From IMG/VR virus record IMGVR_UViG_3300010885_020441, positions 1-44,054 of that record: a stretch of DNA of 44,054 bases; one strand, 5' to 3'. This DNA comes from a virus. The notes beneath the pieces were generated by a model, which did not search any database, had not been told where the DNA came from, and was given only the letters and a program-made list of their open reading frames with translations. Below, one piece after another: positions 1 to 44,054 of the stretch (position 1 is the stretch's first letter; every line of letters starts with the position of its first letter). The translations under genes were made by a program, and so were the position numbers.

Positions 1-19
1 AGGAGGAGACCTTGATGAA

Positions 20-295
20 TTGATGGAAGTTTTTGTTGCGGAAGACATTTTGGCTGTCGCATGGGATGAATCGGATGAATGCTTCGAGGCTATTGAATGG
101 GCACATGACAAAGGCTTAGATATATGGGACATTTCAAATGGCTTAAATATTGTGGATACACAGACAGAAGCGTTAGAAGAGCACCTAGACGAAGTGCTTG
201 CAGACTTCACTGAATCCCTATCAGCATTGATTTACAAGATGGTGATGGACCAAATCAACGGCGATGGTAAGCACAAATACCGTCGCTCTGAGTGA
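20..295 (+). CDS. hypothetical acidic protein, possibly 5'-truncated
   Basis: Unrecognised acidic protein of about 90 residues, rich in Asp, Glu and Trp, with a basic tail (KHKYRRSE). The frame is open to the left edge, so the listed TTG (20) or ATG (23) may be internal and the gene may begin outside the window. A purine-rich AGGAGGAG at 1-8 could be a ribosome binding site, but the best-spaced ATG (14) is followed at once by a stop in its own frame. Its stop overlaps the next gene's GTG by 4 bp, showing translational coupling into the replication operon. Codons 4-8 contain a copy of the recurring TTTTTGTTGCGG motif. Confidence 0.6.
   Translation: MMEVFVAEDILAVAWDESDECFEAIEWAHDKGLDIWDISNGLNIVDTQTEALEEHLDEVLADFTESLSALIYKMVMDQINGDGKHKYRRSE
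30..41 (-). repeat. copy of the CCGCAACAAAAA motif
   Basis: TTTTTGTTGCGG on the plus strand inside the first gene, the only copy in the plus-strand operon and in the same orientation as the seven copies at 30-40 kb. Confidence 0.45.
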
Positions 296-1257
296 GCCTT
301 TCATCTCGGTTGCTCGACGCGAATTTAAGCCATTTCCAGTTCCGTCTCTTCGTTACACTGTGGTCCTTAGCAACCTCTGACGGGGTAGTAGAGCAACCAA
401 TGGATACTCTCGGCTGCTCGACGCAGGCTAAATCTAGAAACACTGTCAGAGAGGCTCTACGGGCTTTAGAGGACAAAGGGCTACTTGAAACACATCGCAA
501 AAAGCGTGGGCGAGGGTTCTATTCTGGAAACACATACCAGTTGTTATGCCCTCTGTGGGAGGCATCAGTATGCCCTGCAGAGAGGGCATCTACAGATAGA
601 GCAGATAGTAACTATGACTATCTAGTTAATAGACTATTAGTACCTAATAGTCATATTAGTCAAACTAGTTATGAAAATATAAAAATACACAAAGTAAGTG
701 AGGAATCAATGAATAAAAGTTGGCGTGAAGAACAAGCCAAGGATGATTCCCTTGGTGGTGTCGGAAAGATGGAGCCAGAGACATCGAGAACACCGCCGAG
801 CAAGAAAGACACTAAGACACGAGGACTGCGACCAGAGGCAGAGTGGACAAGTCGCGATGTAGCAGCAGAGTTTTCCTACCTCGTTGGCAAGAAGTTTCCC
901 TGGCTTCCAGGAACTGTCAACGTCGGTAACCTCGCGGGAGCACTCGCCAAGCAACGTAATCAGTATCAGACGACAGCCCTGGTCGAACTAGAGTTGTTAA
1001 AGATGTTTATGGCTGACCAAAAGAACTTTATAGGCATCGGCAACGAGGCTCCTTATCTCTATAAGAAGTTTCTACAGATGTTTAAAACCCACCTGGTCAA
1101 GGCGCATAACAATCTTGGGATAATCCTGCCAAATGTTCAGGGCGTGTCAGAAGAGATTACTACCGATGTCATCTATGCTTCGGACGGAAGAACATTCGAC
1201 AACACGATTGCAGGTCGGTCTGCGCTAGAAAGGTATGAGAAAAAGTTAAATGCCTAA
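292..1257 (+). CDS. winged-helix replication initiator-like protein
   Basis: 321 residues from a GTG coupled to the upstream stop. Residues 10-85 look like a winged-helix domain: a helical stretch, then KSRNTVREALRALEDKGLLE (turn and recognition helix) and a basic wing (HRKKRGRGF). A polar linker follows at about 95-185, and a C-terminal helical domain contains FSYLVGKKFPWLPGTVNVGNL. Many phage replication initiators have this N-terminal wHTH and C-terminal loader-contact layout. Its place as first gene of a cluster that continues into a DnaC-like loader, DnaB and primase supports that role. The linker-coding DNA (613-670) is unusually AT-rich and palindromic, as in origins embedded within initiator genes. 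Alternative: a transcription regulator. Confidence 0.6.
   Translation: MSLSSRLLDANLSHFQFRLFVTLWSLATSDGVVEQPMDTLGCSTQAKSRNTVREALRALEDKGLLETHRKKRGRGFYSGNTYQLLCPLWEASVCPAERASTDRADSNYDYLVNRLLVPNSHISQTSYENIKIHKVSEESMNKSWREEQAKDDSLGGVGKMEPETSRTPPSKKDTKTRGLRPEAEWTSRDVAAEFSYLVGKKFPWLPGTVNVGNLAGALAKQRNQYQTTALVELELLKMFMADQKNFIGIGNEAPYLYKKFLQMFKTHLVKAHNNLGIILPNVQGVSEEITTDVIYASDGRTFDNTIAGRSALERYEKKLNA
613..670. repeat. nested inverted repeats inside the initiator-like gene; candidate origin
   Basis: A perfect 9-bp inverted repeat, GACTATTAG (632-640) and CTAATAGTC (644-652) with a 3-nt spacer, is flanked by the 8-bp pair TATGACTA (613-620) / TAGTCATA (648-655) and by CTAGTT (622-627) / AACTAG (663-668). 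The tract is much more AT-rich than the surrounding coding sequence. Lambda-type phages carry their origin inside the initiator gene; the same is inferred here, not shown. Confidence 0.4.
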
Positions 1258-1420
1258 ATACGATTTTAAATGCGATACCTGCGAAGGCAGTCTTGTGGAG
1301 ATGCACTTAACCTTTAACTCTACTGAGCGACCTAATTGTGACCGTTGTGGCAATGCGATGAGCAAAGTATTTACACCACCTGCAGTTCAATTTAAAGGAG
1401 GAGGTTGGGGAGGACAATGA
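1250..1420 (+). CDS. small FmdB-like zinc-ribbon protein
   Basis: 56 residues starting MPKYDFKCDTC. Two CxxC pairs (C8/C11 and C30/C33) form a zinc ribbon, and the tail is Gly-rich (KGGGWGGQ). This matches the short FmdB-type zinc-ribbon proteins common in actinobacteria and their phages, whose biochemical role is unsettled. The ATG overlaps the end of the initiator-like gene by 8 bp, and the TGA overlaps the next ATG, so it is embedded in the operon. The 3' end encodes the AAGGAGGAGG purine run that serves as ribosome binding site for the following gene. Confidence 0.75.
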   Translation: MPKYDFKCDTCEGSLVEMHLTFNSTERPNCDRCGNAMSKVFTPPAVQFKGGGWGGQ

Positions 1421-1500
1421 GTCAAATTATTCTTATTGGAATCTTAATTGGTATTCCTATTGGAATGCTCGTACAGACATGGGTAGAGAAAGATGGCTAA
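1417..1500 (+). CDS. 27-residue single-span membrane peptide
   Basis: MSQIILIGILIGIPIGMLVQ followed by a short polar end (TWVEKDG). Almost the whole peptide is one hydrophobic helix. A very strong purine-rich ribosome binding site lies just upstream (1396-1414), the ATGA junction couples it to the zinc-ribbon gene, and its end overlaps the next gene by 8 bp. Function unknown; small enough that annotation pipelines usually miss it. Confidence 0.55.
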   Translation: MSQIILIGILIGIPIGMLVQTWVEKDG

Positions 1501-1696
1501 AAAGAAAAAAGATTTACCCGTTTTTGCTATCGTCACTATGCCCAAGTGGAAGTCTAAAATTTTAGATGTTATTGTCGGCATCTTGTTTCCTGGAGAGTTG
1601 TATTTTGTTTTAACAATTCAAGAAACACACATGACTACAGATGGCAAAGGCAAGTACACAGATGACAGGGGAATCTCAGTTGACTTATCAGATTGA
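1493..1696 (+). CDS. hypothetical small protein
   Basis: 67 residues with a Lys-rich start (MAKKKKDLP), a hydrophobic middle (ILDVIVGILFPGELYFVLTI, possibly membrane-associated) and an acidic end. It is coupled to the preceding membrane peptide and overlaps the helicase-loader gene by 35-56 bp depending on which loader start is used. Not recognised. The long overlap makes it a little less secure than its neighbours. Confidence 0.5.
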   Translation: MAKKKKDLPVFAIVTMPKWKSKILDVIVGILFPGELYFVLTIQETHMTTDGKGKYTDDRGISVDLSD

Positions 1697-2402
1697 AACG
1701 TTATCTCCTTTCAAACGACATTGGATATTACGTAACTCAAATATCCCCCGACGCTTTCTTGGATTAGAACCTGCTGACATGCTGTCAGACTTTCCAGAAA
1801 CAGTTGTTGACTGGTTAGATGAGATAGTAACGGGCAACGTTATTAAGCAAGTCGGTGGTCTTGGTTTAACAGGTGTTGGGTTGCTCTTTGATGGGGGACC
1901 AGGACTTGGCAAGACAACTCACGCAGTTGTAGCAGCCATGGAGTTTATAAAGCAGTTACCAGAGGACGAAGATATTGCTAAAAAAGTTCTTGCTTATAAG
2001 TCAGGGTCAGATTACGGAATGTTATCTCGCCCTATTTACTACTTAACCTACCCTGAGTTCCTTTCTCGCAAGAAGGCTATGTTTGATGCGGACGCTGATG
2101 AAAAGCGTGAGATGAACCGAGAGATGGAAGGTTTTCACGGACGTGCAAAAGAAGATTGGTTAAATGTTCGTTTGTTAATTCTTGATGACTTAGGTAAGGA
2201 ATACGGCTCTAACTACGACAACACTTCTTTTGACGAGATTTTACGCAGTCGATACGACAGAGCATTGCCTACAATAGTAACTACCAACGAGATGCTGGAA
2301 AATTGGGGAGCCAAATACAGCAACGCGATGGCGAGTTTTGCTAATGAGGCATTCCAAAGAGTTCGCCTAGTTAACAAAGACTTACGGAAGGCACGAGCAT
2401 GA
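1641..2402 (+). CDS. DnaC-like AAA+ helicase loader
   Basis: 253 residues. Walker A is GGPGLGKTT (about 85-93), Walker B LLILDDLGKE (about 177-186), sensor I IVTTNE, and a C-terminal FQRVRLVNKDLRK carries candidate arginine-finger residues. This is the usual arrangement and length of DnaC/IstB-type ATPases that load DnaB on single-stranded DNA. The DnaB-like gene lies three genes downstream, supporting a loader role over a transposition role. An in-frame ATG at 1662 (MTGESQL) would shorten the overlap with the preceding gene and may be the real start. The last codons overlap the next gene by 4 bp (ATGA). Confidence 0.85.
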   Translation: MAKASTQMTGESQLTYQIETLSPFKRHWILRNSNIPRRFLGLEPADMLSDFPETVVDWLDEIVTGNVIKQVGGLGLTGVGLLFDGGPGLGKTTHAVVAAMEFIKQLPEDEDIAKKVLAYKSGSDYGMLSRPIYYLTYPEFLSRKKAMFDADADEKREMNREMEGFHGRAKEDWLNVRLLILDDLGKEYGSNYDNTSFDEILRSRYDRALPTIVTTNEMLENWGAKYSNAMASFANEAFQRVRLVNKDLRKARA

Positions 2403-2701
2403 AGAAAGGCTCAAATTTGGAGACGTGGAGAACGGTCCAGTTATTTCTCTCGACTACGGGGGTGTACGAGGTACAACTACGCCCTGGTGATACGAATGCG
2501 AAATGTAACTGCCCTTCTTACCGAGTTAGAAGCAAATGTAAACACACCGAATTTATTCAACAGCGCATGCTAGAAAACTCTGGGCAATACGCTATCTTAG
2601 TTCCTGAAGACGTTCCTGAAGATGAGGCTGCTAAAGCCAATGACTCTGCAGATGCGTTTAGAAATTTCATTATAAAATACGCGAGAGTGGAAGTGTTGTG
2701 A
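2399..2701 (+). CDS. SWIM-type zinc-finger protein
   Basis: 100 residues. CNCPSYRVRSKCKH fits the SWIM signature CxCx(n)CxH (Cys at about 37, 39 and 47, His at 49), a zinc-binding fold found in DNA-processing and recombination proteins. The rest is an acidic helical tail. It sits between loader and helicase, coupled by 4-bp overlaps on both sides, so a role in replication or recombination is likely, but the partner is unknown. Confidence 0.7.
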   Translation: MKKGSNLETWRTVQLFLSTTGVYEVQLRPGDTNAKCNCPSYRVRSKCKHTEFIQQRMLENSGQYAILVPEDVPEDEAAKANDSADAFRNFIIKYARVEVL

Positions 2702-3114
2702 AGAATGGTGACATTTCAAATGAAACACCTTCGCGTTTAATTGTCCTTGCAGAAGTTGTTGCACAAACTGAAGAAGTAAAAGAAAAGAAACTCTTTAAAT
2801 CCTCTACCTATCTTCGCATAAGCAATATTAATAAAGAAGCAGTTGCTCAACTTTGGATTTTAACTAATAAGTATGGTTTGTCAGTAGAACTTGCAGGTAT
2901 TGAGGAAAGTGGTTTAGATAAATCTGATTTAGACCATCTAATGGAAATTCTTGACAGGAGAGGAGGCAACCCGTTTAATTTCGCACAACTCTACATAACG
3001 ACACAAGAGTTAGTAGATGACTTACCTTATCGCGTAAACCTAAAAGGTGTGATAGACATTCCCCCTAGATTGGGAAGATATGGTTCTTGGGGTATTGAAT
3101 TAAATCGTTTATGA
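2698..3114 (+). CDS. hypothetical replication-operon protein
   Basis: 138 residues from a GTG that overlaps the previous stop (GTGA). Mixed alpha/beta composition with no catalytic motif I recognise. The N-terminal third is polar and rich in Lys and Glu. Its conserved-looking position between the SWIM protein and DnaB suggests an accessory replication role, by location only. Confidence 0.7.
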   Translation: MKNGDISNETPSRLIVLAEVVAQTEEVKEKKLFKSSTYLRISNINKEAVAQLWILTNKYGLSVELAGIEESGLDKSDLDHLMEILDRRGGNPFNFAQLYITTQELVDDLPYRVNLKGVIDIPPRLGRYGSWGIELNRL

Positions 3115-3129
3115 GAGGAGAATGAATTC

Positions 3130-4383
3130 GTGGCAGCAGATAATGAACATCGCTTAGTAAGTAAAGTAATTCGGGACCGCGACATTCTCCCAGTTTTACA
3201 ACGTGGAATCACCTCTGATTGGTTTTTAGACGACGACAACTCTCGTGTATGGAAGTTTGTTGTAAAGCACTACACAGAGTATTCAGAAGTTCCAACCGCA
3301 GTAACTGTTAAAGACCACTACCCAACATATAAAGTTTTAGATGTTCAAGACTCCTTAGAATTTCTAGTTGACCAAGCAGTAACTTTCAGAAGAAAAATAC
3401 TTGTAAGACAAGGCTTAGAAAACTCTGTTCAAAAGTTAACCGAGAATGACCACGAAGGTGCTTTGGTTGCTATGGAAGCAGCCATCACTAAAGTTAATAT
3501 GCAAGGTGTTCAAGGCACTAACGAACTTGATTTAACAAAAGACGCGGAAGCAAGATTTGCTGAGTATCAAGCATTAGCAAACCAAACAATGCTAGGAATT
3601 CCAACAGGCTTCGACAAAATTGACGAGGCAACTGCTGGATTACAGGGTGGGCAGTTAGTGACAGTCATTGCTCCACCTAAGACAGGTAAATCACAAATAG
3701 CATTAGCAATAGCGATACACGTGCATCGTGACGGCAAAGTGCCAATGTTCCAGTCTTTTGAAATGACTAACAGAGAACAACAACAAAGACACGACTCAAT
3801 TCGTGCTCAAGTTTCACATGGTCGTCTTCGTCGAGGAAAACTTTTCACCGATGAAGAAACTCGTTACCTTGACATGCTAAAGGGAATGGATGGAGCAAAA
3901 GAACCTTTCCACCTTGTTGATGCTGTAAACGGATTAACAGTTGCGTCGTTATCTGCCAAAATTTCAAAGTTAAAGCCAGACATTGTGTTTGTTGATGGCG
4001 TTTATCTCATGATGGATGAAATGACTGGTGAGATGAATACCCCACAATCTATTACAAATGTGACTAGAGCACTAAAGCGTCTTGCTCAACGTCACGACAT
4101 TCCAGTTGTTGTAACAACTCAAACTTTGTTGTGGAAGATGAAAGGCGGGAAAGTAACTGCAGACTCTATTGGTTACTCCTCTTCATTCTTCCAAGACTCA
4201 GATGTCATCCTTGGTTTAGAACCAGTTCCAGATTACGACGACCTAAGAACTTTAAAGATTGTTGCAAGCCGTAACTGTGGTCCTAGTGAATCAAGTTTGA
4301 CTTGGAAATGGGAGACAGGGTGTTTCCACGAAGAAACAAAGAACGCAACTTGTTCTGTATGTAAGAGAGGCAACGTAATATGA
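3130..4383 (+). CDS. dnaB: DnaB-like replicative DNA helicase
   Basis: 417 residues. An N-terminal helical domain (about 1-125) is followed by a RecA-fold motor: IPTGFDKIDEATAGLQGGQL, Walker A APPKTGKSQ (181-189; an Ala replaces the usual first Gly), Walker B DIVFVDGVYLM, and the DnaB-type segment HDIPVVVTTQ. The C-terminal tail has a CFHEETKNATCSVC cluster that could bind zinc. The protein should form the hexameric helicase at the phage fork with the loader and primase beside it. The GTG at 3130 is preferred because GAGAGGAGA (3112-3120) is correctly spaced; the nearer ATG at 3122 opens only a 12-codon frame. The stop overlaps the primase start. Confidence 0.9.
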   Translation: MAADNEHRLVSKVIRDRDILPVLQRGITSDWFLDDDNSRVWKFVVKHYTEYSEVPTAVTVKDHYPTYKVLDVQDSLEFLVDQAVTFRRKILVRQGLENSVQKLTENDHEGALVAMEAAITKVNMQGVQGTNELDLTKDAEARFAEYQALANQTMLGIPTGFDKIDEATAGLQGGQLVTVIAPPKTGKSQIALAIAIHVHRDGKVPMFQSFEMTNREQQQRHDSIRAQVSHGRLRRGKLFTDEETRYLDMLKGMDGAKEPFHLVDAVNGLTVASLSAKISKLKPDIVFVDGVYLMMDEMTGEMNTPQSITNVTRALKRLAQRHDIPVVVTTQTLLWKMKGGKVTADSIGYSSSFFQDSDVILGLEPVPDYDDLRTLKIVASRNCGPSESSLTWKWETGCFHEETKNATCSVCKRGNVI

Positions 4384-5342
4384 CAGTTATAGATGTTATA
4401 AAAGTTCTTGATAAATTAGGTGTGTACATACTAAGAAACCGTGGAGATGAGATGCAGGCTCATTGCCCTGGTCATGAGATTAGGACTGGGCAAAAGGATG
4501 TTAACCCGTCTTGGTACATAAACCAACGCACAGGTGCTCACATGTGTTTTTCTTGTGGGTTCAAAGGAAACTTGTTCTCTTTAGTTGGAGAAATGCAAGG
4601 CTTTTACATTTCAGAAGACATTGATTACGGAGCAGTCAGTAAATGGATTGCTCAAATTGAAAACATTACTCCACAAGAATTGGCTGCTCGTTTAAAAGAA
4701 GCCCCTCAATATGTAGCACCAAAGCAAGAGTTACCTATGGACAATTCACGATTGGCTTTATTTACTGAGCCTCCCGCATGGGCTTTAGAATCTAGAGGTT
4801 TAACAGCAGAAGCGTGTCGTAAGTATGAAGTACTGTGGGCAAAAGAAGATACATGGATACTCCCAATTAGAAATCCACATGACCACACTTTATGGGGTTG
4901 GCAAGAAAAACATTCAAAGCAACGTTTGTTTAGAAACAGACCTTTAGGTGTTACAAAATCTCGCACACTATTTGGTGCACATGAAGTAACCCCAGAAATG
5001 TCAATTTTAGTTGAGTCACCTCTGGACGCTGTACGAATTGCTTCTGCAGGAGTAGTGGGGGGAGTGGCTGCTTTTGGAGCACAGGTAAGTGAGTCTCAAC
5101 TTAAACTTCTACGGTATTCCGATGTGGTCATTGTTGCGTTAGACAATCCAAAAGTTGATTCTGCTGGAAAAAAAGGTTGCGAAGCATTTTTACAGGGGGC
5201 TAAGAAGTTAGGAATTACTGCTAAGTTCTTTAACTACGCTTCAACAGGTTTAAAGGATGTTGGCGATATGGCTAACGAACAAATTCTTTGGGGCATAGAG
5301 AATGCTATTGACATGATTTATGGGGAGAAGGCGTATCTCTAA
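4380..5342 (+). CDS. dnaG: DnaG-type DNA primase
   Basis: 320 residues. The N-terminal CHC2-type zinc finger has C29, H32, C56 and C59 (CPGH and CFSCG). The C-terminal TOPRIM domain carries ILVESPLDAVR (catalytic Glu 212) and VIVALDNPKVD (Asp 255 and Asp 260). This is short for a bacterial DnaG (about 600) but typical of compact phage primases lacking the helicase-interaction domain. It should synthesise RNA primers at the phage fork. Overlaps both neighbours by 1-4 bp. Confidence 0.88.
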   Translation: MTVIDVIKVLDKLGVYILRNRGDEMQAHCPGHEIRTGQKDVNPSWYINQRTGAHMCFSCGFKGNLFSLVGEMQGFYISEDIDYGAVSKWIAQIENITPQELAARLKEAPQYVAPKQELPMDNSRLALFTEPPAWALESRGLTAEACRKYEVLWAKEDTWILPIRNPHDHTLWGWQEKHSKQRLFRNRPLGVTKSRTLFGAHEVTPEMSILVESPLDAVRIASAGVVGGVAAFGAQVSESQLKLLRYSDVVIVALDNPKVDSAGKKGCEAFLQGAKKLGITAKFFNYASTGLKDVGDMANEQILWGIENAIDMIYGEKAYL

Positions 5343-6922
5343 TGTTTACAGGCACTTTAAAACCGTATCAAGTTGAAGCCGTTGAACGTATGGCAAAGCA
5401 AAAGAAAATGCTGGTTGCCTATGAGATGGGTTTAGGAAAAACTTGCATGACGATTGCAGCACTTGAAGAGTTGCGGAAAAGAAAAGAAATTACCCAACCC
5501 ACATTAGTTATTGTGTTAGCAAGTTTAAAGTATCAATGGGAAGCAGAGATAACAAAGTTTTCAAACGCCACAGTTACCGTCGTAGACGGGTCAAAAGCAG
5601 TACGAACTAGGCAATACGTAGATGGCACATACACGGACTACATAGTGACTAACTACGAGTCTATTGTTAATGACTGGGAGTTACTAAAGGGTTTGCTATT
5701 TGACGCTATTGTGTGTGATGAGGCTACTGCTATAAAAGGTTTCCGTTCTAAAAGAAGTAAGAAAGTCAAAGAACTCGCAACAAAAATTCCCGTTAAGTAT
5801 GCGTTAACTGGAACCCCTATTGAAAATGGCAAGCCTGAAGAGTTGTACAGCATTATGCAGTTTGTTGAGCCAACTATGTTAGGTCGCTTTGACTTATTTG
5901 ATAAGACGTTCATTGTAAGAAATCATTTTGGCGGGGTACAGAGATACCGCAATCTTCCGTTACTACACGAGAAGATTAAAGAAGCGTCAGTTAGGAAGGC
6001 TCAGTCAGACCCTGATGTTGCCCCCTACCTACCCGCCACTATTCATTTAAGCCCCATAAAGGTTCGTCTAAACAAACCTGCTCGAACTCTGTATGACAAA
6101 ATTAAGTTAGATTTAACAACTGACTTAGAAGAAGCCCAATCTCTTTTTGGAGGGGGTTTTTCTTTGGATGCAATCTACGGACAAGGACAAGCCTTTGGCG
6201 GACCCGTAGACGCAATGCGTGGGGCTATCATGTCTAAAATTACTGCGTTACGTATGGTGTGCGACAGTCCTTCGCTACTTGTTGATAGTGCTACAAAGTA
6301 CAAACTAAACCAAGGCTTAGGAGGCAGTTCGTATGCCTCTTATCTTGACGATGAGGGTTATCTAGAAAACTTAGACTTAGGTGCTTCTAAGTTAGATGCT
6401 GTAGTGAGTTACGTAGTTGACCATCTAGACACAGACGAACTTTCAAAGGTCGTAATCTTTACAAGTTACATTGGCATGTTGTCTTTGCTCCAAAACGCTT
6501 TGGCAGAAAAGAAGATAAAAAGCCGTATCTACTCAGGACAACTAAATGCTAAAGAAAAAGAAGATTCAAAATTAGATTTCCAAAACTCAAAAGAAGTTAG
6601 GGTTTTAATCTCTAGTGATGCTGGAGGTTACGGCGTTGACTTGCCTCAAGCCAATTTACTGGTAAATTATGATTTACCTTGGTCAGCAGGCAAGGCGGTT
6701 CAACGTAACTCTCGAATACGTCGTGCGTCAAGCAAATGGCCCTCTGTTATTATTCAAGACTTCATAGTGTTAAACTCGATTGAAGAACGGCAGTTTGAAA
6801 TGCTAAATCAAAAAAATTTAGTAGCCGATGCTGTTGTTGATGGGACAGGTATAAATACTAAAGGAGGCGTTGACTTAACAGTCGGCAGCCTTTTGAACTT
6901 TTTGTTAAACGCATCTATCTAA
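5342..6922 (+). CDS. SNF2-family DNA helicase/translocase
   Basis: 526 residues. Motif I is YEMGLGKT (27-34), a DEAT box replaces DEAH (126-129), motif III is ALTGTPIENG, motif V DAGGYGVDL and motif VI QRNSRIRR. The two RecA-like lobes with the SNF2-type GTPIEN are clear. Such proteins are common in phage replication clusters, where they probably remodel forks or strip proteins; the exact role here is unknown. Starts on a TAATG junction with the primase. Confidence 0.88.
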   Translation: MFTGTLKPYQVEAVERMAKQKKMLVAYEMGLGKTCMTIAALEELRKRKEITQPTLVIVLASLKYQWEAEITKFSNATVTVVDGSKAVRTRQYVDGTYTDYIVTNYESIVNDWELLKGLLFDAIVCDEATAIKGFRSKRSKKVKELATKIPVKYALTGTPIENGKPEELYSIMQFVEPTMLGRFDLFDKTFIVRNHFGGVQRYRNLPLLHEKIKEASVRKAQSDPDVAPYLPATIHLSPIKVRLNKPARTLYDKIKLDLTTDLEEAQSLFGGGFSLDAIYGQGQAFGGPVDAMRGAIMSKITALRMVCDSPSLLVDSATKYKLNQGLGGSSYASYLDDEGYLENLDLGASKLDAVVSYVVDHLDTDELSKVVIFTSYIGMLSLLQNALAEKKIKSRIYSGQLNAKEKEDSKLDFQNSKEVRVLISSDAGGYGVDLPQANLLVNYDLPWSAGKAVQRNSRIRRASSKWPSVIIQDFIVLNSIEERQFEMLNQKNLVADAVVDGTGINTKGGVDLTVGSLLNFLLNASI

Positions 6923-6931
6923 GGAGACCCC

Positions 6932-7375
6932 GTGGTAAAAGCAATTGATGAGCCTAGAGATTTTACTGATGGTGAAAGTCTTGAAGGACAGATAAAAGAA
7001 TACGCTTATTTAAAAGGTGTTGTTGATGACGCTGAAAAACGTCAAAAGACACTTAAAGAAAAGTTATTTGCGTATATCGAAGAGAACGGTTTTGAAGACG
7101 GTAAAGGTCACTGGTGGTATGAGTTGACTGAGCCGATTGCAGACGTTAACTCTGTTCAAAAAGAAAAGCGTGTTTCTCGGACAAAGATTGATGACTTAGT
7201 TGCTGACAGAATCATTGAAGAAAAAGGACTTGCAGACAGACTGTACAAAACAGTGCAGGTAGTTGACCAAGATGCACTATGGGCAGCCTTGTACGAGGGC
7301 GTATTGACTGAAGAAGAGGTAGATGCAATCTTCCCTCCTAAAGTTGTTTGGGCACTAAAGTTAAGTAAGAAGTAA
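6932..7375 (+). CDS. hypothetical coiled-coil protein
   Basis: 147 residues from a GTG preceded by AAGGAG (6921-6926). Residues 15-50 are strongly helical and charged (YAYLKGVVDDAEKRQKTLKEKL), suggesting a coiled coil. The C-terminal half has KIDDLVADRIIEEKGLADRL. Similar small helical proteins occur in phage recombination modules, but I do not recognise this family. Confidence 0.7.
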   Translation: MVKAIDEPRDFTDGESLEGQIKEYAYLKGVVDDAEKRQKTLKEKLFAYIEENGFEDGKGHWWYELTEPIADVNSVQKEKRVSRTKIDDLVADRIIEEKGLADRLYKTVQVVDQDALWAALYEGVLTEEEVDAIFPPKVVWALKLSKK

Positions 7376-7377
7376 TT

Positions 7378-7857
7378 ATGGCTGGGTTGCGTAGTGATGA
7401 CGAGATTGAAAAAGCGTTTGCAGACCTGCAATACAAGCCTGGGTCTAAGCAAAAACGACGCACTATAAATCCAGAGGTTTCTCGAAAGCGAAAGGCTAAA
7501 GAAGAATCTTCTTGGGATTCTTCAGCAATAAAGAAACATCTAAACGGGAAAGAAACAGAGGTTTTCACGATTGGTGCTATGGCTCAAGCATTAGAAAAGA
7601 GCATCATTAGCATTCGGTCGTGGGAAAAACGAGGGTATCTACCAAGTGCTCCTTATCGTTTGCGTTCCAAAACCCTGAATGGGGAAAAGGTTGCAGGCAA
7701 TAGGGTCTACACAAGAAGACTCATAGAAATAACTATAGAAGAGTTCTCCAAAAGAGGGCTTTTAGGGGTTTCTCGTGTAGAATGGTCTAAGCATCATGAT
7801 TTAACTATTGCGATAACCTCGCGGTGGAAAGAGCATGTTGCTAACGAGAGTCAGTAG
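7378..7857 (+). CDS. MerR-like DNA-binding protein
   Basis: 159 residues. After a basic, disordered first 60 residues (KQKRRTINPEVSRKRKAKEE) comes a MerR-type helix-turn-helix: FTIGAMAQALEKSIISIRSWEKRGYLPSA (about 62-90) followed by a wing. No effector-binding dimerisation domain is obvious, so it resembles phage MerR-fold regulators or DNA-architecture proteins more than classical metal or drug sensors. A likely target is its own operon (inference). Confidence 0.7.
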   Translation: MAGLRSDDEIEKAFADLQYKPGSKQKRRTINPEVSRKRKAKEESSWDSSAIKKHLNGKETEVFTIGAMAQALEKSIISIRSWEKRGYLPSAPYRLRSKTLNGEKVAGNRVYTRRLIEITIEEFSKRGLLGVSRVEWSKHHDLTIAITSRWKEHVANESQ

Positions 7858-7904
7858 ACCTCAAATCCAACCGAGAGCGTAAGCCTCATAACCGAAAGAA
7901 GAAC

Positions 7905-8555
7905 ATGTCAATAACCAATCCAACAGTAAACGCTGCATCGTATTTAGATGTAGACCAAGAAGATGCAAAACCAAAAGTCGGAACAACCGTTCAATCTGGT
8001 TGGGATTCAGCCGATGCCCTATTACGTCAAGACACAACAGAGTTCCCAACTGATTTTAAATTCAGCGAAGAACCTCAACTCATCAAGTTCCTAGAAGATG
8101 GTCCATTCCGTGTGTATGAACAGCATTGGATTGAACGAACTGGGAAAAAGTCATTCGTTGCTTTAGAAACCGATGACCCCTTTACAGATTTACTTGGTAG
8201 CAAACCAAGAGCACGCTTTGCTTTCAACGTTATTGCATTGAGCGGTGATACCCATACCGTTCAAATCCTTACTGCTCCTCCTTCATTTGCACGTCAAATT
8301 CGTCGTGCACACGAAGATGAGAGAAAAGGACCTTTAAGTAAAGAGTTTTGGGAAGTTTCTCGAATGGGAAATGGACCAACTACTCAATATACGCTGAATT
8401 ATGTACGTGGTCGTGACCTTGAAGAGGAATGGAATTTAACTCTCGAGTCAGTTAACGCCATACTTAAGGATGCTGTTTGTTTTACACCTGACGTTATCAA
8501 GGAGACACCTCGCGAAGAGATGTTAAAAATTGCCCGTGAAGTAGCAGGCGCATAA
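7905..8555 (+). CDS. probable single-stranded DNA-binding protein
   Basis: 216 residues. Segments LIKFLEDGPFRVYEQHWIE, SKPRARFAFNVIAL and TTQYTLNYVRGRDLEEEWNL have the alternating beta pattern of an OB-fold ssDNA-binding core, with basic and aromatic residues on the strands and a helical acidic-to-basic tail. It lies directly before the DNA polymerase and is followed by a strong hairpin, as expected for an abundantly made SSB. No family is certain from the sequence alone, so this rests on pattern plus position. Confidence 0.5.
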   Translation: MSITNPTVNAASYLDVDQEDAKPKVGTTVQSGWDSADALLRQDTTEFPTDFKFSEEPQLIKFLEDGPFRVYEQHWIERTGKKSFVALETDDPFTDLLGSKPRARFAFNVIALSGDTHTVQILTAPPSFARQIRRAHEDERKGPLSKEFWEVSRMGNGPTTQYTLNYVRGRDLEEEWNLTLESVNAILKDAVCFTPDVIKETPREEMLKIAREVAGA

Positions 8556-8567
8556 CTTACTGAATAC

Positions 8568-8597
8568 GGGGAGTCTGTGCCGTCACACAGACTCCCC
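8568..8597 (+). terminator. 12-bp perfect hairpin between SSB candidate and polymerase
   Basis: GGGGAGTCTGTG (8568-8579) and CACAGACTCCCC (8586-8597) pair perfectly around a 6-nt loop. There is no real T-run afterwards, so it may act as a partial terminator or an mRNA 3'-stabiliser that makes the upstream gene more abundant than the polymerase. It also shows that the GTG at 8577, inside the stem, is not the polymerase start. Confidence 0.65.
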
Positions 8598-8618
8598 ACT
8601 TCTATAACAAGGGGCATT

Positions 8619-10631
8619 ATGAACATCATTACAACACCTGTTGGTTTACTAGAAATGGTCGACTATTATTTAGACCAACCTGCTTTTGCATTTGACGTAG
8701 AAACTGTTGGACCTGATGATTTTTCTCGGCTCCACCCAATGCTTAATGAAATTACTTGGATTGCTTTTGCTACAGAAGGACGAGTTGATGTTATCCCTAT
8801 GGGACATCCAAACGGTGAGTTTTTGCGTTGGGATAAACCTTTACTAAGTTCTGCACAGGCTAGAGCAACTGAAGGGTTAGAAATTCGTGAGCAAGATTTT
8901 TCTAAACGTGAAACAAGTTGGACTCCTGTATTTGATTCTCCACCAGAACAATTACTTCCAGGTGAAGTTTTTGCAGCATTAAAACCTTTAATGTTTAGTG
9001 ACAAACTTAAAGTTGGACATAACCTAAAGTTTGACTTAAAAGCAATAGCAAAATATTACCGTGGCGTTGTTTGTTCAAAGCCTTATTTTGATACTTTAAT
9101 GGCTGCGTTTATCATTGATAACAGAACAAAAAACTCTTTGTCCTTAGATGCTTGTGCTGCCCGTGAATTAGGTATAGAGGTAGTCAAAGGAATTGGAAAA
9201 GCGGTTGAACGCCACTCTTTTAGCGATGTGGCTAATTACGCTGGAATTGACGCAGAAACAACTTGGAATTTATACAAGGTATACGAGCCTAAGTTAAAGG
9301 AATACAACTTACTTACCGTATGGCGTTTAGAGATGGACTTACTGTTAGTTCTAGCAGATATGGAATTAACTGGGGCACACATGGACGAAAATGAATTAGC
9401 CCTGTTGTCAAAAAAACTAGAAAAAGATTTAATTGAGGTTACAGGTAACGCTTACAAATTAGCGGGCAAAGAGTTTGCTTTGAACTCTATTCCAGAAAAA
9501 CAAGCCTTATTATTTACTCCCAAATCAGAGGGTGGACGCGGAATTCGCCCCAACACTAAAATTAAAATTGCTTTAACTCCTAAAGGTTTAGAAGCCTCAA
9601 AGAAAGGCGAGGAGTTAACAACTCGTCACTACTCAACTAGTGCAGAAGCACTTGAGTATTACAGAGAAAAAGACCCTTTAGTTGCAGAAATTCTAAAGTA
9701 TCAAGACCTAAATAAGATAATGACTACTTACGTAACTCCTTACACAGGCGGTGAAATTACTAGAACAACTGCTGGTAAATCTAAAACCTCTGAAAAACAG
9801 AGTCTTTTAGTTAACGGAAAAGTGCACACAAATTTTAAATCCCATGGAGCAGAGACTGGTCGTTTTTCTAGTAGTGAGCCAAATCTGCAGAATATTCCAT
9901 CAGATGGAACTTACGGCAAGTTAATTCGAAACCTCTTTATCGCTCCTCCAGGACACAAGTTAGTGGTTGCTGATTACTCTCAGATTGAGCCAAGAATCAT
10001 TGCTTCCTTTTCTAAAGACCCTGAGTTTGTTAAGAACTATTTAGACGGAGGAGATATTTACACTACTATTGGAGACAAAATGGGTGTGAATAGAAAAGCA
10101 GGCAAGGTTTTAGTTCTAGCAATTGCTTATGGAATTGGTCCAGAAAAAATTGCAGACCAACTTGGTTGTACTGTAAAAGAAGCCCATCAATTAATGGATT
10201 TGTTTAACGATAGGTTTAGAGACATCAACCGCTACAGACATCAACTGATTCGTCTTGCATCACAACAACGCCCTTTACCCTATGTTTCAACCGTTTTAGG
10301 AAGACGACGCTACATTCCCGAAATCCTAAGTAAAGACCTTGGGCAAAAGTCTAGGGCTGAACGCCAAGCCTTCAACACCGTTATCCAAGGCTCTGCTGCA
10401 GATTTAATTAAACTAGCCATGGTTAGAGCACACTCATGCTTTGTAAACGAACCTACCGTGAATGTTATCTTGACAGTTCACGATGAACTCGTAACAGTTA
10501 CTCCCGACGCATTAGCCGAACAAGTGGGCGAAGCGATAAAAGAGTCCATGGAGGGAGTAAGATTGCCTGACATGGTGGTTCCGCTTATTGCGGATATGAA
10601 AATTGTGGAAAAGTGGGGTCAAGCAAAATGA
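8619..10631 (+). CDS. polA: family A DNA polymerase with 3'-5' exonuclease
   Basis: 670 residues from ATG 8619, which has AAGGGG upstream; an upstream GTG at 8577 falls inside a hairpin and is rejected. The exonuclease domain has FDVETVG (D26, E28), HNLKFDL and YAGIDAE (DEDD type). The polymerase domain has TGRFSSSEPNLQNIP, motif A DYSQIEPR (D452), O-helix RKAGKVLVLAIAYG (492-505) and motif C VHDELV (D622). There is no 5'-3' flap nuclease domain, as usual for phage PolA. The residue equivalent to E. coli Phe762 is Leu 500. It should be the replicative polymerase of this phage. Confidence 0.95.
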   Translation: MNIITTPVGLLEMVDYYLDQPAFAFDVETVGPDDFSRLHPMLNEITWIAFATEGRVDVIPMGHPNGEFLRWDKPLLSSAQARATEGLEIREQDFSKRETSWTPVFDSPPEQLLPGEVFAALKPLMFSDKLKVGHNLKFDLKAIAKYYRGVVCSKPYFDTLMAAFIIDNRTKNSLSLDACAARELGIEVVKGIGKAVERHSFSDVANYAGIDAETTWNLYKVYEPKLKEYNLLTVWRLEMDLLLVLADMELTGAHMDENELALLSKKLEKDLIEVTGNAYKLAGKEFALNSIPEKQALLFTPKSEGGRGIRPNTKIKIALTPKGLEASKKGEELTTRHYSTSAEALEYYREKDPLVAEILKYQDLNKIMTTYVTPYTGGEITRTTAGKSKTSEKQSLLVNGKVHTNFKSHGAETGRFSSSEPNLQNIPSDGTYGKLIRNLFIAPPGHKLVVADYSQIEPRIIASFSKDPEFVKNYLDGGDIYTTIGDKMGVNRKAGKVLVLAIAYGIGPEKIADQLGCTVKEAHQLMDLFNDRFRDINRYRHQLIRLASQQRPLPYVSTVLGRRRYIPEILSKDLGQKSRAERQAFNTVIQGSAADLIKLAMVRAHSCFVNEPTVNVILTVHDELVTVTPDALAEQVGEAIKESMEGVRLPDMVVPLIADMKIVEKWGQAK

Positions 10632-11047
10632 AGTTCTTTAAGAAGAAGGCCCCTTCTTTTGACATTGATGCTTTGCACGCAGAGATAATGTTTCGGATAC
10701 GTGCTCTATTTTTAGACTCTGGTATGGAAGACCCTTGGGGTATGAGTGTCATGGCTGGAACTTCTTTTACTAGCAAAGAGGTTGCTGACATGGAAGAGTT
10801 TGAAAGCAAACGTCGCGTATCAAAAATCCTTCACTTGTTCCCCCTATTAATTGCTCACGCTACGACACTTTCAAAGGGAACCACAGAACTTCAACGAACT
10901 AAAAATATTGAGATGCAAATGCCTGAAGAGTTTTGGGCTAAGTTAGAAGAGATTCACAAAGAAGTTGCTTTTGCTGCTATCTGTGGTTCACTCTCTCAAC
11001 TTGTAGATTTAAACTTACTTTCCGTTGGACCAAGGAGACCAAAATGA
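10628..11047 (+). CDS. hypothetical helical protein
   Basis: 139 residues from an ATG overlapping the polymerase stop (ATGA); an upstream in-frame start at 10613 would run 19 bp into the polymerase gene and is less likely. Lys-rich start (MKFFKKKAPSF), then mostly helices including FWAKLEEIHKEVAFAAICGSLSQLVDLNLL. Not recognised; translational coupling suggests a polymerase- or recombination-related accessory. Confidence 0.7.
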   Translation: MKFFKKKAPSFDIDALHAEIMFRIRALFLDSGMEDPWGMSVMAGTSFTSKEVADMEEFESKRRVSKILHLFPLLIAHATTLSKGTTELQRTKNIEMQMPEEFWAKLEEIHKEVAFAAICGSLSQLVDLNLLSVGPRRPK

Positions 11048-11421
11048 GTTCAGACTGGTGGGCAAAGAAACTACAAGGACAAGGACCTGCTGTTGGTAGA
11101 CCTGACCCAACACCTCCAATGCCACCCTCTCAACAACCTATGACAAGGTATGTTGCTCCTACAGTGCAACCTCCTACTCCCTCTAAAGCACAAAGCGTAA
11201 ACCAAACACAGCAATGTCCTGAATGCAACTCTAATAATTATTTAGCGGTTAACGTAAATGTCGCACCTCGTTGTTACGATTGTGGTTATCCGATTTCTCA
11301 ATCAGGAAGTCGTTACGGTTCCTTAACTGGAGCACAAGTAGAAGGCACGACAAAAATGGCAGCAGGTAATGACCTGGCTAACAATTGGAATCCCCAAGGG
11401 ATTATAGGAAGAGTGGATTAA
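11044..11421 (+). CDS. Pro-rich zinc-ribbon protein
   Basis: 125 residues. The first 60 are Pro/Gln-rich and disordered; then CPECNSNNYLAVNVNVAPRCYDCG forms a classic four-Cys zinc ribbon (about 59-82), followed by a Gly/Ser tail. Zinc ribbons of this kind mediate protein or nucleic-acid contact. Overlaps polymerase-accessory and RecA genes by 4 and 1 bp. Specific function unknown. Confidence 0.7.
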   Translation: MSSDWWAKKLQGQGPAVGRPDPTPPMPPSQQPMTRYVAPTVQPPTPSKAQSVNQTQQCPECNSNNYLAVNVNVAPRCYDCGYPISQSGSRYGSLTGAQVEGTTKMAAGNDLANNWNPQGIIGRVD

Positions 11422-12434
11422 TGAACGATGAAGCAAAGAAAATCGTTGCACAACTCAATAAGAAATTTGGCAACAACGTCGTCGTGGTCGCTTCTGATAT
11501 TAGGGCTGACATTATTCCTCGCATTACCAGTGGTTCTACTACATTGGATTACGTCCTTGGAGGAGGATTTCCAGGAAACCAGTGGAATGAATTAATTGGT
11601 GAGTCTTCTCATGGCAAAACTGCTGTCGCATTAAAGTGTATTGCTGCTAATCAAAAGTTAAATCCTGACTACACAACTGTTTGGGTTGCTGCTGAACAAT
11701 GGGTTCCTGAGTATGCAGAGATGTGTGGGGTTGATTCAAGCAGAGTCATCGTTATAGAAACAAATATTATGGAAGAGGCTTATCAAGCGGTAATTGATTT
11801 TGCCGAATCAAAGTCAGTGGATGCCATAGTTATTGATTCTTTACCTGCGTTATCTCCTTTGCCCGAGATGGAAAAAAATATGGATGAGATGACTGTAGGA
11901 CGCGGTGCTTTGCTAACTAACAAGTTCTTTAGAGTTGTTGGCTCTGCCATGAAAAGAAGTTTGATTGAGGATGAAAGACCTGTACTAGGTTTAATTATTA
12001 ATCAATACCGCATGAAGATTGGTGTAATGCACGGAGACCCTCGCACCACTCCTGGAGGAGAAGGCAAAAACTATGCTTTCTTTACTCGCTGTGAGGTTAG
12101 AAGAGACGAGTGGATTGAGATTGGTCCAAGTGGAAATAAGGTCCGTGTTGGGCAAACTATCAAGGTTCGTAGTTTAAAAAATAAAACTGCTCCTCCTCAA
12201 AGAGTTGCTTACTTTGACTTCTACTTTGCCCCAGGAGGAGATTGCTCTCCAGGAGAGTATGACTTTGCAAAAGAAATTGCAGCCATGTCAGTAGTCCACG
12301 ATATTGTGGAACGAAAGGGTGGTTGGTATTACTACGGTGACAGAAAGTGGCAAGGAAACGAGGCTTTAATCGACAGTATTCGAGCAGAGGTCGACCTAAA
12401 AGAAGAACTGTCTAAAAAGGTATTATCATTGTGA
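11421..12434 (+). CDS. recA: RecA-like recombinase
   Basis: 337 residues from an ATG at a TAATG junction; an in-frame ATG at 11385 is rejected because it lies 36 bp inside the upstream gene. It shows ITSGSTTLDYVLGGGFPGNQ, Walker A GESSHGKT (60-67), Walker B DAIVIDSLPAL, an L1/L2-type region around GGEGKNYAF, and a RecA-like C-terminus (KNKTAPPQRVAYFDFYF, GGWYYYGDRKWQGNEA). Length is near bacterial RecA (about 350). It should catalyse strand exchange for recombination-dependent replication, working with the two resolvases and the Cas4-type nuclease downstream. Confidence 0.92.
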   Translation: MNDEAKKIVAQLNKKFGNNVVVVASDIRADIIPRITSGSTTLDYVLGGGFPGNQWNELIGESSHGKTAVALKCIAANQKLNPDYTTVWVAAEQWVPEYAEMCGVDSSRVIVIETNIMEEAYQAVIDFAESKSVDAIVIDSLPALSPLPEMEKNMDEMTVGRGALLTNKFFRVVGSAMKRSLIEDERPVLGLIINQYRMKIGVMHGDPRTTPGGEGKNYAFFTRCEVRRDEWIEIGPSGNKVRVGQTIKVRSLKNKTAPPQRVAYFDFYFAPGGDCSPGEYDFAKEIAAMSVVHDIVERKGGWYYYGDRKWQGNEALIDSIRAEVDLKEELSKKVLSL

Positions 12435-12751
12435 GGTCTGAGGGACAAAAACAATCTCAAAAGCATGAAAAGCGTCTAGCCAAAAAAGTTGGTGGAACAC
12501 GCACTGCTGCTTCTGGGGCTTTCTGGTCAAGAAAGGGAGATGTTCGGTCTAAAGAACTTTTAATTGAACATAAGTGGACTGGTAAAAAACAGGTCACTAT
12601 CAAGTCCGAAGTTCTAAAGAAGATTACGAGAGAGGCAATACTAGATAGCCGAATACCCGTGCTCGGCTTACATTTAGATGGGGAGAACTACGTGGTTCTT
12701 CTTGAAGACGATTACTTGGAAATGAGAGAGACCGTTGAAAAGGAATCGTAA
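12431..12751 (+). CDS. PD-(D/E)XK Holliday-junction resolvase-like nuclease
   Basis: 106 residues from a GTG overlapping the RecA stop. After a basic N-terminus, TAASGAFWSRKGDVRS (D37) and LLIEHKWT (E46, K48) make the PD-(D/E)XK catalytic set, with basic residues (KQVTIKSEVLKKI) following. Small size and location next to RecA match the phage Holliday-junction resolvase family. A second, unrelated resolvase (RuvC-like) lies 2.2 kb downstream. Confidence 0.75.
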   Translation: MRSEGQKQSQKHEKRLAKKVGGTRTAASGAFWSRKGDVRSKELLIEHKWTGKKQVTIKSEVLKKITREAILDSRIPVLGLHLDGENYVVLLEDDYLEMRETVEKES

Positions 12752-12754
12752 AGC

Positions 12755-13072
12755 ATGGATGAACCGTCTTACACATGGCGGTATAAAGCAAAGTGTCGCG
12801 GAGAAGATACTGACACCTTTTACCCACCTCGTGATAAAGAAAAGTACACAGTCATTGCAGATAGAGCAAAGACGTTTTGTTTTGGAGCCACAGGGAACAA
12901 GCCCTGTCCAGTTCGTTTAGATTGTCTGTGGGATGCTGTAGAAAGGGATGAGCCACATGGAATTTGGGGAGGCCTGTCTCATCGAGAAAGAAACGCTTTA
13001 ATTCGCAAATGGAAAAAGAAGTACAAAAAAACTATGTCGTTGGAACAATACATTAAAGAACTAGAGGATTAA
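12755..13072 (+). CDS. whiB: WhiB-like iron-sulfur regulator with altered cysteine spacing
   Basis: 105 residues with the WhiB signature: C14, C42, C51 (in CPVRLDCL), C57 and the GIWGG beta-turn (69-73), followed by a basic C-terminus (RKWKKKYKK) that binds DNA in this family. WhiB proteins hold a 4Fe-4S cluster, often contact the host's main sigma factor, and are used by actinophages to control host or phage transcription. In the standard pattern the second and third cysteines are two residues apart (CxxC); here C42 and C51 are eight apart, with FGATGNKP between. AAAAGGAA (12736-12743) provides a ribosome binding site. The clearest host marker in the window. Confidence 0.88.
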   Translation: MDEPSYTWRYKAKCRGEDTDTFYPPRDKEKYTVIADRAKTFCFGATGNKPCPVRLDCLWDAVERDEPHGIWGGLSHRERNALIRKWKKKYKKTMSLEQYIKELED

Positions 13073-13927
13073 ATGAACGCAGAGTTAAAGAGGTTTCTAG
13101 AGGCTAAGAAGACTAACCCTAGACTTGTAGGGGATGTTGAAAGGCATTTACTTTCTAGAGCACCCGAACCACGGTCTACCACCGTCTTACACCCTTCGGA
13201 GATGGTAAAAAAAGATTGGTGTTTACGAGCCTCTTACTTTGCATTAACTGGAGTAACTGTTAAAAAAGAAGTTCCAAATTTACGTTTACAATCTATTTTT
13301 GATGAAGGACATTTTATCCATCATAAATGGCAGACGTGGTTTCGAGAAATGGGTGTCTTACATGGACAATGGCATTGCATGGTTTGTAGCAAAGAGATGT
13401 TTGCTACCTCGCCAATTGTTTGTTTAAACTGCGGTGCTAAAAGCCTATTTTTAAACTACAGCGAAGTTACCTTGGCTGACCCTGAAACAAGAATTCAAGG
13501 TCACACAGATGGCTGGATAAAAGGTATTGGTAACGATTGTTTAATTGAAATAAAATCAATTGGTGCAGGAACTCTACGCTTTGAAGCCCCTGACTTGTTA
13601 GCCAAGAACGAGGGAGATGTACAAAAAGCGTGGCGGTCAATCAAGCGTCCGTTTAATACACATTTGCTTCAAGGTCAAATTTACCTAGAACTTATGCGAC
13701 GAATGCTACAACCAGTAGACGAGATTGTTTTTCTTTACGAATTAAAGTCTGACCAAGATTACATGGAATTTACTATAAAAGCCGACTTTGGCATGGTTGA
13801 GGAACTATTTGAAAAAGCAAAAATAGTCTGTGCTGCGGTTGAGGCTAAAGAACCTTTGGAGTGTAATATTGGTGGAAAGTTTGGTTGTAAGTCATGCCAA
13901 CAATTTGGAGGAGAAAATGTCGCTTAA
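13073..13927 (+). CDS. Cas4-type PD-(D/E)XK exonuclease with inserted zinc ribbon
   Basis: 284 residues. The nuclease core has H144/D146 (GHTDGW), E159-I-K161 (LIEIKS) and a glutamine motif (HLLQGQIYL). C50 together with C264, C272 and C275 gives the four cysteines that bind a 4Fe-4S cluster in Cas4/AddB-type nucleases. Between them, CMVC (102-105) and CLNC (117-120) form an extra zinc ribbon. No CRISPR array or other cas gene is near, so a recombination end-processing role with RecA is more likely than adaptation. Starts one base after the WhiB stop. Confidence 0.82.
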   Translation: MNAELKRFLEAKKTNPRLVGDVERHLLSRAPEPRSTTVLHPSEMVKKDWCLRASYFALTGVTVKKEVPNLRLQSIFDEGHFIHHKWQTWFREMGVLHGQWHCMVCSKEMFATSPIVCLNCGAKSLFLNYSEVTLADPETRIQGHTDGWIKGIGNDCLIEIKSIGAGTLRFEAPDLLAKNEGDVQKAWRSIKRPFNTHLLQGQIYLELMRRMLQPVDEIVFLYELKSDQDYMEFTIKADFGMVEELFEKAKIVCAAVEAKEPLECNIGGKFGCKSCQQFGGENVA

Positions 13928-14405
13928 ACTAGGGCAAGCAGCAAAACAAGCAGTCGAAGAATTATTAGACCAGGGGTTTATTATTTCACCAACACAATCT
14001 ACTTACCCAGTCCCTCAAACAGACTTAACTCTCTTAGATAGTGAAGAGTTAAGCAGGCTGTTTAGCCAATTAACTGCGTGGACTAACTATGTTGCTACTC
14101 AGTTAGCAGCAGCACAAATTGATGAACGTGCTGCAGAAAAGTTGTTAGACACACAAACCGCAAAACGTATGATTTTAAGGTCAAGTTCAACCGCTAAAAC
14201 ACCTGTTGCTGCTATGAAGGCTGACGTTGCAGGAAGTCCTGAGATTATAAAATTATCTGAGGAGTTAGAAACACTATATGCGTATAGGAAAATGATTGAG
14301 GTAATGTTCTTTAACTTAGAAAGAGATTCTGCTTTAATTTCTAGAGAACTAACTCGTAGAGCATCTGACTTTAGAGCCAACAGACAAGATAAATCACAAT
14401 GGTAG
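13917..14405 (+). CDS. hypothetical coiled-coil protein
   Basis: 162 residues from ATG 13917, chosen because GGAGGAG (13907-13913) sits just upstream; the longer frame back to 13830 runs deep into the nuclease gene. Mostly helical with heptad-like stretches (LSRLFSQLTAWTNYVATQLAAAQIDERAAEKLL and a second helix pair near 120-150). Possibly an oligomeric partner of the nuclease; not recognised. Confidence 0.7.
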   Translation: MSLKLGQAAKQAVEELLDQGFIISPTQSTYPVPQTDLTLLDSEELSRLFSQLTAWTNYVATQLAAAQIDERAAEKLLDTQTAKRMILRSSSTAKTPVAAMKADVAGSPEIIKLSEELETLYAYRKMIEVMFFNLERDSALISRELTRRASDFRANRQDKSQW

Positions 14406-14686
14406 ACGAGACGGTTCTATATGAGGCACAGCGTTTAATTACTAACGACCGTAATAAAGCCTACGACCACCCATTAGATAACTTTGCTCGTATTGCAAAG
14501 GGTTGGTCTGTAATCTTTAATAGTGAGGTCACTGAAGAACAAGTTGCGTTAGCAATGACGTGGGTAAAGATATGCCGAGAGGTTCATCAGCATAGTCGAG
14601 ACAACATTGTTGATGGTGCTGGTTACTTAGGCACACTGCAGATGGTCATAGATGAACGTGAACTGCGTGCCAACAAAAACGATTGA
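14399..14686 (+). CDS. DUF6378-like phage protein
   Basis: 95 residues with EAQRLITNDRNKAYDHPLDNFARIAKGW, VALAMTWVKICREVHQHSRDNIVDGAGYLGTL. This is the pattern of a small family widespread in actinophages and other phages (I recall it as DUF6378), with conserved DR..YGHP- and K..R..H..DN-type motifs suggestive of a nucleotide-binding helical bundle. Biochemical role unknown. Overlaps both neighbours. Confidence 0.7.
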   Translation: MVDETVLYEAQRLITNDRNKAYDHPLDNFARIAKGWSVIFNSEVTEEQVALAMTWVKICREVHQHSRDNIVDGAGYLGTLQMVIDERELRANKND

Positions 14687-15242
14687 CGGTGGGTTAACAA
14701 GAAAAACTGACGTTTACATTGGCATTGACCAGTCGTTAACGGGGTTTGCTTTAACAGCCCTATCCGAAGATAACCCCTTAGAGTTTTTTACGTGGGTATA
14801 CAAGTCTCCCTATTTTGGTATTGAAAGATTAGTAGATATTAAAGAGTGGCTTGAAGATACTTTAGATTACATTCAAGAACATGGTGCAGAGTTACTAGAC
14901 GTATCCATAGAAGGAAGTGTGCTACAAAGTCCTGCTGCTCTTAAGTTAGGGGAGTTAGCAGCGATTGTTAAACTTGCTTTATACGAAAGAGAAAAGATAT
15001 TCCCTTTGCAAGTATCACCTATGACCCTAAAGAAGTTTGCTGCGGGTAAAGGAAACGCCAAAAAACAAGAGATGCTCCTACAGATGTATAAACGGTGGGG
15101 TGTTGAGTTCAACGATGACAACGCTGCTGACTCCTACGCCTTAGCCCGTCTAGTCTCAGGAAACGGGATAAACAAGGTTGAAACAGAGATTATTGAGCAG
15201 ATGGCTAATCCAAAGTACAGAGATGAACCACGTTTAGCCTGA
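14652..15242 (+). CDS. RuvC-like Holliday-junction endonuclease
   Basis: 196 residues. RNase H-fold acidic residues are in place: YIGIDQSLTGFAL (D26), LLDVSIEGSV (E87), and DDNAADSYALARL (D155/D156, D160). LKKFAAGKGNAKKQ matches the basic loop of RuvC/Mitochondrial-resolvase-type enzymes. It should cut four-way junctions. The start is uncertain: ATG 14652 overlaps the previous gene by 35 bp and GTG 14667 is an alternative; neither has a good ribosome binding site, suggesting coupling. Last gene of the replication block. Confidence 0.8.
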   Translation: MNVNCVPTKTIDGGLTRKTDVYIGIDQSLTGFALTALSEDNPLEFFTWVYKSPYFGIERLVDIKEWLEDTLDYIQEHGAELLDVSIEGSVLQSPAALKLGELAAIVKLALYEREKIFPLQVSPMTLKKFAAGKGNAKKQEMLLQMYKRWGVEFNDDNAADSYALARLVSGNGINKVETEIIEQMANPKYRDEPRLA

Positions 15243-15258
15243 TTTTTAGGGGTTTCTT

Positions 15259-15314
15259 CTCTACCTTTATAAGTAGGTAGGGCACTACAAATCGAACTTA
15301 AAGGACTACTAATT
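15259..15314 (+). promoter_or_regulatory. short intergenic region with inverted repeat and TATAAG
   Basis: The gap after the RuvC-like gene contains CTACCT...AGGTAG, an imperfectly centred inverted repeat around TATAAG (a possible -10), then AAAGGAC as ribosome binding site for the SpoVS-like gene. A promoter or operator is plausible; no convincing -35 is seen. Confidence 0.3.
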
Positions 15315-15605
15315 GTGACTAATGAACCAACCCCCGCTTCAGAAGAAGCGTTTTTACGTGTAAGTGCTGGAAGTAACCCTCAAAGCGTTGCTTCTGCGAT
15401 TGCTCATGCTTTGTACTCAGGTGGGCAAGTAAAACTACGAGCCGTAGGTGCAGGAGCCGTTAATCAAGCGGTTAAAGCACTAGCGATTGCTCGAGGGTAT
15501 GTCGCTCCCCGTGGATTGGACTTGACCTGTAAACCAGGTTTTACAACCATCGAGAGCCGTGATGGAGAAATTTCTGCCATCGTTTTTAGCATTGAAGCAA
15601 AGTAA
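15315..15605 (+). CDS. SpoVS-like (stage V sporulation protein S) small protein
   Basis: 96 residues from a GTG. FLRVSAGSNPQSVASAIAHAL, VKLRAVGAGAVNQAVKALAIARGYVAPRGLDLTCKPGFT closely follows the SpoVS consensus (VSAxSNPxSVAGA, GAGAxNQAVKAxAIARG). SpoVS proteins are small Alba-like, probably nucleic-acid-binding proteins that affect development in Bacillus, Thermus and others. In a phage it could bind DNA or RNA, or modulate host development genes; this is inference. Full length, no missing region. Confidence 0.85.
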   Translation: MTNEPTPASEEAFLRVSAGSNPQSVASAIAHALYSGGQVKLRAVGAGAVNQAVKALAIARGYVAPRGLDLTCKPGFTTIESRDGEISAIVFSIEAK

Positions 15606-15641
15606 AAAAGAGTATTATTAACGTAAGCAAAGGAGTTTTAA

Positions 15642-16043
15642 ATGTCAGATTATAGAAGCATGGGTCAGGCTATGCGTCGTCGTGCAGGTGCGTCAAGCAG
15701 CACAATGGGTAGCCTTGATAAAAAAGTTTCAGTTGAAGTTCCTGATGCAATTAGTGACATGCTAAATGCGTCAAGTGCTCGTCTATCTGTAGGTGCAGTT
15801 CGTGGAAAGTTAATTCCTAAGAAGAGCACACAAGCAGCAGACCCAACAGTTATGGGAGCAAAAGCACGCCGTGCTCCAATGCAGACAGGTGCTGAAAAAC
15901 TTGGACCAGCATGCAGAATTACTTCTTCATATTCTGTTACTTCTCCAGAAGCAGCGTCAACCATGAGAAATGGTCGAGTTGTTTCCAGCACAATGGGAAC
16001 TCGAGCATCACTCACAGATTCCATTCACGACTCAAGAGCGTAA
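15642..16043 (+). CDS. hypothetical Ser/Ala-rich basic protein
   Basis: 133 residues, low complexity, rich in Ser, Ala, Met and Arg, with no predicted compact domain; repeated SSTMG (residues 19-23 and about 115-119) near both ends. AAAGGAG at 15628-15634 supports the start. Not recognised. A similarly long reading frame on the opposite strand (15665-16024) is judged a shadow. Confidence 0.65.
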   Translation: MSDYRSMGQAMRRRAGASSSTMGSLDKKVSVEVPDAISDMLNASSARLSVGAVRGKLIPKKSTQAADPTVMGAKARRAPMQTGAEKLGPACRITSSYSVTSPEAASTMRNGRVVSSTMGTRASLTDSIHDSRA

Positions 16044-16044
16044 T

Positions 16045-16287
16045 ATGAGTTCGAACGCCCTTTCTGCTGCACAAGGTGGAGAGATGCCAAAGCCATATCG
16101 TTATGCTGGCTACACTTCTCCCAAAGGATTAGGCAGCGTTAACGCAACCACACAAGGTAAACGAACTGCGTGGACAAACGACAGTTCAGACTCTGGAATC
16201 CCACAGCCTTTATCAAAACAGACACAGGGTTCTTATTACAAGTGGGACGATGGAAGTGCTTCTCAACCTAGCGTAGAAAAGAAGTAA
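16045..16287 (+). CDS. hypothetical polar protein
   Basis: 80 residues from ATG 16045, just after the previous stop; the longer frame from 15970 overlaps the previous gene and is rejected. Gly/Ser/Tyr-rich and probably unstructured (YRYAGYTSPKGLGSVNATTQGKR). Not recognised. It belongs with the series of anonymous small genes in this stretch. Confidence 0.6.
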   Translation: MSSNALSAAQGGEMPKPYRYAGYTSPKGLGSVNATTQGKRTAWTNDSSDSGIPQPLSKQTQGSYYKWDDGSASQPSVEKK

Positions 16288-16313
16288 GCGTGTCGCGGTA
16301 GTTTTCGTTAAAT

Positions 16314-16341
16314 AGTTTGTATACTAATTCGTAGACAAACT
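16314..16341 (+). promoter_or_regulatory. possible promoter with inverted repeat over the -10
   Basis: TATACT (16320-16325) resembles a -10 element and is flanked by the inverted repeat AGTTTGT (16314-16320) / ACAAACT (16335-16341). AAAGGAC follows before the next ATG. The arrangement could be a promoter with an overlapping operator, but no good -35 is present. Confidence 0.3.
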
Positions 16342-16359
16342 CTTAACAAAGGACTACTT

Positions 16360-16614
16360 ATGGCAGACGAGTCGCTTCTTTCAGTTCTTGATGAACTGTT
16401 GGCAAAAGCAGAAGCCCCTACGGTTCGCCCATGGACATGCAAATTTGCTAAGTGGTTAGAAACTTTAACAGCCGATGAAATATCTCGCGTCAATAAGATA
16501 ATGGAATCAAACATAACTCATGCAGAACTTCATCGATTACTTTCGAGAGTGTGTGATGTTAGTCGGGACACCATCAGGACTCATAGAACAGGACGCTGTG
16601 CATGTCGAAGTTAA
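16360..16614 (+). CDS. small putative HTH protein
   Basis: 84 residues. FAKWLETLTADEISRVNKIMESNITHAELHRLLSRVCDVSRDTIRTHRTGRCAC has two helical segments and a CDVSRDTIRTHRTG end resembling a recognition helix with a basic tail. It could be a DNA-binding regulator. The last 13 bp overlap the phosphoesterase gene. Confidence 0.6.
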   Translation: MADESLLSVLDELLAKAEAPTVRPWTCKFAKWLETLTADEISRVNKIMESNITHAELHRLLSRVCDVSRDTIRTHRTGRCACRS

Positions 16615-17816
16615 ACCCAGAAGATTTAGATAAGGTTCTTACCGATGCTGAACAACTTGTAGTTGAATCAAAGATTAATGAAGTCCTACAGAAAAACGGA
16701 ATTAACCGCGATGAAGTTGGGAAGATTTCTCGGGTTAGTGTATCTACTTACCAAACGGTTACTAAAGGCGAAGACGGCGAACCAGTCATCAACGACCTTG
16801 AAGCGGTTAAGGTTGTTCTCCATCCTTCTTGGGAAGCAGGACCACAGTGGGAGATAATTCGCCCAGCAACTCCCGTAGAAGTAAAACTACCTTGGAAACC
16901 CCAGGTTAAAAAGAAATCTGAAACAGATTTAAAGTGTGCTTTTATTTTACCTGACCCTCAAATTGGTTACCGTAAATACGAAGATGGAACGCTAGACCCC
17001 TTTCATGATGACCAAGCCATTGATGTTGCTTTACAAATCATGGCGTTTGTTCAAGAAAAATATGGCATTGATGTAGTAATTAATCTTGGAGATTTCTTAG
17101 ATTTACCAGAACATTCAAAATTTATTCAGGAAGCAGCCTTTGCTGGAACAACACAACTAGCCATTAACTATGGTCACGAATTTTTAGCAAAACAAAGGGC
17201 TATTTCACCAGAAGCCCGTATTGTTTTACTTGAAGGAAACCACGATAATCGTTTGAACCTTTATGCAACTAGAAATGCTCAGGCTTCTTATGGACTAAAA
17301 AAAGCGGGGGATGTCAACGGAGACCCTGTATTAAGTGTTCAAAACCTTTTATGCTTAAAAGAATTAAACGTTGAGTTTTACGATAAGTACCCTTCTCAAG
17401 AGTCTATGGTTTGGTTAGGTAAATACTTGCGTGCCATGCATGGAAATAAAGTCCGAAGTAATGGAAACACAGCAGTTGCTTACACAAACGATACCCCACA
17501 CCTATCAACTATTTTTGGTCACATTCATCGCATTGAGATGCAGTACAGAACAACGTTTGATGCAGATGGTCCGATTAGAAGCGTTTCCGTCAGCCCTGGA
17601 TGTTTGTGTCGAGTTGATGGTGCTGTTCCAGGAGCAAACTCTGGAGTTGGTGGAGATGGTCGTCCAGGGAAACACTATGAGAACTGGCAACAGGGTATTG
17701 CTGTAGTTTGGTATAACGAAACTTCGGGAAGATTTTCGGTAGAGACTGTTAACATTATTGAAGGAACTGCTCTATACCAAGGTCAAGAATTTCTAAGTTC
17801 TAAAACCTCTACGTAG
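16602..17816 (+). CDS. calcineurin-like metallophosphoesterase
   Basis: 404 residues. A 110-residue N-terminal region of helices and strands precedes the metallophosphoesterase core: DPQIGY (118-123; Gln instead of the usual His in DxH), NLGDFLD (D164), LEGNHDNR (N213, H214, D215), an AMHGNK His and GHIHR. These ligands bind two metal ions in enzymes from Mre11/SbcD nucleases to nucleotide phosphatases. A DNA- or nucleotide-directed role is likely in a phage but substrate is not readable. A minus-strand gene overlaps the last 34 bp. Confidence 0.82.
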   Translation: MSKLNPEDLDKVLTDAEQLVVESKINEVLQKNGINRDEVGKISRVSVSTYQTVTKGEDGEPVINDLEAVKVVLHPSWEAGPQWEIIRPATPVEVKLPWKPQVKKKSETDLKCAFILPDPQIGYRKYEDGTLDPFHDDQAIDVALQIMAFVQEKYGIDVVINLGDFLDLPEHSKFIQEAAFAGTTQLAINYGHEFLAKQRAISPEARIVLLEGNHDNRLNLYATRNAQASYGLKKAGDVNGDPVLSVQNLLCLKELNVEFYDKYPSQESMVWLGKYLRAMHGNKVRSNGNTAVAYTNDTPHLSTIFGHIHRIEMQYRTTFDADGPIRSVSVSPGCLCRVDGAVPGANSGVGGDGRPGKHYENWQQGIAVVWYNETSGRFSVETVNIIEGTALYQGQEFLSSKTST

Positions 17817-17953
17817 TGCATTTCAATTTCAAATTTAGCCATATCAATATCTGAAGTTACTGAACCGTGCCACCCACATTTAGTTGGGTTACAAGTGGCT
17901 TGGTAAAGGACATCGCTTACGATAGCGACCACAGCGTGGTGTTTTAACCCCAT
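17783..17953 (-). CDS. small Cys-containing protein on the opposite strand
   Basis: 56 residues: MGLKHHAVVAIVSDVLYQATCNPTKCGWHGS and an acidic/helical end (DIDMAKFEIEMHYVEVLELRNS). A canonical AAAGGGGG lies 7 nt before the ATG on the minus strand. The CxxxxC-G-W-x-G..A..E...H pattern is typical of small actinophage proteins that probably bind zinc. It is the only credible minus-strand gene within the first 28 kb and fills what otherwise looks like an empty 190-bp gap. Its 3' end converges into the phosphoesterase gene. Confidence 0.65.
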   Translation of the reverse strand: MGLKHHAVVAIVSDVLYQATCNPTKCGWHGSVTSDIDMAKFEIEMHYVEVLELRNS

Positions 17954-18005
17954 TTGCTACCCCCTTTATCCTGACAAACGCTACCTTATCTTAGAACATA
18001 TAGGT

Positions 18006-18626
18006 ATGAGTAATGCAGCCCTTAGTGATGGTCAATTTGCGGAGCACTTAAACAACCCAAACACGGGTGGAGCCTCCTTAAACTTTAAAGACCGAACAGA
18101 GGTTTCAGGCAAAGGGTTCATGACAGCCTTTTCTGGTGCTGAAAAAACCCTCCCATTACCTGCAAAAGAAGCAGATATAACTTCTTTTAAAGAAAAAAAT
18201 AAGCCTGCAGTTGAGGGTAACGCAGCAGCAGTTCACGGTGCTTGGAAATACCCAGAGGGACATTACACTCAAGATTTATCAGTACAAGTTCCAACCCCTA
18301 AAGAATCTCAAAAAATGGGAGAGAACGAAAAACAACAGGCTGCTTATGCATTGCCTGGAACTCGAGTTTCTAGCAGGGGACACCACCTTAAAGAAGGTGG
18401 AGATGTTTTATTCCACACTGGTGATTTAGGTAAAAATGATTCAGACCCACGCTATCGCCCAGGTGCATTAGATATGGCAGGCGGTAAAGGAAGTTTTACT
18501 CGTAATCAATACGCAAACAAAGACTGGAAAAAAGTTGGCGGAACATTAAACGGTAAACCAGTTAATTATGAAAGTGTTTTAAGAACTATAAACGAGAACC
18601 GCACAAACCGTATGAGAGGTGAGTAA
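18006..18626 (+). CDS. hypothetical protein
   Basis: 206 residues, polar, Gly/Lys/Asn-rich, with short motifs such as KYPEGHYTQDLSVQVP and RYRPGALDMAGG but no recognisable domain. It begins a run of seven or eight genes with similar disordered composition. No clear ribosome binding site (only AGG at 18002-18004). Stop overlaps the next ATG by one base. Confidence 0.65.
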   Translation: MSNAALSDGQFAEHLNNPNTGGASLNFKDRTEVSGKGFMTAFSGAEKTLPLPAKEADITSFKEKNKPAVEGNAAAVHGAWKYPEGHYTQDLSVQVPTPKESQKMGENEKQQAAYALPGTRVSSRGHHLKEGGDVLFHTGDLGKNDSDPRYRPGALDMAGGKGSFTRNQYANKDWKKVGGTLNGKPVNYESVLRTINENRTNRMRGE

Positions 18627-19156
18627 TGCCTAGTAGCAGTATGTCCCCAAATCAAGATTGGCAAGCACTTGGTGCAGGCGGTTTGTATGGTTATAACAAT
18701 CAAGGTGGTTCTGGTGGACCCGCAGTTAGAGACAATTTAGATTTTCAAAGAATTGGTGTAGGAAGAGTTCCGTCTGCTGAGTATCCTGACGGATATTTAG
18801 GTACACTTACTACACGTCGTCGAGATGACAAACTTCTTGATTCACTCAAGAATAATGTTAACAAGAAGGCGTACCAACGAGGTGTTCACAAAGGTGAACG
18901 CATTGAGCCAAGTGGTTACTACTGGCCTACCGAGTTACAACCGACCCGTGGATTATCGCGCCAAATGAATGCGAAAATGGATAATACCAACGGAACAGTT
19001 GTATATCGTGTGGCCCGAAATAGCCCAGTGGTTGAACTGACCCCTGCCCCACATCTCGTTAATGATGGAAAAGCAAACCTACGTGCTGACCAGCCTGGGC
19101 AATTAAATCCAAAGAGAGCATCTCAACTTTTAAATATGCGTCCTGCTTGGAGATAA
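18626..19156 (+). CDS. hypothetical protein
   Basis: 176 residues starting MPSSSMSPNQDW at a TAATG junction. Gly/Asn-rich first 40 residues, then a region with GVHKGERIEPSGYYWPTELQPTRGL and VVYRVARNSPVVELTP that looks folded. Not recognised. Coupled to neighbours on both sides. Confidence 0.65.
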   Translation: MPSSSMSPNQDWQALGAGGLYGYNNQGGSGGPAVRDNLDFQRIGVGRVPSAEYPDGYLGTLTTRRRDDKLLDSLKNNVNKKAYQRGVHKGERIEPSGYYWPTELQPTRGLSRQMNAKMDNTNGTVVYRVARNSPVVELTPAPHLVNDGKANLRADQPGQLNPKRASQLLNMRPAWR

Positions 19157-19157
19157 C

Positions 19158-19790
19158 ATGGCAGAGGAATTAGCAAAGCGGGTTGTTTTTAGCCCCATCA
19201 TGTCTCAACAGTTGATGCAAAAGAATGTTGAAAATATTACTTCTCGTTTTAACTCCGCTACTAAAGAACAACGTGCTGAAGGTGTTGACTGGTATAAAAG
19301 AGCCAACGATATAGCCTTTGAATTAGGTAAGGGTGACGTTAAAAAGGGTGCTGGAATTTTGTCAGCGTTAAGTCCTGCCATGGAGTGGAGCCGTAATATC
19401 CGTGCTGCTAGAGAACTAGTAAACACAGGGGAAACAACACATCAGTATTACACCTCAACGGTTGTAAAAGCCAAAAGAATTTTAGAGGGCGAAGACCCAG
19501 ACACTTTGTTTAATGAAAAAACAGGTGCAAAGACATTAAACTTTTATCACAATATCGCAAACCCTGAAGACCCTTTGCCAGTAACTATTGACCGTCATGC
19601 TCATGATATTGCAGTAGGTGAAAAGGGTTCTATGACAAAAACCTTAAGCGGTCACTTAGCAGGACCTAGGTATCGTCACTTCTCTGAAGCGTATAGAAAC
19701 GCTGCTCATGAATTAGGTATACCAATTGCTAATCAAGTTCAAGCGGTAACATGGGGAACTCAACCAAAAGGAAGACAGGCAAATGGCTAG
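19158..19790 (+). CDS. conserved actinophage family protein (DUF7178-like)
   Basis: 210 residues. GVDWYKRANDIAFELGKGDVKKGAGILSALSPAMEWSRNIRAARE, KTLNFYHNIANPEDPLPVTIDRHAHDIAVG and LGIPIANQVQAVTWGTQ match a family I recall from actinophages (DUF7178). The helix - ALSP...W - TIDRHA - final helix ending QAVTW layout resembles the last half of HhH-GPD DNA glycosylases, where a VDTH-type aspartate is catalytic; this link is tentative. ATG is 2 bp after the preceding stop; overlaps the next gene by 8 bp. Confidence 0.65.
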   Translation: MAEELAKRVVFSPIMSQQLMQKNVENITSRFNSATKEQRAEGVDWYKRANDIAFELGKGDVKKGAGILSALSPAMEWSRNIRAARELVNTGETTHQYYTSTVVKAKRILEGEDPDTLFNEKTGAKTLNFYHNIANPEDPLPVTIDRHAHDIAVGEKGSMTKTLSGHLAGPRYRHFSEAYRNAAHELGIPIANQVQAVTWGTQPKGRQANG

Positions 19791-20154
19791 AGGTAGTGGC
19801 ACAGACGGTCGTTATGACCACACAAAACCTTGGACTCAACGTCCTCCATTCATGCCTGACCAAGTTGCAAAACGCTGGCAATATAGCGGTCCTTGGTCCT
19901 CTAATGAAGAACGATTAACTTCTCAAGCACTAATGGTGATGAACGTTCCAGGTGCAGACATTCAAGCAATGGTTAGACCTAACCTCCCTCAGATTCGGTT
20001 GTTCCCAGAAAAGTATGGCTACAACAGAAAAACTTTAGGCATCGATGACATAGTTACTATTGACCGTAACTACGTTGAGCCAAGAGTTGGCTGGTACTCA
20101 GGAGGAGTAGCAGGTTACACAGGTTCTATGAGAAATAGTTTGGGGAATAACTAA
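19783..20154 (+). CDS. hypothetical protein
   Basis: 123 residues. Basic, aromatic-rich N-terminus (GRYDHTKPWTQRPPFMPDQVAKRWQYSG), then a small helical part and LFPEKYGYNRKTLGIDDIVTIDRNYVEPRVGW. Not recognised. Coupled by overlap to the DUF7178-like gene, so possibly functionally linked to it. Confidence 0.65.
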   Translation: MARGSGTDGRYDHTKPWTQRPPFMPDQVAKRWQYSGPWSSNEERLTSQALMVMNVPGADIQAMVRPNLPQIRLFPEKYGYNRKTLGIDDIVTIDRNYVEPRVGWYSGGVAGYTGSMRNSLGNN

Positions 20155-20354
20155 TGGATATGGATTCAGGCAACTTCACTGTTGAAATGCAGGCAAAACT
20201 AATTATGGACAACGCTGTTAAATACAACGGTTCTGCTGCTTGCCCACAATGTGGTGTTATTATGGACCCTGTGTCAATGATGTATAGCAAAGGTATGTGC
20301 CCACAGTGCTTCTCCCAACACTCTGCCAAACGTCTTAAGGATAGAATGGCATGA
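20154..20354 (+). CDS. small zinc-ribbon protein
   Basis: 66 residues; CPQC at about 30-33 and CPQC at about 50-53 form a four-Cys zinc ribbon between a short helix and a basic C-terminal helix (SAKRLKDRMA). TAATG start junction and ATGA end junction. Function unknown. Confidence 0.7.
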   Translation: MDMDSGNFTVEMQAKLIMDNAVKYNGSAACPQCGVIMDPVSMMYSKGMCPQCFSQHSAKRLKDRMA

Positions 20355-20953
20355 GCAAAAAACCACGGGCAAAAACTAAAACTGGAAAGCCCTTACTTAA
20401 ATCAGGAAAAATTGCTGTTCCTACAGTAAAAAGAGGCGAAGACGGAAAATTAGTTGGCACTTCTCCTGCAGAAAGAGATGCTGCCCGTAGAACAGAATTA
20501 CCAACGGCTGACAGAAATACCATGGGAGTTCCTGAGCAAAAAATTGGTGCAGTTCAAAGAGTTTCAGCAGTTCGTGGTGTTGGCATAGCAGCAAAAGGTG
20601 CAGCAGGTTCCTACCCTGTAATCAAGGGTCTAGTAGACCAAGCACGAATGCACCTAAAGAATATGCAAGAAACCCACGGAACCCCAGCCTTTCATGAGCA
20701 TCACAAAGCCTTTAATGAGGTCCATGCAACTATAGCCATAGGTGCTCCAGACATCCACATGTCCCTTGGAGTGGCAAAGACTGCTGTTGCTAACCCTACT
20801 CAGGACTCTGCAAAGCACCTAACCCTGGCTAATAAAGCAATTGATGACAGACTTAGCATTTATAAGAACTCCTCAGAGAGTAATATTGAGAATAGTCAAG
20901 CAGGCTATCAAGAACGTATGAGAAAAATTCGTGCTGAAAGGAACCCCTCATGA
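20351..20953 (+). CDS. hypothetical basic protein with helical domain
   Basis: 200 residues. First 90 residues are basic and disordered (MSKKPRAKTKTGKPLLKSGK); residues about 90-170 form alternating helices with many His (MHLKNMQETHGTPAFHEHHKAFNEVHATI). Not recognised. Overlaps both neighbours by 4 bp. Confidence 0.65.
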   Translation: MSKKPRAKTKTGKPLLKSGKIAVPTVKRGEDGKLVGTSPAERDAARRTELPTADRNTMGVPEQKIGAVQRVSAVRGVGIAAKGAAGSYPVIKGLVDQARMHLKNMQETHGTPAFHEHHKAFNEVHATIAIGAPDIHMSLGVAKTAVANPTQDSAKHLTLANKAIDDRLSIYKNSSESNIENSQAGYQERMRKIRAERNPS

Positions 20954-21312
20954 ATTGGAATGACCGTCGTAAAGCAAAGAAGGCTGCCAGCGATACAACC
21001 AAAGCACAACTTTCTGCTATGGCAAAACGTGGCACATTGAGAGCAACCACAACTAGCCCTGGACAAAGAGAGTTTGGCAAAGCAGAACGTGCTGCCGTAC
21101 AGTCAGAAGTTAATGCAGAACAAGCCAAGTATGGTCCTGTAGACAACCCTGGAATTACTGGTTCTAGAGCACAGCGTGTTGCTCGTGCAACAAAAAAAGT
21201 TGATAAGGCTGCGGATGTTAAAGGTTATGACGGCCCTGCTTATCGCAAAATGGATGCAGAAATGAACCAACGAGGTCAACAAAAAAAGTATCTACCAAAG
21301 GCAGGTAAGTAA
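20950..21312 (+). CDS. hypothetical basic protein
   Basis: 120 residues, strongly basic and Ala-rich (DRRKAKKAASDTTKAQL, RAQRVARATKKVDKAADV). Probably disordered, possibly nucleic-acid-binding. Not recognised; coupled to the upstream gene by a 4-bp overlap. Confidence 0.6.
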   Translation: MNWNDRRKAKKAASDTTKAQLSAMAKRGTLRATTTSPGQREFGKAERAAVQSEVNAEQAKYGPVDNPGITGSRAQRVARATKKVDKAADVKGYDGPAYRKMDAEMNQRGQQKKYLPKAGK

Positions 21313-21314
21313 TT

Positions 21315-21521
21315 ATGGCTGTTAACTCATCACGTTCAATGAACCAATCACTAGATGCTGGTGCAACAGATGGTAAGTATCGTAAGGCTCGTCCTGATAC
21401 TGAAGTTGTTCCAGGTGCAGGGTCAGAAGAGACTCTTGCTAATCGTCAAGCACTAAACCCTTTCTTTAACTATGGTTTTGCAACTACTGAACACCCAAAC
21501 AAGGTAAACCCTGGTAAGTAA
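21315..21521 (+). CDS. hypothetical small protein
   Basis: 68 polar residues (MAVNSSRSMNQSLDAGATDGKYRKARPDTEVV...). No domain visible. Position, 2-bp spacing from the previous gene and a similar spacing to the next make it part of the same transcript. Confidence 0.55.
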   Translation: MAVNSSRSMNQSLDAGATDGKYRKARPDTEVVPGAGSEETLANRQALNPFFNYGFATTEHPNKVNPGK

Positions 21522-21523
21522 CC

Positions 21524-21709
21524 ATGGCAAAAAAACCTCGTGGCATTGGTGCTAAAGCAGGTAAAGGTGGAGCCAAGCAAGTAAGAGTTGAGTTCACTGA
21601 AGAACGTAAAGAAGGTGGCGGAGCAAGACCTAACCGCAAAAAGGGTGGAAAGATTAGAAAACCAATTCCAACCGTTGGTGGTAGGAAGCGTCGCGTTAAA
21701 ATAGATTAA
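21524..21709 (+). CDS. small highly basic Gly/Lys-rich protein
   Basis: 61 residues with about one third Lys or Arg (MAKKPRGIGAKAGKGGAKQVRV, GGARPNRKKGGKIRKP). Composition suggests nucleic-acid binding or condensation by charge, without a fold I can identify. Confidence 0.55.
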   Translation: MAKKPRGIGAKAGKGGAKQVRVEFTEERKEGGGARPNRKKGGKIRKPIPTVGGRKRRVKID

Positions 21710-21749
21710 TTAACTGTAGACTTACCGTTTACTGAACAAGGAGTATTAC

Positions 21750-22304
21750 ATGGGACAAATCCCTCTATTGGGTTCTCGTAAATCTGATGACCATAACACT
21801 GGTCCAGTCATTCGTCTTTTACATTGCAAAGTGTGTAACAGTATTGAAGAACTTCCTCCCTACACAGGTGCTCCAGAACAAGACTACCTATTAGAAATTG
21901 CGTGTGAAAAACATAAGTTCCCTTCTGGAGAAGAACATAAAGGATTGCTCTTTATCGTCCCAGTAAAGGCGTGGAGTAACACAGATGCTCGCAAAGATAT
22001 GATTCGCCAAATTAAAGGTGGTGGCTCTAAAGGTCTTGACGAAATCGACTCTACTTTCTACGATACTAAGAGTCAATTTGGTGAAGATGCCATGAACTGC
22101 TGGAAGAGCAGAAATAGACCACAAGACAGTTGCCCTGATTATCAAAGTGAAAGCAAGAAACTTGTGCCTAATACGAAAAAGGAAAGAAAAGAGTTAGGAT
22201 TGGACACAACGATGGCAGGACCAAAAAATTACTTGTGTCATTTTTGTCCAATCCACGCTAAGGTAGTTCAACGTAAACGACAACTGATGGGAATGTATGA
22301 CTAA
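21750..22304 (+). CDS. Cys-rich metal-binding protein
   Basis: 184 residues with CKVC (about 26-29), IACEKH, MNCWKSRNRPQDSC and LCHFCPIH: four Cys/His groups consistent with two zinc sites. The middle contains a basic helical part (DARKDMIRQIKGGGSKGL). AAGGAG (21739-21744) supports the start. The family looks like a conserved actinophage protein, but no function is readable. Confidence 0.65.
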   Translation: MGQIPLLGSRKSDDHNTGPVIRLLHCKVCNSIEELPPYTGAPEQDYLLEIACEKHKFPSGEEHKGLLFIVPVKAWSNTDARKDMIRQIKGGGSKGLDEIDSTFYDTKSQFGEDAMNCWKSRNRPQDSCPDYQSESKKLVPNTKKERKELGLDTTMAGPKNYLCHFCPIHAKVVQRKRQLMGMYD

Positions 22305-22647
22305 CATGGAAAACGCTAACCTAGACCTCGATTTCTACTTTGTTGTAGGAGTCGAAAAAGACGGAAATATCCAGACTTACAAGGAGTTACCTTCAAACGT
22401 AACTACTGAACGTCAAGCATCAACGTTTGACATCTACAAGGTTGCAAAAGAGATTGTCTCTGACATTGAGGCTTCTTTGCTGGCAGACCGCGTAGTTGCT
22501 GGTGTTATGAATGCTATGGCACAACGCGACATGACAGTTCAAGAGCGAATCGCTCAAAATCTAAAAGAACGTGGTGTTGAGTTTGACGCAAGTAATAGTC
22601 AAGCCGTTTCATTCGAAACTGAAGAAGCAGAAATCGTAGAAAACTAA
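22297..22647 (+). CDS. hypothetical acidic protein
   Basis: 116 residues; a beta-like first third (DLDFYFVVGVEKDGNIQTYKEL) followed by helices (IYKVAKEIVSDIEASLLADRVVAGVMNAM). Acidic tail. Not recognised. Starts within the previous gene (8-bp overlap). Confidence 0.65.
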   Translation: MTNMENANLDLDFYFVVGVEKDGNIQTYKELPSNVTTERQASTFDIYKVAKEIVSDIEASLLADRVVAGVMNAMAQRDMTVQERIAQNLKERGVEFDASNSQAVSFETEEAEIVEN

Positions 22648-22648
22648 C

Positions 22649-22861
22649 ATGGTTGCCATTGAGATGTCTTGTGCTTGTGGGGCGAATCTAAGCCTCACAG
22701 GAGACAAAGAAGAGACTGAACAACTATGGCATCTCACACATAGGTTTACCAGTGCTCATACAGTTTGTGGCTATATTGATGCTCCTGCTGTAGATAAAGA
22801 GCGACGTGTTCCTATGAAAAAACACTTCTTCAAGCCGATAATTGAGGACGATGAAGAGTAA
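22649..22861 (+). CDS. small zinc-binding protein
   Basis: 70 residues: SCACGANLSL...LWHLTHRFTSAHTVCGY gives a CxC ... HxxF...HxxC arrangement likely to bind one zinc, followed by a basic-acidic tail. Such short proteins are frequent in actinophage genomes. Function unknown. Confidence 0.65.
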   Translation: MVAIEMSCACGANLSLTGDKEETEQLWHLTHRFTSAHTVCGYIDAPAVDKERRVPMKKHFFKPIIEDDEE

Positions 22862-22870
22862 AATAAAAGC

Positions 22871-23812
22871 ATGAACCGCAATGATGCTTTAACGCGAGTG
22901 GTTGGCTCAGTGAATATCTCTGAGGCAACCACTTCGTATTTTTCTAACCCTGAAAAAGATTTAGACCCTATTTTATTTCAGGGACAGACAGTAAAGCCAT
23001 GGATTCGTAATAGCCTTTTAAGAATGGTGAAAGACTGCTTAGACACTGCTTATAGGTCACAAGAGTCTTGGGCAACTACTTGGTTAGCAGGTTCAGGTGT
23101 TTCTTATCAGTGGAAAGTTCAACGTTCACCTGCAGACCTTGATGTATTAATCGGCGTGGATTATTTAACGTTTAGACGCAGTAATCCTGAATACACACAG
23201 TTGTCTGATACTGAAATTAGCAAGATGTTAAACGATGACTTTCGCACCAAACTTATGCCTAACACTACTAACTGGGAAGGCTATGAAGTTACCTTCTATG
23301 TAAACCCTGGGGCTACAGACATCAGAGTTATTAAACCCTACGCTGCTTACGACTTAACACATAGTGAGTGGACTGTGCACCCTGACCCACAAGCACAACC
23401 ACAGAAAAATACAGCGTGGGAAGAAGCAACTCTTCGAGATAAACAAAAAGCGGTTGAGTTAGTTTCTAGGTATTCAAGTGCAACAACAACATTAAAAGCA
23501 GCAACTAATCCTGCTTCTCGAAGAAATGCTGAGTCACAGTTGATTGCTGTTCTAGAACAAGCCTCTGCTTTATGGGATGACATTCACAGTAGCCGAAAGA
23601 AAGCCTTCTCTGATTCAGGTGAAGGATACGGAGACTTCTACAATTACCGATGGCAAGCAGGAAAAAAACTGGGCACGGTTGCTGCTTTGCGTGTAATGAA
23701 AGATTACCTAGATTCTTTTAAAGAAACCGATGAGTTAGAAACTTACGGCGTAACACTTCCAGATACTCAAACCCTCATTCGTAGAGCAGCGATGTACAGA
23801 ACAGGCAGATAA
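22871..23812 (+). CDS. nucleotidyltransferase-fold protein
   Basis: 313 residues. WLAGSGVSYQWKVQRSPADLDVLIGVDY fits the pol-beta-type nucleotidyltransferase signature: a GS pair (74-75) followed by DxD (D89, D91) on the next strand, plus a later VTFYVNPGATDIRVIKP strand. The C-terminal half (about 190-313) is helical. Substrate unknown: it could transfer a nucleotide to RNA, protein or a base derivative. It is followed by the HAD-like and TGT-like genes with 1-2 bp gaps, suggesting a common pathway. Confidence 0.7.
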   Translation: MNRNDALTRVVGSVNISEATTSYFSNPEKDLDPILFQGQTVKPWIRNSLLRMVKDCLDTAYRSQESWATTWLAGSGVSYQWKVQRSPADLDVLIGVDYLTFRRSNPEYTQLSDTEISKMLNDDFRTKLMPNTTNWEGYEVTFYVNPGATDIRVIKPYAAYDLTHSEWTVHPDPQAQPQKNTAWEEATLRDKQKAVELVSRYSSATTTLKAATNPASRRNAESQLIAVLEQASALWDDIHSSRKKAFSDSGEGYGDFYNYRWQAGKKLGTVAALRVMKDYLDSFKETDELETYGVTLPDTQTLIRRAAMYRTGR

Positions 23813-23813
23813 C

Positions 23814-24308
23814 TTGAACATACTCGTAGCATTAGAAGGCGTACTTAGTTCGGATAACAGCGACAACCCAAGCAGAGTTGGAGCGATGGTCTACTATGGA
23901 TTTAAACCTAATCACCGCGTTGCAATCTTTACCTCTTGGAGTAAGCCTCAAGCAGAACACTGGCTGAATGTAAACGGCTTTGTTGGCTATGACGAACTTA
24001 TTGACAACACCTATGACCTAATTGGTGATGAACTGGCTCAACGACAAATCACCGTTGCACGTTCAAGACAACAGGTAGAACTTCTAGTCACTGGTGACCC
24101 AAAGTTAGCAGCATGGGCATTTGAACAAGGGCTACCTTCTTTAGTGTTAGCCCACCCAGACACCATGCTTGTGCAAAATCGTCCTGACGCTCCACATAAA
24201 ATGCGGGCCTGGACAGATATTGAAGACGTAATCACCAAAAGAAACATCAAACGTTCTTTAGACGTTGCTAACTACAACGATGGTGCTCTTTTTAGATTTG
24301 ATGACTGA
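23814..24308 (+). CDS. degenerate HAD-fold protein
   Basis: 164 residues from a TTG, the only start-like codon near the previous stop. NILVALEGVL stands where HAD enzymes have hhDxDGT: the nucleophile Asp is Ala and the second Asp is Glu. VAIFTSWSKPQAEHWLNVNGF looks like motif II, and VTGDPKLAAWAFEQGLPSLVL like the motif IV strand. Most likely an inactive HAD-like domain used for binding, or a phosphatase with another nucleophile. Sits between NTase and TGT-like genes. Confidence 0.6.
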   Translation: MNILVALEGVLSSDNSDNPSRVGAMVYYGFKPNHRVAIFTSWSKPQAEHWLNVNGFVGYDELIDNTYDLIGDELAQRQITVARSRQQVELLVTGDPKLAAWAFEQGLPSLVLAHPDTMLVQNRPDAPHKMRAWTDIEDVITKRNIKRSLDVANYNDGALFRFDD

Positions 24309-24310
24309 AT

Positions 24311-25828
24311 ATGAACATTATTTACGGGGGCACCGAAGTTGGCAGCAACCGAACGCTGCTCGAATCCATGGGTGTTACCCGCATGGCACTTTCTTTTTAC
24401 GCTTTAAAGAAGCGTGGATTACCCCAAAAGAAGTTATGGCTAGTCTCTGAGCACTTCCTACCTACACTAGACATCTTGGTAGATTCTGGCATTGCCCAGG
24501 CTGAACGTGATGGTCTGTCTAAAGAGGAACTAACTTCTTTAGGGGCTGAATACCAAGAGTTTGTCGCCAATAACCTGGAGTCTATTCTGGGGTTTGTTGA
24601 GGCGGATTCTCAGACCCTAGGGTTGGAGTGGATTCTCCAAGAAAGGGCTTCCTTTGAGCATGACCCCAAATTGTGGGTTGTGTGGCATGAGTCCTACGGG
24701 CTTCCAGTCCTACGCCAATGGGCTAAACGCTATTCAAATATCGCCATACCACACGCTACTATTGAAGCCTGTACGAGCCTTGCAGGGGTCACCAGAGGGC
24801 TGTCTAGCCAGTATGGGACGAAGTTCCACGCCCTAGGCTCAGCCAAGCCTGATAATCTTCGTCAGATACCCTTCACTACTGCTACAACCCTATCGTGGTT
24901 GTCTCCCATGCGAAATGGGGAAACTATAATTTGGGACGGAACTAAGGTAGTTCGGTATCCCAAGAAGATGATGGGGCAAGCGAGAAAACGCTACTCGTCA
25001 GTAATAGCCAAGGCTAATTTAGACTATGATGCGTTCTTAAAGAACAATGGGGTGGAATCCTCTAAGGTCGCAGTCTGGTCATACCAACAGTTGGAGAAAT
25101 CAATGGACAAGAAACGCCCCGACCTACACATTATTGATGGGGGAAAAGAGCCTCTGTTATCTGATAACAGTGAGACCCCTCTACTAAGCACTTTCGCGGA
25201 AACATGGGGTGACTCTTCTGATAACAGTGACCTTGAGATGCGGAAAGATTCTGCGGTAGAAGAGCCTAAAAAGTTGATTGAAAGAGACCCTGAAGAGGTC
25301 ACAAGCCTACCTGTCTTTGGCTACAAGATGAAGACGATTGTAGATGTAGATGACGAGGGTCATGAGGTTCTAAAAGAAGTCCCCCTAGTCCAAACTACTG
25401 GCACTTCTTTACGCCAATGTGACACCTGCTTTGTTGCTTCTAACTGCCCCGCCTTCAAACCACAGAACTCTTGTGCCTTTAACCTACCTGTTGCTATTCA
25501 GACCAAAGAACAGTTAAAAGCCCTATTAAATGCCGTTATAGAGATGCAAGGAGCACGAGTTGCCTTCTCTCGGTTTGCAGAAGAGTTAAACGGAGGTTAC
25601 CCTGACCCCAATACTTCGCAGGAGATTGACCGCCTTTTCAAGTTAGTAAAGGGTATGAAAGAGTTGGAAGAGAACCGCGAGTTCATTAGAATTACAGCAG
25701 AACGACAGTCTTCAGGAGGGGTGCTTTCAGCCATCTTTGGAGACCGAGCACAGGCACTAAAAGACCTTCCAAATGGGGGTTTGAACGAAGCAGAAACAAC
25801 GAAAATCATTCAACAAAGCCTAGAATAG
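24311..25828 (+). CDS. TGT/DpdA-like transglycosylase-fold protein
   Basis: 505 residues. ILVDSGIAQ (D58) matches the ILTDSGGFQ motif of tRNA-guanine transglycosylases; FVEAD (D99) is at the place of the second substrate-binding Asp; HALGSAKPDNLRQ and WLSPMRNG follow the GxGKPxDL and MPTRNARNG motifs. Known relatives exchange guanine for 7-deazaguanines in tRNA (TGT) or phage DNA (DpdA). The usual nucleophilic Asp before the MPTRN-type motif appears to be Thr or Ser here (ATTLSW). A second half (about 265-505) has an acidic linker with two SDNS repeats and a four-Cys cluster (C370, C373, C379, C388). Likely base- or tRNA-modification related; activity uncertain. Confidence 0.6.
   Translation: MNIIYGGTEVGSNRTLLESMGVTRMALSFYALKKRGLPQKKLWLVSEHFLPTLDILVDSGIAQAERDGLSKEELTSLGAEYQEFVANNLESILGFVEADSQTLGLEWILQERASFEHDPKLWVVWHESYGLPVLRQWAKRYSNIAIPHATIEACTSLAGVTRGLSSQYGTKFHALGSAKPDNLRQIPFTTATTLSWLSPMRNGETIIWDGTKVVRYPKKMMGQARKRYSSVIAKANLDYDAFLKNNGVESSKVAVWSYQQLEKSMDKKRPDLHIIDGGKEPLLSDNSETPLLSTFAETWGDSSDNSDLEMRKDSAVEEPKKLIERDPEEVTSLPVFGYKMKTIVDVDDEGHEVLKEVPLVQTTGTSLRQCDTCFVASNCPAFKPQNSCAFNLPVAIQTKEQLKALLNAVIEMQGARVAFSRFAEELNGGYPDPNTSQEIDRLFKLVKGMKELEENREFIRITAERQSSGGVLSAIFGDRAQALKDLPNGGLNEAETTKIIQQSLE
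25154..25170. repeat. 17-bp perfect palindrome CTGTTATC-T-GATAACAG
   Basis: Left arm 25154-25161, centre 25162, right arm 25163-25170, within the TGT-like gene. Its right part (TATCTGATAACAG) recurs exactly at 25830-25842 and 42344-42356. Here it also encodes SDNS, so coding reasons may contribute. Confidence 0.45.
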
Positions 25829-25840
25829 TTATCTGATAAC
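25828..25840. promoter_or_regulatory. palindrome GTTATCTGATAAC before the reductase gene; candidate operator
   Basis: A perfect 13-bp palindrome beginning on the last base of the preceding stop codon and extending into the 139-bp gap before the ribonucleotide reductase gene. It shares TATCTGATAACAG with two other sites. In the same gap TTGTCA (25879-25884) is a possible -35, but the -10 is poor. Confidence 0.4.
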
Positions 25841-25967
25841 AGCAGGTGGAGAGACGTGGAACAAGGTGGGGGAAAATGGAGGCTTATTGTCAGGTGCACT
25901 AACATGATTTATCCAGCAAACTTCAACCTCTAATCTTCCTAAACCTCCCTTCCCGAAAGGTCTTTCA

Positions 25968-28013
25968 ATGTCATTTTTGTCTTTTAATCTTAACGAGGAT
26001 TTCGTCTCAGGCTTCCGCTCAAAGAAGCCTCCTTTTGGCTACACCGATGCTGCTGGTAATTCTGTCGGGGAGATAACCTTCTTAAGAACTTATAGCCGTC
26101 TCAAAGAAGACGGAACTAAGGAGACTTGGGTTGACGTTTGTGAGCGTGTAATCAATGGAATGTATTCCCTACAGAAAGACCACGCTAAATCTCAGCGTCT
26201 ACCTTGGAATGACTCCAAGGCTCAGTCTTCGGCAAAAGAAGCATTCGAACGTCTTTTTGAATTGAAGTGGACTCCACCTGGTCGAGGACTCTGGGTAATG
26301 GGAACTTCTTTAGTAAACAAGCACCGCAACTCAGCAGCACTGCAAAACTGTGCTTTTGTCTCTACTGTTGAAATGACCAAAAACAACCCTGCCAAACCTT
26401 TTGCTTTCCTCATGGAGGCTTCAATGCTAGGCGTGGGTGTGGGCTTTGACGATAAGGGAGCGGACAAAGACTTCACTATCTATGAGCCTTCCAAGGCAGA
26501 GACTAACTTTCAAACCTATGAAATCCCTGACACTCGTGAAGGCTGGGTTGAGTCAGTTACTCTTCTTTTGAACTCCTACTTAAAGGCTGACCAACCTCGT
26601 TGGATTTTTGACTACTCGCTAATTCGTCCTGCTGGTGCACCCATCAAAATCTTTGGTGGAACTGCTGCTGGACATGAGCCACTTCTAAGACTGCATGACT
26701 ACCTCTATAAGATGTTTGAAAATCGGGCTGGTGAAAAGGTTACTCGTAAGGACATAGCAGACATTGGAAACCTCATTGGAGTCTGTGTTGTTTCAGGTAA
26801 CGTCCGTCGTTCTGCAGAACTTCTTATTGGGCGTATTGATGATGAAGATTTCCTAAACCTAAAGAACGCAGAGGTTTACCCTGAGCGTAACTCCTATGAC
26901 CCTAAGAATCCTGGTTGGGCTTGGATGTCGAACAACTCTGTAGAGGCAACTGTTGGCTCTGACTATTCTAAAATTGTTGACGGCATTATTCTTAATGGAG
27001 AACCAGGAATTGTTTGGCTAGATGTTTCAAGAAAATACGGAAGACTTGCTGACCCTATCAATAACAAAGACCACCGTATTGCTGGCTACAACCCTTGTGC
27101 AGAGCAAAGCCTAGAGTCTTTTGAATGTTGCACCTTGGTTGAGACGTATCTCAACCGCCACAAAAATAAAGAAGACTTCTTAAGAACTCTAAAGTTTGCT
27201 TACCTATACGCAAAGACCGTAACTCTTCTTCCTACACATTGGGAAGAGACCAACGCAATCATGCAACGCAATCGTCGCATTGGAACTTCAGTTTCAGGCA
27301 TGGCTAACTTTGCTGACAATAAAGGCTTTCCTGTTCTTCGTGAGTGGCTTGATGAAGGCTACAAACTTGTAAAGAGTTATGACAGCACTTACTCAGAATG
27401 GCTTGGTGTTCGTGAGTCAATCAAGATGACAACGGTAAAGCCTTCAGGAACAGTTTCAATCCTTGCTGGAGAATCTCCAGGAGTTCACTGGGCTTCAGGT
27501 GGTAAGTTCTTTAACAGAGCAATTCGTTTTGCTAACTCTGACCCAATGCTTCCTCTTTTCAAAATGGCTCAGTATCGAGTCGAGCCTGCTTCTGAATCTC
27601 CTGAAACAACTTCTGTTGTCTTCTTCCCAATTAAGACAGAGGCTAAGCGTGCTGAAAAAGAAGTTTCAATCTACGAAAAAATGGACTTGGCAGCAACGGC
27701 TCAGTTCTACTGGAGTGATAACTCTGTATCAGTTACCGTAACTTTTGACCCTGAAAAAGAAAGTAAAGAAATTGGAACGGCTTTAAGAATGTTTGAGGGA
27801 AGAATGAAAACTGTTTCGTTCTTGCCAATGGGTAATGCGGTGTATCCACAAATGCCTTACACGCAGATTACTGAACAAGAATACGAAGATGCAACTATGA
27901 AGTTGTTCCCTATTGACCTTGAAGGTGTTTATGCAGGTATGGCTTCAGACGCTATTGGTGAGGCTTACTGCACTACAGACGCTTGTGAAGTTAGACTTAT
28001 AAAAGAAGGTTAA
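25968..28013 (+). CDS. nrdJ: class II (adenosylcobalamin-dependent) ribonucleotide reductase
   Basis: 681 residues, monomeric RTPR-like type. WTPPGRGLWVMGT, NCAFVS (C128), NPCAEQ (C377, E379) and C388 correspond to the redox pair, thiyl-radical Cys and general base of the Lactobacillus enzyme; spacing C377-C388 equals that of C408-C419. The C-terminal CTTDAC (C668, C673) is the shuttle pair. It reduces ribonucleotides to deoxyribonucleotides using vitamin B12, without oxygen or a second subunit, feeding phage DNA synthesis. AAAGG (25956-25960) is the ribosome binding site. No cobalamin riboswitch is evident upstream. It ends directly against the convergent minus-strand operon. Confidence 0.92.
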   Translation: MSFLSFNLNEDFVSGFRSKKPPFGYTDAAGNSVGEITFLRTYSRLKEDGTKETWVDVCERVINGMYSLQKDHAKSQRLPWNDSKAQSSAKEAFERLFELKWTPPGRGLWVMGTSLVNKHRNSAALQNCAFVSTVEMTKNNPAKPFAFLMEASMLGVGVGFDDKGADKDFTIYEPSKAETNFQTYEIPDTREGWVESVTLLLNSYLKADQPRWIFDYSLIRPAGAPIKIFGGTAAGHEPLLRLHDYLYKMFENRAGEKVTRKDIADIGNLIGVCVVSGNVRRSAELLIGRIDDEDFLNLKNAEVYPERNSYDPKNPGWAWMSNNSVEATVGSDYSKIVDGIILNGEPGIVWLDVSRKYGRLADPINNKDHRIAGYNPCAEQSLESFECCTLVETYLNRHKNKEDFLRTLKFAYLYAKTVTLLPTHWEETNAIMQRNRRIGTSVSGMANFADNKGFPVLREWLDEGYKLVKSYDSTYSEWLGVRESIKMTTVKPSGTVSILAGESPGVHWASGGKFFNRAIRFANSDPMLPLFKMAQYRVEPASESPETTSVVFFPIKTEAKRAEKEVSIYEKMDLAATAQFYWSDNSVSVTVTFDPEKESKEIGTALRMFEGRMKTVSFLPMGNAVYPQMPYTQITEQEYEDATMKLFPIDLEGVYAGMASDAIGEAYCTTDACEVRLIKEG

Positions 28014-28346
28014 TTACTTCTTTTTGTTTTTAGGTGCTGGAGTTCTAAGGCGTTTCTTAGCAAGTTGTGCTTTTTGTGCTGCAGCAGTTCTATCTTTACT
28101 TGCTTTGGCTTCTGCTTCACGCTTCTTTGAAGCGTCATTAACTTGTTGCATAGGAATAAGTTCACGAGAGGCTTTGATGATGTGAGGCTTGTTGTTCACA
28201 CTTGCTGTGACAATAGTTATCTTGTGGTCAGGGTTTTGTGGGTGTCTTCCAGTATGACGAGTTTGCCCATTACCTATGTCTGTTTTAGTTCCTCGCTGAA
28301 CAACGTAATTTGCTTCGTCAGGAGTTGGTTTGTTCTCGGTTGCCAT
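28014..28346 (-). CDS. hypothetical basic protein
   Basis: 110 residues from ATG 28346 (a TTG at 28361 would add five residues). A folded-looking first 65 residues (VVQRGTKTDIGNGQTRHTGRHPQNPDHKITIVTASV) is followed by an Ala/Lys-rich helix ending APKNKKK. Probably nucleic-acid-binding by charge. It is the last gene of the minus-strand operon and lies just after a strong terminator, so it depends on read-through or its own promoter. Confidence 0.6.
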   Translation of the reverse strand: MATENKPTPDEANYVVQRGTKTDIGNGQTRHTGRHPQNPDHKITIVTASVNNKPHIIKASRELIPMQQVNDASKKREAEAKASKDRTAAAQKAQLAKKRLRTPAPKNKKK

Positions 28347-28363
28347 AAGAAAATGATACAAAA

Positions 28364-28395
28364 AAACCCCCCACAGCAGTTGCTGTAGGGGGTTT
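28364..28395 (-). terminator. intrinsic terminator
   Basis: Read on the minus strand: AAACCCCC and ACAGC pair with GCTGT and GGGGGTTT across a 4-nt loop with one mismatch, followed by a seven-T run. Strong Rho-independent form for transcripts coming from 28398-28556. In the plus direction it has only three Ts. Confidence 0.75.
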
Positions 28396-28397
28396 AA

Positions 28398-28556
28398 TTA
28401 TTTGCTTAACAGTCGTTTTGCTTCGTTAGACTTGATACTTCTGTATCCAGTCTTCTTTTTATTCATACTTCCAGGAACTTTACCGCCTTGCCCTGATTTA
28501 TGATTTGCTTTACGAACCTCTAGGGCTGCAGCAATTTTGTCATGATGTTTTCCCAT
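28398..28556 (-). CDS. small basic protein
   Basis: 52 residues: MGKHHDKIAAALEVRKANHK, Gly/Lys-rich middle, and TGYRSIKSNEAKRLLSK. An excellent GAGGAGGAA lies 7 nt before the ATG. Flanked by terminators on both sides in the minus direction, so it is probably a separate transcription unit. Composition suggests nucleic-acid binding; not recognised. Confidence 0.65.
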   Translation of the reverse strand: MGKHHDKIAAALEVRKANHKSGQGGKVPGSMNKKKTGYRSIKSNEAKRLLSK

Positions 28557-28589
28557 AGTTATTTCCTCCTCATAGTTGTAGGTTACAGC

Positions 28590-28620
28590 AAAAAGCCTCC
28601 TGCTATCAACACAGAAGGCT
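28590..28620 (-). terminator. intrinsic terminator after the lysozyme-fold gene
   Basis: On the minus strand AGCCTTCTG and CAGGAGGCT pair (28612-28620 with 28594-28602, one mismatch) around a 9-nt loop and are followed by a five-T run. It ends the integrase/lysozyme transcript. Confidence 0.65.
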
Positions 28621-28638
28621 CTTTACTTACTGCTTGTA

Positions 28639-29208
28639 TTACTTAGGAAACTTCTTTAGCCATTCTTGTGCACGAGGGGTCATACCCTTCCATGCAGACC
28701 AATCAGTTCCGCCCTTGCTCATGTAATAAGCAATTTGGGCATTTGTCACAGGGTCTAACAACATCGCATTAGATACCATGCCGAACTTCTCCCTGCGTGA
28801 GTCTCCTACTTCTTCAATCATGTTTATCTGAAAGATTCCGTAAGAGTTATCTCCTGTCTTTTCGTTGCCATTGTAGGCATGAGAACGACAGTTGCTTTCA
28901 CGCATGACGATAGCCCATGCTTGTTCTAAGGCTTTGCCTTTGAACCCAACTTCTTTTAAAAGCCCTTTACATTCTACGTTAGAGAGTTTTACCTTGTTAC
29001 GGTATTTCTCTAACCTTTCTGAAGAGGCTTCTATTTTTAGTTCTTTTTCGACTGAGGATTGGAGTAAAGGAACTGGCTGTGCCTCTACTGCTTCTGTGGG
29101 AATTGTTCCTAGGGCTTTTGCTACAACAAAGCCACTACAAAACAATGCACCTGCTACTGTCATAATTGCTATTGCAATTACTTTCTTTCCACGTTGTGTT
29201 AGTCGCAT
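28639..29208 (-). CDS. membrane-anchored lysozyme/transglycosylase-fold protein
   Basis: 189 residues. A basic start and hydrophobic span (about 10-31) give a signal anchor; a linker with helix follows; then the lysozyme-fold domain: ALEQAWAIVMRESNCRSHAYNGNE (catalytic Glu 104), DNSYGIFQINM (121-131) and AYYMSKGGTDWSAW. This is the SLT/goose-lysozyme pattern that cleaves peptidoglycan. With an N-terminal anchor and a position beside the integrase rather than in a lysis cassette, it may be a prophage-expressed wall enzyme or an endolysin with signal-anchor export. Terminated by the hairpin downstream. Confidence 0.8.
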   Translation of the reverse strand: MRLTQRGKKVIAIAIMTVAGALFCSGFVVAKALGTIPTEAVEAQPVPLLQSSVEKELKIEASSERLEKYRNKVKLSNVECKGLLKEVGFKGKALEQAWAIVMRESNCRSHAYNGNEKTGDNSYGIFQINMIEEVGDSRREKFGMVSNAMLLDPVTNAQIAYYMSKGGTDWSAWKGMTPRAQEWLKKFPK

Positions 29209-29214
29209 AGTTTC

Positions 29215-30510
29215 TCACCTTTCTCCCAACAGATACTCGTCCGCAAGTTCCCCTGCTTTCGACTGCTGGTGACGGATACGGTGTAAATACCGCTCCGTAG
29301 TTGTGATTGACTGATGACCCAAACGTTCCTTAACCTCATGCACGTCAACACCCTTCTTTAACAGTTGAGTGGCGTTTGCATGTCTTAAGTCGTGCGTTTT
29401 TGGATACCAACCAATACCTGACTTTTCTATGGCTTCGTTCCAAATGGTTCTCCACTTGGTTCGACTGAGGTGACCTGAGCCGATACTTTGGCTAAGGCTG
29501 TCTCTGCCTTTTGATTTGTCCTTCCTGTATTGTTTGCGATAATCCTTTATCGCTTGTTTGCACAGGTCACATCTGCACTTTCCCACGTTGTAAGCGTAAG
29601 GAGTTGCATGATTGAAAACCCTACCTTTGACAGTAAAGGTCTCGTTAGTTCTTATGGAAGAACTACCTGCATGAATTAGTTTACCAACTTCGATGGTGTT
29701 ATTGCCAAACAAGAGGTCATTATTAGATAACTTTTTATCTGCTATAAAGGCTTTTAACGTCTTTAAGAGCGTTGTGCTAATAACTACTGTTCTTTTATGA
29801 TTGTTTTTAGTTGTATGCACTACTAAAAAACGCGACCCATTATTTGCATCTTTACCAATGTCGCATACAGTTCTACGAATGTAAACTTCTTTAGACTTAA
29901 AGTTAAAGTCTTTCACCCGTAACTCTGTTGCTTCTCCAAAGCGACAACCTGTTGCAATTAAGAACTGAGCAAACAACTTTGCTCCGTCTGTAGGCAACTT
30001 GGCAACTATTTGCTTGAAGTCGTCAGGCTCTAACGTAATGAATGGGTCAGTCTGAGGCACTTTCACTCTTACCCCATGCGTAGGGTTTGCAACCATTCGC
30101 TCATCTTGCACAAGCGGACGGAAGGCAGAACCCAAGGCAATCTTTACATGGAGGACGGTGGAAAGGCTTACTCCTTCTTGAATAAGTTTTTCAAAAAGGC
30201 TACGCACATCTCGCTTGGTTATAGACAAGACCTGTCTATCCCCTAAAGAAGGAATGACATACTTCTTTAACGAAGTCTTGTAGGTTTTCTTAGTTATCAA
30301 GCGAACATCTGTTCTAATTAACCATTCCTCTAAGTATGCTTCTAAGGTTTGGTTTGATTCTGACTCGTTAACTGACAGCCCACCTTCCGCAAGAATTGCA
30401 GAGGACAAGGCTTTGGCTTTTGAGTCAAACGTGCCTGCGGACACTACGCGATTATTTTTGTTGCGGAAGTAACCTGTGTGCCGTTTGTTTCGGGTAATTA
30501 CGTAAGCCAT
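29215..30510 (-). CDS. int: tyrosine integrase with Cys-motif insertion
   Basis: 431 residues. An N-terminal arm-binding-type domain (1-50), core-binding domain (55-150), and catalytic domain with R190 (GCRFGEATEL), K235, HDLRH (H373, R376), H399 (GHQS) and nucleophile Y408 (TTTERYLH). This is a complete set for site-specific integration. Between lysine and box II it has an unusual segment, HATPYAYNVGKCRCDLCKQA (301-320; C312, C314, C317), plus a basic helix. attP is not recognisable. Contains a copy of the TTTTTGTTGCGG motif near its 5' end. Confidence 0.92.
   Translation of the reverse strand: MAYVITRNKRHTGYFRNKNNRVVSAGTFDSKAKALSSAILAEGGLSVNESESNQTLEAYLEEWLIRTDVRLITKKTYKTSLKKYVIPSLGDRQVLSITKRDVRSLFEKLIQEGVSLSTVLHVKIALGSAFRPLVQDERMVANPTHGVRVKVPQTDPFITLEPDDFKQIVAKLPTDGAKLFAQFLIATGCRFGEATELRVKDFNFKSKEVYIRRTVCDIGKDANNGSRFLVVHTTKNNHKRTVVISTTLLKTLKAFIADKKLSNNDLLFGNNTIEVGKLIHAGSSSIRTNETFTVKGRVFNHATPYAYNVGKCRCDLCKQAIKDYRKQYRKDKSKGRDSLSQSIGSGHLSRTKWRTIWNEAIEKSGIGWYPKTHDLRHANATQLLKKGVDVHEVKERLGHQSITTTERYLHRIRHQQSKAGELADEYLLGER
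30455..30466 (-). repeat. copy of the CCGCAACAAAAA motif
   Basis: Plus strand TTTTTGTTGCGG within the first codons of integrase (encoding FRNKN). Same orientation as the other copies. Confidence 0.5.
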
Positions 30511-30539
30511 ACACTTGCTCCTCTCTCGTTTAGGAAGTG

Positions 30540-30740
30540 TTAGTTAGTTGGCTTTGGAGACAACTTTCTTCTGCTTTGCACCCAAGCCTCTGCGGTTTCT
30601 GTTTTCCACACAGGAGTCCTCCCGAAGTAGTTGTCGGGTTTGGGAAGGGTGTTTAAGTTTCGATAGAGATAATTCTTTAACGTGTTCTGACTTATCCCTG
30701 CTTTTTCTGCTAAGTCTTTTTGAGTTAGCCACTCTTGCAT
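30540..30740 (-). CDS. xis: excisionase-like HTH protein
   Basis: 66 residues: MQEWLTQKDLAEKAGISQNTLKNYLYRNLNTLPKPD, FGRTPVWKTETAEAWVQSRR. A winged MerR/AlpA-type fold with the R/K-TPVWK wing typical of recombination directionality factors. AAAGGAGC precedes the ATG. Location 29 bp upstream of the integrase gene supports Xis; a repressor is the alternative. Confidence 0.75.
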   Translation of the reverse strand: MQEWLTQKDLAEKAGISQNTLKNYLYRNLNTLPKPDNYFGRTPVWKTETAEAWVQSRRKLSPKPTN

Positions 30741-30764
30741 TTTTTGCTCCTTTCGTAAGCATGG

Positions 30765-31001
30765 CTACATCTTACCCAACTCGGTGTGTGCTTGTATAAC
30801 CACAGCATGATTCTTCATAATCTCTGTAAGTTCTTTTGAAGCCTCCAGCATCATGTCTAAGAATCTTCCTGCGGTTACATAGTTAGTGGGTTGATACCCT
30901 GCGTCAACCATGTCAGCATAAACTTCGATAGCCAACTTTAAAGAAGCACCACACAGGCTTAGTTGCCCAGCAAACTTTACATCTTCTTTAACACTATTCA
31001 T
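30765..31001 (-). CDS. hypothetical helical protein
   Basis: 78 residues, all helical (LCGASLKLAIEVYADMVDAG, GRFLDMMLEASKELTEIMKNHAVV). AAGGAATC upstream. Its start directly follows the stop of the preceding minus-strand gene. Not recognised. Confidence 0.65.
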   Translation of the reverse strand: MNSVKEDVKFAGQLSLCGASLKLAIEVYADMVDAGYQPTNYVTAGRFLDMMLEASKELTEIMKNHAVVIQAHTELGKM

Positions 31002-31187
31002 TTACTGATTCCTTGCTTTAAAGGTTTCAATGTAATCTTCCTTGCTTTGAAGGATTCGAATAGTTTTTATAAGTTCTTTATTAACTCTAAGCAAGTGACG
31101 ATGAGCGTTAACAGAAACAACCATAACTATGCATGAACATACAAGCGCAATCATAATTGCCAGCAAATCAGTTGTTTGTAGATACAT
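31002..31187 (-). CDS. small single-span membrane protein
   Basis: 61 residues. A hydrophobic helix LLAIMIALVCSCIVMVVSV (about 8-26) is followed by a basic and helical cytosolic tail. AAGGAG provides the ribosome binding site. Overlaps the preceding gene by 20 bp. Possible superinfection or membrane function; none can be read. Confidence 0.65.
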   Translation of the reverse strand: MYLQTTDLLAIMIALVCSCIVMVVSVNAHRHLLRVNKELIKTIRILQSKEDYIETFKARNQ

Positions 31188-31551
31188 TTGGCACTCCTTC
31201 TTTAACCATAGTTTCCAACTCTTTAATTAAGAGTTGCTTCTTTTTAACGTTGTCTTTCAGTTGGTCTAGATACTGCGTCATTTCAGGTGGATACACAGTT
31301 ATCTCTCTACGAGAGTTCACTCGCAATACTTTCCAATCCCCCATGTCATAACCCGCACAGAGTTTGTTTGCTTCTTCAGGGTCAAGCCAAAAGAAGATTT
31401 CATCGTCAAGTGGGTGCTCATCTTCTCTACCTTCCCACTCCGCCTGCTTTATTGCAAACATAACCTTGTCTTCGTTTAAGGTCATTTGCTTTGTTACTGG
31501 GTCTGCTTTCCAACGAATAGTTGCTTTGATTATAGATAGTGTTGTTGTCAT
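31168..31551 (-). CDS. hypothetical protein
   Basis: 127 residues: beta-rich N-terminal 85 residues (LSIIKATIRWKADPVTKQMTL, DEIFFWLDPEEANKLC, WKVLRVNSRREITVYP) and a C-terminal coiled-coil helix (YLDQLKDNVKKKQLLIKELETM). AAAGGAC upstream; ATGA overlap with the preceding gene. Not recognised. Confidence 0.65.
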   Translation of the reverse strand: MTTTLSIIKATIRWKADPVTKQMTLNEDKVMFAIKQAEWEGREDEHPLDDEIFFWLDPEEANKLCAGYDMGDWKVLRVNSRREITVYPPEMTQYLDQLKDNVKKKQLLIKELETMVKEGVPNVSTNN

Positions 31552-31883
31552 AGCGTTGTCCTTTCTTCTTTAAGGGTTGGTTGATGGTGTGCTAACCACC
31601 AAGTTTTTGCGTATTCCAAAGTAGTGTCATTGAATTGGTAACACCACTTTTGTTTGTGTGTGTGATGAGCATTTAAATCTTGATTACCTGAATAGATAAT
31701 TACCTTGCCACCATACTGATTAATGTCCATGAGTATGCTTTCCGCAGGTATTTCCCAGTCAAGTAGTTTGCCTACCCACTCTCTTACCCTGTCTTGTCTA
31801 CAAGTTAAGCAAGAGCACTTAGGTTCTGTTTGGTGAGTTGCAACTTTAACTGTCATAAGTTCTTTTGCTGAACCTAGTTTCAT
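31548..31883 (-). CDS. hypothetical Cys-containing protein
   Basis: 111 residues with CSCLTC (about 23-28), then GKVIIYSGNQDLNAHHTHKQKWCYQF. A metal-binding hook is possible from the Cys and His groups. ATGA overlaps at both ends. Not recognised. Confidence 0.65.
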   Translation of the reverse strand: MKLGSAKELMTVKVATHQTEPKCSCLTCRQDRVREWVGKLLDWEIPAESILMDINQYGGKVIIYSGNQDLNAHHTHKQKWCYQFNDTTLEYAKTWWLAHHQPTLKEERTTL

Positions 31884-32113
31884 ACGATGACCCCCATGAT
31901 AGGAATTGGCGGTAAAGAAGGTTGAACTTCTTCTAGGTCTGTTAAAGAATAACTAGCAGACTTAACTTTTGTGGAATAGTTAGGGAGTTGTTCCAGTTCT
32001 TGTTCTCCCATTTCAACTTGTCTCACCCAGTTCTCTGCTTCTTCTTTAGAGTTAGCGTCAAACGTTATGATTCCATGATTTTCTTCAGCGTATCGAACTA
32101 CGTATCTTGTCAT
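31880..32113 (-). CDS. hypothetical small protein
   Basis: 77 residues: MTRYVVRYAEENHGIITFDANSKEEAENWVRQVE, a beta-beta-helix pattern common in small phage-encoded proteins, then a Pro-rich hydrophobic tail (LPPIPIMGVIV). TAGGAGG is 5 nt before the ATG. Not recognised. Confidence 0.65.
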   Translation of the reverse strand: MTRYVVRYAEENHGIITFDANSKEEAENWVRQVEMGEQELEQLPNYSTKVKSASYSLTDLEEVQPSLPPIPIMGVIV

Positions 32114-32121
32114 GTTGCCTC

Positions 32122-32448
32122 CTATGCTTTCTTGTAGGTATAACTTACGGTGTATGTTTGAGTGTCTCTGTCATAGACACGAATTGAAGGGCACTTCTTG
32201 CCTCTAACTTTGTTAATGCACTTAAATACCGCAGGAGTATCTGTGCATTCCCAATGGTGTTCGTGACACTTCTTGCAATTAGTTTCATCGCAGTCACGAT
32301 AAGTAATTTCAAGGCAGGCTTCACAATAAGTTGCAAAGCATTCCCCACCTTTATGAAAGTTCCAGTAAGAACAATCTCTCCATGATTCTTCAGCGTTACA
32401 ACACTTGCTAAGAGTCGGAACTCCTGTGCTTAACTCTCCTGTTTTCAT
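32122..32448 (-). CDS. Cys-rich multi-zinc protein
   Basis: 108 residues with about 13 cysteines: KCCNAEESWRDCSYW, GECFATYCEACLE, CDETNCKKCHEHHWEC, FKCINKVRGKKC. Pattern suggests two or three zinc sites of the RING/treble-clef style. Its ATG overlaps the stop of the next Cys-rich microprotein. Function unknown; may bind host protein or nucleic acid. Confidence 0.65.
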   Translation of the reverse strand: MKTGELSTGVPTLSKCCNAEESWRDCSYWNFHKGGECFATYCEACLEITYRDCDETNCKKCHEHHWECTDTPAVFKCINKVRGKKCPSIRVYDRDTQTYTVSYTYKKA

Positions 32449-32576
32449 GAAGCCACCTCACACTCATCATTACAATCGTGCTTGTGGTATTCAGGGTGTG
32501 CACTATCGCAATAGGCACACAGACAGCCGTATTGTGCTTCAGCACCGCAACTGCATAATCCGCATTTACAACTCAT
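32445..32576 (-). CDS. 43-residue Cys/His-rich microprotein
   Basis: MSCKCGLCSCGAEAQYGCLC then AYCDSAHPEYHKHDCNDECEVAS: nine cysteines and three histidines in 43 residues, probably a compact metal-binding protein. Coupled by ATGA overlaps to genes on both sides, which argues that it is truly translated despite its size. Confidence 0.6.
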   Translation of the reverse strand: MSCKCGLCSCGAEAQYGCLCAYCDSAHPEYHKHDCNDECEVAS

Positions 32577-32899
32577 GAAGACACCTTGATACAGAATGTT
32601 TCATCGTCTTTCCATGGAAGTGGTGTGATGAAGTAACCGATACGGTTTACGTAAGCACGTCCATTAACTATGTAAGTGCCTCCGTTGTCTCCGTCAACAA
32701 GAGTCCACACGTTGTGATAATCACAAGCGTAAACAAAGGCTTGCTCTTCTCCGTATGTCTCATAGAGAATCCCTACGCCATTTTCATCTTGCCATGAAGC
32801 GTTTTCATCAAGTGTGTTCCCTATCGGCTTGTATGTGTCTTGCCATTTGTCGAGTGTGATACGGCGTTGCTTAGTTGCTGTTGCTAGTTGTGTTGTCAT
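32573..32899 (-). CDS. hypothetical beta-rich protein
   Basis: 108 residues from ATG 32899, chosen for its AAAGGAGG 7 nt upstream; the longer frame to 32977 lies within the preceding gene. Contains ENGVGILYETYGEEQAFVYACDYHNVWTLVDGDNGGTYIVNG, an antiparallel-beta pattern. The recurring CGCAACAAAAAA motif lies directly before its ribosome binding site. Not recognised. Confidence 0.65.
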   Translation of the reverse strand: MTTQLATATKQRRITLDKWQDTYKPIGNTLDENASWQDENGVGILYETYGEEQAFVYACDYHNVWTLVDGDNGGTYIVNGRAYVNRIGYFITPLPWKDDETFCIKVSS

Positions 32900-33515
32900 G
32901 TGTTGCCTCCTTTTTTTGTTGCGAGTATTTGATACGAGTTGTTGCACGTGATTGTCCAGCAGTCTTTCTGTATCCATAACGAATCAAACGTAGATTAATT
33001 GCGCCAACAGTTAACCCAAGTTCTTTTGCGAGTGTGTATGTGCTTACTCCTAAGAGAGTCTGCTCATGAATTAAGCGAGTGAACTCTTCTGCTTCTGTTC
33101 TGTTCTTAGAACCCTTGCCTCTAAGAAGAGTGGCAGTTGCATGAAGTTCTTTTAGAACTTTTAGTGCTTCAGGGTCAATAGGAGTTTTCCTATAAACAAC
33201 CTTCTTTATACGAGCACGCTTTGGAACTGGGTGACTAGCAACTGAGAGCATGAGTTGGAACGGTTCTCGGTCGAGTTTATCTACGATTAACCTAATCATC
33301 TCTCGTGTTACACCAACAGCCTGCCCGATACTTTCAAGAGACCAGCCTTCTTCTTTTCTAAGTCTCCATACGTATTGGTTTCTTTCTTCTTTTGTTTTAA
33401 AAGACTTAAAGATTAAATACACTTCAGGAGTTAGCAACTGATTTTTTACAGGTCTACCTTCTGTAACTTCTTTAATCTTCTTTACGTAATTGGGATTTAT
33501 GCTTGGGTATTTCAT
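32871..33515 (-). CDS. double helix-turn-helix DNA-binding protein
   Basis: 214 residues with two HTH units: EEGWSLESIGQAVGVTREMIRLIVDKL (about 54-80) and LGVSTYTLAKELGLTVGAINLRLIRYGYRKT (about 155-185), joined by a basic linker (RARIKKVVYRKTP). The first resembles sigma-factor region 4 or FixJ-type HTH. Likely a transcription regulator of the minus-strand operon or of the lysis-lysogeny switch (inference). Its 3' end overlaps the next gene by 29 bp. Confidence 0.7.
   Translation of the reverse strand: MKYPSINPNYVKKIKEVTEGRPVKNQLLTPEVYLIFKSFKTKEERNQYVWRLRKEEGWSLESIGQAVGVTREMIRLIVDKLDREPFQLMLSVASHPVPKRARIKKVVYRKTPIDPEALKVLKELHATATLLRGKGSKNRTEAEEFTRLIHEQTLLGVSTYTLAKELGLTVGAINLRLIRYGYRKTAGQSRATTRIKYSQQKKEATHDNTTSNSN
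32912..32923 (-). repeat. copy of the CGCAACAAAAAA motif
   Basis: Minus strand CGCAACAAAAAAAGGAGG: here the motif is fused to the ribosome binding site of the 32899 start. Confidence 0.55.
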
Positions 33516-34108
33516 AGTGCCACCAACCCTTCTAATTGTTGTGGAGTTAAAGAAGTTATCATTCCGTTTGAATCAGTAACAGCGTTAGTAATTACTACGT
33601 TACCTAACAGAACTGTTTCATCATCTTTGCCAAACTCGTTAAGCCATAATTTTGTGGCGGTGAAGTTTGGAACTAACCCTAGGTTCTTGAAACGTGCTTC
33701 TTCGTTAAACCATAGTGTTATGTCTTGAGAAGGTAGGGTCTTGCACTCAACGTATCCTTTGCATGTTGACTGTAGGAACTCTAACTGGTCTTGTGCTTTA
33801 ACTTCTTGGACTGCTTTCGTTCCGTCTTCGTAAAAGATTACTGCCTTAACTTCTTTATAATTTACGTAGACATTGGAACTACCGCAAACCAAACACACAA
33901 CTTCTTTATCGTTGCGTTCTGTATCTTCATTGAAGATGAAAGTCTCTCCGTATGGGTCGAATGGAGTTACTGATTCACACGCTATGCACCATGTCCATTC
34001 GATGTTGTCGAACTTGCCGACGTAATCGAATACTCCATACTGCCCATGACGTGCATACACTTCATTACACAAGTCGTAGATGTTTCTCGGTGCAGGTTTA
34101 GTTGCCAC
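33512..34108 (-). CDS. DUF3846-like protein with zinc ribbon
   Basis: 198 residues from GTG 34108, chosen because AGGAGGAG is 6 nt upstream; the longer frame to 34186 overlaps the preceding gene. CIAC (about 41-44) and CLVC (about 71-74) form a zinc ribbon. The C-terminal part, DITLWFNEEARFKNLGLVPNFTATKL ... LLGNVVITNA, resembles the small DUF3846 family of phage and plasmid genes (weak call). ATGA-type overlap with the HTH gene. Confidence 0.55.
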   Translation of the reverse strand: MATKPAPRNIYDLCNEVYARHGQYGVFDYVGKFDNIEWTWCIACESVTPFDPYGETFIFNEDTERNDKEVVCLVCGSSNVYVNYKEVKAVIFYEDGTKAVQEVKAQDQLEFLQSTCKGYVECKTLPSQDITLWFNEEARFKNLGLVPNFTATKLWLNEFGKDDETVLLGNVVITNAVTDSNGMITSLTPQQLEGLVAL

Positions 34109-34460
34109 GATACTCCTCCTGTGTTTGAGCAAACTTGAATGGAGTGTAAGAAGGGTCGCTATTAATAATTCTTCCCAACTCTTCAAGTTCTGAGTCAGTA
34201 AAATTATCTATTGCTTCCCAGTCTTCTTTTGCCCATGAATCAGTATCAACAACACACAAGCCACTTGCCCAACCGTAGTTAGAATCTTTAGCGATGTATG
34301 TTGCTTTATCAAAGTCAACAACACGAATGTAAACTTCGCCGTCAACCTTAACAACTCCGTCAGCAATTAAAGATAGTCCTGCACCTGTAATTGCATTAGC
34401 GAGAGTGCTTAGTTCGATGTCTTCTTTTGAAGAGATAATTACTGCGATTTGTTTACCCAT
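34098..34460 (-). CDS. hypothetical protein
   Basis: 120 residues: QIAVIISSKEDIELSTLANAITGAGLSLIADGVVKVDGEVYIRVVDF, an alpha/beta pattern, then an acidic helical tail. GGAGG upstream of the ATG. Not recognised. Confidence 0.65.
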   Translation of the reverse strand: MGKQIAVIISSKEDIELSTLANAITGAGLSLIADGVVKVDGEVYIRVVDFDKATYIAKDSNYGWASGLCVVDTDSWAKEDWEAIDNFTDSELEELGRIINSDPSYTPFKFAQTQEEYRGN

Positions 34461-34463
34461 AAG

Positions 34464-34733
34464 TTATGCCTCCACTTCTATAAGTTCGATACCGCGTTTT
34501 TTTAGTCGTGCAGTAATTTCGTCAAGAATTACTCCATAGATACCCATGATGTCATCACCTGTTGGTGCGTTATCAACAGACTCTTTCCAAACGTCCAAAG
34601 GAAGAGTTATTCCGTATTCTTCTTTTAGATTTTCGGCAAACTCTGAGTAATCAATGATTGTTGTCCAAACCACTTCATCTTCAGATTTAAAGTTTTGTTC
34701 TAAGTCTTCTTTAAGTTCTTTTATTGTTGTCAT
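34464..34733 (-). CDS. hypothetical acidic protein, paralogue of 36442-36675
   Basis: 89 residues starting MTTIKELKEDLEQNFKSEDEV. The first 50 residues align with the product of 36442-36675 (MITTVKDLKVNLDENFKDTDSI; then F/Y-S-x-E-E/F-F pattern and W-K/Q-x-x). The two genes are probably a duplication. Function unknown. Confidence 0.65.
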   Translation of the reverse strand: MTTIKELKEDLEQNFKSEDEVVWTTIIDYSEFAENLKEEYGITLPLDVWKESVDNAPTGDDIMGIYGVILDEITARLKKRGIELIEVEA

Positions 34734-34738
34734 TAGGG

Positions 34739-34939
34739 TTAAACCACCTTTCCTAGTCGTTGTTCTTCTTTAGTAATTAAAAAGAGAGCAAGACGAATGC
34801 CGTCTGCTTTGCCGTCTGTGTAGTGAAAGTTAGAATCTGCTCCGTCTTCAAGAGCATGGGTTATCTCCACACTCTTTAACTCGGAACGTAACTTCTTTCT
34901 GATGTTCTCAAGCGGTAGTTGAATCTCTTTAATTGCCAT
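34739..34939 (-). CDS. hypothetical small helical protein
   Basis: 66 residues from ATG 34939, which has AGAGGTGG 5 nt upstream; a longer frame to 35098 overlaps the previous gene. IQLPLENIRKKLRSELKSVEITHALEDGADSNFHYTDGKADGIRLAL. Not recognised. Confidence 0.6.
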   Translation of the reverse strand: MAIKEIQLPLENIRKKLRSELKSVEITHALEDGADSNFHYTDGKADGIRLALFLITKEEQRLGKVV

Positions 34940-35150
34940 GTGCCACCTCTTTCTTTTGGTCTGCTTGTTCGAATACAAGGGCATACACAAGTGCATACAC
35001 CTTCTGCATAGCCTCTGAGTAACCACGTTGGTATTCACTCTCGACTTTGTTTTGTGAGTTGATGATTTCAAGCAAGACTTCTCCATGAATAACTTCATGA
35101 ATTGGTGTGCCTAGTGCGAGCAGGTTTTTTTGTTGCGGAGTTGCATTCAT
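34929..35150 (-). CDS. hypothetical helical protein
   Basis: 73 residues from ATG 35150 (MNATPQQKNLLALG) with GAGAGGTAA upstream; a longer frame to 35222 overlaps the preceding gene. Mostly helix (LEIINSQNKVESEYQRGYSEAMQKVYAL). The recurring motif falls on codons 4-8 of this gene. Not recognised. Confidence 0.6.
   Translation of the reverse strand: MNATPQQKNLLALGTPIHEVIHGEVLLEIINSQNKVESEYQRGYSEAMQKVYALVYALVFEQADQKKEVAHGN
35126..35138 (-). repeat. copy of the CCGCAACAAAAAA motif
   Basis: Lies 12 nt inside the gene starting at 35150, encoding PQQK. Confidence 0.55.
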
Positions 35151-35175
35151 ACTGTTACCTCTTCTCTCTTCTTGT

Positions 35176-35880
35176 TCATGATTGATACTTTCCAGCACAC
35201 ACAGCACCCATGCCTCTTGCAACAGATACTGCTCTTGTTAGTGCACGACCACAATGCACACAGCAACCAAACTGAACGCTCAGTTCGATTGCTTTAGATA
35301 AAGTCAAACGATGTTCGGGCTTTAATTCAAAGAGCACCGATTGCTTTGTTGTGTCGTAATCGAATCCGTCATGATTACGATTGATTGTCCATACTTGGAG
35401 TTTGCGACTATTCAAACCCATACGGATTTGATAGATAGAGTTGTTAAGAAGGTATGCACCAACTTCTTTTATCTCAGGCTCTAAAGACGGTGCGTCTTTG
35501 AGTTGTGTAATTAATCCACTTACTGAATCAATAGACAACTGCTCCAACACAGTTACACCTTCTTTTAAAAGTGTTGCAGAAAGTAAGGCTTTGCCTTCTT
35601 GCTTGTCCTGCACCAGTTTTCCTAGCAACCAAAGTTGCTTTGATGTTGCAAGGCGAACAACGCCTGCTTTGTTTGGGCACTTAAGAAGATTAGCAATTAA
35701 CTCAGTTGCTCCTTGCACGTTAAGTAATGCAAAGTCAGGAGTGTCATAAGAATGTTGCTTTGTATCAAGTAACTTCTTTATGAAGTTGGCTTGCTTCTCA
35801 CTTGCATAGCGAACCTTGTATTCGCCGTATTGATTACCACCACGTGCACCAGCCTTACGATGTTTTGTTTTTGTAGCCAT
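35176..35880 (-). CDS. DUF6011-like zinc-ribbon protein with repeat domains
   Basis: 234 residues. Basic start (MATKTKHRKAGARGG); two related segments, YASEKQANFIKKLLDTK (about 25-41) and LATSKQLWLLGKLVQDK (about 77-93), look like a repeated small helical motif; the C-terminus FGCCVHCGRALTRAVSVARGMGAVC is a zinc ribbon of the DUF6011 type (C..CGRxLT...S...G.G..C). Common in actinophages, role unknown. Preceded by GGGAGGCA and the recurring A-rich motif. Confidence 0.65.
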   Translation of the reverse strand: MATKTKHRKAGARGGNQYGEYKVRYASEKQANFIKKLLDTKQHSYDTPDFALLNVQGATELIANLLKCPNKAGVVRLATSKQLWLLGKLVQDKQEGKALLSATLLKEGVTVLEQLSIDSVSGLITQLKDAPSLEPEIKEVGAYLLNNSIYQIRMGLNSRKLQVWTINRNHDGFDYDTTKQSVLFELKPEHRLTLSKAIELSVQFGCCVHCGRALTRAVSVARGMGAVCAGKYQS

Positions 35881-35897
35881 AGTTTTGCCTCCCTAGT

Positions 35898-35910
35898 TTT
35901 TTTGTTGCGG
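35898..35910 (-). repeat. copy of the CCGCAACAAAAAA motif
   Basis: Located 18-30 nt upstream of ATG 35880 and followed by CTAGGGAGGCA (ribosome binding site). Confidence 0.6.
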
Positions 35911-35916
35911 ATTGGG

Positions 35917-36072
35917 TTATGGGTAAAGCAAGTCCTTGCAGAATGAACTCATCTGTTCAACAGGAACTTTGCATTCAGCAGGCGTAGTTGCATTGAACGC
36001 CCAAGCAATAAAGCATAAGAAGATTGCTACTACTACCAACCTTCTTATGCGGTATTTAGTTTGCATTCGCAT
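35917..36072 (-). CDS. small membrane/secreted peptide
   Basis: 51 residues from ATG 36072, with AAAGGAGGAA 5 nt upstream; longer frame to 36180 rejected. RRLVVVAIFLCFIAWAFNATT is a signal-anchor; two cysteines (C34, C45) follow in a short exterior tail (ECKVPVEQMSSFCKDLLYP) and may form a disulfide. Function unknown; resembles small surface-exposed phage membrane proteins. Confidence 0.6.
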   Translation of the reverse strand: MRMQTKYRIRRLVVVAIFLCFIAWAFNATTPAECKVPVEQMSSFCKDLLYP

Positions 36073-36223
36073 GTGCTTCCTCCTTTGATTGAATTGATAC
36101 AGGCGTTGCCATGTTTTTGAATCTAATTGCAACTTCTTTTGCTTGTGGATTTTTTGTTGCGAGCAGAGATTGAAGAACAATAGTTAGTTGTTCATCATTG
36201 ACTGAAAGAATGTGTAGTGTCAC
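36056..36223 (-). CDS. hypothetical 55-residue protein
   Basis: MTLHILSVNDEQLTIVLQSL then LATKNPQAKEVAIRFKNMATPVSIQSKEEAHANAN from a GTG with GGAGG 8 nt upstream. GTGA overlap with the preceding gene and overlap with the following gene indicate coupling. Codons 22-25 consist of a copy of the recurring motif. Not recognised. Confidence 0.55.
   Translation of the reverse strand: MTLHILSVNDEQLTIVLQSLLATKNPQAKEVAIRFKNMATPVSIQSKEEAHANAN
36150..36161 (-). repeat. copy of the CGCAACAAAAAA motif
   Basis: Part of a 17-nt exact match (36145-36161) to 37784-37800, although here the sequence is inside a small gene and there it is intergenic. Confidence 0.55.
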
Positions 36224-36435
36224 CAGTTTGCCTCCACTTCTTCTATCTTCTCTTCAAGTTGAGTTTGGATAAACAAAGGAACAAGAGTCTCATGAATAAA
36301 CGCTTCTCCTTTAAACCATTCTGTGTGACTTCCATACTCTGCACCAAACCATGTGCGTGCAGAGTAATCACCGAACGTCCATTCGTATTTAACTTCTGTT
36401 ACTTCTGCTACTGATACTTCTTTTGTATTAGCCAT
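36220..36435 (-). CDS. hypothetical aromatic-rich protein
   Basis: 71 residues: MANTKEVSVAEVTEVKYEWTFGDYSARTWFGAEYGSHTEWF and an acidic helical end. Trp/Tyr-rich with beta potential. GAAGGAGTAA precedes the ATG. Not recognised. Confidence 0.6.
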   Translation of the reverse strand: MANTKEVSVAEVTEVKYEWTFGDYSARTWFGAEYGSHTEWFKGEAFIHETLVPLFIQTQLEEKIEEVEANW

Positions 36436-36441
36436 AGATTG

Positions 36442-36675
36442 TTACTCCTTCTCATCTAGTTGGGTTGATAGTTCATGTGCGATTTGGTCTTGGATAATTG
36501 AATCTGCTTCATCATCATCAACGAATGCAAGTGCTTGTTGCCATGCCTTGTCGGTAACTTCTGAATCAAACTTATCTTCAAACTCTTCTTTAGAGAAGAA
36601 GAGAACGTAGATTGAATCCGTATCTTTAAAGTTTTCGTCGAGATTTACTTTCAGGTCTTTAACTGTAGTTATCAT
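36442..36675 (-). CDS. hypothetical acidic protein, paralogue of 34464-34733
   Basis: 77 residues starting MITTVKDLKVNLDENFKDTD. Shares N-terminal pattern and size with the product of 34464-34733; C-terminal part is acidic (FVDDDEADSIIQDQIAHELSTQLDEKE). Function unknown. Confidence 0.65.
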   Translation of the reverse strand: MITTVKDLKVNLDENFKDTDSIYVLFFSKEEFEDKFDSEVTDKAWQQALAFVDDDEADSIIQDQIAHELSTQLDEKE

Positions 36676-36900
36676 TTATTCCTCCTCAGTCGCTGTTACT
36701 TCTAGTAATTGAATGGCTGTGCCTACTGCAGACCACACGATTGCGTTGCGTAGATAAAGTTCCAAGTAACGTGTGAAGTCTTCTGTGTTGATTATCTTCT
36801 TTAAGGTTTGCACCTGTCTCTCATTCCAATTAATACGAATTGAAAGAGAGACAGGCGCAGTTAAAGAAGTTTTAGATTTACTCTTTCCAGAGTTTTTCAT
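36676..36900 (-). CDS. hypothetical small protein
   Basis: 74 residues from ATG 36900 (MKNSGKSKSKTSL); an ATG at 36912 (MKKSTMKNS) is also possible. Basic start, then PVSLSIRINWNERQVQTLKKIINTEDFTRYLELYLRNA, reminiscent of a ribbon-helix-helix DNA-binding protein (strand then two helices). Overlaps the preceding gene by about 23 bp. Confidence 0.6.
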   Translation of the reverse strand: MKNSGKSKSKTSLTAPVSLSIRINWNERQVQTLKKIINTEDFTRYLELYLRNAIVWSAVGTAIQLLEVTATEEE

Positions 36901-37159
36901 CGTGCTCTTCTTCATCAACGAGATGTTGAATAGACTCAACAACAGAAGTTTTAGTTGTGCTGTAACGACTTACACCATTTAAGTCGTTGTAAAACTTCTC
37001 ATTGAGTGCATACCAACCCCACTCTGTGCTTCCAAACTTATAAACAACCCAACGCAAGTCTTCTGATACGTAAACAGAAGAAGATTGCTGTGCATTGTTT
37101 GGCAGAGTTACGGTTGGATACTTACTTGCTTCATACTTCTTTAGAACGATTGTAGCCAT
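36878..37159 (-). CDS. hypothetical protein
   Basis: 93 residues, beta-rich and aromatic (SSVYVSEDLRWVVYKFGSTEWGWYALNEKFYNDL) with acidic C-terminus. AAGAGGTGG upstream of the ATG, which directly follows the stop of the preceding gene. Not recognised. Confidence 0.65.
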   Translation of the reverse strand: MATIVLKKYEASKYPTVTLPNNAQQSSSVYVSEDLRWVVYKFGSTEWGWYALNEKFYNDLNGVSRYSTTKTSVVESIQHLVDEEEHDEKLWKE

Positions 37160-37756
37160 TTATGCCACCTCTTCTTTCTTGTCGTAGACGAGTTCGATTA
37201 AACGTTCCATGTCACGCAAAGTAATACTTACTCTTGCATGACTAGAGTCTGAGTAGTAAGGCACTTCGATGTTTACGTCGTCGAATAACTTTCCACCCAG
37301 TAGTGACTTGATTGTGTTTGGCATAGTTAACTTTGCACGTTCTGCATGTTCTTGTATCTGTTTTTTCTTTGCACGAACGATTGCTTCTTGTGCTTCTTGT
37401 TCTGCACGTAGTCGCTTCTCTTCTGCTTCACGTGCATTCCACACACCTTGAACGATGTCAAAGCGTGCAACGATACTTGCAACTCGTGTGACGTAATAAA
37501 ACGTCTCACCATTGTCGTCTGTAATTGTAAAGAGCAAACCAACTCCCTTTACTTCTTTCTTTGGTGCAGGAGAGAAGTCTGCTTCTTCTTTTGAAGGGCG
37601 AGTATCTTTCCAGTAATACTTATCCTTGGAGACAAGTTTTGCTTTGTAGATGTTGTGCTTCTGCACGTTGTTAAGGTCAACAGCATTACGCTTTGTGTAT
37701 GTGAATGAGTTAAGAATTGCATACTCAACACCTACTTCGAGTTCTGAAAGTTTCAT
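37160..37756 (-). CDS. hypothetical protein with coiled coil
   Basis: 198 residues. N-terminal beta domain (KLSELEVGVEYAILNSFTYTKRNAVDL ... LVSKDKYYWKD), then a charged coiled coil (REAEEKRLRAEQEAQEAIVRAKKKQIQEHAERAKL, about 108-145) and a final alpha/beta part. Its leader carries the recurring CCGCAACAAAAAA motif. First gene after the hairpin pair at 37813-37873, so it may begin a sub-operon. Confidence 0.65.
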   Translation of the reverse strand: MKLSELEVGVEYAILNSFTYTKRNAVDLNNVQKHNIYKAKLVSKDKYYWKDTRPSKEEADFSPAPKKEVKGVGLLFTITDDNGETFYYVTRVASIVARFDIVQGVWNAREAEEKRLRAEQEAQEAIVRAKKKQIQEHAERAKLTMPNTIKSLLGGKLFDDVNIEVPYYSDSSHARVSITLRDMERLIELVYDKKEEVA

Positions 37757-37788
37757 AAGAAGTTACCTACTTTCTTTTGGTTGGTGGA

Positions 37789-37801
37789 TTTTTTGTTGCG
37801 G
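37789..37801 (-). repeat. copy of the CCGCAACAAAAAA motif
   Basis: Intergenic, 33-45 nt upstream of ATG 37756. Followed by TCCAC, as at 36145-36161. Confidence 0.6.
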
Positions 37802-37812
37802 TGAAAGATTGT

Positions 37813-37842
37813 GCAGGGCAGAGAGGGAAGTCTCTGCCCTGC
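37813..37842 (-). terminator. 12-bp GC-rich hairpin
   Basis: GCAGGGCAGAGA (37813-37824) pairs perfectly with TCTCTGCCCTGC (37831-37842) across 6 nt. No T-run follows in either direction. It lies after the CobT-like gene and may be a U-less terminator or a processing or stability element. Confidence 0.55.
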
Positions 37843-37843
37843 T

Positions 37844-37873
37844 AGTTAGTTGGAGAGGCAACTACAACTAACT
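37844..37873 (-). other. second hairpin next to the CobT-like stop
   Basis: AGTTAGTTG (37844-37852) and CAACTAACT (37865-37873) pair perfectly around a 12-nt loop, starting 3 bp after the CobT-like stop codon. Tandem with the stronger hairpin; together they probably separate expression of the MoxR/CobT-like pair from downstream genes. Confidence 0.5.
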
Positions 37874-37875
37874 CC

Positions 37876-39849
37876 TCATTGAGATACCAAGCGACGTGCG
37901 ATTGCAGTTCGCACTAGTGATTGACCAAGAGACAAGATGTCTTTGGCTTCACCAATTCGTTTGATAATCTCAAAGTTATGTCTGCACCGTTCTAATCCTT
38001 CATTCGAAACTTCATTAGGATAGAGAAGTGCTTGGCAAGTGAGAACACCTGCTTCTTTCATTCTTCTTACAGACTCTTCCGCTTTATCTCCGCCCCATGC
38101 ACCGTCAGTAATCATGAAGAGAATGCGGATTGGCTTGTCTGTAGTAGCAAGAATGTTTTGTGCATTTAAGATTGCAACTTCAGGTTGTGTTGTTCCACTT
38201 GCACCTGAATCTCTTACTGTTGTATCTGCTTTTTCATCTGCAGAATAAAGTAAGTGAGTATGTGAATCAAACGTGTAAACAGTTGTGCGTGCCTGCACTT
38301 TGTCTAAAGAACGTTTGATAGCCCACAAACTTTTGTATGCTTCTTTTGCATTGTGACCTTGCATTGAAGAAGAACGGTCAAGAAGAATAACTGCTTCGAT
38401 TGCAGTTACGTCGTCACGACCACTCTGCCACTTGTTAAACAAAGTGCGAACACTTGCACCTTGCATGTAACGATTGGCATTTAACTTTCCACTTCGTTGC
38501 TCAGTTAACCATGAAGGGTCGTAGTTTGCTTTGAGTCTTTCTAACTCACGAGCAAACGAACGTTGCACCATTACTAAGTCTGCAGTTGCAGATACAGAAC
38601 GGTAATCAGCACGTGATACCGACTCTGCATTAACAGTTCCCATAAGAGGTTTACCAACAACCTGCATTGATAACTTATTTAAGTTATCCATAAGGTCTTC
38701 AGTAACTGATTGAATAATCTCTTCCATGGTATCTGTAACTTCTTGTGAGTTTGCAGTTTTACTTTTACCACCAGCACCAGCATGACGGCTTAAGTTATCT
38801 GCTTCATAAGAATCATCAGACTCTGAATCATCATCAGAATCTTCAGCAACAGTTACGTCACCAAAGTCAGAAGAAGAATCGGAATCTTCTTTTGAATCTG
38901 AATCTGAATCTGAATCATCATCATCTGAATCACCAGCACCATTACCGTTTGAATCTGAATCATCATCTGAATCATCTGCAGAATTATCTGCAGAAGAATT
39001 AGATTGTGAATCTTCTTCATCAGAATCTGAATTATCAGAATCAGAATCAGCAGAAGAAGATTGTGTATCTTCTTTATCTAATTCTTTTTCCTGCTTCTCA
39101 GCATTCTTACGGTCACGCTCTTGTTCACGTTTTGGTGCAGGTCGTGAATCAGAAGACTCATGACCATGGAATGGTCTCTCTTCATGACCGTTTGGGTCTG
39201 CAAGATTATCGCCCTGTAATAATTCTGCGAATCGTGCAATTAATTCTTTTGCACGTTCTGTATCGTCAGGGAATAACAGCAAACGGTATTCATCAATTAC
39301 TTCACCAAGTGCAACTATGTTTTCTTGTTTTGCATAGTGCTTGCGTGCAAGTTGACGAATCTCAAGAGGCAAGTATCTGCGACCGCGTAACAACGGATAC
39401 GCATTCTCGATTGCTTCAGGAGTATTAAGAATGAATTGTGCAACAGTTGCAGTCAACCAATTAACAGTTGAAGGGAATCTGCCAACCATAAGTGTTTCAA
39501 TACGTTGGTCTTCTAACGCATTGAATGCTTTCCAGTAATTGTTTTCAATTACCCATAAGCAGATGTCAGAACCGTTACGTGGTGTGTAACGAACGTGTGC
39601 TAACTCGTGAAAGTCCAAGCCTTGGATTGATAACAAAGTTTCTGTATCAAACTTGTCACTAATCTTTGCTTCGTTAAAGAACACGTCGTTAGCACCCGAC
39701 CAAGCAGGAGCACCGTCAGGTTGATTAACGATGTGCACTTTAATTGGACGAAGTGCAATAACAGAATTAGCACGTTGAAACACTTGTGCTAATCGAAGTA
39801 ATCTATCGCGCTTTTCGTTTTGTTGTTCTTGTGCTGTTAGTTGTTGCAT
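37876..39849 (-). CDS. CobT-like metallopeptidase-VWA protein
   Basis: 657 residues. The N-terminal domain has HELAH (H81, E82, H85; HExxH zinc site) and ALEDQRIE (111-118), the pattern of VWA-linked metallopeptidase proteins. Residues about 260-350 are an almost pure Ser/Asp/Glu tract. The C-terminal von Willebrand A domain has the MIDAS motif: DRSSS (D491, S493, S495), T553/554 and D582 (ITDGAW). It is paired with the MoxR-like ATPase encoded just upstream. MoxR-VWA pairs act as metal-dependent chaperones or chelatase subunits, as in cobaltochelatase CobS-CobT. Target unknown here. GAGAGGCA ribosome binding site and the recurring motif precede it. Confidence 0.8.
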   Translation of the reverse strand: MQQLTAQEQQNEKRDRLLRLAQVFQRANSVIALRPIKVHIVNQPDGAPAWSGANDVFFNEAKISDKFDTETLLSIQGLDFHELAHVRYTPRNGSDICLWVIENNYWKAFNALEDQRIETLMVGRFPSTVNWLTATVAQFILNTPEAIENAYPLLRGRRYLPLEIRQLARKHYAKQENIVALGEVIDEYRLLLFPDDTERAKELIARFAELLQGDNLADPNGHEERPFHGHESSDSRPAPKREQERDRKNAEKQEKELDKEDTQSSSADSDSDNSDSDEEDSQSNSSADNSADDSDDDSDSNGNGAGDSDDDDSDSDSDSKEDSDSSSDFGDVTVAEDSDDDSESDDSYEADNLSRHAGAGGKSKTANSQEVTDTMEEIIQSVTEDLMDNLNKLSMQVVGKPLMGTVNAESVSRADYRSVSATADLVMVQRSFARELERLKANYDPSWLTEQRSGKLNANRYMQGASVRTLFNKWQSGRDDVTAIEAVILLDRSSSMQGHNAKEAYKSLWAIKRSLDKVQARTTVYTFDSHTHLLYSADEKADTTVRDSGASGTTQPEVAILNAQNILATTDKPIRILFMITDGAWGGDKAEESVRRMKEAGVLTCQALLYPNEVSNEGLERCRHNFEIIKRIGEAKDILSLGQSLVRTAIARRLVSQ

Positions 39850-39866
39850 GACTGCCTCTCTGTAGA

Positions 39867-39879
39867 TTTTTTGTTGCGG
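39867..39879 (-). repeat. copy of the CCGCAACAAAAAA motif
   Basis: Located 18-30 nt upstream of ATG 39849, followed by CTACAGAGAGGCA; that 13-mer also precedes ATG 41313. Confidence 0.6.
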
Positions 39880-39912
39880 ATTTTTTTATAAAGAATGTTG
39901 CAAGAGTGCAGA

Positions 39913-41313
39913 TTAATTATCTGCACCCTTGTCAACGTTAGGAGTATTGATTGCAACTTCATACTCTTCTGCGATGTTGGTGCTGTAAGCCTCCAACAAC
40001 AACTTAACGCTTGAACGCTCTTCTTCGTTGAAGTGATTAACAAAGCAACGAACAGCGAAGTCGAAGTTGTAAGTGATTACGTGATACTGAAAGCCCTTAA
40101 GAAGTCTGAGACTGATTGGTGTCTCATACTCTCCACGAACAGACTCTGCACGCATTTGCGTTGCAAGTTCCAGTAACGACTTTGACTTAATGATTTTCTT
40201 TTCAATAGTCGAGTCGTATTCGTAAACTAATTGAGTTGTGAATCTATCTGCAAACGCCTCATTTAATTTACGAGTTCCACGATAACCTGCGTTGTATGCA
40301 CCGATAATAAGAAGTTCATCATGACCTTGAATAACTTCATTGTCGTTGCCACGCAAAGTAATCTGTCGCAACTTATCAAGTGCATTGTGCATGTCAGCAG
40401 AGCAACCTTCTTTAATGAATGAAAGTTCATCAAGAAGAACAACACCACCGTATTTAAACGCGAGTGCTAACTCACCGTAAACAAACTTAAGTGTGCCGTC
40501 TGCTTGCGGTTCGAGTTGTCCTTTGTAATCGGAAGGTTCACTTGCAAGGTTCATTCCGATTGCATAGAACGGTAATCCTTTTGCAGAAGCGAATGCTTTT
40601 GCAGAAGTTGTTTTACCAGTTCCAGCGTGACCTTCTAACAATACGTTTTCTTTATTTATTAACGCACGTTCGAAGATGTCAAACTCTTTGATACCGTCGA
40701 AGTTACGTTGAATGTAATTCGCAACTTCAGGGTCACTTGGTGAAGGCACATACTTGTTTTTAATTTCAAGTGGAATGTCCTCACGAACAACAACAGTTGC
40801 AACAGGAGCAACAGGAGCAGTTCTGATTGGTGCAGAAGCGATGTTGATTTGCTTGTAATTAACAGTTGCAGTTTTATCTGCACGACCGTCACTACGAAAC
40901 TTCACAAGCGAATTGATGTCAGTTGCTAAGCAAGTATCAACGTCTGCAACAACGTCACTTAGTAATTGACCAGTAAGTGTTTTATCGCGTAGTGCGAATT
41001 GTTTTGTTAACTTCTGAATCATGTTGAATGCAGAGTTATCAGTAAACACGTCCTTGATGTCAGTTGCTGTAAGTGGTGAAGATAGAACAGAACCAACAAT
41101 TAATTCATTACCAAACTTATTAGTAGTGAATGAATCGTAAGTTGAATCAGTCCATGCGTTTGATACACCACGACCGCCGTTAGTAACACGTGACCAAACT
41201 TTTACACCGCGTTCGATGTCTGCAACAACTAGTTGTTGTCGAAGATAACCGAGTTCAGTTGTTTGCGATGTAACTAATACTGCGTAACCAGTTGTGATTG
41301 ATGTTGTATTCAT
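39913..41313 (-). CDS. MoxR/CobS-like AAA+ ATPase
   Basis: 466 residues. A 190-residue N-terminal region with no known motif precedes the AAA+ module: Walker A GHAGTGKTT (228-236), the MoxR-type NLASEPSDYKGQ pre-sensor insert, Walker B VVLLDELSF (291-299), sensor I GAYNAGY (N341) and arginine finger in FADRF (R357). This is the CobS/MoxR family. Together with the following CobT-like gene it should form a hexameric ATPase-adaptor machine; similar CobS-like genes occur in other phages. A weak hairpin overlaps its stop (39907-39925). Confidence 0.85.
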   Translation of the reverse strand: MNTTSITTGYAVLVTSQTTELGYLRQQLVVADIERGVKVWSRVTNGGRGVSNAWTDSTYDSFTTNKFGNELIVGSVLSSPLTATDIKDVFTDNSAFNMIQKLTKQFALRDKTLTGQLLSDVVADVDTCLATDINSLVKFRSDGRADKTATVNYKQINIASAPIRTAPVAPVATVVVREDIPLEIKNKYVPSPSDPEVANYIQRNFDGIKEFDIFERALINKENVLLEGHAGTGKTTSAKAFASAKGLPFYAIGMNLASEPSDYKGQLEPQADGTLKFVYGELALAFKYGGVVLLDELSFIKEGCSADMHNALDKLRQITLRGNDNEVIQGHDELLIIGAYNAGYRGTRKLNEAFADRFTTQLVYEYDSTIEKKIIKSKSLLELATQMRAESVRGEYETPISLRLLKGFQYHVITYNFDFAVRCFVNHFNEEERSSVKLLLEAYSTNIAEEYEVAINTPNVDKGADN

Positions 41314-41316
41314 TTA

Positions 41317-41490
41317 TTAGTTTGCCTCTCTGTAGTTTTTGATTGCGATGTGTAGTTCAGTTACTGCCTCTTCTAAAAGAAGATTGTTTAAACGTATTTT
41401 GCGAATTGAATTGCGTTTTGTATAACTGCGTTCGATTAGTTCGTCAGCAGTTAGGTATTTATCTTTTGTATCTTTGTATGTCTTAGCCAT
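41317..41490 (-). CDS. hypothetical 57-residue basic protein
   Basis: MAKTYKDTKDKYLTADELIE then a basic helix (RSYTKRNSIRKIRLNNLLLEEAVTEL) and HIAIKNYREAN. AAAGGGAAG stands 4 nt before the ATG. It is the first gene of the minus-strand operon, 3 bp ahead of the MoxR-like ATG. Charge and helix content suggest nucleic-acid binding or a small regulator. Its 3' end supplies the CTACAGAGAGGCA ribosome-binding segment for the ATPase. Confidence 0.65.
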   Translation of the reverse strand: MAKTYKDTKDKYLTADELIERSYTKRNSIRKIRLNNLLLEEAVTELHIAIKNYREAN

Positions 41491-41506
41491 GACTTCCCTT
41501 TCATAG

Positions 41507-41572
41507 TGTGTAGTTCGATTAACTACACAAGGCGTATGACTAACAACGTGAAGTAGTTAGTCACACACCTTG
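41507..41572 (-). promoter_or_regulatory. overlapping leader hairpins before the minus-strand operon
   Basis: Hairpin 1: TGTGTAGTT (41507-41515) with AACTACACA (41521-41529). Hairpin 2: TGACTAAC (41537-41544) with GTTAGTCA (41556-41563), with an outer ACAAGG (41527-41532) / CCTTG (41568-41572) stem that competes with hairpin 1 for bases 41527-41529. They lie 17 bp or more upstream of the first ATG, so they would be in the 5' leader. Could be an attenuator or operator pair. Confidence 0.45.
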
Positions 41573-41587
41573 CGTATTTAATTTTGG

Positions 41588-41615
41588 AATGTAAGTAGAA
41601 TAAATAAGATTGCAA
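41588..41615 (-). promoter_or_regulatory. candidate promoter of the minus-strand operon
   Basis: Minus strand TTGCAA (41610-41615), 16-nt spacer, TACATT (41588-41593), giving a start near 41581 and a leader of about 90 nt containing the two hairpins. A second weaker candidate is TTGACT (41669-41674) with TAACTA 18 nt on. Confidence 0.35.
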
Positions 41616-41837
41616 GTAACCGTTTGAGTTTGTCGCACTTGGCGTAGTTACTAATTATTTATTGTGCAAGTCAATGCACCTTGAAGTCGTTAGCAAGATT
41701 AATACTTGATGTGAGTGCATACTTATAAGAATTATTTATTGAATCTAAAGAAGTTCGTTTGATTATGTAATCACGTAACTTGATTGATTGATTGTAATAA
41801 AAATAAATAATTACTTTCACTCTGTTTACCACGACTA

Positions 41838-41960
41838 AGACCCTCGGGCTAACGACCTGACGTAATTATTGCATGAGGGGTAGCCCACTTGCAACTCGGG
41901 GTAAAAGCGGTGTGTTTTGAGCGTAAACGCCAGCCCTCCCCATAGGTATTACTCCCCCAT
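41838..41960. ncRNA. GC-rich structured segment, possible pseudoknot RNA
   Basis: CCCTC (41841-41845) can pair with GAGGG (41875-41879), and the adjacent GGGCTA (41846-41851) with TAGCCC (41881-41886). The two stems cross, giving an H-type pseudoknot order. Then GCG-TAAA-CGC (41921-41930) forms a small hairpin. The segment stands out in base composition from the AT-rich surroundings. Strand and identity unknown; no match to tRNA, tmRNA or RNase P motifs seen. Confidence 0.35.
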
Positions 41961-42049
41961 GGCGAATAAATTGTAAAAAATTAACGGGGCAACCAGATTG
42001 TTATTAATCGTATTAATTGTTAAAGAAGAATAGATAAATAAAGTAAACA

Positions 42050-42119
42050 AGTATTACTCCTGCTTGACGATTATTTTGTAAAGAATGTAAGTAGTTATTA
42101 ATACACGTCAAGTAATACT
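42050..42119. repeat. long imperfect inverted repeat
   Basis: AGTATTACT-(5-nt bulge)-TTGACG (42050-42069) against CGTCAA-GTAATACT (42106-42119): about 15 paired bases around a 36-nt AT-rich loop. GTATTACTCC of the left arm also occurs at 41946-41955. Confidence 0.5.
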
Positions 42120-42204
42120 GCTACACACTCGGTTGCTCGGCAGGGACTATTTTGTGCGTCAATTTTAAAATTATTCGGGGTTACTAAAGAAGGTTGTTAT
42201 TACT

Positions 42205-42300
42205 TCTTATAGATAAGAGATAGATAGATACTTGTCAGGCATAGATGATAGATAACTAATAGCACGTATCTATTGAATCAATTAATACGTAATAGATAGT
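42205..42300. repeat. GATAGATA-type repeats with inverted copy
   Basis: Several AGATAGATA-like units (about 42210-42230, 42241-42253, 42291-42299), with an 8-bp inverted pair TATCTATT (42267-42274) / AATAGATA (42291-42298). Such AT-rich iterated units are common at replication origins, but no known initiator box is identified. Confidence 0.4.
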
Positions 42301-42343
42301 GATTAGTAATGCGTTGAAGTAGTTAGTTGATTGCATGATTAAG

Positions 42344-42356
42344 TATCTGATAACAG
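42344..42356. repeat. third copy of TATCTGATAACAG
   Basis: Exact 13-mer match to 25158-25170 and 25830-25842, intergenic here. The palindromic core is shorter at this site (TATCTGATA). Confidence 0.4.
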
Positions 42357-42608
42357 CGTTCTAAAGTGAGTGTTTGGCTGGTGTTATTCGCACAGCCAAT
42401 TAGTTATAAAACACAGTAGCCAATGCAACTATCAAACGCACTATCAATAGTTAATTTATTTAATTAATTACACGTAGATAGAACACGTAATACAAGTGTA
42501 AGAAACAAGTTATTTAAATTGTAAAAGAAGTATGAACGTGACCCCCCACCCTTAAAAAGTGGCTTGTTTTTGGACCCCCAGATGAGAACCACGGTTGGAC
42601 CCTGGGAG

Positions 42609-42642
42609 TTGAGGCAGTAGCCAAAATGGTTATAATTCGGGG
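42609..42642 (+). promoter_or_regulatory. strong promoter for a leaderless transcript
   Basis: -35 TTGAGG (42609-42614), 16-nt spacer, perfect -10 TATAAT (42631-42636). The predicted +1, seven bases after the -10, is the A of ATG 42643, so the mRNA would have no leader. Leaderless genes are frequent in actinobacteria. Confidence 0.75.
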
Positions 42643-42846
42643 ATGTCAAAAGTGTCAAAGATTAAAGGTAAAAAAACTGCGGTAACTCGTGGTAAGTCTA
42701 CGGGGACATCAATGGGTGGTATGGAATACACCAAAGGTGCAAAAGCCAGACATGCTAAAAAGTTACGTAGCGAAGAGGCTTACTGGGCTTCCCTAGCAGG
42801 ACCAGTCACGGTGCGAAAAATGGGCGAGACGAAAGAAGGCATTTGA
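42643..42846 (+). CDS. small highly basic protein
   Basis: 67 residues: MSKVSKIKGKKTAVTRGKST, GGMEYTKGAKARHAKKLRSEEAYWASLAGPV. Lys/Arg-rich, likely nucleic-acid-binding; not recognised. No ribosome binding site, in agreement with the leaderless promoter. First gene of the rightward operon at the end of the window. Confidence 0.7.
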   Translation: MSKVSKIKGKKTAVTRGKSTGTSMGGMEYTKGAKARHAKKLRSEEAYWASLAGPVTVRKMGETKEGI

Positions 42847-42852
42847 CTAGAG

Positions 42853-42881
42853 TTTACAAAACGTCTCCAAGGCAGTAGCCT
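42853..42881 (+). promoter_or_regulatory. second leaderless promoter
   Basis: -35 TTTACA (42853-42858), 17-nt spacer, -10 TAGCCT (42876-42881, TAnnnT type). The seventh base after it is A of ATG 42888. It shares GGCAGTAGCC (42871-42880) with 42613-42622 in the first promoter. Confidence 0.55.
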
Positions 42882-42887
42882 ATGGGG

Positions 42888-43031
42888 ATGGAACTATTAG
42901 GACTTCGTATCACCAAGGCTCCCAAGCCTGAGCCAGAGACACTCTCTGTGGCTTGCTATGGCTGTGCTCGCACCTTTGTGCTTGCAGCCTCTGAGGTTCG
43001 TGTCTATAACTACTGCAACAGTTGCAAGTAG
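42888..43031 (+). CDS. 47-residue zinc-binding protein
   Basis: MELLGLRITKAPKPEPETLS then VACYGCARTFVLAASEVRVYNYCNSCK: CxxC (23-26) and CxxC at the C-terminus make a zinc ribbon. ATG 42888 chosen by the promoter geometry; an ATG at 42882 is in the same frame. Function unknown. Confidence 0.65.
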   Translation: MELLGLRITKAPKPEPETLSVACYGCARTFVLAASEVRVYNYCNSCK

Positions 43032-43055
43032 CCCTGCTCAGTAAAGGTAATCACT

Positions 43056-43184
43056 ATGGCAATCATGCCTCTTAACATTGGAACAGAACAACCAGCATGT
43101 GGATGTGGTGGATGCTCCTGCGGAGCGACCGAGGTAGAGCAACCTACTAAAGAAGACACCTACCAAGTAATCACCGAACTCTAG
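43056..43184 (+). CDS. 42-residue Cys-rich protein
   Basis: MAIMPLNIGTEQPACGCGGC then SCGATEVEQPTKEDTYQVITEL. Four cysteines in eight residues (CGCGGCSC) suggest metal binding. AAAGG lies 10 nt before the ATG. Not recognised. Confidence 0.55.
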   Translation: MAIMPLNIGTEQPACGCGGCSCGATEVEQPTKEDTYQVITEL

Positions 43185-43196
43185 GTATCCCTGCTC

Positions 43197-43382
43197 ATGG
43201 AGCATTGGCGTACTTCACTGAGTAACCATTGGAGCGGTAACGCTTGGTGTATTACCTGTAAAGATAACGTTGAATTCATTGGTTCGTTGAAAACTACCGA
43301 ATCAGGTCGCCAACTAGCCCAAGGAACCTGCCCGTCTTGCGGGACACCTGTCAATCGAATCTTAAGTAAAGCACCACAATAG
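43197..43382 (+). CDS. zinc-ribbon protein (DUF5679-like)
   Basis: 61 residues: GNAWCITCKDNVEFIGSLKTTESGRQLAQGTCPSCGTPVNRI, with CxxC pairs at 18-21 and 45-48 and the K-x-x-V/T-x-SGR-x-x-x-x-G-T-C-P pattern of small DUF5679-like zinc ribbons seen in phages. Function unknown. No good ribosome binding site; CCCTGCTCA before it also occurs upstream of the previous gene. Confidence 0.65.
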   Translation: MEHWRTSLSNHWSGNAWCITCKDNVEFIGSLKTTESGRQLAQGTCPSCGTPVNRILSKAPQ

Positions 43383-43407
43383 CCCTCGGGCGGTGCACAA
43401 TAGTCCT

Positions 43408-43821
43408 ATGGAAGATTGCAAAGACCCATCCTGTTCGTCGGCAGGACGTAGCCACGAGCACATACAACTCGATGAGCACTCTATTAACATGTATAAGGCT
43501 ATTAGTAACGCAGCCAAGATGCATGCAGCAGGTGCTGAGATTGAACGCACTCGTGCAGTAGATACACATTCTCACGCCGATTTACTTGACCACATGAAAT
43601 CTCATAACGGTCACGGCATTGATTATGCTGAATGGCGTTCAGGTCATGATGGTTATGATGACCATATCCCAGGAGTTCGTCCTAAAGACCCTGATGGAGG
43701 AGATGGAGATATGGATAAAATGTCTCACCGCGAATTAATCGCAGCCCATCACCACGACCATAACAAGTATGCAGCAGACTATCCTCATACGAATCTAGAC
43801 GGGGAGCACTTCCATCACTAA
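43408..43821 (+). CDS. His/Asp-rich putative metal-binding protein
   Basis: 137 residues from ATG 43408 (a GTG at 43393 would add five). CKDPSC near the start; helical AISNAAKMHAAGAEIERTRAV; then His/Asp-rich THSHADLLDHMKSHNGHGIDY, GYDDHIPGV and a tail HRELIAAHHHDHNKYAADYP..HFHH. More than 20 histidines, so divalent metal binding is very likely. Function unknown. Confidence 0.65.
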   Translation: MEDCKDPSCSSAGRSHEHIQLDEHSINMYKAISNAAKMHAAGAEIERTRAVDTHSHADLLDHMKSHNGHGIDYAEWRSGHDGYDDHIPGVRPKDPDGGDGDMDKMSHRELIAAHHHDHNKYAADYPHTNLDGEHFHH

Positions 43822-43909
43822 ATGTATTAAATGCGACCACGAGTTATATGATTCATCTTGTTGCTTTGAAGATAACTGTAAGTGTGTATGCGACAGGAGT
43901 GAACCATAA
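43814..43909 (+). CDS. Cys-rich microprotein frame without a canonical start
   Basis: From ATC 43814 or thereabouts, the frame reads ITKCIKCDHELYDSSCCFED then NCKCVCDRSEP with seven cysteines, ending on a TAATG junction with the next gene. It fits the style of neighbouring small zinc proteins, but between the frame's last stop (43796) and the first Cys there is no ATG, GTG or TTG. Either a rare ATC start is used, a base is in error, or the frame is not translated. Confidence 0.35.
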   Translation: MTKCIKCDHELYDSSCCFEDNCKCVCDRSEP

Positions 43910-44054
43910 TGGGTGATATGTCTATCAATTTAAACCCGCAACAATTTAACCTAGGCGATGGTGCACCTAACCATATTGAGCCAGGCGCGGCGGTTCTTCC
44001 TAAATTTGAAAAAAGAGACCGTGCTCTTAAGGACCACATCTTTCATAGTCACAT
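43909..44054 (+). CDS. hypothetical protein, cut by window end
   Basis: 48 residues visible: MGDMSINLNPQQFNLGDGAP, HIEPGAAVLPKFEKRDRALKDH. AGGAG at 43896-43900 is well placed. Runs off the right edge, so the length and family cannot be judged. Confidence 0.6.
   Translation, partial: MGDMSINLNPQQFNLGDGAPNHIEPGAAVLPKFEKRDRALKDHIFHSH

Follow-up and report, generated by a model that had tools for sequence, protein, structure and literature searches.

A one-orientation 12-mer with phage-specific variants as a candidate stoperator-like repressor site along the integrase operon of a probably temperate phage

The window analyzed here is the whole 44,054-nt stretch of a viral record (IMG/VR IMGVR_UViG_3300010885_020441), whose minus-strand operon carries genes for a tyrosine integrase, a protein with two predicted helix-turn-helix (HTH) units, a DUF6011 protein and a VWA-domain protein, among others. 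A short directional repeat recurs along it. The features are as follows:

39906..39926, minus strand: hairpin (by eye), located after the AAA ATPase gene and before the VWA leader site
39868..39879, minus strand: site CCGCAACAAAAA, exact match, in the leader of the VWA-domain gene (37876-39849)
37814..37841, minus strand: hairpin (by eye) just upstream of the MKL leader site
37790..37801, minus strand: site CCGCAACAAAAA, exact match, in the leader of the MKL gene (37160-37756)
36151..36162, minus strand: site TCGCAACAAAAA, exact 11-mer, within an open frame
35899..35910, minus strand: site CCGCAACAAAAA, exact match, in the leader of the DUF6011 gene (35176-35880)
35127..35138, minus strand: site CCGCAACAAAAA, exact match, at codons 5-8 of a small gene (MNATPQQKN...)
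33649..33660, minus strand: possible degenerate site CCGCCACAAAAT, two mismatches, within the gene at 33512-34186
32871..33515, minus strand: gene of the double-HTH protein (214 aa; two predicted tri-helical units), the proposed reader of the sites
32913..32924, minus strand: site TCGCAACAAAAA, exact 11-mer, at the 3' end of the double-HTH gene
29215..30510, minus strand: tyrosine integrase gene (PHROG integrase, E 2.9e-59; Pfam Phage_integrase, E 6.9e-28)
30455..30466, minus strand: site CCGCAACAAAAA, exact match, at about codons 15-18 of the integrase gene
30..41, minus strand: copy lying outside the operon and antisense to an open frame of the plus strand
5776..5786, plus strand: ninth copy, in the sense strand of a helicase gene, where it encodes ATK

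The tyrosine integrase gene indicates a temperate life style, and the phage is thus probably temperate. Both hairpins lack a T-run and are absent from the list of terminator-like structures; a hairpin-like inverted repeat was also seen by eye at the MKL junction of most relatives. Two profile scans of a database of genome contigs revealed no close integrated copy of the phage: the HTH profile retrieved no relative, and the VWA profile a single 28% match on a Thiotrichales MAG contig.

The repeat TTTTTGTTGCG has nine exact matches in the window, against a mean of 0.05 and a maximum of 1 for the 11-mer in shuffled windows. The recurrence and over-representation noticed in the first-pass annotation are therefore real. 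That annotation had listed eight copies in a single orientation. All eight were recovered, at minus-strand starts of 30, 30455, 32913, 35127, 35899, 36151, 37790 and 39868 (two of the positions had been right and six were one base low), but a ninth on the opposite strand had been overlooked, so that copies of CGCAACAAAAA number eight on the minus strand and one on the plus strand (5776). The full 12-mer TTTTTGTTGCGG makes up six of the eight minus-strand copies, with a final A instead at 32913 and 36151. Seven of the copies belong to the minus-strand operon and read in its direction of transcription; those at 30 and 5776 are probably coincidence. Among all 10- to 12-mers of the window the repeat was the most over-represented one-orientation word: it scored 38.0, and the highest score in 60 order-4 Markov simulations, which modeled the arms separately, was 19.4. 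Its density thus far exceeds chance even after correction for the choice of word. AAAGAAG words were also considered as a candidate, and rejected: in each arm most of them fall on the coding strand (33:11 and 40:7), which we read as coding-sequence composition.

Five operon sites (39868, 37790, 35899, 35127 and 30455) were unchanged in all close relatives aligned there. The sites at 39868 and 37790 were each the same in 5 of 5 aligned relatives, that at 35127 in 6 of 6, that at 35899 in 5 of 6 and that at 30455 in 8 of 9; the distant relative G007, aligned at the last two, differs at both and has its own variant at 35899. The remaining positions were more variable: position 32913, immediately in front of the following gene's ribosome binding site, has YCAACACAAAAA instead in 7 of 8 aligned relatives, the degenerate position 33649 reads CCGCAACAAAAT in 3 of 8, and 36151, conserved in 0 of 6, is the weakest operon copy. 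For the copy at 30, G001 was the sole aligned relative and is identical there.

In more distant relatives the operon proteins are only about 42% identical, yet sites recur at matching places, namely in the leaders of the VWA and MKL genes and inside the AAA, VWA and integrase genes. The VWA leader, for instance, carries the exact site of 39868 in G012 and G019 and variants of it in G007, G017, L171 and G008, and the homologous MKL leaders of the latter four each carry their own site variant. The word is specific to a phage or group, with about ten types, including CCGCAACAAAAA, CCGACCTGCGAA, TCGGGATAGAAA and CCG[AC][AG]GGGACAA (phages of this last type carry a mixture of three close forms); most begin with CCG, end with AA or AAA and vary in the middle. 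Sites at different loci of the same phage were 95.1% identical (44 pairs), a value biased upward because each phage's own word was used to find its sites, while sites at the same locus in phages of different type were 55.2% identical (95 pairs; permutation p 2e-4). The word thus changes in concert between phages and the site positions match.

Across the operon spans of 16 contigs we counted 87 sense and 0 antisense sites, at 3-8 sites per contig, of which 30 lie in leaders and 40 within named genes (gene starts being approximate), many of them deep in the coding sequence (codons 146-156, 223-256 or 263-308). This count took 16 of the 18 contigs of the set. The two excluded were G010, with two exact sense copies and, at 2801 on the opposite strand, a copy with one mismatch, and G021, which as L124 carries CCGAGGTGCAAA three times with 0 antisense. 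HTH loci numbered 80 in total, of which 34 also had the integrase or most of the operon. Word scans revealed no clear repeated word in the operon loci L117, L122, L123, L125, L129, L136, L138, L140, L141 and L182; these ten, most of them short, were excluded from the site counts, although L117, L122 and L123 have one exact integrase site each. Neither random scatter in both orientations nor lack of conservation in relatives with diverged flanks, the two outcomes that had been named as speaking against the motif, occurred in these searches.

The double-HTH protein is conserved: apart from the window, 18 of 23 scanned contigs encode a relative; of the five contigs lacking the gene, four end before its place, and the 89-kb contig of G007 has none though six sites are present. 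Its AlphaFold2 model (pLDDT 82.3, pTM 0.57) shows two tri-helical units. HTH1 resembles sigma region 4, and the protein matches Sigma70_r4, as do 45 of 57 family members, with no other sigma region seen among the Pfam matches of the window protein; HTH2 is weakly like ParB-type HTH domains (VIA, Z 6.0, the highest value that VIA matches to the model reached). The best Foldseek match in the PDB had E 0.17, and a viral structure library gave three matches at 0.001 or lower, headed by an uncultured phage protein (E 4.6e-14). HTH distance correlated with site distance (r 0.41, p 0.005), the highest of seven operon proteins, with the VWA and DUF6011 proteins close behind (both r 0.38) and the HTH value at r 0.29 when restricted to the 12 phages with an AAA protein. 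Moreover, with falling HTH identity the mean number of site differences was 0.4, 1.65, 3.67, 5.27 and, in the lowest bin, 4.77. The link between the sites and the double-HTH protein is no more than suggestive.

The arrangement resembles the stoperators of cluster A phages in several respects, as far as the portions of that literature available to us describe them: i) the sites are asymmetric, multicopy and 12-14 bp long in cluster A (L5, TipsytheTRex, Bxb1 and relatives from Gordonia, Rhodococcus and M. abscessus), as here; ii) they keep one orientation relative to transcription, with a consensus that differs per phage group; iii) part of the positions are fixed and part variable, and in the A15 stoperators the variable ones are linked to specificity (PMC5559632). 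A further resemblance would be that of the readers: the cluster A repressor has two DNA-binding domains, that of TipsytheTRex being monomeric (PMC9283540), and the proposed reader here has two predicted HTH units. On the other hand, sites here are fewer (3-8 per contig versus 14 to about 30) and nearly confined to one operon, many of them intragenic, unlike the genome-wide cluster A sites, which are mostly in short intergenic regions or at gene ends. By sequence comparison the double-HTH protein is unrelated to the TipsytheTRex and L5 repressors beyond a 27-column HTH match (BLASTP E 0.25; hhalign probability 42%, HTH only), and the TipsytheTRex repressor (7R6R) was not among the 50 matches listed by Foldseek or VIA. 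In cluster A systems at least one site serves as a true operator over a promoter; a weak scan of the window placed no promoter-like match over any site.

We therefore consider the 12-mer likely to be an asymmetric, phage-specific repressor site of a stoperator-like system, with the double-HTH protein as its likely reader. Of the interpretations offered in the first-pass annotation, that of directional repressor sites is the one that stands, well supported by the orientation, by recurrence despite diverging flanks and by the phage-specific variants. Under this model the repressor would bind single sites spread along the operon, its two units contacting the two ends of one site, and once bound would stop RNA polymerase arriving from upstream. 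Such an elongation block could keep the operon off in the prophage, and the same repressor would confer immunity against phages with the same site.

Might another phage protein read these stoperator-like sites, leaving the double-HTH protein with a different role? G007 keeps its sites without the gene, very different HTH proteins accompany the same word (the identical 12-mer is common to the window group and G012/G015/G019, whose HTH proteins are about 37-41% identical and differ in their predicted recognition helices), and the lead of the HTH correlation over other operon proteins is small. We nevertheless judge a different reader unlikely, given the wide occurrence of the double-HTH gene and the truncation of most contigs lacking it. 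In addition, among the window operon proteins tested, which included part of the small ones, no other DNA-binding protein is conserved in distant relatives, and repressor loss has a precedent in D29 (PMC6550527).

Action at the RNA level, in which an RNA-binding phage protein, a sequence-specific RNase or an antisense RNA would target the transcript, would agree with the sense-strand location of every counted operon site and with the several leader sites that stand close to a ribosome binding site, in some cases following a hairpin. It appears improbable, as many relatives' sites lie deep in coding sequence; an antisense RNA in particular was rejected because opposite-strand copies of the words in large contigs are, by an informal comparison, few and scattered. 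An Rfam search found no RNA family at gathering threshold. The same intragenic sites do not fit control of translation starts, so that the translation-element reading fares badly, and so does that of start-associated sequences (coding sites at codons 146-308). Cluster K start-associated sequences are one-orientation short repeats just upstream of start codons; the likeness lies in a short one-orientation repeat with some copies near gene starts, whereas here many sites are located well within genes and related phages differ in their word. A role as promoters for a sigma-like factor specific to the phage would suit the sigma region 4-like HTH1 and a site orientation that follows transcription. 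However, both at 32913 and in the HTH leader of G011 the site runs right up to the ribosome binding site, so that a transcript starting 7-35 nt downstream would lack that binding site, and sigma-70-type promoter-like matches, the type covered by the (weak) window scan, were not in excess (19 found versus 28.5 expected), none overlapping a site. Promoters are thus very unlikely, and compared with Sigma-70 region 4 proteins the family shares the Sigma70_r4 match, but the window protein has a second HTH unit in place of other sigma regions, and the site position does not suit a promoter. A structural or partition (ParB-like) function in the phage DNA, with sites spaced along the operon, is the least probable of these alternatives: the weak ParB-like resemblance of HTH2 favors it, but nearly all sites belong to a single transcribed operon and point the way it is transcribed, and parS sites are palindromic. 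Recombination boundaries, also proposed at first, would not explain concerted site change within one phage.

To our knowledge, no stoperators are known outside cluster A and the relatives of its phages, and the parts of the stoperator literature available to our search described no system of this phage group. Whether the putative repressor sites represent a second, independently evolved stoperator system of temperate phages outside cluster A, with a monomeric two-headed repressor and about ten words arisen by co-evolution, we regard as an evenly balanced question. The repressor would then combine a sigma region 4-like HTH with a ParB-like HTH, and the words would form a natural immunity-specificity series. 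If true, directional blocking of elongation would have arisen twice, in this case with an unrelated protein that follows the same logic. The set of matched words and HTH variants would allow direct tests of site recognition and of immunity specificity.

Applied to TipsytheTRex, the same scan recovered TTGACAGCCACC (8 copies) and CTTGACATCCACC (6), with 0 antisense, one base off the complement of a cluster A consensus quoted in PMC5559632. The scan score is unspecific, since coding repeats in the structural part of G001 scored higher (48.5), and a word in Gordonia phage Hanem, with no integrase annotated in the region shown, scored alike (33.0 vs 33.6). The cultured Gordonia phages Hanem and UBSmoodge carry the one-way word CTCCGGGTG.

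The 11-mer TTTTTGTTGCG occurs nine times in the 44,054 bases of the window (shuffle mean 0.05), and six of these copies extend to the full 12-mer, confirming that its frequency is beyond chance. It was the top one-orientation word of the whole window, with a score of 38.0 against at most 19.4 in 60 simulated windows. The first-pass annotation had described eight copies in a single orientation: eight do share one strand, and the seven in the operon (within 30455-39879) are all on the transcribed strand, but a ninth, inside a helicase gene at 5776, is on the opposite strand. This copy and the one at position 30, which is antisense to an open plus-strand frame running off the contig start, were treated as coincidence. 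On the minus strand of the window CTGTTATCAGA was also found four times (none on the opposite strand; a longer form three times in the relative locus L121). AAAGAAG was abundant across the window with a strong bias toward the coding strand (33:11 and 40:7), and thus probably reflects coding composition.

The operon lies on the minus strand, from 41.3 down to 28.6 kb, with small genes interspersed among the following:

39913-41313, minus: AAA ATPase
37876-39849, minus: VWA-domain protein
37160-37756, minus: MKL (name given here), 198 aa
35176-35880, minus: DUF6011 protein
32871-33515, minus: double-HTH protein
29215-30510, minus: tyrosine integrase
28639-29208, minus: lysozyme-like protein

The plus arm carries replication protein genes, as well as queuine tRNA-ribosyltransferase-like (24311-25825) and ribonucleotide reductase (25968-28010) genes. 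The ~1.1 kb 5' of the AAA ATPase gene (41314-42463) appeared A+T-rich by eye and contained no listed open frame of at least 60 aa; the operon promoter may be located there. Presence of the integrase gene suggests a temperate phage. Profile searches of genome contigs found no close prophage, and the IMG/VR virus contig may be a fragment.

The word was present in all six contigs with a 94-97% identical AAA protein, and five window sites were identical in all close relatives aligning at those positions, although such conservation is by itself no proof of selection. The more distant contig G007 aligned at two of these five sites and differed at both. Site 36151 was kept in none of six aligned relatives, while site 32913 read YCAACACAAAAA in seven of eight.

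The decisive view came from distant VWA relatives (41-58% identity). The exact 12-mer was found in the matching VWA leader of loci L069 (contig G012) and L077 (contig G019). The window word was absent from contig G017, whose operon carries TCCGACCTGCGAA seven times and TCCAACCTGCGAA once, in a single orientation, at places including the VWA, MKL and HTH leaders and the integrase gene interior; beyond the operon there were an opposite-strand TCCAACCTGCGAA at 9418 and a shorter match of 10 bases at 93804. Further relatives carried the words listed here.

Site words of relative contigs (G) and loci (L)
G011: CCGCAACGAAAA
G007: C[AG][AC]CTACAAAAA
G008: TCAACACGAAAA
L171, L183: TCGGGATAGAAA
G013, G020, G016, G018: CCG[AC][AG]GGGACAA (mixed; commonest form differs per phage)
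G009: CCGAAGGAAAAA at 2 of 4 sites; the remaining 2 retain only AAGGAAAAAATC
L130: CCGAGGTGCAAA
G014: CCGCTGTGCAAA

In gap-free alignment, most words start with CCG and terminate in AA or AAA, the central bases being variable.

Using each phage's own pattern, the operon span of 16 contigs held 87 sense and no antisense sites, the contigs being non-independent and the patterns derived from the same data. Outside that span there were one sense match (window site 30) and nine opposite-strand matches, four of them in G019. With gene starts extrapolated from the window proteins, 30 of the 87 sites were placed in leaders of named genes (DUF6011 9, MKL 8, VWA 7, HTH 5, AAA 1), 40 in their interiors (integrase 16, VWA 8, AAA 7, HTH 5, DUF6011 4) and 17 elsewhere; some sites scored at HTH codons 2-9 were leader sites when the leaders were inspected directly. 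Integrase sites fell at codons 223-256 in relatives and at codon 15 in the window. Two adjacent sites 15 bp apart occupy the integrase gene of G020, and G016 and G018 likewise have pairs, at codons 223 and 228. The integrase site of G012, G015 and G019 is CCGCCACAAAAA, within a stretch coding PATKN, with similar stretches present at that place in G011 and G007; protein constraint alone could therefore explain these five.

Within one phage, sites at different loci were 95.1% identical (44 pairs; biased upward, since sites were located with each phage's own word), versus 55.2% for the same locus in phages of different type (95 pairs; 11 phages, sites typed from the preceding scans). Permutation of phages within loci (5000 runs) reached at most 74.8%. 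The word change was directly visible in the MKL and VWA leaders inspected by position; the MKL leader had no site in G011, G013, G020, G009, G021, L130, G014, G016 and G018. The simplest cause of this concerted change would be a trans-acting reader differing between phages.

The proposed reader is the double-HTH protein. Besides the window, 23 contigs were scanned for its gene (G003, 5.6 kb, was left out), and 18 of them contained it. The gene was unmatched in G005, G007, G010, G022 and G023; apart from G007, these contigs stop short of the gene's position. Relatives of the protein were retained at 80 viral loci in a profile search, and tblastn found them in seven Microbacterium phage records. 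Two tri-helical units are seen in the protein model (pLDDT 82.3, pTM 0.57), HTH1 being sigma region 4-like and HTH2 weakly ParB-like (Z 6.0). HTH distance correlated with site distance (r 0.41, p 0.005; 14 phages); the six other operon proteins compared gave r 0.15-0.38 (12-14 phages). Restricted to the 12 phages possessing an AAA protein, the HTH correlation was r 0.29. With each of the six other proteins controlled for in turn, the partial correlation for HTH was positive every time (0.12-0.44), and the reverse was at most 0.08. Across 20 phages, mean site differences were 0.4 at HTH identity of at least 85% (5 pairs), 1.65 at 65-85% (20), 3.67 at 50-65% (24), 5.27 at 40-50% (64) and 4.77 below 40% (77). 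Against this protein as reader stand the following: i) nine pairs below 40% HTH identity share an identical word, by elimination the window, G001 and G004 versus G012, G015 and G019, whose HTH proteins are 37-41% identical to that of the window (tblastn); ii) G007 retains six sites without the gene, the gene's neighbours being present on both sides. Phage D29 retains its stoperator sites. As a precedent for repressor loss, its repressor gene lacks the 5' end, according to an excerpt of PMC6550527. Among distant double-HTH relatives, GTATNNANTTTTT-form words were absent from most loci and numbered 13, 14, 14 and 9 on the HTH-gene strand of L148, L153, L191 and L192 (0, 0, 1 and 0 on the opposite strand). 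On visual inspection of L148, L153 and L192, many of these words stand after terminator-like hairpins and some ahead of promoter-like sequence.

As to mechanism, the site abuts the ribosome binding site at 32913 and in the G011 HTH leader, and thus lies within the transcribed region there, which disfavours the earlier suggestion of a promoter element; control of translation start, also suggested, is unlikely because sites occur deep in coding sequence. Most likely the sites act as a putative DNA-bound block, at which a bound protein would halt transcription elongation.

In cluster A mycobacteriophages, reversal of the sites abolishes repression, and the monomeric repressor employs two DNA-binding domains (PMC9283540, in excerpt). 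The window system appears stoperator-like and may work in like manner; it was not assigned to the cluster A family because reader sequence and site placement differ. The window HTH protein showed no relation to the repressor of the cluster A phage TipsytheTRex beyond 27 HTH columns. As positive control, the word scan of TipsytheTRex recovered TTGACAGCCACC eight times and CTTGACATCCACC six times, with no antisense copies, one base off the complement of 5'-GGTGGTTGTCAAG as quoted in an excerpt of PMC5559632. The window operon scored 33.6, the best word of the Cantare region 17.9 and the window plus arm 14.6; the Hanem region scored 33.0, and coding repeats scored 48.5 in G001 and 29.6 in the rest of G017. 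Scan score alone is thus no proof, and the case rests on site position and concerted change.

CTCCGGGTG was absent from phage DalanDe (L198) and occurred nine times in Gordonia phage Hanem (L193; also L199) and 11 times in UBSmoodge (L197), never on the opposite strand, its copies lying in and about the AAA-VWA region; one Hanem copy falls near codon 274 of the VWA gene. These are cultured phages, potentially usable for tests.
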